IMG/VR virus record: IMGVR_UViG_3300025137_000218
Coordinates: 1 to 27,527 of that record
Length of the DNA stretch: 27,527 bases
Reading direction: 5' to 3' (one strand)
DNA from: a virus
The translations under genes and the position numbers were made by a program. Numbering within the stretch: the stretch's first letter is position 1; every line of letters begins with the position of its first letter. Below, in pieces: positions 1 through 27,527 of the stretch. The notes under the pieces are model-generated. The model did not search any database. It saw nothing but the letters and a program-made list of their open reading frames with translations, and was not told the DNA's origin.

Positions 1-498
1 GGTGCATTGGTAGATGGTGCAGTAAATTTAGGGTCAAGTTCTGCTCGTTGGAACAGTTTATGGCTATCAGGTGGTGTATACTTAGGTGGTACTGGTTCAC
101 AAAATGTACTTGACGACTACGAAGAAGGAACTTGGACACCAACATTACCACATGGAGGTACGATAGGTGGTACTTTTGGTACGACTTATACAAAAGTTGG
201 CGATACTGTAACTGTTAGAGGTTATTTAAATAATATAAGCATACCAAATAATAGTACTGCATTTTGGATAGGTGGTTTACCTTTTGCCGTTAAAACTAGC
301 AATCATTATGGTGGTTTAGGTGCTATACAGTATGTTGCCGATAAAAACGTTGATGCTTTTGGCATGGGTGATCCAGTTCCATATTCAGGAAATTCTGTAG
401 TTTACTTTCACAGACGAAATGGAACTACGGCAACTGTTTTAAATTCAAATGTAAGTGGCATGGCAGCATTCATATTTGGTGTTAGTTATCAAGTTTAA
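1..498 (+). CDS. Tail fibre protein, C-terminal part (partial)
   Basis: The frame is open from the first base, so the gene starts upstream of the window and only its last 165 codons are here. The fragment carries a motif typical of marine phage tail fibres: a Gly/Ser-rich beta-repeat, then YEEGTWTPTL, then a Gly/Thr-rich receptor-binding-like tip ending FGVSYQV. This protein is expected to form the distal fibre that contacts the host surface; that is family knowledge. It is followed by small genes in the same direction. A second, inverted tail-fibre fragment near 19.9 kb shares 16 identical bases with positions 127-142. Confidence 0.8.
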   Translation, partial: GALVDGAVNLGSSSARWNSLWLSGGVYLGGTGSQNVLDDYEEGTWTPTLPHGGTIGGTFGTTYTKVGDTVTVRGYLNNISIPNNSTAFWIGGLPFAVKTSNHYGGLGAIQYVADKNVDAFGMGDPVPYSGNSVVYFHRRNGTTATVLNSNVSGMAAFIFGVSYQV

Positions 499-527
499 TG
501 TTTAATAAAAATATATAGGAGAAAAAA

Positions 528-818
528 ATGTCATTAACTAAAGAAAACGTAGTAGAAAAAATTGAAGTCGTAAATACATGGAATATACAAATTTGCTTAG
601 ACACTGTGATAAAAGAGAACAGTGTTGAGATTAGTAGGTCAAGGCATCGTCATGTTCTTACACCATTCTCATCATCTAAAGATAGTGATGACAAATGGAC
701 ACACACAGACACCGACATAAGTGCAGAAGATGATACTGTAAAGGCTGTGTGCAACGCAGTGTGGAGCGACACTATTAAGAATAATTACAAACAATTTATA
801 GAAACACAGGAGATTTAA
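528..818 (+). CDS. Small tail-fibre-associated protein of unknown function
   Basis: A 96-residue protein with a clear AGGAGA ribosome site 7 bases before the ATG. It has no signal peptide or membrane segment. It contains SRSRHRHVLTP, then an acidic C-terminal half (SAEDDTVKAVCNAVW). Proteins with this RHRH plus 'A.C.A.W' layout are, as I recall, common beside tail-fibre genes in marine phages, usually without an assigned function. Its place directly after the fibre and immediately before a second such protein suggests a role in tail-tip assembly, but this is inference. Confidence 0.75.
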   Translation: MSLTKENVVEKIEVVNTWNIQICLDTVIKENSVEISRSRHRHVLTPFSSSKDSDDKWTHTDTDISAEDDTVKAVCNAVWSDTIKNNYKQFIETQEI

Positions 819-1130
819 ATGTCTATAATATGGAAGATAAACTCATTAGATCGAGACTTAAAAAGTGGAGATCATGAGAACATAATAACAACAATACACT
901 GGACTGCCTCAGACGCAGACTCAGATGGTAATACTGGATCATCATACGGATCAGTAGGTGTAACTCTTGTTGGCACACCAAAGGCATATGCAGACGTAAC
1001 CGAGTCTGATGCTATTGGTTGGGCAAAAGATGCTCTTGGTGCTGATCAAATTAAGAATATTGAAGATAGTATAGCCGATCAAATAGCACTTATGAAAACC
1101 CCAACAACCGCAAGTGGAGTACCATTTTAA
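819..1130 (+). CDS. Small tail-fibre-associated protein of unknown function
   Basis: 103 residues, starting one base after the previous stop, so probably translationally coupled, with AGGAG inside the preceding gene. The N-terminal half is beta-like and threonine-rich (IITTIHWTASDADSDG), with a Gly/Ser stretch, and ends in a helical AIGWAKDALGADQIKNIEDSI segment. This pattern is common in uncharacterised phage proteins encoded after tail fibres. It could be a fibre chaperone or a structural decoration; no catalytic motif is seen. Confidence 0.75.
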   Translation: MSIIWKINSLDRDLKSGDHENIITTIHWTASDADSDGNTGSSYGSVGVTLVGTPKAYADVTESDAIGWAKDALGADQIKNIEDSIADQIALMKTPTTASGVPF

Positions 1131-1351
1131 TGACTGAAGAAAAAAATAACATCATAAATATTGATGGCAAAGAATATCTTAAAGATGACTTAAATAATGA
1201 TCAAACATACTGCGTGAACCAGTTAACTGATCTTCAAAACAAATCTAACAATCTTAGATTTCAGTTAGATCAAGTATCTGCGTCACAACAAGTGTTTTTA
1301 GAAAAATTAAAAATATCTTTAGAAGAAAAAGAAATACCTAAAACTGGTTAA
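1130..1351 (+). CDS. Small coiled-coil phage protein (DUF6447-like)
   Basis: 73 residues, starting in an ATGA overlap with the previous stop. It opens with an IINIDGKEYLKDDL block, which resembles the DUF6447 type of small phage protein, then continues as one long polar helix with heptad-like leucines (LTDLQNKSNNLRFQLDQV), likely a coiled coil. The function is unknown. The family assignment is from memory of the motif. Confidence 0.7.
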   Translation: MTEEKNNIINIDGKEYLKDDLNNDQTYCVNQLTDLQNKSNNLRFQLDQVSASQQVFLEKLKISLEEKEIPKTG

Positions 1352-1426
1352 AAAAATTTACCTAAAGTCAGACACAGACATAGACTTTTATGTTACAATA
1401 AGACACTAAACAAGAAGGCTCTGAAC
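1352..1426 (+). promoter_or_regulatory. Short intergenic region rich in CAGAC, possible promoter
   Basis: This 75-base gap separates the tail genes from the lysis and basic-protein cluster. It holds GTCAGACACAGACATAGAC followed by TATGTTACAATAAG, where TACAAT could be a -10 box. No good -35 is seen at 17 bases, so this is a weak promoter candidate. The repeated CAGAC units match a motif enriched over the whole window. Confidence 0.25.
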
Positions 1427-1660
1427 ATGGAAATCGATGGAATGTTATTTTGGAATATAATTTTATCCCTAATTATAGTTCCATTCGGGTGGGTGTTTAC
1501 ATACTTAGTAAAAGAAGTGAAGCGTATTCAGATCCTCTTGAACCAAACCCGTGAAAATTATTCAACCAAAGAAGATCTAAAAGATAACTCGGCTCGTATC
1601 TTTGAAACCTTACATAGACTAGAGGACAAGTTAGATAACTTGATATCAAAGCATGGCTAA
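1427..1660 (+). CDS. Small single-span membrane protein with coiled coil
   Basis: 77 residues. Residues about 7-27 (LFWNIILSLIIVPFGWVFTYLV) are one membrane segment, followed by a polar helix with regular hydrophobic spacing (RIFETLHRLEDKLDNLI), likely a coiled coil. The layout fits small phage lysis or envelope accessory proteins (holin-like or spanin-like), and the muramidase-type amidase and holin lie nearby. There is no lipobox, so an outer-membrane spanin is unlikely. The exact role is unknown. Confidence 0.65.
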   Translation: MEIDGMLFWNIILSLIIVPFGWVFTYLVKEVKRIQILLNQTRENYSTKEDLKDNSARIFETLHRLEDKLDNLISKHG

Positions 1661-1943
1661 GAAAAAAGGTACAATGAAAGGTCACACTATAGGTGGAGGT
1701 CATAAACGTAAAACCAAAGATGGTGCGGGTATGACAAAAAAAGGTGTAGCTAAATATCGTAGAGATAATCCTGGGTCTAAGTTGAAGACAGCCGTCACAG
1801 GCAAAGTCAAAAAAGGAAGTGCAGCCGCCAAGAGAAGAAAGTCATACTGTGCAAGAAGTGCAGGACAGATGAAGAAGTTTCCAAAGGCAGCAAAAAATCC
1901 AAACAGTCGTCTAAGACAAGCTAGAAGAAGATGGAGATGTTAA
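1653..1943 (+). CDS. Basic Lys/Arg-rich phage protein (DUF6321-like)
   Basis: 96 residues overlapping the previous gene by 8 bases. It is extremely basic. The core GAGMTKKGVAKYRRDNPGSK and the following KLKTAVTGKVKKGS, SYCARSAGQMK match the pattern I know as DUF6321, which is widespread in marine phages. The function is not established; high positive charge suggests binding of nucleic acid or a packaged virion component. It belongs to a set of basic small genes up to 4721. Confidence 0.75.
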   Translation: MAKKKGTMKGHTIGGGHKRKTKDGAGMTKKGVAKYRRDNPGSKLKTAVTGKVKKGSAAAKRRKSYCARSAGQMKKFPKAAKNPNSRLRQARRRWRC

Positions 1944-2405
1944 ATGAAGATGAGAACTTCAACCACTCACATAGTCATACATTGTGCAGACACCTACGAA
2001 GACATGGATATAGGTGCTGACGATATAAGAAAATGGCACGTTGATGAAAGAGGATGGTCAGACATTGGCTATCATAAAGTTATCAGACGTGATGGAACTG
2101 TAGAAGACGGCAGAGACATACATGTGTCTGGTGCACATGCAGCAGGTTTCAACAGCGTTAGTGTTGGTGTCTGTCTTGTTGGTGGTCGTGGCAAAGATAA
2201 TAAAGCTGAGAATAATTTTACAGATGCTCAAATGGCTTCACTTAAAGAAGTAGTTGAGGATCTCATGGCTAACTATGAATGGGCACAACCAATGGGGCAT
2301 AGAGATTTACCTAATGTAACTAAAGAATGTCCATCATTTGATGTCCTTGAATGGTGGAATGGGGCAGAAGAAAACACATCTAACTTTGTAAAATCGGAGA
2401 CTTAA
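1944..2405 (+). CDS. N-acetylmuramoyl-L-alanine amidase, T7-lysozyme type endolysin
   Basis: 153 residues, beginning directly after the preceding TAA. It belongs to the Amidase_2 family, which cleaves the bond between N-acetylmuramic acid and L-alanine in peptidoglycan. Visible active-site residues are zinc ligands His13 (VIHCAD), His119 (GHRD) and Cys129 (KECPSFD), with Tyr43 and Lys127 in the positions of T7 lysozyme Tyr46 and Lys128. Length matches T7 lysozyme (about 150). There is no signal peptide, so release would depend on the holin at 3837. In T7 the homologue also inhibits phage RNA polymerase; no such polymerase gene is in the window. Confidence 0.93.
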   Translation: MKMRTSTTHIVIHCADTYEDMDIGADDIRKWHVDERGWSDIGYHKVIRRDGTVEDGRDIHVSGAHAAGFNSVSVGVCLVGGRGKDNKAENNFTDAQMASLKEVVEDLMANYEWAQPMGHRDLPNVTKECPSFDVLEWWNGAEENTSNFVKSET

Positions 2406-2406
2406 A

Positions 2407-2466
2407 ATGATGAAAATGAAAGGCAAGAAAAAGATTAAGAAGCCTATAAAGAAGAAAGGCTACTAG
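2407..2466 (+). CDS. Tiny basic peptide (19 residues)
   Basis: An ATG-initiated frame of 20 codons begins one base after the amidase stop and ends just before the next start. The product, MMKMKGKKKIKKPIKKKGY, is over half lysine. It fits the pattern of basic small products in this cluster and the tight gene packing, but such a short lysine-rich frame can arise by chance in AAA/AAG-rich DNA. Confidence 0.4.
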   Translation: MMKMKGKKKIKKPIKKKGY

Positions 2467-2468
2467 TC

Positions 2469-2591
2469 ATGGCTATGTTTTGGCTTAGTTTAGCCAAAGT
2501 ATTTTTAAAAATTGGTAATCTATTTTGGCATATGCATGTCGATTGTGTCCGTAAGAAACAATCGGAGGATAGGCGAAGATGGATCCAGTAA
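2469..2591 (+). CDS. Small hydrophobic protein (40 residues)
   Basis: The frame starts with ATG at 2469 and overlaps the next gene by 13 bases. Residues 2-22 are hydrophobic (AMFWLSLAKVFLKIGNLFW) followed by a charged tail (VRKKQSEDRRRW), as in a single-span inner-membrane protein. It fills what would otherwise be a gap between genes. The ribosome site is weak (AAGAAAGG about 10 bases upstream). The function is unknown. Confidence 0.45.
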   Translation: MAMFWLSLAKVFLKIGNLFWHMHVDCVRKKQSEDRRRWIQ

Positions 2592-3343
2592 CTATTTCTG
2601 TTGCTCTCGGAGCCGCTAATACTGCATTCAAAGCAATCAAGGCAGGATTTTCAGTTGGTCGAGATCTTGAAGGAATGAGTAAAGATGTAGGGCGGTGGAT
2701 GTCTGCGGTGTCTGATATAGACAATGCAGAGAAAATGGCTAAGAACCCTCCCCTGTTCGGCAAGTTATTTAAAGCAGGATCCGTAGAAGAAGCTGCCCTA
2801 CAAGCCTATAGTGCCAAAAAGAAATTAGAAGAACAAAGACAAGAGTTAAAGACATTTTTAAATTTAACCTTTGGACCAACTGCGTATGCAGATCTCCTTC
2901 AAATGGAAGGTGAGATTAGAAAACAAAGACAACAAACAATTTATAAACAACAAAAGATGAGACAACAAATAGCAGAAATTATTGCTTGGGTTTTCTTAGT
3001 GGCTGTTGGTGGTGGTTTCATTGCATTACTTGCAACTGTATGGGTTAAGAAAGCAAGTGCAGATGGATACACATACAAGAGTAAACAACTAACACGCCAA
3101 CAAAAATTAAATAATGGCAGTATATTACCCCCTCTCCTTACAACATGCAGATTAAAAAAACAGAAAGTTTATAAAGATAAAATTGCTTGTATCTATGAGG
3201 GTGCAAACAAAAGGTTTGAGTTAGATTTTGCAGACATACGAGTGGGATGCCCTAAACAATTTCGATGTGAGTACAAAAAATTAAACGATAAAGAACCAAG
3301 TATTGATCAGGTCATGGATAGTTTAAGGAGCATAGCGAAATAG
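2579..3343 (+). CDS. Phage protein with one membrane segment, unknown function
   Basis: 254 residues, with a CGGAGGA ribosome site about 10 bases before the ATG. The N-terminal half has small-residue-rich helices (ISVALGAANTAFKAIKAGF) and a long Gln/Lys coiled coil (EEQRQELK, RKQRQQTIYKQQKMRQQ). A membrane helix follows at about 135-157 (IIAWVFLVAVGGGFIALLATVWV). The C-terminal domain contains four cysteines (TTCRLKK, KIACIYE, GCPKQF, FRCEY), suggesting disulfides in the periplasm. Possibly an internal virion or lysis-related protein; I do not recognise the family. Confidence 0.75.
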   Translation: MDPVTISVALGAANTAFKAIKAGFSVGRDLEGMSKDVGRWMSAVSDIDNAEKMAKNPPLFGKLFKAGSVEEAALQAYSAKKKLEEQRQELKTFLNLTFGPTAYADLLQMEGEIRKQRQQTIYKQQKMRQQIAEIIAWVFLVAVGGGFIALLATVWVKKASADGYTYKSKQLTRQQKLNNGSILPPLLTTCRLKKQKVYKDKIACIYEGANKRFELDFADIRVGCPKQFRCEYKKLNDKEPSIDQVMDSLRSIAK

Positions 3344-3344
3344 T

Positions 3345-3554
3345 ATGTTTAAATGTCTTGTCGTTGCCTGTCTAATTAGTAATCCAAGTTATTGTCAAGT
3401 GCTTGAGAACACGGAATATCCAGTTGTGTATGAGACCTTTAGTGCATGTAAAGCAAGAGCATTAGAAATAGCTTCTGAAGTTCCAATATATTTTAAAAAT
3501 TATAGAGCGACAAAATGGAAATGTAGTCGTGTAGCAGAAGGAAAATTATTATGA
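3345..3554 (+). CDS. Small secreted cysteine-containing protein
   Basis: 69 residues with a likely signal peptide (MFKCLVVACLISNPSYC, cleavage near residue 17-19) and further cysteines at CKARALEI and KCSRV. The spacing would permit a disulfide in the periplasm. It sits two bases after the preceding Cys-containing membrane protein, so the two may act together, for instance in lysis or superinfection exclusion. This is inference; no family is recognised. Confidence 0.65.
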   Translation: MFKCLVVACLISNPSYCQVLENTEYPVVYETFSACKARALEIASEVPIYFKNYRATKWKCSRVAEGKLL

Positions 3555-3706
3555 AGAAAACATTAACAGCTAGACAAGAACAGACTATGCAAAGACATTC
3601 CAGACATCACACACCCAGACATATGTCTGAGATGAAAAAGTTAATGCTGCAAGGTAAGACCTTCACTCAAGCTCACAAGTTAGCAATGAAGAAAGTAGGT
3701 AGATAA
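3551..3706 (+). CDS. Small basic His-rich protein conserved in marine phages
   Basis: 51 residues starting in an ATGA overlap. The core LTARQEQTMQRHSRHHTPRH plus MSEMKKLMLQGKTFTQAHKLAMKKVGR recalls a small protein seen repeatedly in marine phage genomes (R-H-S-x-H-H...H-M...M-K, followed by G-x-[ST]-F-x-x-A-H-K). The function is unknown. The pattern of conserved His and Lys and the tight gene coupling support a real gene. Confidence 0.65.
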   Translation: MKKTLTARQEQTMQRHSRHHTPRHMSEMKKLMLQGKTFTQAHKLAMKKVGR

Positions 3707-3852
3707 TGGATAGCACAGTACTAGATGCATGGCATGAACTTAGTTATTTAGAGGGCACTCTCTTCACAGTCTGGTTGTTTGTTCTTTACTACGGAAAAGT
3801 ATGGATAGACAACAAGTTTAAAAGAAAGGAATGCACATGCTCCAAGCGATAA
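3706..3852 (+). CDS. Small single-span membrane protein (48 residues)
   Basis: It starts in a TAATG overlap with the preceding gene and overlaps the next gene's start. Sequence runs from an acidic head (MDSTVLDAWHELSYLEG) into a membrane helix (LFTVWLFVLYYGKVWI) and a basic, Cys-containing tail (KFKRKECTCSKR). The N-out, C-in charge pattern suits a small inner-membrane protein such as a lysis accessory. It directly precedes the holin. Confidence 0.6.
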   Translation: MDSTVLDAWHELSYLEGTLFTVWLFVLYYGKVWIDNKFKRKECTCSKR

Positions 3853-4217
3853 TTGGACCCGTTGCTAATCTTCTTGGCACTTACATTGGCGGAAAGATGG
3901 AGAAGGCAAAGGCAGAGACAGAAGCCAAGATTTCTATTGCCAAAAGTAAAAGCAAGATAGCTGAGAAAGTTGCAAGTGGTGAAATGGAATGGAATCAGAC
4001 TATGGCTGAAGCATCTAAAGATAGTCTCAAAGATGAATGGTTAACTATTCTCGTAAGTATTCCATTGTTATTAGCCTTTACAGGACATGAAGACATAGTC
4101 ATGAGAGGTTTCAAAGCCTTGGAACAAATGCCAGATTTTTATAAGACTGCTGTTGGTGTTGTCTTCGCAGCTTCTTTTGGTGTCAATAAATTAACTCAAA
4201 TGTTTAGGAAAAAATAA
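3837..4217 (+). CDS. Holin, 3TM family (PF11351-like)
   Basis: 126 residues. The ATG at 3837 is preferred over the one at 3831 because AAAGGA then lies 7 bases upstream. The N-terminus (LQAIIGPVANLLGTYIGGK) is followed by a charged helix (AETEAKISIAKSKSKIAEK), then DEWLTILVSIPLLLAF and TAVGVVFAASFGVNKL segments. This order matches the 'holin of 3TMs, for gene-transfer release' family. It would make inner-membrane lesions that free the amidase encoded at 1944. Confidence 0.75.
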   Translation: MLQAIIGPVANLLGTYIGGKMEKAKAETEAKISIAKSKSKIAEKVASGEMEWNQTMAEASKDSLKDEWLTILVSIPLLLAFTGHEDIVMRGFKALEQMPDFYKTAVGVVFAASFGVNKLTQMFRKK

Positions 4218-4366
4218 TGGCAAAGTTATGTCCAAGAGGTAAGGCTGCGGCAAAAAGAAAGTTCAAGGTTTATCCATCAGCGTATGCAAATATGTATGCT
4301 TCGGCAGTTTGCTCTGGCAAAATCAAAGTCGGAGGTAAGAAAAAAAAGAAAGCTAAGAAAAGATGA
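4217..4366 (+). CDS. Small basic protein conserved in marine phages
   Basis: 49 residues, coupled to the holin by TAATG. The core MAKLCPRGKAAAKRKFKVYP followed by SAYANMYASAVCSGK is a pattern I recall as highly conserved in marine phages, ending in a poly-lysine tail. Two cysteines are present. The function is unknown; the charge suggests nucleic-acid contact or a virion-packaged protein. Confidence 0.7.
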   Translation: MAKLCPRGKAAAKRKFKVYPSAYANMYASAVCSGKIKVGGKKKKKAKKR

Positions 4367-4620
4367 GCGGTCTTCGTAAGTGGGTCAAAGAAAAATGGGT
4401 GGACATTGGTGCACCTAAAAAGAATGGTAAGTTTCAACCTTGTGGTAGAAAAAAAGGAGATGGTAGAGCCTATCCAAAATGTGTTCCACTAGCCAAAGCC
4501 ATGAGAATGTCTAAAGCACAAAGAAAAAGTGCGGTTACAAGAAAAAGATCTAAGAAACAGGGCGTAGGTGGTAAGCCTACAAACGTAAAAACATTTGCTA
4601 AAAGAAAGAAGAAAAAATGA
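4363..4620 (+). CDS. Basic protein, DUF5872-like
   Basis: 85 residues, starting in an ATGA overlap. The signature KWVKEKWVDIGAPKK, then FQPCGRKKGDGR-AYPKCVP, then MSKAQRKSAVTRKR is that of DUF5872 proteins of marine phages. The two cysteines fall within conserved CGR and KCVP motifs. The function is not established. It is followed by another basic gene, continuing the cluster. Confidence 0.75.
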   Translation: MSGLRKWVKEKWVDIGAPKKNGKFQPCGRKKGDGRAYPKCVPLAKAMRMSKAQRKSAVTRKRSKKQGVGGKPTNVKTFAKRKKKK

Positions 4621-4721
4621 CAAAAAGATTATCTGCAAAACAAAAGAAGATTGCAAGAGTTGCACCTCCAAGAAACAAAATCACAGGTGCTGATTTTAAA
4701 AAGTTAAAAAGAAAGAAATAG
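4617..4721 (+). CDS. Tiny basic protein (34 residues)
   Basis: Starts in an ATGA overlap with the DUF5872-like gene. The product (MTKRLSAKQKKIAR, then VAPPRNKITGADFKKLKRKK) contains a PP-x-[ND]-KITGADFKKL block that recurs in short phage proteins. The function is unknown. The overlap, the conserved core and the position directly before the next gene argue that it is real. Confidence 0.6.
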   Translation: MTKRLSAKQKKIARVAPPRNKITGADFKKLKRKK

Positions 4722-4723
4722 CT

Positions 4724-5371
4724 ATGGCAAACTTTGGACAACTATCTACTTATTTAAAGTCAGTCGGTAATTCTTTTTTACCAGAAGGTATGCAAACTGA
4801 TCAGTATACAAATGAGGACTTCAATGAGGGTGTCAAAGCTAAACTTTTAGAATTCTTACAGGCTAATTATGCTAATAAAGAACCTGGGAATTACTCAGTT
4901 ACATATGATGATTTAAATAAATATTTCAAAGAAGGAAATGTTGTCTCTGGATCTGGTAGCAAATTTTCAGACGTTGGAGCATTAAAAACTATCTTAGGTC
5001 AATTCAATGTTGATGTTGCACCCGATGGATCTTTTACTGTCAATGATACTTATGATTTTAATTTACAAGATGAATATGGAAACCCAATGAATAAACAACC
5101 TACATTTGGCGATGTAATGTCTAGGTTGTCTCCGTCTAATATTATGGATAAAGGTCTGGGTACTAGTTTATATGGTGCGGCTAGAATGTATGGAGGTATG
5201 AGAATACCAGAGGGTTCACCCAATGCTATCCCCATTAAATTAAATTTTCCATCTAACAGACCAGATATGCCACCTCTTCCAATGGCAAAACCTATGATGG
5301 AAACCACTAATCTTGCTAGTTATGATGACAACCAAATTGGCTTTGGATCTTTAAGAAGACCTTCGCTTTAG
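4724..5371 (+). CDS. Putative structural or accessory protein, unknown
   Basis: 215 residues, two bases after the preceding stop. It is acidic, in contrast with its neighbours, with no membrane segment. There is a folded-looking N-terminal part up to about residue 150 (EDFNEGVKAKLLEFLQANY, DVGALKTILGQFNVDV) and a proline- and methionine-rich C-terminal tail (PSNRPDMPPLPMAKPMMETT). It is the last gene of the plus-strand cluster and converges on a minus-strand gene, overlapping it by 21 bases. No family is recognised. Confidence 0.7.
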   Translation: MANFGQLSTYLKSVGNSFLPEGMQTDQYTNEDFNEGVKAKLLEFLQANYANKEPGNYSVTYDDLNKYFKEGNVVSGSGSKFSDVGALKTILGQFNVDVAPDGSFTVNDTYDFNLQDEYGNPMNKQPTFGDVMSRLSPSNIMDKGLGTSLYGAARMYGGMRIPEGSPNAIPIKLNFPSNRPDMPPLPMAKPMMETTNLASYDDNQIGFGSLRRPSL

Positions 5372-5533
5372 GTAAATTATATAACCTAACATCCAGACAA
5401 AGATCAACGGTTCAATGATGACAAATATCCAGATGTTTATTTCGTTGTAAGTCATACCAAGAGGCTTGGCTAGTTCTATTAAGAACCACACACACCAATC
5501 AAAAGTCTGATCCATTAATTCCATATAAGTCAT
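5351..5533 (-). CDS. Small membrane protein, convergent with late genes
   Basis: 60 residues; AAGGGAG lies about 10 bases before the ATG at 5533. Sequence begins with an aromatic-rich amphipathic part (MDQTFDWCVWFLIELAKPLG), then MTYNEINIWIFVII, then a membrane segment (EPLIFVWMLGYIIYL) and a basic end. This layout resembles a small membrane protein found in marine phages. It overlaps the 3' end of the plus-strand gene ending at 5371. It may modify the lysogen's envelope or act in lysis, but this is unproven. Confidence 0.6.
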   Translation of the reverse strand: MTYMELMDQTFDWCVWFLIELAKPLGMTYNEINIWIFVIIEPLIFVWMLGYIIYLKRRSS

Positions 5534-5572
5534 TTTAGTTTTTCTCCCTTATTATAATTTCTTTGTTAAATG

Positions 5573-5598
5573 TTGTGTCAAGATTTGTGTCAACTTTT
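5573..5598. repeat. Arm-type direct repeat, left copy
   Basis: Positions 5574-5598 match 5812-5836 with one mismatch. Inside the copy, TTGTGTCAA occurs twice, at 5573 and 5585. The two copies flank the tRNA-Leu fragment, as integrase arm-binding sites do at attP. Confidence 0.5.
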
Positions 5599-5711
5599 TC
5601 ATATAAGATATATAAAATATATAAAATATAGAAAATTATCCCTAAAAAAATAAATTTAGAAATAACTTGCCAACCTCTCAAACCTACGGTACACAACAAA
5701 CATATGGTTTT

Positions 5712-5785
5712 GCGAGCGTGGCGGAATGGTAGACGCACTGGACTTAAAAACCACTGATACATATAAGAAACTCTATACATATCAG
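5712..5785 (+). other. attP: Phage attachment site (attP core in tRNA-Leu 5' half)
   Basis: Positions 5712-5749 read as the 5' half of tRNA-Leu(UAA): acceptor GCGAGCG, D-arm with GGTAGACGC, and anticodon loop CTTAAAA. The match stops at the anticodon stem; there is no T-arm and no CGCTCGC 3' acceptor strand downstream, so it is not a working tRNA gene. It is followed by an inverted repeat, CTGATA/TATCAG (5754-5759 and 5780-5785), that reaches the integrase stop codon. A tRNA part next to an integrase gene is the classic attP arrangement; the host site would be a tRNA-Leu(UAA) gene. Confidence 0.75.
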
Positions 5786-6906
5786 GCACTTAAACCCGAA
5801 ACACCACTGTGTGTGTCAAGATTTGTGGCAACTTTTCTTTTTGCCTCGTGTAAATCTTCTGTAAATAGATGAGCATACTTCTCTGTGATGGTCACATTTG
5901 AGTGTCCCAACAACTTTGATAAAGTATAAATAGGCATACCTTTTCTTATCTCATCTGTGGCATAAGTGTGTCTTAAATCATGCCAATTAAAGTCTTTAAT
6001 ACCACTATTTTTTAGACATGTTTCCCAAGACGAGCGGTTAGAGTTTATTCTATGTCCTGTGTCTGGGTTATAGAACAAGTATCCATGCAAACTAGCAGGT
6101 TTTTTTAATAATATTTCTACTATGTTTAGTGCTTCATCACACAAAGGCACTACCCTAACCTTACCATTCTTGGTTACAGTATCCCTCAATACAAATTGAG
6201 GTCCATAGTTTGTACGTTCAAAGTCTGTTCTTAATAAAGAGAACTGCTCGTTCCATCTCATACCTGTAAGTAAGGCAATTTGAATTTGATAAGATAGATC
6301 TCGGTTCTTACTTTTCTTTGCATTATCTAACAAAGATTTTTTCTCATAAACATCCAGACTTCTTATCCTGTCTTTACTCTCTTGTAATAACTTTTTATCA
6401 AAAGATGCAACTACATTATGACCATCCCATGTACTATTCTTAATTATATATTGATACATTTTACCAAACATACTTAGGTCTCTTATAATAGTAGGATCAT
6501 TACAAGGCTTGATATCTTTTGTACCTTCTCTTCTACATTCCACATAAGCTGCAATGTCCTGTCTGGTTATGTCTTTTAACATTTTGCCTTGGAAATGTGG
6601 AGTAACCATCTTAATGCTTTGAAGGTATCTTTTAGCCGAACTTTCTTTCATTGCTCTTCTTTGAAATTTAAGTTCACCATTAGATGTGTACTTCAAACCA
6701 CAGTAGTTATTAAGGAACTTTAACATTGCCTCAGAAAAGGGAATGTCAGACTGTGTTTTAGCTAGTTCAACAATCTTTTTTCTATGCTCTATAATTGACT
6801 TCTGATTAGCTTGCCTTTTAGAGCTTGCATTAATTGGTGGTCTATATCTTTTACCTTGGATGGTAAAGTCAGCATACCATCTTCCTCCTCTATAGATACT
6901 TCCCAT
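5782..6906 (-). CDS. int: Tyrosine-recombinase integrase
   Basis: 374 residues from the ATG at 6906, chosen because AGAGGAG lies 8 bases upstream; the in-frame ATG at 6930 has no ribosome site. It inserts and excises the prophage by site-specific recombination. The N-terminus (MGSIYRGGRWYADFTIQGKR) is the usual arm-binding domain. A SAM-like core-binding part follows, then the catalytic domain with Arg (TGMRWNEQ), Lys (TKNGKVRVVPL), His-x-x-Arg (HDLRHTYATD), His (LLGHSNVTIT) and the nucleophile Tyr (EKYAHL). It ends at the attachment site, and its first 118 bases overlap the excisionase-like gene in another frame. Confidence 0.93.
   Translation of the reverse strand: MGSIYRGGRWYADFTIQGKRYRPPINASSKRQANQKSIIEHRKKIVELAKTQSDIPFSEAMLKFLNNYCGLKYTSNGELKFQRRAMKESSAKRYLQSIKMVTPHFQGKMLKDITRQDIAAYVECRREGTKDIKPCNDPTIIRDLSMFGKMYQYIIKNSTWDGHNVVASFDKKLLQESKDRIRSLDVYEKKSLLDNAKKSKNRDLSYQIQIALLTGMRWNEQFSLLRTDFERTNYGPQFVLRDTVTKNGKVRVVPLCDEALNIVEILLKKPASLHGYLFYNPDTGHRINSNRSSWETCLKNSGIKDFNWHDLRHTYATDEIRKGMPIYTLSKLLGHSNVTITEKYAHLFTEDLHEAKRKVATNLDTHSGVSGLSA
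5812..5836. repeat. Arm-type direct repeat, right copy
   Basis: 25 bases matching 5574-5598 with one mismatch. This copy lies inside the 3' end of the integrase gene, coding for VATNLDT. The two copies are 238 bases apart, bracketing the tRNA fragment. Confidence 0.5.
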
Positions 6907-7082
6907 TCTTGTTCTCCTCTCTTTATCCATTGATTAAGTTTGTCAGTCTTAAATCGCCAAGATTTATTAAATCGGTAAACACACCCATCAAATTTTCCTT
7001 GATTAATCCACAGGTAAACTGTAGGGATTGCAAGGTTCAATTTGTTAGCTACATTTTTAACAGTATAAAAACTTGACGACAT
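6789..7082 (-). CDS. xis: Excisionase-like MerR/helix-turn-helix protein
   Basis: 97 residues. The first 55 or so form a helix-turn-helix of the excisionase/MerR kind (YTVKNVANKLNLAIPTVYLW, then INQGKFDGCVYRFNKSWRFK, then KLNQWI). Such proteins bind attachment arms and bias the integrase towards excision. The C-terminal 40 residues overlap the integrase gene in another frame and look less constrained. The gene lies immediately upstream of int on the same strand, as expected for xis-int. It starts at the divergent control region. A direct regulatory role instead of an excision role cannot be excluded. Confidence 0.7.
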   Translation of the reverse strand: MSSSFYTVKNVANKLNLAIPTVYLWINQGKFDGCVYRFNKSWRFKTDKLNQWIKRGEQEWEVSIEEEDGMLTLPSKVKDIDHQLMQALKGKLIRSQL

Positions 7083-7101
7083 GATTATAATCTCTTATAT
7101 G
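7073..7101 (+). promoter_or_regulatory. Candidate promoter of the repressor-like gene
   Basis: TTGACG at 7073-7078 and TATATG at 7096-7101 are separated by 17 bases, giving a start near 7108 and a leader of about 35 bases to the ATG at 7143. The -35 lies inside the 5' end of the excisionase-like gene, so the two divergent transcription units would interfere, as in a genetic switch. Confidence 0.4.
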
Positions 7102-7142
7102 TGGTTAATGCAAGATTTAAATATATTATGGGGAGAGAAAAG

Positions 7143-7376
7143 ATGGCAGAAGAAAACGAACAGGTGTACGGAGTAGATATATACTTACATAAGATCCGTG
7201 GATGGGTTACCTCAAGAGGCTTCACACCACACGGATTAGCTAAAGCCGCTAGTTTTGGACCAGGAACCTTTGCAGATATGTACACACCTAAATGGAACCC
7301 ACGAGTATCCACATTAAGAGAACTCGAAGACTTCATGTTAAGATATGATATAAGAGTAAGCAGAGGAAAAAAGTAA
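7143..7376 (+). CDS. Helix-turn-helix regulator, candidate lysogeny repressor
   Basis: 77 residues from the ATG at 7143, which has GGGGAGAG 6-13 bases upstream; earlier in-frame starts (7101, 7128) lack one. The sequence GWVTSRGFTPHGLAKAASFG, then PGTFADMYTPKWNPRVSTLRELEDFM has the layout of a Cro/CI-type DNA-binding domain: helix, 'GLAKAA', recognition helix, then 'W-x-P-x-x-x-T-L-R-x-L-E'. It is the only plus-strand gene between two minus-strand blocks and is divergent from xis-int, the usual repressor position. It lacks a CI-like C-terminal oligomerisation domain, so it may be Cro-like. Confidence 0.65.
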   Translation: MAEENEQVYGVDIYLHKIRGWVTSRGFTPHGLAKAASFGPGTFADMYTPKWNPRVSTLRELEDFMLRYDIRVSRGKK

Positions 7377-7380
7377 ATCA

Positions 7381-7734
7381 TTACATTTCTTCTCTGCTAA
7401 TTAATCTATCTAAGTACCACTTAGCCTTTTTTAAATCTTGAACTCCGCCCTTATGTCTCCACCTATGCACATACTTCTTAATGTTTCCCTCTACATAAAA
7501 AGCAAATCCATCTTTGCCTAAACTATCTTCTAGATAATCTATGCATTCAATCTCCCCCTCTTTATAGTGAGGGGGATGATTAACTAGGCTAGACATTTCT
7601 ACATTGTCAGACTGTGCATTAGCTTGTTCTTTGAAACGTCTTGACATGTATTGATGGTGACTTTCAAAAGGAAACTCTAATTGTACTTCTTGTTCATCAG
7701 ACACCACAAGATCCTCCATGACCAGAGATATCAC
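7381..7734 (-). CDS. DUF3310 protein (T7 gp1.7-type)
   Basis: Up to 117 residues; the start is either GTG at 7734 or ATG at 7719, both inside the end of the reductase gene. The C-terminal 65 residues (VNHPPHYKEGEIECIDYLED, then EGNIKKYVHRWRHKGGVQDL, then KKAKWYLDRLI) are the DUF3310 domain. A T7 member (gp1.7) acts as a nucleotide kinase, which fits its place right after a ribonucleotide reductase gene. Whether this one is a kinase is not shown by the sequence. It converges on the repressor-like gene, four bases away. Confidence 0.8.
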   Translation of the reverse strand: MISLVMEDLVVSDEQEVQLEFPFESHHQYMSRRFKEQANAQSDNVEMSSLVNHPPHYKEGEIECIDYLEDSLGKDGFAFYVEGNIKKYVHRWRHKGGVQDLKKAKWYLDRLISREEM

Positions 7735-9391
7735 ATATGTCGTGTGTCTCTAGTGCCTCTTCAAATTCTTCTCCTAAATTTTTACGAGCATCTTTGTAAG
7801 GGACTGAAACAAGTGGTTGTCCACCACGACTTCCATCAGGGTAACAGGTGAAACCTCGCAGACGATGAGCATACTTTGCTAATGTCTGGGCAAAAGGTCT
7901 GACTGTGTCTTCATTATTTAACTCAGATCCCCAAGCAGGTAGATTGATAGTACTAGATATAGACATATCAACGTAGTCTTGCACATCAGCTTGAAATTCC
8001 ATTCGTCTTTCATATGCACTAGACAGATCAAGAGCACTCTCAATTGTGTCTGGGTCTGTGCCATAACGATCAATCACTTCTTGGGCTGCACTATCAACGA
8101 CCATCTGATACATCCATTTCTTACCGTCTTTGAGATATCTTCTCTTGTAGGCAACGGCAAATAATGGCTCAACACCTGTAGTAGTTGCGGCTAAGATTCC
8201 GATAGAACCTGTTGGAGCAATGGCTCTAATCTTAACAGGTCTACTTACACCTAAGGCATCAGCACTTTGTTTAGCTACTTTGTCTGATACAGACTTATAG
8301 ATGTACAACCAACGATGCATCTCTTCTGTAACTTCATATGGTTGTTTCCTTTGAAGTAACCATTCATGCATACCCATTAGACCTAGTCCAAGTCTTCTGT
8401 TTTTCTCACGAACTTTATATACTTTATCAAACGGTAACTCAGCTTTCATTGTGCCACAGATTAAGAACTTAGTTGCTAGTTCTGTACATTGTGCAAAGTC
8501 TTTTATGTCTTCAATCCTAGACATGTTAAGTGAGCCTAGGTTACAGACATCACTATCATCTTCAGATGTAACTTCTGTACAAGCATTCCTGAGTGTTTCG
8601 TTCTCGTTCTCAAAGAAGTTAAATGAAAATCCAGGTTCTGCTGAAGACAATGCCTGTCTGGTATTTTTATACCATAGCTCTGGTAACTCGCCTGTCTTCC
8701 AGTAGTCTTCTATAAACTTTGTATCCCAATTAAGTGAGATGTTTGTCATGTCTAGCGGACATGCAAAGTTAAAGTCTGCTTCTTTAAGGTCTGCCATTGT
8801 CTTGTCAGTCCCAGGAACATGCATGTTCTTCCAATCTTTGGCATGTAAGAATGCTTCAGCATCAGAATGTTGCCAATTGAGTGAGGCATAAATAGCTGAA
8901 CGTCTGCTACCACCTTGCATGACTTGTCTACCAATCTCATTGACGGCTAACATAAGACTAATTGGACCACTAGCTTCTCCACCTGTTCTCGATAATAGAG
9001 AGCCTTTGCCACGAAACTTAGAATAATCTATTCCAATACCACCACCACTTGAAAGACAAGACATTGCTCTATTTGCTAAATGTCCCCACTCTTCTCGTGT
9101 ATCTTCTTCGCCTCTTAACAAATAACAATTGTTAAAGAACTTAGCTTTTCTTCCTGCATAATATAAGTATCTACCCCCAGGGATAAATCTCATAGTACTG
9201 ATCATAAATTTTAATTGATCGATGTCAGACTTTGGTAACAATCCACCACAGACATCGTCTACTAATGTGCTAGACAATTCTTCCCATGTCTCTGCACCCT
9301 CGTGTTTATATTTTAAATTAAATATACTCTCAGCAAAACTATTACGAAAAATGTTCTGGTTATCGGTATACATTTTCTTCATCTCATTCAT
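7697..9391 (-). CDS. nrdJ: Class II (adenosylcobalamin-dependent) ribonucleotide reductase
   Basis: 564 residues; makes deoxyribonucleotides from ribonucleotides. Visible active-site features are Cys89 (NNCYLL) and Cys283 (CNLGSLN) as the redox pair and Asn269-x-Cys271-x-Glu273 (NACTE), with Cys271 as the thiyl radical site. The IAPTGSIGILAATTTGVEP segment is typical of class II enzymes. The C-terminal tail has Cys553 and Cys562 (SCGV), which would re-reduce the active site. It is at the short end for a NrdJ, as in monomeric phage enzymes. No NrdB or NrdD/NrdG gene is present, consistent with class II. It lies between DNA polymerase and the DUF3310 gene. Confidence 0.88.
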   Translation of the reverse strand: MNEMKKMYTDNQNIFRNSFAESIFNLKYKHEGAETWEELSSTLVDDVCGGLLPKSDIDQLKFMISTMRFIPGGRYLYYAGRKAKFFNNCYLLRGEEDTREEWGHLANRAMSCLSSGGGIGIDYSKFRGKGSLLSRTGGEASGPISLMLAVNEIGRQVMQGGSRRSAIYASLNWQHSDAEAFLHAKDWKNMHVPGTDKTMADLKEADFNFACPLDMTNISLNWDTKFIEDYWKTGELPELWYKNTRQALSSAEPGFSFNFFENENETLRNACTEVTSEDDSDVCNLGSLNMSRIEDIKDFAQCTELATKFLICGTMKAELPFDKVYKVREKNRRLGLGLMGMHEWLLQRKQPYEVTEEMHRWLYIYKSVSDKVAKQSADALGVSRPVKIRAIAPTGSIGILAATTTGVEPLFAVAYKRRYLKDGKKWMYQMVVDSAAQEVIDRYGTDPDTIESALDLSSAYERRMEFQADVQDYVDMSISSTINLPAWGSELNNEDTVRPFAQTLAKYAHRLRGFTCYPDGSRGGQPLVSVPYKDARKNLGEEFEEALETHDICDISGHGGSCGV

Positions 9392-9406
9392 TAGTCTAAT
9401 TCCAAT

Positions 9407-11548
9407 CTATTTTGCCTCTCCCCAAGTCTTGCCAATTCCGCCCTCGACAAGTCCCGTTTGAGGTATGTTTTCAAATAATTTAGTAGCCGACCACATCATC
9501 GTCTTAATCATTATGTCTTTCGCTTGGGTGGCAAACTCATCTGGAACTTCTGCAATTAATTCATCGTGAACCACATGAACTAATTTTGCAGGAACATCGC
9601 CCCAAATTTTGGGAAATCTACTCAGGCACAACAACATGATTTCTGCGGCTCCACCTTGACAGGGTGTGTTGATTGACTTTGTGAACAATTGATTTGATCG
9701 CAATGGTGAATAAACTCTTCCCTGTGGTGTCCATAAATAACCTGTGTTGTCTGATAGTTTTCTTGTCTGTGTAATCCACTCCTTTAGTCCAACGTAAAGA
9801 TCCAGAACTTCATGCTGAATTCTACTAGCCTCATGTAACGTGGTTGGGTGCCCATTAGTTGTCAGCACTTGTGACAATCCTCTAGGTCCCTGACCAAATA
9901 AAAGTCCAAAAATACAAGCCTTTGCCGCTTGTCTCATCCACTTACCAGACCCTGTTTTAAAGTGATCATCACTACAATCAGCGGGATAATCTCCCTTGAA
10001 ACAATGTCTTGCGGTTAGTGTGTGAATGTCTAGACCGTCTTCAATGGCTCCCAACAAAACCTTATCGTTCGATAAAGCAGCGGGAACACGAACTTCTATT
10101 TGACCATAGTCACAGACGACCAGACTATGGCGGTCTTTACTTTTAAATAGATGTCTGAACTCTTCGGTTGCATTGATAGTTTGTAATGCAGGTTCTGTAA
10201 CACTAAACCTGCCTGTCTCAGTTCCACCAATCCTAAAGTTTGCATGGATCCTGTCAGACATTGGATTAATAAAGCGATTAAAGTCTGTACCTAACGTAGA
10301 ATTATTCTTCTTAGCATCTGCCCATTCAGCAATTGCTAAAAGAGGTGGGTGATATTCCGTTGGAAGTTGAGATATATTTTCAAGTACATCAATCTTTCCA
10401 CACTTTAACTGTCCTGTATCTGTCTTAACCCAATTGTCTGTGGTGTATGGTGGGTATTTATTTAAATGAAATCTAATCCAATTAGCTACTTGTATTGTTG
10501 AAGCGGGATTATCTACAACAGGTGCACCTTCACTTGAGTATTGTCTAAACATCTCAAGTGCTTTCTGTCTACCGTCTGTGTCTTTAACCGATAAATCATT
10601 TGCTAAATCTTCGTGTGCTCTTCTATCAAACCCAATACCATTAACCATAACTTGGTTAACTGCTCTAATACTTGACCTTAATAAATCATATATCCAATTA
10701 CATTGCTCACTAGGTATTCGTTTACTCTTTTTAATAAGAGCCATCTGTTCAAAATGTAACTGCCAAGTCGCAACAACATCCCCTGCCGCATATCTAATTT
10801 GCTCATCATCAAGGGGATCTTTAGACCAATCCGAGGCTTGTTGTGTCTTGCTTGGTTCTTTTCCTAATACATCCGCACACCTATAAGCTAAACCTTTTCT
10901 TATTTGTGTAAGACTTAAAAGTGCTTGTGCCTGTAATAAAGTACAATGTGGATGTCTTGCGGGTGTAATTCCATGTTGAGTTAACATCTTGACATCAAAC
11001 TGTGCATTGTGTGCTAACCATATAACTTTGTCAGAGTTTAAAACTTTGTCTCCTAACTCTTGTAAGACAGGCATAGACACATGCCATCTGTCTATGACGT
11101 GAACTTCTTCTCCGCTATAGATTTGGAGTAATCTAACTTGTCCTGTGTAGACGTTGAGACCTGCTCGTTTGACGTGCTTTGCTTGGGCATTGAGGTCTGA
11201 CCTACAGTTTGCCATATCTTGTTGGGTTTCCTTGCGATCTTTCTTTTGATCTTCTGTGCATTTAGAGAGGATCGGGAACGAGTGAAATTTTTCAGAGACA
11301 TTTACAAACTCCTTTTGTTTGTCTTCATATATTTTAATTAGACTTTGATCAGCAGTTGTTTCAACATCTACTGAAAGAAGAAGTGGGTTTTCCCAACTAT
11401 GATTTAGAGATATAAACTTTGCATAATACTTGGTAAGTTTTTTTACACCTGCATCATCAGTTATATAATTCAGTTTCACTCCAGACATAAAATCATGGAA
11501 TGGAGTGGGAGATTTACCCCCACCCAATACCGATTTCAAATCATCCAT
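9407..11548 (-). CDS. polA: Family A DNA polymerase with 3'-5' exonuclease
   Basis: 713 residues, coupled by TAATG to the preceding gene. Exonuclease motifs: I D61-x-E63 (SVDVETT), II N181AQFD185, III Y253AAGD257. Polymerase motifs: A D480YGQIE485, B R539...K543...F547...F551, C H661DE663. It lacks a 5' nuclease domain, as in T7-like replicative enzymes. Residue F547 aligns with E. coli Phe762; residue 551 is Phe where Tyr766 is normal. About 65 charged, mostly helical residues (about 66-133) are inserted between motif I and RLLQIY, which is unusual. It is the replicase of the phage. Confidence 0.93.
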   Translation of the reverse strand: MDDLKSVLGGGKSPTPFHDFMSGVKLNYITDDAGVKKLTKYYAKFISLNHSWENPLLLSVDVETTADQSLIKIYEDKQKEFVNVSEKFHSFPILSKCTEDQKKDRKETQQDMANCRSDLNAQAKHVKRAGLNVYTGQVRLLQIYSGEEVHVIDRWHVSMPVLQELGDKVLNSDKVIWLAHNAQFDVKMLTQHGITPARHPHCTLLQAQALLSLTQIRKGLAYRCADVLGKEPSKTQQASDWSKDPLDDEQIRYAAGDVVATWQLHFEQMALIKKSKRIPSEQCNWIYDLLRSSIRAVNQVMVNGIGFDRRAHEDLANDLSVKDTDGRQKALEMFRQYSSEGAPVVDNPASTIQVANWIRFHLNKYPPYTTDNWVKTDTGQLKCGKIDVLENISQLPTEYHPPLLAIAEWADAKKNNSTLGTDFNRFINPMSDRIHANFRIGGTETGRFSVTEPALQTINATEEFRHLFKSKDRHSLVVCDYGQIEVRVPAALSNDKVLLGAIEDGLDIHTLTARHCFKGDYPADCSDDHFKTGSGKWMRQAAKACIFGLLFGQGPRGLSQVLTTNGHPTTLHEASRIQHEVLDLYVGLKEWITQTRKLSDNTGYLWTPQGRVYSPLRSNQLFTKSINTPCQGGAAEIMLLCLSRFPKIWGDVPAKLVHVVHDELIAEVPDEFATQAKDIMIKTMMWSATKLFENIPQTGLVEGGIGKTWGEAK

Positions 11549-12213
11549 TACTCTAAAGGAATGTCTGTGCTTGGATTTGGCTTTGTCTCAGGCTCTTGTT
11601 TAGAACCTTGAACAGGAACAGTATCTTTCTGATCCATCCATCTTGAGACTGACAACTTTGGAATGTAGACTTTGCCATACTGACTATGCTTATAACTGTC
11701 AGAATGAAACATTACTATTGGAACCTGACCTTCAAATTGTCCTGTCTTCTTTTGTTGAACAACTTCTCTAACCATTTCTCCCACGGCTTTCATTGCTCCT
11801 TTTGAAGAGCCTGTAAATTGTGCGAGGATATGGTTCTCAGTTCCAAGAGTTGGTTGAATTTGCATTTCAAATCTTACATTGTAAGACCATCCATCATTCT
11901 GTTGTGTGTATGGACCATGATCAGGAAGATCAGCTTTGTCAGTCTTGGCATCCCCAAGATTACTCCACTGCTCATCTACAAGTTGTCCATCTTTCCAACA
12001 GACCCAACCATTTTGTACCATAGCTAGGTTAACCAATGCCTCAAATTTATTGTCTGGAAAAGTATCTTCGGCTTTGCCTATGACCCACTCCCCCTTTTTA
12101 AATTTGATATATTGGATACCACCAACATTAAGTTCGTCTGCTACCTCAGACAATTGGTTTACAATGTTATCAATATTTGATACATCAAAGGTAGGGGTTG
12201 TGATTTCATTCAT
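11548..12213 (-). CDS. Putative single-stranded DNA-binding protein
   Basis: 221 residues with AAAGGAA before the ATG; first gene after leader motif A and directly upstream of the polymerase. No named domain is recognised. The central part is beta-rich with many aromatics (YIKFKKGEWVIGKAE, NGWVCWKDGQLVDE, GWSYNVRFEMQI), as in OB-fold proteins. The last 28 residues are Pro/Gln/Glu-rich and end STDIPLE, vaguely like the acidic DIPF tip of SSB proteins. Position and this tail make an SSB role plausible, but it is inference only. Confidence 0.7.
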   Translation of the reverse strand: MNEITTPTFDVSNIDNIVNQLSEVADELNVGGIQYIKFKKGEWVIGKAEDTFPDNKFEALVNLAMVQNGWVCWKDGQLVDEQWSNLGDAKTDKADLPDHGPYTQQNDGWSYNVRFEMQIQPTLGTENHILAQFTGSSKGAMKAVGEMVREVVQQKKTGQFEGQVPIVMFHSDSYKHSQYGKVYIPKLSVSRWMDQKDTVPVQGSKQEPETKPNPSTDIPLE

Positions 12214-12231
12214 TAGAATGTTCCTTTCGTT

Positions 12232-12263
12232 TGTTTGTGTGTTTCTTCAGTCTGTCAACTAAG
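12232..12263 (-). promoter_or_regulatory. Leader motif copy A (TTGACAGACT)
   Basis: On the minus strand this reads CTTAGTTGACAGACT followed by AAACACACAA. It sits right after the nuclease stop codon and about 40 bases before the SSB-polymerase-reductase genes. TTGACAGACT occupies 12249-12258. The same arrangement recurs before five other minus-strand units. Confidence 0.5.
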
Positions 12264-13335
12264 TACGGTAAGTAATCGAAAGTCGTGGTGAATAATCTCC
12301 TTGAGTTTGGAAATCACGGTGATCCAACCCCGCTTCTTTAAATTTATTTACATCGTACCTCATTGGTGCCTTTTGTGAATACATAGACACCGATCCCCAA
12401 TCAGCAGAAATCTTTTTACTTTCTGCCTCTTTAAGAATTTCTTTAATATCCTGTTCTAATTGTTTAACTTCTCTTGTCTTTGCTTTAGCCTCATCATTTA
12501 AGTTATGTCTGGCTATTATTTTTTCTTTTAATCTTTCTTTGATGGCGGCAGAAAAGTTTGAACCTTCCGCACTTGGAATACTAGAGACCTCTGTGTCTAG
12601 ACATAATGTCTTGTATGCACAGTAGGTACACTCCTTACCACCTTCTAATTTTCCTTCTGGTTCTGGTAATTTTTCCAAAGAAAATTTTGTGAATACAGAT
12701 GATGATCTTGCTCTTAAACCATGAGCCACCATCTCATCGAATGGAATAACCCAAGACTTAATTTGATTTACAAAACTTGCATTAATATATGTGATCACGG
12801 CATGAGTTGGAAAATGGTCTGTAGTTCTTCTAACTAAATCCATACCCTGTTGCACTTGCATTCTATGTTGAAACTTAGGTTCTCTTAAATTATCAAATGC
12901 TCTTGGATCAATTGACTTCAATTCATTGTATAAGCATTTAGTAAATCTTTTTGACCCACCCTCTTCTTCTACTTCAAACACTTCCCTGGATATAAATAGA
13001 CCATCAGGTGTGGCACTTTGATAATGAGTAATGTCAACTAATGTTTCTTGTCCATCATCGGTTGCCCAAATTAATTCTATTCCACTATCTTTCAGACTTT
13101 GTTGCATGGATGGTACTGCCCAATCCTCAACCATGTTTCCACGTTCAGCGGCTCCTAAGTCTTGAACAAAGTCTTTATCTACAGGTGCATTATGTTTGTC
13201 GTAGACAATGGATCTTAGACAACCACCTACGGCAGAAGCACCAACAGTTTTCTTTCTGTCGTGTCCACCCCAAGTTTTGTTGTCTGAGTTCTTGCTTATA
13301 TTATTTATTATTAAATTGTTTGTATTTAAAATCAT
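12259..13335 (-). CDS. PD-(D/E)XK nuclease with Fe-S-type cysteine cluster (Cas4/AddB-like)
   Basis: 358 residues, AGGAAT before the ATG. Nuclease core: Asp111 in ATPDGLF and Glu138-Leu-Lys140 in YNELKS, with QVQQGMDL downstream in the position of the Q-x-x-x-Y motif. Four cysteines, Cys39 (GGCLRS), Cys236, Cys239 and Cys245 (CTYCAYKTLC), have the one-plus-three spacing of RecB-family nucleases that hold a 4Fe-4S cluster. The C-terminus is a charged helical region. The role is probably an exonuclease in recombination, repair or host DNA degradation. The 17-bp repeat GCACTTGGAATACTAGA lies in the gene at 12569-12585. Confidence 0.85.
   Translation of the reverse strand: MILNTNNLIINNISKNSDNKTWGGHDRKKTVGASAVGGCLRSIVYDKHNAPVDKDFVQDLGAAERGNMVEDWAVPSMQQSLKDSGIELIWATDDGQETLVDITHYQSATPDGLFISREVFEVEEEGGSKRFTKCLYNELKSIDPRAFDNLREPKFQHRMQVQQGMDLVRRTTDHFPTHAVITYINASFVNQIKSWVIPFDEMVAHGLRARSSSVFTKFSLEKLPEPEGKLEGGKECTYCAYKTLCLDTEVSSIPSAEGSNFSAAIKERLKEKIIARHNLNDEAKAKTREVKQLEQDIKEILKEAESKKISADWGSVSMYSQKAPMRYDVNKFKEAGLDHRDFQTQGDYSPRLSITYRT
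12569..12585. repeat. 17-bp dispersed repeat, copy 1 (coding)
   Basis: GCACTTGGAATACTAGA, identical to 19629-19645. Inside the PD-(D/E)XK nuclease gene, where the complement codes SSIPSA. Confidence 0.55.
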
Positions 13336-13388
13336 TGGGTATTCCTATGATTGAATCCGTATATGCTCAACAACATTAAGCTGAGTGG

Positions 13389-13499
13389 AGTAAAGACCAA
13401 AGATATTTGACTAGACAAAATACTATAAAAAAAACTAGCATCATAGGCATCTGAGACCGAAGACCCAATACACGGCTCGGAAAGGAGTAGGTCTTTACT
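13389..13499 (-). ncRNA. Candidate structured RNA element between operon genes
   Basis: This is the only sizeable gap (about 170 bases) inside the replication operon. A perfect 10-base inverted repeat (AGTAAAGACC at 13389-13398 and GGTCTTTACT at 13490-13499) closes a 111-base element. Within it the minus strand has further GGTCT/GGGTCTT segments that could compete for the same AGACC strand, and an internal CTAG...CTAG pair around a T-run. It could be a leader, attenuator or a stable RNA. It matches no riboswitch class I know and has no coding frame of note. Confidence 0.35.
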
Positions 13500-13507
13500 A
13501 TTCTGTT

Positions 13508-13798
13508 TCACTTGGCAACCTTTCTAAAAACTTTTACATTCTTATCTTCTTTATCAAATGGCACAGGTACTAAGTCTCCACTATGCCAAAATAAAAGATC
13601 ACCCGATTTCAGTGTTTGTAAATTAAGGATAGGCACAGTCTTGCTATCGAAGACCCAAGCCATCAAATCATTTTCTAAATGTCTGTCATGTATATCATGT
13701 CCTTTAACAATAACTCTTTGAGTGGGTGACGTATTGTCAATTGTAAGACTGTCAAAGATCATTACTTCTGGTTCATACTGAATAAGAGCCTTACCCAT
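13508..13798 (-). CDS. Small conserved-looking protein, unknown
   Basis: 96 residues from the ATG at 13798, which overlaps the helicase stop (ATGGGTAA) and has GGAG 11 bases upstream; longer starts lie deep in the helicase. Sequence MGKALIQYEPEVMIFDSLTI continues into a beta-rich domain (RVIVKGHDIHDRHLENDLMA, LKSGDLLFWHSGDLVPVPFD). Acidic and basic residues are balanced, with no cysteines or membrane segment. Coupling to the helicase suggests a replication accessory, but I do not recognise it. Confidence 0.7.
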   Translation of the reverse strand: MGKALIQYEPEVMIFDSLTIDNTSPTQRVIVKGHDIHDRHLENDLMAWVFDSKTVPILNLQTLKSGDLLFWHSGDLVPVPFDKEDKNVKVFRKVAK

Positions 13799-15425
13799 TA
13801 GCGATCTCCTTTTTAAGTTCCTCAAAAACATTGAGGTCATTTTTGAAATCGCCATCGACAACGGCATTACTCATACCCATTTTCTTCTCAAGTAAACTGA
13901 ATAGTTTTTCATCAAAAGTGTTTTGAGCAACTAAGTAATTAATAGAACATGATTTAGTCTGACCATTTCTATGAACCCTGTCTTCAGCTTGTAACATTTC
14001 CATTGGCGAAAATGATGTCTCAACCATCAAGACATTGTTAGCTTTCTGTAAGTTTAAGCCTGTAGACCCAACACCTAACGTAAGTATTAGTATCCGCTTG
14101 TCAGACTTTGGATTTTGAAATCGAGATATATAAGCATCTCTATCTTGTTTAGTGGTAGAGCCTGTTAATAAATCAATCTGCTTATGCAACTTGTTGTTAT
14201 CAACACATGCTAAAAGATAATATATAAGTTCAGCTACTTTGACATGATAAGTAAATACGACTAACTTTTCATCATTAGATTGTAAGAAATCTTTTATCCA
14301 ATCAATTGCAAAATCTGATTTAAGTTCGCCTAGTTCAGTAAAAGCCTGTTGAAAAGTGTCATGATCATCCATATTAAAGTTGACTTTACAAGGGATGACC
14401 GACCTCATTTTAGGGGGCAGATCGAGGCAGTCATCCTTTGTAACTCGGTGCATATGGCGGGATAATTTAGAATGTAATTCAACTTTTCTAGATAACCCGT
14501 CTGCTACATAACCAAACTTACCCATATGTCCATTGCAATAAGTCTTAGTAAACTGATACCAATTATTAAATTCACTTGGTGCTACTATGTTTAATGGTGG
14601 GAATAAATCTACAGGTCTGTTTATTATTGGGGTGCCAGATAAACCTATGAAGTAATCACAAGTTTTAGCCAATTGTAAAATCGCTTTAGTCCGCTTTGCC
14701 TTGGGGTTCTTAATGTAATGGCATTCGTCACAAATAATGTACTCTGTTTTCCAAGTGGCTTTGCTTTCCGACTTTTTGTAAGCCTCGGCTCTCGCATATG
14801 AAACGAGTAATATCTCTCTTCCGTCATTTCCAACTCCTGTAATGTTAGGGTATATGTAAAGTTTGTAATCAGGTAGTAATCTTTTGATTTCTTTTTCCCA
14901 TTGCATCATCACACTAGCGGGTGTGAAGATCACAACTCTCTTAGCCTTAATAGAATTAATAGAAAGAATTGCTGATATGGTTTTACCTGTACCCATCTCA
15001 TGACCAAGGATCGATCGACCATTGTTATCTATCCAATGACAAACGGCATCTATCTGATGGTCATATGGTGTAACACCAAACTTATCTAAACTTTCTGACC
15101 AATCATTGGTCACTCGCTTTTGAAGTTCTTGACTTCTTTGCTTATAATACATTGAGCATTTACTCATATGATCTAGCATGGTTTGATTAACATTCATCCC
15201 AAGACCAACTTTTATAAGGTCTTTAAAGAACACATTAGTTATATAAGTATAAACAGTCAGACACTGTTCATTACTCATACGTTCCATTTTAACTAACCAC
15301 TTTTTTTCTTGCAGCAGGAAATTACAAAATGGAATTTTACTAAATAGAGTTGTTATCTTGGGGTCTTTAGAACCAGATATATGCAGTCGCATATTGGGTT
15401 CAAGTGATAATTGTATCTTTTGCAT
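13791..15425 (-). CDS. SNF2-type SF2 helicase/ATPase
   Basis: 544 residues from the ATG at 15425, which has AAAGGGAG 7 bases upstream (the ATG at 15443 has none). Motifs in order: TPYDHQIDAV (Q-like), Walker A GHEMGTGKTISAI (near residue 145), motif II CDECHYIKNP, motif III GLSGTPIINRP, then helicase domain 2 with LTLGVGSTGLNLQ and motif VI QAEDRVHRNGQTK. These define a SNF2/HepA/SMARCAL1-like translocase. It may remodel forks or remove proteins from DNA during phage replication. First gene of the long minus-strand replication operon. Confidence 0.9.
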   Translation of the reverse strand: MQKIQLSLEPNMRLHISGSKDPKITTLFSKIPFCNFLLQEKKWLVKMERMSNEQCLTVYTYITNVFFKDLIKVGLGMNVNQTMLDHMSKCSMYYKQRSQELQKRVTNDWSESLDKFGVTPYDHQIDAVCHWIDNNGRSILGHEMGTGKTISAILSINSIKAKRVVIFTPASVMMQWEKEIKRLLPDYKLYIYPNITGVGNDGREILLVSYARAEAYKKSESKATWKTEYIICDECHYIKNPKAKRTKAILQLAKTCDYFIGLSGTPIINRPVDLFPPLNIVAPSEFNNWYQFTKTYCNGHMGKFGYVADGLSRKVELHSKLSRHMHRVTKDDCLDLPPKMRSVIPCKVNFNMDDHDTFQQAFTELGELKSDFAIDWIKDFLQSNDEKLVVFTYHVKVAELIYYLLACVDNNKLHKQIDLLTGSTTKQDRDAYISRFQNPKSDKRILILTLGVGSTGLNLQKANNVLMVETSFSPMEMLQAEDRVHRNGQTKSCSINYLVAQNTFDEKLFSLLEKKMGMSNAVVDGDFKNDLNVFEELKKEIANG

Positions 15426-15457
15426 ATCGCTCCCTTTGTTCATTTGTGTGTTTTTTT

Positions 15458-15504
15458 AATCTGTCAATACAACCTTTATAATATTATATCCTGTCTGATG
15501 TCAA
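15458..15504 (-). promoter_or_regulatory. Candidate promoter of helicase operon with leader motif copy B
   Basis: On the minus strand TTGACA (15504-15499) and TTATAA/TATAAA (around 15481-15475) have 17-18 bases between them. The expected start falls at about 15468, exactly where leader motif copy B, TTGACAGATT (15467-15458), begins; AAAAAACACACAA follows. This copy suggests that the motif marks the first bases of the transcript. Confidence 0.45.
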
Positions 15505-15519
15505 CAACATAATAAAAAA

Positions 15520-15646
15520 TAAAAATCCCCAGTAAATAATTACTGAGGATCTTTAGACTGACAGGAGTGCCAAGGGAGGAAGAGAGACACTCTGCATTCT
15601 TTCTCTCACAAACAAAATTTTTTTACTATGGCATAGTTGACAAGTA
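15520..15646 (-). ncRNA. Candidate small RNA ending in an intrinsic terminator
   Basis: The minus strand holds a hairpin with stem ATCC-CAGTAA / TTACTG-GGAT (15525-15550, one mismatch, loop ATAA), followed by ATTTTTATTTTTT: a good intrinsic terminator. No minus-strand gene lies upstream of it, so it may end a short transcript. A possible promoter, TTGTCT (15680-15675) and TATTTT (15658-15653), has a 16-base spacer, giving an RNA of about 130 bases. It contains a second hairpin, GAGAGA/TCTCTC (15582-15607). The helicase promoter lies just beyond the terminator. Confidence 0.35.
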
Positions 15647-15716
15647 TATTAAAAAATATTATTGGTCAGACGACAGACAATAATATATTATAGACACACG
15701 TCTAGAGAGGAACCTC

Positions 15717-16589
15717 ATGAACCGAGAGCTTATCGAAGAATTCTTGAAGATAATTTACAAAAATAAAACGTCTGGTGTTTTGAGTTTTGAGACACAAGAC
15801 AAAGGTAGAGAGATGTTTAGGTCAGATAACCTTAATGATCTTCTTATATGGATAGACAAGATGGAACAAAGTCAAAGGGGTGTTCATCTGAGACAGTCAA
15901 GTATGGATGGTGATAGTAAAACTTGCACCAGAGCAGACGTTGTAGCAATTAATCATTTATGGATAGACATAGACACAGGTGTTGTCCCTAAAATATTACT
16001 TGAAGAAAAAAATTTAAGACCAACCTTTTGTATTAACTCTGGCAAAGGCATCCATTTATATTGGAGACTTGCTAAACCTGTAGATAATCTCATTGGTATT
16101 TCACAATGTGAAAAGATGATGAGGAAACTATGCGATATATTAGGTGGCGATCCCGCTCCTACTCACTCGGCTTCAACACTTAGAATTCCAGGGAGTATAA
16201 ACTTTAAATATAACCCACCTGTTCAGACAGAAAAAGTAAGTGCAATTAAGTGTGATCAAATGAAAGATTACACCCTGACAGACTTTGAAGAGTTTATCCA
16301 AAAGAATATGGATCCCTATGAACAACTGATTGATAACATTACTGAGGGCATGGGAATTTCTAAGTCTGCGTCTGACTGGCAGAGGATCATAGACAACTTA
16401 GCCATCTCAGGATCAGACAATGAGTTTGGTGGCAGACATAACTGTGTAACAAAATTAGCGGGTTATTGGACACGTCAGTCTGTCAATCCAGAAGTACAAC
16501 TTAAAACATTAGTCCAATATGGTTGCACCTTAAATGAATATGAGTGCAGAAATATTATTAATTGGGCATGGGAGAAACATGATCAATGA
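15717..16589 (+). CDS. PrimPol/AEP-type primase
   Basis: 290 residues; GAGAGG about 8 bases before the ATG. It has archaeo-eukaryotic primase features: the metal-binding Asp84-x-Asp86 (LWIDIDTG), the S-x-H motif around His113 (NSGKGIHLYW), and SASTLRIPGSINFK downstream. It would make primers for phage DNA synthesis. The C-terminal 80 residues (DWQRIIDNLAISG, GRHNCVTKLAGYW) look like the primase C-terminal helical domain. It overlaps the helicase gene by 4 bases, the common split of primase-helicase proteins into two genes. It is divergent from the SNF2 helicase operon. Confidence 0.85.
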   Translation: MNRELIEEFLKIIYKNKTSGVLSFETQDKGREMFRSDNLNDLLIWIDKMEQSQRGVHLRQSSMDGDSKTCTRADVVAINHLWIDIDTGVVPKILLEEKNLRPTFCINSGKGIHLYWRLAKPVDNLIGISQCEKMMRKLCDILGGDPAPTHSASTLRIPGSINFKYNPPVQTEKVSAIKCDQMKDYTLTDFEEFIQKNMDPYEQLIDNITEGMGISKSASDWQRIIDNLAISGSDNEFGGRHNCVTKLAGYWTRQSVNPEVQLKTLVQYGCTLNEYECRNIINWAWEKHDQ

Positions 16590-18097
16590 CATTAGCACCA
16601 AATCCCGCTGATCCAACTACTCATATTATACAACAGGTACAAACTGCACAGGCTCGTGGTGGCAGACCAAACATACGAGACATTCTCGGACATTGTATAG
16701 ATGCTTTAATCATAAGGTTCAGACAGAACGGGTCAGATATTTTACACAACAACGATACGTTTTTTCTCTTCGCAGCGAAGGAAGGTATCTGGAAAGTAGC
16801 AGACGTTGTAGACATAAAGACAGACATAGATGAATGGTTTCGCTCTGCAATTAACTTAGTACCAACCAAACAATTTAGGTCCGAAGTTCTGGAAGGCTTG
16901 ATGATGAGGGTTCATATTGCCAATGTTCCGTGGGGCAACGTCAGAAACATTATCATATGTAAGAACTTGATAGCTTACGACTTGGATAAAGGTCAGACTG
17001 TGACAGTCAAAAAGGAATGGTATCTCAGAGAAGACAACCTGTTGAATGTTGATTGGGTTAGTGGTGGTAAATGTCCTGTCTGGGACACATCACTACAAAA
17101 ACTATTTGCACATTTTACTGATCCTGTTGAGCGATCTCAGGTTATTCAACTAGTGGAAGAGTGGATGGGAACTACATTATATAGACACAATAGACCTAGA
17201 GCCTTGTCTAAATGTCTGTTCCTTTATGGAGAAAGACGCACGGGCAAATCTACAATTCTGGATGTACCCCGTCAAATCTTTGGAGAAAAATTAGCAACTG
17301 CCATAGACTTACAAGAACTAAGTGGGTTTGGTGCAGAAGCATTAATGAATAAAGCGGTATGGCTTTCCGATGAAATTAAGGTAGGAACAGTCATGAATGA
17401 TAGTGTTATTAAACGTGTCATTACAAACGAACCGCTTTCCATAAAAATTAAATTTGAAAAACCTTTTGAGGGCAGACTTAATTTGACAGTCGGTCTTGCG
17501 GGAAACTCACTACCCAAGATTGATGATACATCAGATGCAGTATATGACAGGATGATCTTTGTCCCGATGGATACTGTGATTGTAGCATCAGCAGAAAATC
17601 AAAAATTAAAAGATGAGCTTGAGGCGGAGCTACCTGCGATCTTGAATAAGATGGTAGACAGACTTGCAGACATAAGAAAACGTGGACAATATCAGATTCC
17701 AACGTGTCTGATTTCTAAGCAGGAAGAAATAAAGCTAGAGCAAGACCCACTTCGTGGCTTTCTTGATGAAGCAATAGCATCAACTAATAATTTATGTGCC
17801 ATCAAAAATGGAGACATCGTGTCTGCATATCGTGGTTATCTATTAAAACAATTCGGAAGTGATCAGGCTAAGAACTCAAAAGTCTCAGCAGTCTGGTTGT
17901 CTAGAAGAATATCCGAGGCTTTTCCAAACTCAACTGTGGGCAGAGTTGATCAGGGAACGGTGAGAGCCAGATTTGGTTTACATTTTTCAGACAAAGGAAA
18001 AGCATGGTTGTCTGCGGGATGGGGTCTGGAGGATTCATTTTACAAACCAGATCAAAAGAAACTTAAAGAAGCTAATATAAATACAGGAGTTAAGTAG
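16586..18097 (+). CDS. SF3/D5-type replicative helicase (P4-family, DUF5906-like)
   Basis: 503 residues, starting in an ATGA overlap with the primase. Walker A GERRTGKS (215-222), Walker B AVWLSDE (Asp262-Glu263) and a sensor/motif C segment (VGLAGNSLPKIDDTSDAVYD) with the following DRMIF arginine define the virus/plasmid primase-helicase family. It is expected to form a hexamer that unwinds DNA at the origin and fork. The N-terminal 200 residues include the D5_N-like region. A winged-helix-like C-terminal end (KVSAVWLSRRISEAFPNSTV) may bind DNA. Confidence 0.88.
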   Translation: MTLAPNPADPTTHIIQQVQTAQARGGRPNIRDILGHCIDALIIRFRQNGSDILHNNDTFFLFAAKEGIWKVADVVDIKTDIDEWFRSAINLVPTKQFRSEVLEGLMMRVHIANVPWGNVRNIIICKNLIAYDLDKGQTVTVKKEWYLREDNLLNVDWVSGGKCPVWDTSLQKLFAHFTDPVERSQVIQLVEEWMGTTLYRHNRPRALSKCLFLYGERRTGKSTILDVPRQIFGEKLATAIDLQELSGFGAEALMNKAVWLSDEIKVGTVMNDSVIKRVITNEPLSIKIKFEKPFEGRLNLTVGLAGNSLPKIDDTSDAVYDRMIFVPMDTVIVASAENQKLKDELEAELPAILNKMVDRLADIRKRGQYQIPTCLISKQEEIKLEQDPLRGFLDEAIASTNNLCAIKNGDIVSAYRGYLLKQFGSDQAKNSKVSAVWLSRRISEAFPNSTVGRVDQGTVRARFGLHFSDKGKAWLSAGWGLEDSFYKPDQKKLKEANINTGVK

Positions 18098-18277
18098 ATG
18101 CCCCGCCCTAATACGATTGGAGAACCGACAGTAATTTACAATGCATTATTAAAGAGAACTCAGTTAGAAAAATTACAATACATTGCCCATCAAGAACGTA
18201 AGGATGGTAAAACTCACATCTCAGCCGCAAGTATTATAAGAGATGCTATAGACAAGTGGTTGACAGACAATGTCTGA
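18098..18277 (+). CDS. Ribbon-helix-helix (CopG-like) DNA-binding protein
   Basis: 59 residues, three bases after the helicase stop, AGGAG 12 bases upstream. The order is a beta strand (PTVIYNALL), helix 1 (LEKLQYIAHQE), then SAASIIRDAIDKWL, the typical RHH helix 2. Such small proteins usually bind operators as dimers, often in autoregulation or plasmid/phage copy control. It overlaps the next gene by 8 bases. Confidence 0.65.
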   Translation: MPRPNTIGEPTVIYNALLKRTQLEKLQYIAHQERKDGKTHISAASIIRDAIDKWLTDNV

Positions 18278-18539
18278 TCCACAGTATTTAATAGCTGACG
18301 GGTTTGATGAGGCAATCATTGGCATCGGGTCTCGTATCAACATGGAAGACATTGTCTGTTACGACTATGATAAATGTGTAGATATATTAGTTAGAGATCA
18401 GCACATGGAATATGAAGAAGCTATCGAATGGATGGAATACAATGTTTGTGGTGCATGGATGGGGGATAAGACCCCAATCTTTGTGAGGTGCGATCCCACA
18501 TTAGATGGTGTTATCAAACAAAAAGATTGCAAAGCCTAA
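18270..18539 (+). CDS. Small phage protein conserved across marine phages, unknown
   Basis: 89 residues. Contains a pattern I recall from many phages: a start like YLIADGFDEAIIGIG, then CYDYDKCVDILV, then a segment YEEAIEWMEYNVCGAWMGDKTPIFV. The function is unknown; the protein is acidic. The start is inside the RHH gene, so translation is probably coupled. It converges with a short minus-strand gene, overlapping it by 4 bases. Confidence 0.75.
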   Translation: MSDPQYLIADGFDEAIIGIGSRINMEDIVCYDYDKCVDILVRDQHMEYEEAIEWMEYNVCGAWMGDKTPIFVRCDPTLDGVIKQKDCKA

Positions 18540-18694
18540 TCTTTTTTAAAAGGCTCTACTACTTTTGGTGCATCTTCCATACATATACAAGGTTCGGGTT
18601 TCCATAACTCGCCTTTGAACACAAAGCCAAGACCATCACAGGTCTCACATTGTATGTCAGTAAACGTAGGATATTCTGCTTGTGGTTTTTCCAT
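18536..18694 (-). CDS. Mini zinc-finger protein (DnaJ-type CxxCxGxG)
   Basis: 52 residues with GGGAG about 8 bases before the ATG at 18694. It contains CETCDGLGFV, one half of a DnaJ-type zinc finger, and EPCICM, a second cysteine pair, so four cysteines could hold one zinc. Such mini-fingers are frequent among small phage proteins. The function is unknown. It has its own leader with motif copy C. Confidence 0.65.
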   Translation of the reverse strand: MEKPQAEYPTFTDIQCETCDGLGFVFKGELWKPEPCICMEDAPKVVEPFKKD

Positions 18695-18701
18695 AAAAAA
18701 A

Positions 18702-18745
18702 CTCCCTATATTTTCAATCTGTCAAGATTAATTATATAGGGAGCG
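18702..18745 (-). promoter_or_regulatory. Leader motif copy C within an inverted repeat
   Basis: TTGACAGATT on the minus strand at 18725-18716, about 22 bases before the zinc-finger start. It is bracketed by an inverted repeat, CTCCCTATA / TATAGGGAG, whose right arm on the minus strand contains the ribosome site, so folding could hide the start. Confidence 0.4.
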
Positions 18746-18772
18746 ACATGGAATACTATAGTGTTTAATTCC

Positions 18773-19402
18773 TTATAGATCGGTCGAGTAGGTGTCCGAC
18801 TTTGTGGTATCAATTCGCATTAAATCTTCAAAAGTTTTAAGGGCAAGAAAAGCCTTGCCAATTGTATTCTTAGTTAATTTTCTTCTCCAAAGTATGTAAT
18901 CATAGACCTTGTCAACAAGTATAGGCGATGCCAAACAAAATAGCTGACCATTAGATTTGATAGTCTGTACCCAACCCGCATCCTCACATTCTTTTATCAT
19001 GGTACTTATTGTCTTTCGATCAGCTACCATTTCATCTACGAGGGTCGTTATATTATAAGGCTTATTAACGAGGTACCCATAGACCATCCATCTTGCAAAG
19101 GCATTCCGTAATGGTGTTGAATTGAAGTATCTTTGCACCTCATTATCCATACGTTGTTGTCTAGCCTTATGCATCCTCATTTCTGTGGTCAAGGTTGCTA
19201 GAGTGTATTCTCTTTGTAAATGGTCAGAGATTTCATATACACTGTTCTCTTTTTTTACTTCTTTAAAACAATAATCTTCAGTCTCTTTTTGCTTTAAAGA
19301 TTTAATTATAGTTTTTAATTCATGAACGTTATATAAACCGTCTTGGTTAGGTACTAGATTATTTGTCTCATCCCTTTTGTAATGTAATTTTAAGTCATTC
19401 AT
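18773..19402 (-). CDS. Winged-helix DNA-binding protein (MarR-like fold)
   Basis: 209 residues; AAAGGAAGAG before the ATG. The N-terminal half is charged and helical. Residues about 100-165 form a winged helix: RNAFARWMVYGYLVNKPYNI, then TTLVDEMVADRKTISTMIKE as helices 2-3, then CEDAGWVQTIKSNGQLFCLA as the wing. Encoded next to the iteron array and the candidate origin, it is a good candidate for the array-binding protein, either initiator or repressor. This pairing is inference from position. Confidence 0.7.
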   Translation of the reverse strand: MNDLKLHYKRDETNNLVPNQDGLYNVHELKTIIKSLKQKETEDYCFKEVKKENSVYEISDHLQREYTLATLTTEMRMHKARQQRMDNEVQRYFNSTPLRNAFARWMVYGYLVNKPYNITTLVDEMVADRKTISTMIKECEDAGWVQTIKSNGQLFCLASPILVDKVYDYILWRRKLTKNTIGKAFLALKTFEDLMRIDTTKSDTYSTDL

Positions 19403-19422
19403 ATATCTCTTCCTTTAATTTA

Positions 19423-19432
19423 AGTCTGTCAG
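19423..19432 (-). promoter_or_regulatory. Leader motif copy D (variant)
   Basis: CTGACAGACT on the minus strand, 21 bases before the winged-helix gene start. One base differs from TTGACAGACT, and no AAACACA follows. Confidence 0.35.
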
Positions 19433-19536
19433 TTGATCCACATTATAATCTCCCCTTTATAAAATGTCCATAGAAAAAGAGTATCAATTTAATATTAAGT
19501 ATCAAGATAATTAATTTTAATTATCAAAGTTTTTAA

Positions 19537-19854
19537 TGACAGTAAAAAATTTTTACCTGTTTTACTGTCATTAATTTTGGTTTTACTGTCAGTAAATCAG
19601 ACTTTGGGTGGTCTTTGGTTGAGGTTTTGCACTTGGAATACTAGATTAATGACAGTAAACGGGTTTTTACTGTCATTAAAAAGTTTTACTGTCAGTAAAA
19701 GCGGGAAAATAAGTGTTTGTTTTTACGGGATAATTAGAGTTTTACTGACAGTATGACAGTAAAGTACAGTAAATCTTCTATTAAGTAGTAATATATAATA
19801 ATAATAATAGGTATATGTTTACGGTTTTACTGTACTTTACTGTCATTACTGTCA
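19537..19854. repeat. Iteron-like array of TTTACTGTCA in both orientations
   Basis: I count eight exact copies of TTTACTGTCA or its complement: 19537, 19561, 19582, 19650, 19666, 19685, 19754 and 19836. There are also variants (TTTACTGACA near 19741, TTTACTGTAC at 19826, TTACTGTCA at 19846). Two copies extend into palindromes around a single base: TTTACTG-T-CAGTAAA (19582-19596) and TTTTACTG-T-CAGTAAAA (19684-19700). The symmetry suggests binding of a dimer. Confidence 0.85.
19629..19645. repeat. 17-bp dispersed repeat, copy 2 (intergenic)
   Basis: GCACTTGGAATACTAGA, identical over all 17 bases to 12569-12585, lying between iterons. Confidence 0.6.
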
Positions 19855-20017
19855 TGGATTACAAAGTCTGACATGTCTGCAATGTAAAAAGTTTTATGTT
19901 TTGGTGTCCAAGTTCCTGTTTCGTATGGACTAGTAGTACCGATACCTACATTACCAGAACTATCTAAACGTATGGGTTCTGTTCCAGTATTTTTTTTAGC
20001 TGGTGAAGGGTTGTCGG
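19827..20017 (-). pseudogene. Tail-fibre fragment, inverted remnant
   Basis: The minus strand encodes PAKKNTGTEPIRLDSSGNVG, then IGTTSPYETGTWTPKHKTF, then a short unrelated end that runs into the iterons and stops at 19827. 'RLDSSGNVGIGTTSP' and 'GTWTP' are the standard repeat and boundary motifs of marine phage tail fibres. There is no start codon, a stop (TAA) lies just upstream at about 20022, and the gene is far from the tail module. Sixteen bases (19901-19916) match positions 127-142 of the tail-fibre gene in inverted orientation. Confidence 0.7.
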
Positions 20018-20026
20018 ATTATTGTG

Positions 20027-20065
20027 GTAGACACAGACACAAGAACAGACTATGTTGGTGTCTAC
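20027..20065. other. Inverted repeat upstream of resolvase gene
   Basis: GTAGACAC (20027-20034) and GTGTCTAC (20058-20065) are perfect complements separated by 23 bases. It lies about 70 bases before the RuvC-like start. Operator or RNA hairpin; no T-run follows. Confidence 0.35.
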
Positions 20066-20112
20066 AGTATTAACAAGAGAATTATTACGCTGGTTCGCTG
20101 CGGAATAAAAAA

Positions 20113-20128
20113 CACTTGGAATTGTAGA
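20113..20128. repeat. 17-bp dispersed repeat, copy 4 (degenerate)
   Basis: CACTTGGAATTGTAGA, two mismatches from copy 2, just before the RuvC-like gene start. Confidence 0.45.
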
Positions 20129-20133
20129 TATAA

Positions 20134-20595
20134 ATGGGGACATTAGTTGGTGTAGATATTGGAACCCTTTGCGGGGTTGCTTGGAAAAAAGATTCTGTCA
20201 TCAGACATGTACAATTTGACACATCTAAAGCTAGGATCAGCGGGGGCGGGATGAGACCTCTGATGTTGAGGCGACATTTATTAGAACTATTTAATGAGAT
20301 TGAACCCATTGAAGAGTTAGCTTTTGAATTAGTACAGAGACATAGCGGTACTTATGCGGGTCAGATTTATGGAGAACTTCGAGGTGTCTTGATGTCTGTC
20401 TGTGAAGAGTTGTCTGTCCCATACAGGTCTGTAGGTGTTACTACAATTAAAAAACATATGACGGGAAGCGGAATTGCTTCAAAAGATATAGTCAGACAGG
20501 CAGTTGTTGAGATGTATCCCGACCTTGATCCTCAGACAGAAGACGAGGCTGATGCTATTAGTATATTGCAATGTGTTATTGATGGGGTATTTTAA
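20134..20595 (+). CDS. RuvC-like Holliday-junction resolvase
   Basis: 153 residues. It has the RNase-H-fold resolvase layout: first acidic residue Asp8 (VGVDIGTLCG), second Glu65 (AFELVQRH), and a C-terminal pair Asp137/Asp140 (EDEADAISIL). The middle holds the conserved KKHMTGSGIASKDIV stretch seen in RuvC-like phage proteins. It would cut branched DNA to resolve replication or recombination intermediates before packaging. The ATG at 20134 has only a weak ribosome site. It is coupled to the zinc-ribbon gene by TAATG. Confidence 0.85.
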   Translation: MGTLVGVDIGTLCGVAWKKDSVIRHVQFDTSKARISGGGMRPLMLRRHLLELFNEIEPIEELAFELVQRHSGTYAGQIYGELRGVLMSVCEELSVPYRSVGVTTIKKHMTGSGIASKDIVRQAVVEMYPDLDPQTEDEADAISILQCVIDGVF

Positions 20596-20816
20596 TGGGG
20601 AAAGTTATTCGACCTAATTTTTCTAGACAAAAGAAATATCATCTTGCCTGTAATGAATGCAACTCTATTAATTGGACTATTCAATTAGACCCCGAAATAG
20701 GACAAGCCATTCTCGAAAAGTCTCCAAATCATGATGAGTTGGATTTTGAATGTGTTGCGATCGAATGTTTGGAATGTGGGTATAGTATTGAAATGAGGGG
20801 AAAACCTAGTAATTAA
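20595..20816 (+). CDS. Zinc-ribbon protein, unknown
   Basis: 73 residues. Two cysteine pairs, ACNECNS and IECLECGYS, about 40 residues apart, suggest one zinc site of the ribbon type. Between them is an acidic segment (SPNHDELDFECVAIE). It is coupled to the resolvase gene and may be its partner or an independent DNA- or RNA-binding factor. Confidence 0.7.
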   Translation: MGKVIRPNFSRQKKYHLACNECNSINWTIQLDPEIGQAILEKSPNHDELDFECVAIECLECGYSIEMRGKPSN

Positions 20817-20826
20817 CAGGTCTAAT

Positions 20827-20859
20827 CATACAGGGAGATATATTTAACCCCCCTGTATG
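20827..20859. terminator. Hairpin between convergent genes
   Basis: CATACAGGG (20827-20835) pairs perfectly with CCCTGTATG (20851-20859). It sits in the 65-base gap between the convergent zinc-ribbon gene and the minus-strand block. A T-run (TTGTTTTTTC) follows about 15 bases later on the plus strand. A bidirectional terminator is likely. Confidence 0.5.
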
Positions 20860-20881
20860 GCTCTTAAAAAGGCTTGTTTTT

Positions 20882-21394
20882 TCAGCAAGTCTCTATTTGT
20901 TCGATGTTATCGTCATAAACCTTTTCTAGATGCTCACAAACATCTTTCCAAGTTTTCTGTTTTTCGTGGTCTCTTTCTGCCCAAACACCATCTAGATTTT
21001 CATTGTCACATGCGAGAATAAAATTACTATCCTCTTCTAGAGTGCCATAACATAAAGTTGTACCACCATTTTTTCTATTATAAATATAGTCTTCTTTTGT
21101 AGTCACTTTTTCAGTCTCCCAATATTGTTCAATGTCTCCATCAGACTTGATGTCTCTTGGACATTTGAACTCTTGATATAAAAGACGAGCATCTTTATGA
21201 ATGCCCCTCTCTTTAATGAATTGCTGATGGGTATTTAACTCTCCGTCTTCAGCAATACATTCGGGCGAAAGAGCAATAGCTATTTCTTTCCATTGCTCCC
21301 TTGCTCTTTCTTTAGTAGTTGGATAAGAACCATTTAAATAGTTCCATCGTGGGTCTTGTTCTTCTCCATTGAAATTTATAAAAACTTTACTCAT
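20882..21394 (-). CDS. Unknown early-type protein
   Basis: 170 residues from the ATG at 21394, which has AGGGAGA 7 bases upstream; an ATG two codons earlier lies too close to it. Charged and aromatic, no membrane segment: MSKVFINFNGEEQDPRWNYL at the start, then PTTKERAREQWKEIAIALSP. Several cysteines (PECIAED, KCPRD, LACDN, DVCEHL) are not arranged as a clear zinc site. Last gene of an operon of small acidic proteins. No family is recognised. Confidence 0.7.
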   Translation of the reverse strand: MSKVFINFNGEEQDPRWNYLNGSYPTTKERAREQWKEIAIALSPECIAEDGELNTHQQFIKERGIHKDARLLYQEFKCPRDIKSDGDIEQYWETEKVTTKEDYIYNRKNGGTTLCYGTLEEDSNFILACDNENLDGVWAERDHEKQKTWKDVCEHLEKVYDDNIEQIETC

Positions 21395-21396
21395 TT

Positions 21397-21708
21397 TCAT
21401 TCTCCCTTTAGTTTTGGAACTACAAAACCAACAACATGAATTTCATCATCCCCATCATCATCAGTACTATCTTGATTATAATTTACGGGACAATCTTTTA
21501 ACCAATCTTGATATTGTTTATGTTTATTAGGAACTTCTTTAACTTCCACAGTCTCCATGATCTCTTCATCGTTATCGCCATATGTAGGATCATCTTCACA
21601 TGTTACAAAATCAAAATAGTTTTCTTCAGCTTGTTCTTGATTGTCTGCTTTGACCCAATAATGTGTGTAAGTTGTAGAAGTACACGTTACTTTAAATATT
21701 TTACTCAC
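21397..21708 (-). CDS. Small acidic protein, unknown
   Basis: 103 residues from the GTG at 21708 (MSKIFKV), preferred because its leader matches that of the next gene: AGGGAGAATGAAA then RTGAGTAAA. An ATG two codons upstream is the alternative. The N-terminal 35 residues (FKVTCTSTTYTHYWVKADNQ) look like a beta-alpha domain. The rest is strongly acidic (CEDDPTYGDNDEEIMETVEV, STDDDGDDE). Possibly a DNA-mimic or host-takeover protein, which is speculation. Confidence 0.7.
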   Translation of the reverse strand: MSKIFKVTCTSTTYTHYWVKADNQEQAEENYFDFVTCEDDPTYGDNDEEIMETVEVKEVPNKHKQYQDWLKDCPVNYNQDSTDDDGDDEIHVVGFVVPKLKGE

Positions 21709-21925
21709 TTTCATTCTCCCTTGTTCTTAAATAGTAGGTTTGATTTTCTTTCTCATCGCCCACATAAACTTCTTCAAAATTTAAAGACAGTCCAAATTTG
21801 TAGCCACGATTGTAATATGCAGATGAGTTTTTCTTAACATCCACCATCATTTTTAGAGCATCTTTTACACCATCCTCGAACATAGTCAGATATGTCTGAC
21901 GTTTCTTTTCTAAAATTTTATCCAT
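21701..21925 (-). CDS. Small protein, unknown
   Basis: 74 residues from the ATG at 21925, with GAGGAG 7 bases upstream. Helical first half (MDKILEKKRQTYLTMFEDGV, KDALKMMVDVKKN) and a GYKFGLSLNF motif, which suggests a short alpha-beta fold. It overlaps both neighbours by 8 bases, so translation is coupled. Confidence 0.65.
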   Translation of the reverse strand: MDKILEKKRQTYLTMFEDGVKDALKMMVDVKKNSSAYYNRGYKFGLSLNFEEVYVGDEKENQTYYLRTRENESE

Positions 21926-22157
21926 CTTCATTCTCCTCTTCACATTCACAATCGATTTCGTGTACATCACATTTTGGACATATGTCTGATGCCTTATAAA
22001 AAATTACAATATGATCTATCTCTTTTCCTTTTGGTATATCGCCTTTTCTTTCAGCAATAATATTCTCAAGGTCTTGAGTGTCTGCATATCCCCAATTGGT
22101 ATGACCTAAGTTTTCTTCACATGCCTCGTCTATGGCATCACTTTGAAATCTACTCAT
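21918..22157 (-). CDS. Small acidic Cys-rich protein, unknown
   Basis: 79 residues from the ATG at 22157, with AAGGAG 8 bases upstream. It starts MSRFQSDAIDEACEENLGHT and ends in a Cys/His-rich tail (DICPKCDVHEIDCECEEENE), which may hold zinc. It is strongly acidic. Confidence 0.65.
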   Translation of the reverse strand: MSRFQSDAIDEACEENLGHTNWGYADTQDLENIIAERKGDIPKGKEIDHIVIFYKASDICPKCDVHEIDCECEEENEDG

Positions 22158-22371
22158 CAGCTTTCTCCTTATGGTTATCGTCATTGCTTAAACAATCCTC
22201 ACAAATACATCCCCAATCTTTTAAAAGTTGTGGGAAGTTTTTTAATAAATTTGTTAAGCCTAAGTCTTCTATTTCTTCTTCGCTCATCCATTCATATCCA
22301 CCAAACACTTCAGTATGATCGAATGTATTTTTACATACCTCACAGGGTATTTTTACGTCTTCATCAACCAT
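22150..22371 (-). CDS. Small zinc-finger-like acidic protein
   Basis: 73 residues. Two cysteine pairs, IPCEVCKN and CICEDCLS, with an acidic middle (SEEEIEDLGLTNLLKNF). The start region GGAGAAAGCTGATG is nearly the same as that of the next gene, and the two overlap by 8 bases. Function unknown. Confidence 0.65.
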   Translation of the reverse strand: MVDEDVKIPCEVCKNTFDHTEVFGGYEWMSEEEIEDLGLTNLLKNFPQLLKDWGCICEDCLSNDDNHKEKADE

Positions 22372-22658
22372 CAGCTTTCTCCCAAGTAATAAATTATTCC
22401 AAATTTATGTAAGGTCTTTAACTCTTCACGGGTTATGTCCCATACACCCTTTACCCGAACAATTTTTTCATCATCATACCAATAACCATCATTGCCCTCG
22501 GCATCTTCCTCGGTAAAACCTTGGTCATAGTATTCTGATAATATTGTTAGGTCGGAAAGTTTGTCGTTACGAAAATCCTTTGCGGTAAAGTTTTCATAAT
22601 AACCATAACTTTCATATTCATTCTCGCCACTACGAGTTGTTACACAAAATAGTATCAT
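22371..22658 (-). CDS. Small acidic protein, unknown
   Basis: 95 residues, very rich in Glu, Asp and Tyr (NEYESYGYYENFTAKDF, EEDAEGNDGYWYDDEKIV). A beta strand starts the protein (MILFCVTTRSGE). The last part is basic-helical (ITREELKTLHKFG). The acidic and aromatic surface resembles phage inhibitor proteins in general character only. Confidence 0.65.
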   Translation of the reverse strand: MILFCVTTRSGENEYESYGYYENFTAKDFRNDKLSDLTILSEYYDQGFTEEDAEGNDGYWYDDEKIVRVKGVWDITREELKTLHKFGIIYYLGES

Positions 22659-22686
22659 TAGCTTTTTCCTTTATGTTTGTTGATGA

Positions 22687-22878
22687 CTATAAATCTTTTG
22701 TTATATATTTTATTTGACCTACTGATACTTTGTACCGACTAGCTAAAACGATTGGTGTTAGGTTTTTCACACGTTTCGCAGTTATATTACCGTAGGTACG
22801 TTCGTACTCTATTCGCTTGTTATCTTCTTCAATAGCCTCACGAATTTCATCTACTTGATTATGTGATAGTTTTAACAC
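22687..22878 (-). CDS. Small HTH-like protein
   Basis: 63 residues from a GTG at 22878, AAAGG about 10 bases upstream. The C-terminal half (NLTPIVLASRYKVSVGQIKY) has the spacing of a helix-turn-helix. It overlaps the preceding gene by 20 bases. Confidence 0.55.
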   Translation of the reverse strand: MLKLSHNQVDEIREAIEEDNKRIEYERTYGNITAKRVKNLTPIVLASRYKVSVGQIKYITKDL

Positions 22879-23098
22879 TATTTTTTCCTTTCACTTGTTG
22901 GATATCCATGTTGTTCCACATGGATCGATTGATTTTAAATTTGATGTTATGAATTGGAATACAAACTCGTACCCACTTATGCCCTACTACTGCGAAAGCA
23001 TATCTTAAACCACAGACAGGCAATCGCATTTCATTAAAGTAAACTTTAAATAGTTTAGCAGTAGACCAAGACTTTTCTTTAGGCTTGTGCTTGTACAT
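22859..23098 (-). CDS. Small basic protein, unknown
   Basis: 79 residues from the ATG at 23098, with GGGGG upstream; the longer frame would lie inside the previous gene. Sequence starts MYKHKPKEKSWSTAKLFKVY and has a beta-rich middle (VCGLRYAFAVVGHKWVRVCI). It is basic, unlike its neighbours. Confidence 0.6.
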   Translation of the reverse strand: MYKHKPKEKSWSTAKLFKVYFNEMRLPVCGLRYAFAVVGHKWVRVCIPIHNIKFKINRSMWNNMDIQQVKGKNSVKTIT

Positions 23099-23393
23099 AG
23101 TCTGCCCCCTTATTATTTCCCTGGAAGTAACCAAGGGGCATGACATCATTCTCTAGAGTAATGAACAGGTCTTGCTGATCATAAAATCTAAACTTAGTCC
23201 AATAGACACGAGCCTTAATATTTGATTGTTCTTTACATATATGAACATCAAAAAACTTTCCATCATACTCAAAGAACTCACAAGTATCTTGAAAGTTTTC
23301 ATCTTTATCTATGATGTCTTGAACAAATGTTTTGATCATAGTTCTAAATTGTGGAGTGGAATTGTAATACATTTCCATTTTAAGATTAGCCAT
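23079..23393 (-). CDS. Unknown protein of early operon
   Basis: 104 residues. Beta-rich and aromatic (EFFEYDGKFFDVHICKE, ARVYWTKFRFYDQQDLFITL). It is coupled to the preceding gene (ATG at 23393 directly overlaps its stop). No family is recognised. Confidence 0.65.
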   Translation of the reverse strand: MANLKMEMYYNSTPQFRTMIKTFVQDIIDKDENFQDTCEFFEYDGKFFDVHICKEQSNIKARVYWTKFRFYDQQDLFITLENDVMPLGYFQGNNKGADYVQAQA

Positions 23394-23761
23394 TAATCAT
23401 TCCCCTTTCTTAAAGAGAAATGAGTAATAGGATTATCATCTGTACCAACTACACAATCATCACACTCCATGACCTCTTCTTCTATCTGCTCCCACTTTTC
23501 CGCAGTCTGTTCTTCATGAAGAGATAGCTTGTCATTATTTAGATCACGTTCATATTTGTTCTTTATGGTTGTGTGTTTCTTACATAGTAATCCCCAATGT
23601 AAAGGATCAGTTAGTTCATCAAAATTAATTTGAATTTTGGTTTTGTGATGTTTAAGAAGTCTATTGATTTGCTTAACAGTTTCTTCAAGCACCCAATCAG
23701 CGGAAGTCTTGTAGTCAAATGCTAACCAAAAATCTTCTTTAGGTTTAATAGCTTTTGCCAT
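23393..23761 (-). CDS. Unknown protein, first gene of early operon
   Basis: 122 residues; TGGAG 8 bases before the ATG, directly after leader motif E. Acidic with a helical centre (EETVKQINRLLKHHKTKIQI, NKYERDLNNDKLSLHEEQTA) and a Cys pair (ECDDCVVG). No family is recognised. Confidence 0.7.
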   Translation of the reverse strand: MAKAIKPKEDFWLAFDYKTSADWVLEETVKQINRLLKHHKTKIQINFDELTDPLHWGLLCKKHTTIKNKYERDLNNDKLSLHEEQTAEKWEQIEEEVMECDDCVVGTDDNPITHFSLRKGND

Positions 23762-23763
23762 TG

Positions 23764-23789
23764 TGTTTCTCCATAGTCTGTCAACTAAT
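23764..23789 (-). promoter_or_regulatory. Leader motif copy E (TTGACAGACT)
   Basis: On the minus strand: TTAGTTGACAGACT, then GGAGAAACACA, then the ATG of the next gene. TTGACAGACT occupies 23784-23775. Confidence 0.5.
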
Positions 23790-23793
23790 AAAC

Positions 23794-23853
23794 CGAGGGA
23801 CTGCCTCGTCAGTACATCCTAATCACAGGATGCAGACACCCAAGTAAACTTGG
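23794..23853 (-). terminator. Three tandem hairpins between operons
   Basis: Three perfect short inverted repeats lie within 60 bases: CGAGG/CCTCG (23794-23808), CATCCT/AGGATG (23815-23832) and CCAAG/CTTGG (23840-23853). They follow the stop of the small gene at 23866 and precede leader motif E. No long T-run is seen, so termination is not certain; an RNA processing signal is possible. Confidence 0.4.
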
Positions 23854-23865
23854 ATGTTTCAACAT

Positions 23866-24024
23866 TTACGATTTATTATTTTTCTCAAGATGGTGAACGA
23901 TAAATTCAACACGTTCATAGGCAGACATGTGGGTTTCTACACCATCCACATATGTGTCTGCCTTGTCTGTATTATTATCTAGCTGATGCTTGAGGTCATA
24001 AGCAATTTGAAGAACCTCATCCAT
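23866..24024 (-). CDS. Small helical protein (52 residues)
   Basis: Starts at 24024, overlapping the previous stop by 8 bases. Sequence MDEVLQIAYDLKHQLDNNTD, then a helical YERVEFIVHHLEKNN end. The coupling to the preceding gene supports it being real. Function unknown. Confidence 0.6.
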   Translation of the reverse strand: MDEVLQIAYDLKHQLDNNTDKADTYVDGVETHMSAYERVEFIVHHLEKNNKS

Positions 24025-24364
24025 TAGATTTATTCCAATCATCAATATATTCTTTATTGCTTTTGAAAGGTTCAGCTAATTTTTGAAACATCTTCTGATC
24101 AAACCCTTTGAGGGTAAATGATCCTTTACCACCTTTGATCTGATACAACCCTAGATTAATTGGTTTGTTATCTAATTGATAACTCAACCCTCCTGTTTCA
24201 TTTATGTATGTAGACTTATGAGCATAAAGTAAGTTCACACGAGTTGGTCTTTTTGCAATACGAGAAATACATTTTTGTAAATCTACATCTCTTGACCATT
24301 GCCCAAGAGTTTCAAGTTCTAGGGCAAGGAAAGACATATCATTTTCTAATAAATGTTCAGCCAT
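24017..24364 (-). CDS. Unknown protein of early operon
   Basis: 115 residues, coupled by TAATG. It has an N-terminal acidic helix (ENDMSFLALELETLGQWSRD) and a C-terminal part with GGKGSFTLKGFDQKMF. No family is recognised. Confidence 0.65.
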   Translation of the reverse strand: MAEHLLENDMSFLALELETLGQWSRDVDLQKCISRIAKRPTRVNLLYAHKSTYINETGGLSYQLDNKPINLGLYQIKGGKGSFTLKGFDQKMFQKLAEPFKSNKEYIDDWNKSNG

Positions 24365-24612
24365 TATTTATTTTCCCATTCTTCTATTTGATTGAGTAAA
24401 CCCTCGGCACATTCATTTCTGCCAAGAAATATTTCGGGTTGATCACAAATGTCTTCAGCATTTTTACCATTTGAAATTTCTGCTTGAAGTTCTGTGTAAG
24501 AATTAACCTCAGATATCAACCAATTTTGTATCTTAACAATTAGGGCATCTTTCTTACCCATTGCAGACATGAGATTTTCTCTCTCTGTCTCAAGTTCTTT
24601 TATTCTATCCAT
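24364..24612 (-). CDS. Small coiled-coil protein
   Basis: 82 residues; GGGAGAAAA before the ATG. The sequence is mostly helical with heptad-like spacing (MDRIKELETERENLMSAMGK, DALIVKIQNWLISEVNSYTE), then a turn and NECAEGLLNQIEEW. Function unknown. Confidence 0.65.
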   Translation of the reverse strand: MDRIKELETERENLMSAMGKKDALIVKIQNWLISEVNSYTELQAEISNGKNAEDICDQPEIFLGRNECAEGLLNQIEEWENK

Positions 24613-25018
24613 AAATTTTCTCCCTGTTCTCTGCCTGTGCAGATAAGTTTAAGATAATAATATTTTTATTTGTTTTAGGATCATGCTCATAGGTAAGAGC
24701 AATAATATCTCCCGCCTTAGACTTTTGCTTAATGGATTGGATACTAAATCTTTTATCCCCTCTAGCCTTAGTCTTATAAAAGTTAACCTTGGTTGGAGTA
24801 TCAACTCCATTAAACCTAAAGACTGCTGACAAAGTCTGCTTATCTCCATTTGTCATAGCCTTAAAGTCAACACCATATAAAGATGCGAACCTTTCAAATA
24901 CACCCGCATCAATATTATTTTTATTCCACATGGTATGAGTTAGTTTTAAATGTGGAAATTGTGGATCAAGAGACTGAACCACATTGGTTTCTATTTTTGA
25001 ATAGTTTGAATTATTCAT
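24605..25018 (-). CDS. Unknown protein of early operon
   Basis: 137 residues from the ATG at 25018, with AAAGGAAAG about 6 bases upstream. The C-terminal half is beta-rich and basic (AVFRFNGVDTPTKVNFYKTK, IIALTYEHDPKTNKNIIILN). It overlaps the HTH gene upstream by 8 bases and the coiled-coil gene by 8. No family is recognised. Confidence 0.65.
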   Translation of the reverse strand: MNNSNYSKIETNVVQSLDPQFPHLKLTHTMWNKNNIDAGVFERFASLYGVDFKAMTNGDKQTLSAVFRFNGVDTPTKVNFYKTKARGDKRFSIQSIKQKSKAGDIIALTYEHDPKTNKNIIILNLSAQAENREKIYG

Positions 25019-25460
25019 TGTCTTTCCTTTCATAAAGTAAATATGATTTTAAGTTTTGTAGAATTGTTTCGATCGCAGATAGACTGCGAACACTTGGAAT
25101 TCTAGACGGCAAATCCTCATCTAAACTAACAGGTGTACCTGTCGATATAGATAAGGCTCTGATCCTCATTGAGACTTTTAATCTAAGATAATCTGAAATA
25201 CCTTTCGGAATATTTGTTCTACTGTTTAACCAATTTCTAACAACTTGGTCATTAACTTTGAACAACCCACAAAGTTCTTTGGTAGACATATCCAAGGCTA
25301 ACAGACAGACACGCAATTGATCAGACGTGATCGTTGTCTGTGTCTGTCTAATATCCTCGATTGGAAATGCTTTTGTATTACCTGCGTGGGTAGATTTTTT
25401 AGAAAATCTTTTTCTTAAAAGTTCATCGGGAACAGATGGAATTTTATTTTCTGTTTCCAT
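25011..25460 (-). CDS. Helix-turn-helix regulator
   Basis: 149 residues from the ATG at 25460 (GGTGGAG 7 bases upstream). Residues about 40-85 (TSDQLRVCLLALDMSTKELC, then GLFKVNDQVVRNWLNSRTNI) form an XRE-like helix-turn-helix ending 'W-x-x-S/G-R-x-x-I-P', as in phage and antitoxin regulators. It may control the early operons; a copy of the 17-bp repeat (25090-25106) lies inside its own gene. Confidence 0.7.
   Translation of the reverse strand: METENKIPSVPDELLRKRFSKKSTHAGNTKAFPIEDIRQTQTTITSDQLRVCLLALDMSTKELCGLFKVNDQVVRNWLNSRTNIPKGISDYLRLKVSMRIRALSISTGTPVSLDEDLPSRIPSVRSLSAIETILQNLKSYLLYERKDNE
25090..25106. repeat. 17-bp dispersed repeat, copy 3 (coding)
   Basis: ACACTTGGAATTCTAGA, two mismatches from copies 1 and 2. 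Inside the HTH gene, where the complement codes SRIPSV, in the same frame as SSIPSA of copy 1. Confidence 0.5.
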
Positions 25461-25668
25461 TACTCCACCTTTTAAATGAGTACTCACTTTCAATTACGAT
25501 GATAGGCACAAAGATGCCAACCAATATAAAAATGGATGAGATTGCCCACATGATCCAATCAGTAGGCTGAGATAAAGCAATATTTGTCTCAACCAGATCC
25601 AGAATTGCAAATCCAAAAAAGAAATAGATCACAGACATAAAGATTAAAAACTTTTTTATCTTAGACAT
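25444..25668 (-). CDS. Small two-span membrane protein
   Basis: 74 residues; GGAGG before the ATG. Two membrane segments: FLIFMSVIYFFFGFAILDLV and WIMWAISSIFILVGIFVPII. The ends are basic (MSKIKK, KRWSNGNRK), placing both in the cytoplasm. A role in superinfection exclusion or membrane modification is possible but not shown. Confidence 0.7.
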   Translation of the reverse strand: MSKIKKFLIFMSVIYFFFGFAILDLVETNIALSQPTDWIMWAISSIFILVGIFVPIIVIESEYSFKRWSNGNRK

Positions 25669-26239
25669 TTATACCTCCCATATTAAATTGAGTTGAAAGG
25701 TTATCTAAGTTTTGGCTTATAATAGTTTTAGCATTAGCAAACTTATTGGATACCTCTTGCCCTAACTTTTCTGTTGCAATCCATGTAGGAATTTCAAAGC
25801 AGATATCATCTCTACCTTTAAGATTGTAGGCTCTTTTATTATGGATTTGAGACTTAGCTATCCATATATCAATTTCATTAGCAAATTTTAGAAAGATAGC
25901 TTTTTCACTTTCTTTTAAAAACTTTCCATAAATTAAAATTGTAGAGCCTGTATTGTTAAGAAGATTATTTGTATCCAATAGATTTATTTCTCTATTAGCT
26001 AATGATCTTAAATTTTTAAGATTTTTCTTTTCAATCCAAAGTGGTTTAAGATTTTCAAATAACCAATTTCCATCATCTTCTTGATGCATATGATAACATT
26101 TAACAACATCATCTTGATATGCAGTTTTACCTCTCCAAACTCCAAAGACGAGACCTTGTCTTTTTATTCTTTGCAGTCTGTTAGTAGTGACCTCACATAA
26201 ATTAAGGTACACATTTTTATGCTGATCTTCATTACTCAT
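25661..26239 (-). CDS. Unknown protein, first gene of operon
   Basis: 192 residues with a strong ribosome site (AAAGGAGG) after leader motif F. Basic and aromatic N-terminal half (RIKRQGLVFGVWRGKTAYQD, VVKCYHMHQEDDGNWLFENL), then a helical middle (IEKKNLKNLRSLANREINL). No family is recognised. It heads the operon that includes the HTH regulator. Confidence 0.7.
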   Translation of the reverse strand: MSNEDQHKNVYLNLCEVTTNRLQRIKRQGLVFGVWRGKTAYQDDVVKCYHMHQEDDGNWLFENLKPLWIEKKNLKNLRSLANREINLLDTNNLLNNTGSTILIYGKFLKESEKAIFLKFANEIDIWIAKSQIHNKRAYNLKGRDDICFEIPTWIATEKLGQEVSNKFANAKTIISQNLDNLSTQFNMGGINV

Positions 26240-26258
26240 GAAAGACCTCCTTTAGTTT

Positions 26259-26284
26259 GATTGTGTTTTAGTCTGTCAACTAAG
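26259..26284 (-). promoter_or_regulatory. Leader motif copy F (TTGACAGACT)
   Basis: On the minus strand: TAATAT, 7 bases, then TTGACAGACT (26279-26270), then AAAACACAATC. As in copy B, a possible -10 box (TAATAT) lies about 7 bases before the motif, again placing it at the transcript's start. Confidence 0.5.
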
Positions 26285-26305
26285 TGATATTAATTAGCTA
26301 CCACG

Positions 26306-26321
26306 ACATATAAAAATATGT
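26306..26321. other. Perfect small hairpin
   Basis: ACATAT-AAAA-ATATGT, lying between the CobT-like gene and leader motif F. Palindromic operator or hairpin; no gene overlaps it. Confidence 0.35.
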
Positions 26322-26351
26322 TTCGACCATGCTAAAGGTCTTATCAAGTGG

Positions 26352-26384
26352 CTTACAGGGGCAATCCTAAGACTGCCCCCTAAG
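26352..26384 (-). terminator. Strong GC-rich hairpin after the CobT-like gene
   Basis: GGGGCA (26358-26363) pairs with TGCCCC (26374-26379), extended by CTTA/TAAG outside a small bulge. It lies just beyond the stop of the CobT-like gene. No T-run follows on the minus strand, so it may terminate with help from other factors or protect the 3' end. Confidence 0.5.
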
Positions 26385-26387
26385 TAT

Positions 26388-27527
26388 TTATTTTAGAATT
26401 TTGTTAAGTTCTTTAAGACCATTAGTGATCATGGCTTTAGCTGAACTTTCAACAATGTAGTGATCAAAGCATCCATCAAAAGATTTGATGAAAACATCTT
26501 CCGCTTTTTTCCATCTTGGATCGACATCACTATAAAGTTTTAAATGTGTTAAGACCATGCCAATGACCTCAATTCCCCATTTAGAAACAATCTCTCTTGC
26601 TTGTCTGCATTTCTCTACAGAATTAGGAGTTCCATCAGTCACTATGATCATAACCTTTCGATCTTCTGATCTCTTAGCTAACCTTAGACCCTCACTCATC
26701 ATGGCATCATGGGTGGGAGTACCACCGTCAGACTTACCATATTGATAGGATACAAAGTGTTTAGATTTCATCCAATGTTGATCATGATCTTTTAGGATGT
26801 AATAATCTTTATCATAATTACTTTTACCTGTGGCACAAAGTTTAGATGTATAACAAAATTCTGCACTTGGAAAACAACCAACAGAATATTTAACTTGAAC
26901 TTTATGCAAGGCATTACCTAGAACTAAAGCTAAGTTAATACTCTCTTGAGCATTATTGATTAGATGTCTACCAATTCTGCGAGGTTTCATAGATGATGAC
27001 GTATCAATCAATAAAGACACCGCAGTTTTAGTTCCCGATTGTTTCCAAGGCTGATGAAATATATTAGGTGTATTAGTGCATAACTTACCTAATTTTCTAG
27101 CATCAAGTTTGCCCCTGTCTCTATTTCTTTTAGAGCCATAACGATCGGGATTTTTTAGAATTCTAGCCAAAGTTTGAGAACAGTCAGAAACATTCAATTT
27201 GGATACAATGTTACTAACTCTCTTAGCTTTAGTTTGAACCTTTTGATCTAGGTCTTCATCAGAACTATCAACCATTTGCTCAGTCTCATAGCTTTTAGCC
27301 TTTAGATTTTTATAATCATAATCAATTTTTTTATTAGGATCATTATCAACATCATCCCTTAAAAAATCTTCTTTATTCTTAAATTCTTGATTACTCAAAT
27401 CTATAGACATAGAACTTTCTGCATCATCTGATCCCTGTCTATCCATATCAACAGTATTTTGAGATGGTTTAGAATTTTCAGAACTATCAGCATCATCAGA
27501 ATTTTCAGAACTATCAGCATCATCAGA
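26388..27527 (-). CDS. cobT: CobT-like VWA-domain protein, C-terminal part (partial)
   Basis: The frame is open to the right edge (380 codons seen); the ATG at 27446 is internal. The upstream part is an acidic linker with tandem SDDADSSEN repeats, then more acidic Ser/Asp sequence. Next comes RGKLDARKLGKLCTNTPNIF, then a VWA domain starting TAVSLLIDTSSSM, with MIDAS residues Asp-x-Ser-x-Ser, a Thr in GGTPTHD and Asp in VTDGTPN. This order matches the cobaltochelatase subunit CobT, which works with the AAA+ CobS. Marine phages often carry CobS/CobT relatives with unproven roles. Confidence 0.75.
   Translation of the reverse strand, partial: SDDADSSENSDDADSSENSKPSQNTVDMDRQGSDDAESSMSIDLSNQEFKNKEDFLRDDVDNDPNKKIDYDYKNLKAKSYETEQMVDSSDEDLDQKVQTKAKRVSNIVSKLNVSDCSQTLARILKNPDRYGSKRNRDRGKLDARKLGKLCTNTPNIFHQPWKQSGTKTAVSLLIDTSSSMKPRRIGRHLINNAQESINLALVLGNALHKVQVKYSVGCFPSAEFCYTSKLCATGKSNYDKDYYILKDHDQHWMKSKHFVSYQYGKSDGGTPTHDAMMSEGLRLAKRSEDRKVMIIVTDGTPNSVEKCRQAREIVSKWGIEVIGMVLTHLKLYSDVDPRWKKAEDVFIKSFDGCFDHYIVESSAKAMITNGLKELNKILK
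27474..27527 (-). repeat. 27-bp tandem repeat in acidic linker
   Basis: Two perfect 27-base copies (27474-27500 and 27501-27527), encoding SDDADSSEN twice. The repeat runs to the window edge, so further copies may exist outside. It can expand or contract by slippage without breaking the frame. Confidence 0.85.

Follow-up and report, generated by a model that had tools for sequence, protein, structure and literature searches.

The word TTGACAGAYT is a real, conserved piece of the mRNA start region in a group of marine phages, and it is probably an element of the mRNA 5' leader, placed between the element that forms the 5' end and the Shine-Dalgarno sequence. Two of its six leader copies lie just after a predicted hammerhead ribozyme, and the motif thus most likely acts on the finished message and not as a promoter. 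From the sequence we infer a role at the RNA level, in translation or stability.

The window and its relatives

The window is the whole of IMG/VR record IMGVR_UViG_3300025137_000218 (27,527 bases), from an uncultured marine phage. It encodes an integrase, ribonucleotide reductase, family A DNA polymerase, RecE-like exonuclease, SNF2-like helicase, primase/helicase, RuvC-like resolvase and a CobT-like gene. Relatives were chosen from viral contigs by polymerase identity (60-100%), and large parts of several records were examined:

G002, 44 kb: overlaps the window, near-identical
G003, 59.6 kb: polymerase identity 93%
G006, 32 kb: polymerase identity 90%, covered via loci L030 and L085
G005, 43 kb: polymerase identity 70%
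G007 and G011, about 60 kb: polymerase identity 60-64%

Among named isolates, an RNR is held in common with CRP-3 (70%) and CRP-212 (68%), and a capsid protein with CRP-810 (45%). In the stretches of these three genomes that were examined, a descriptor scan found no hammerheads, and GACAGAC words were unlinked to leaders. A gene pair like that of CRP-810-type roseophages, one CobS-like and one CobT-like, is seen at window 26388-27527 and L049 3891-7550, and in relatives each gene of the cobS-like/cobT-like pair has a hammerhead leader of its own. A host search among genome contigs returned two weak leads, both of them MAG contigs and uninformative.

Occurrence of the motif in leaders

The preliminary description had placed TTGACAGAYT before six minus-strand transcription units, and this is borne out, with five exact copies and a one-base variant:

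12249..12258, minus: copy A, TTGACAGACT, kept in 10 or more distinct relatives
15458..15467, minus: copy B, TTGACAGATT, leader of the SNF2-like helicase gene 13791-15443
18716..18725, minus: copy C, TTGACAGATT, in the loop region of hairpin 18701-18744
19423..19432, minus: copy D, CTGACAGACT (one-base variant), leader of gene 18773-19402
23775..23784, minus: copy E, TTGACAGACT, leader of gene 23393-23761, 3' of a type II hammerhead
26270..26279, minus: copy F, TTGACAGACT, leader of gene 25661-26239, 3' of a type I hammerhead

The distance from the end of the motif to the start codon is 35 bases for copy A, 14 for B, 21 for C, 20 for D, 13 for E and 30 for F, within the 10-45 bases originally given. 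The longer pattern reported for four copies (TTAG or GTA, the motif, 1-6 nt, AAACACA) is likewise present, in A, B, E and F. A sixth exact copy, overlooked earlier, lies at 16477-16486 on the minus strand, antisense within the primase gene. It occurs elsewhere only in near-identical contigs, and is probably due to chance.

The exact word occurs six times in the window, always on the minus strand, against an expectation of 0.31, and none of 100 shuffles reaches six. With one mismatch allowed, the count is 13 against 7.2 expected, which 5 of 100 shuffles reach; this set is not significant alone, and the evidence for the motif therefore lies in the exact word and its place. On simple ORF calls, which underlie all leader and coding counts, TGACAGAY is found in 6 of the 15 window leaders, in none of them antisense; among coding windows its frequency is 0.2% (p about 4e-12). 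When the leaders of the window, G002 and G003 are ranked for over-represented 6-mers, with no motif supplied, TGACAG comes out on top in all three.

The motif is strongly sense-oriented, and its leaders are A-rich (45%) and U-poor (17%). Its predicted accessibility is 0.64 unpaired compared with 0.51 in random windows of the same length (p 3e-6), which is partly an effect of composition. A small hairpin over the motif (TTAGTT-GACA-GACTAA) is possible in A, E and F and impossible in B and D, so RNA structure is not conserved. Such a hairpin was accordingly rejected as the conserved feature, the cobS and cobT leaders also lacking it by eye. What the copies share is where they sit in the mRNA: close to its 5' end and ahead of the Shine-Dalgarno sequence, in an A-rich, U-poor and fairly unpaired leader. 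This favours a role at the RNA level.

Related forms are found on the other strand:

1369..1379, plus: variant CAGACACAGAC, precedes gene 1427-1660; also in L009, L011 and L018
15691..15704, plus: small hairpin TAGACACACGTCTA, directly after a -10-like TATTAT, in the leader of primase gene 15717-16589
20027..20065, plus: hairpin whose loop region contains ACAGACT, upstream of RuvC-like gene 20134-20595

In relatives L012, L016 and L018 the RuvC leader carries the exact TTGACAGACT. Together with the plus-strand variants, this indicates that the motif is not bound to one strand. The statement that no copy in the given form precedes a plus-strand gene thus holds for the window, but variants do precede such genes there, and the exact form does so in the RuvC leader of these relatives.

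Sequences upstream of copies A to D

TTGACA is the -35 box of sigma-70 promoters, and the first six bases of the motif are identical to it; here, however, -10-like boxes lie upstream of the motif and not 16-18 nt downstream. The motif was rejected as a -35 box, given that no promoter-like site starts at any copy and no -10 hexamer follows at 16-18 nt, in agreement with the earlier observation that a -10 box 17 nt downstream is lacking, which is confirmed for every copy. An upstream -10 had been suggested for B and F. It stands for B, whereas the one at F sits in the 3' tail of a hammerhead; C and D also have one.

Copy A lies directly after the stop codon of the RecE-like exonuclease, in the leader of a phrog_9528-like gene (11548-12213), and neither promoter nor ribozyme is seen in its upstream region. 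Just upstream of copy B lie a conserved TTGACA box and an AT-rich -10 region, but no site there passes the rules of the promoter scan. TATAAT lies 5 nt upstream of copy C, and copy D lies 9 nt past a near-consensus promoter-like site, TGGACA-17-TATAAT (19470-19442). Copy C is enclosed in a hairpin:

18701..18744, minus: hairpin CTCCCTATAT...ATATAGGGAG around copy C, fold z-score -6.8

The 3' arm of this hairpin contains the Shine-Dalgarno sequence of gene 18536-18694, a run of seven T follows the stem, and relative L011 shows a compensatory change (CTCCCTGTAT/ATACAGGGAG). The hairpin, which holds a -10-like box as well as the motif, looks as if it could both terminate the upstream gene and block the Shine-Dalgarno sequence of the next. 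Upstream of gene 18773-19402, the region 19530-19850 is non-coding and contains many palindrome-like repeats, TTTACTGTCAGTAAA / TTAATGACAGTAAA, which could be iterons of an origin or operators.

Hammerhead ribozymes upstream of copies E and F

Copies E and F are each preceded by a predicted hammerhead:

23795..23864, minus: predicted hammerhead, type II (stems I and III closed), upstream of copy E; predicted cleavage 23835/23834
26297..26353, minus: predicted hammerhead, type I (stem I open), upstream of copy F; predicted cleavage 26305/26304

The hammerhead of copy E has the conserved core at 23864-23802 (GAAAC, GUC^U with the NUH cleavage triplet, and CUGACGA). It scores 31.1 bits against Rfam RF02276 (E = 0.0016, 4.2 kb searched). 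This falls short of the 37-bit gathering score, which is a curation threshold and not a structural feature; the descriptor scan also matches. In the window, two of the pairs in its stem II are G-U, and the pairing of this stem is better in a relative. The hammerhead of copy F, with the core UUGAUAA in which U3-A8 replaces C3-G8, has no Rfam hammerhead match in the window up to E = 10, and a related type I copy in L084 matches RF02275 only at E = 0.1. With a covariance model built solely from relatives it scores 63 bits (E = 9.7e-14), the descriptor agrees, and all matches of this model in the 537 kb searched fall at hammerhead leaders. At gathering score there are no Rfam hits, and most of the hammerhead copies score below the Rfam gathering scores.

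The strict descriptor scan has a background of 4 matches in about 1.04 Mb of shuffled sequence, both strands. Relaxed later to permit a mismatch at 10.1-11.1, it finds in the relatives about 20 distinct hammerheads of types I, II and III, located before cobS-like and cobT-like genes, the genes following copies F and E, and small genes. In type III hammerheads 99.4% of cells are paired, and both sides have changed in 12 of 16 pairs (0 of 500 shuffles), while in type I hammerheads of relatives all 12 pairs are formed and both sides have changed in 5. The core pair C3-G8 has become U3-A8 in several F-gene hammerheads, the window's included, and a U-U mismatch at 10.1-11.1 is present in almost every type III copy. 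Both are described as natural hammerhead variants in PMC3088659. These hammerheads very probably self-cleave. The cobT-leader hammerhead of G002 (L051 18188) has an additional base between core and stem II (CTGACGATGATC), and is perhaps less active.

Association of ribozyme and motif in relatives

Twenty hammerheads were found via protein searches, with no selection for the motif. A motif word lies within 40 nt 3' of 16 of these, against a background of 5.8%; loci from a ribozyme-plus-motif pattern search, being selected for the motif, were left out of this count. The four hammerheads without a motif are all in G006 (L085), which shows that hammerheads do not need it. Conversely, the cobS and cobT leaders of G011 carry (GACA)n with no hammerhead found. 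Ribozyme and motif are thus separate modules that are usually placed together. The order of modules is a terminator-like hairpin (GGGGCA..TGCCCC), the hammerhead, the GACAGAC motif, the Shine-Dalgarno sequence and the start codon, and the order from hammerhead to start codon recurs in relatives before cobS, cobT and other genes. In L123, a different phage contig, the leader after the type III hammerheads at 5068 and 5456 is A/C-rich and lacks the GACAGAC motif, and the combination of a ribozyme with an unstructured leader may therefore be more general.

Copies of the motif recur at orthologous leaders in relatives with polymerase identity of at least 88%, and across relatives motif and start codon are kept together, whatever the upstream element. 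In more distant phages the leader words are related, CAGACACAGAC in G005 and GACAGACAGAC repeats in G011, and no leader of G005 or G007 has the exact form. GACAGA is found in 5 of 21 leaders of G011 (p 0.0015); a scan of viral contigs for AGACAG captures the same repeat in another register, and is not a control. With a broader word set, G011 shows significant enrichment in leaders (p 0.005), G005 is borderline (0.053) and G007 shows none (0.23). The enrichment that the preliminary description had asked for in related phages is therefore present in the closest relatives and in G011, borderline in G005, and does not extend to G007.

Proposed origin of the 5' end and alternative readings

The preliminary description left a choice between a promoter part, an operator and a 5' UTR signal. 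The last of these is best supported, by the hammerheads before E and F, the cohesion of motif and start codon across relatives and the sense orientation; a promoter or operator role is possible for B, C and D, and is unable to explain A, E and F. In the mechanism that we propose, the hammerhead that precedes E and F, and in relatives also cobS, cobT and further genes, would cut a read-through transcript and so make the 5' end. For B, C and D the 5' end would come from a sigma-70-like promoter, its -10 box ending a few bases before the motif, and A looks like a leader internal to an operon. At its 5' end the resulting message would carry a short A-rich, U-poor leader, [U]UGACAGAY..AAACACA.., which, once exposed, would most likely be a landing or protection site, for 30S/S1 standby or for a phage or host RNA-binding protein. 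An extension of this mechanism, to which we give a low probability, is that nearly all messages of the phage group carry the GACAGAC leader as a phage-wide tag. A phage-encoded RNA-binding or ribosome-associated factor would then favour tagged over host messages, with promoters and ribozymes placed to expose the tag at the mRNA 5' end.

It is somewhat unlikely that the motif instead works in the DNA, where transcription starts, either as an operator or as an initially transcribed sequence, and is read together with the upstream -10 by RNA polymerase or a phage repressor or activator. Such a role would fit the -10-like box whose end lies about 5-9 nt ahead of the motif in C and D, the AT-rich -10 region before B and the plus-strand leaders in which TATTAT is followed by AGACACAC. 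However, what lies directly upstream of E and F is a hammerhead and not a promoter, A immediately follows a stop codon and has no visible promoter, and the upstream element varies while motif and start codon remain joined. PF00940 (single-subunit RNA polymerase) has no match in 14 related records. The control genomes gave none either and the records may be incomplete, so that a promoter for a T7-like RNA polymerase is only weakly disfavoured.

The F leader is near-identical in the window and G003, where the proteins are just 56% identical, as might be expected if leaders were shared cassettes for gene exchange and the motif a boundary sequence for homologous recombination. We regard this as improbable, since the compensatory changes in the ribozymes and the retention of leader position in diverged phages (the GACA repeats of G011) point to selection for function and not only for sequence identity. 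That the motif closely trails hammerheads could also mean that it belongs to the ribozyme, as a tertiary contact, and occurs elsewhere by chance. This reading is disfavoured and very improbable, given the absence of a hammerhead at A-D, the G006 hammerheads without motif and the G011 motif without hammerhead. Chance recurrence of an AT-rich word would suit the one-mismatch set, which is just marginally above shuffles, but is refuted for the exact form, where word, strand, place and conservation far exceed it.

Comparison with known systems and significance

Both components have known counterparts, hammerheads in phage leaders (PMC3088659) and start-associated sequences in another phage group (PMC3203893); their combination, a hammerhead with a leader motif, was not found in the limited set of literature searched. 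Phage and prophage hammerheads were described by Perreault et al. 2011 (PMC3088659; Rfam RF02276, clan CL00010). In that account, as here, types I, II and III occur in phage intergenic regions near gene starts, with several per genome flanking single genes, and it is proposed that they cut long phage transcripts into gene-length mRNAs. The difference here is that the ribozymes are linked to a shared leader motif, which goes unmentioned in the part of that account consulted. The HHphage hammerhead of haloviruses HF1/HF2 lies 13 nt upstream of a helicase start codon, and the transcript 5' end is related to the cleavage site (PMC3088659); these viruses belong to another phage group, and the same part of the source describes no leader motif for them.

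The Start-Associated Sequences (SAS/ESAS) of Cluster K mycobacteriophages (Pope et al. 2011, PMC3203893), of unassigned function and with a suspected role in translation, resemble the motif in that they are short and asymmetric, recur in numerous leaders within a single phage group, mostly keep one orientation, precede genes that have a wider gap upstream, and are at times accompanied by a second upstream module. That module consists of 17-bp inverted repeats in SAS, in contrast to a hammerhead here. SAS are 13 bp long (GGGATAGGAGCCC) and include the Shine-Dalgarno sequence, whereas TTGACAGAYT is unrelated in sequence and lies upstream of it. Identification of the motif as a Cluster K SAS was rejected, as GGGATAGGAGCCC with its Shine-Dalgarno sequence is not matched.

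Across diverged marine phages, the fixed order of ribozyme, motif and start codon ties phage hammerheads to the making of a defined mRNA 5' leader. The same motif follows promoters in the same genome as ribozymes. Cut site, motif and Shine-Dalgarno sequence can be mutated separately, which provides a directly testable handle.
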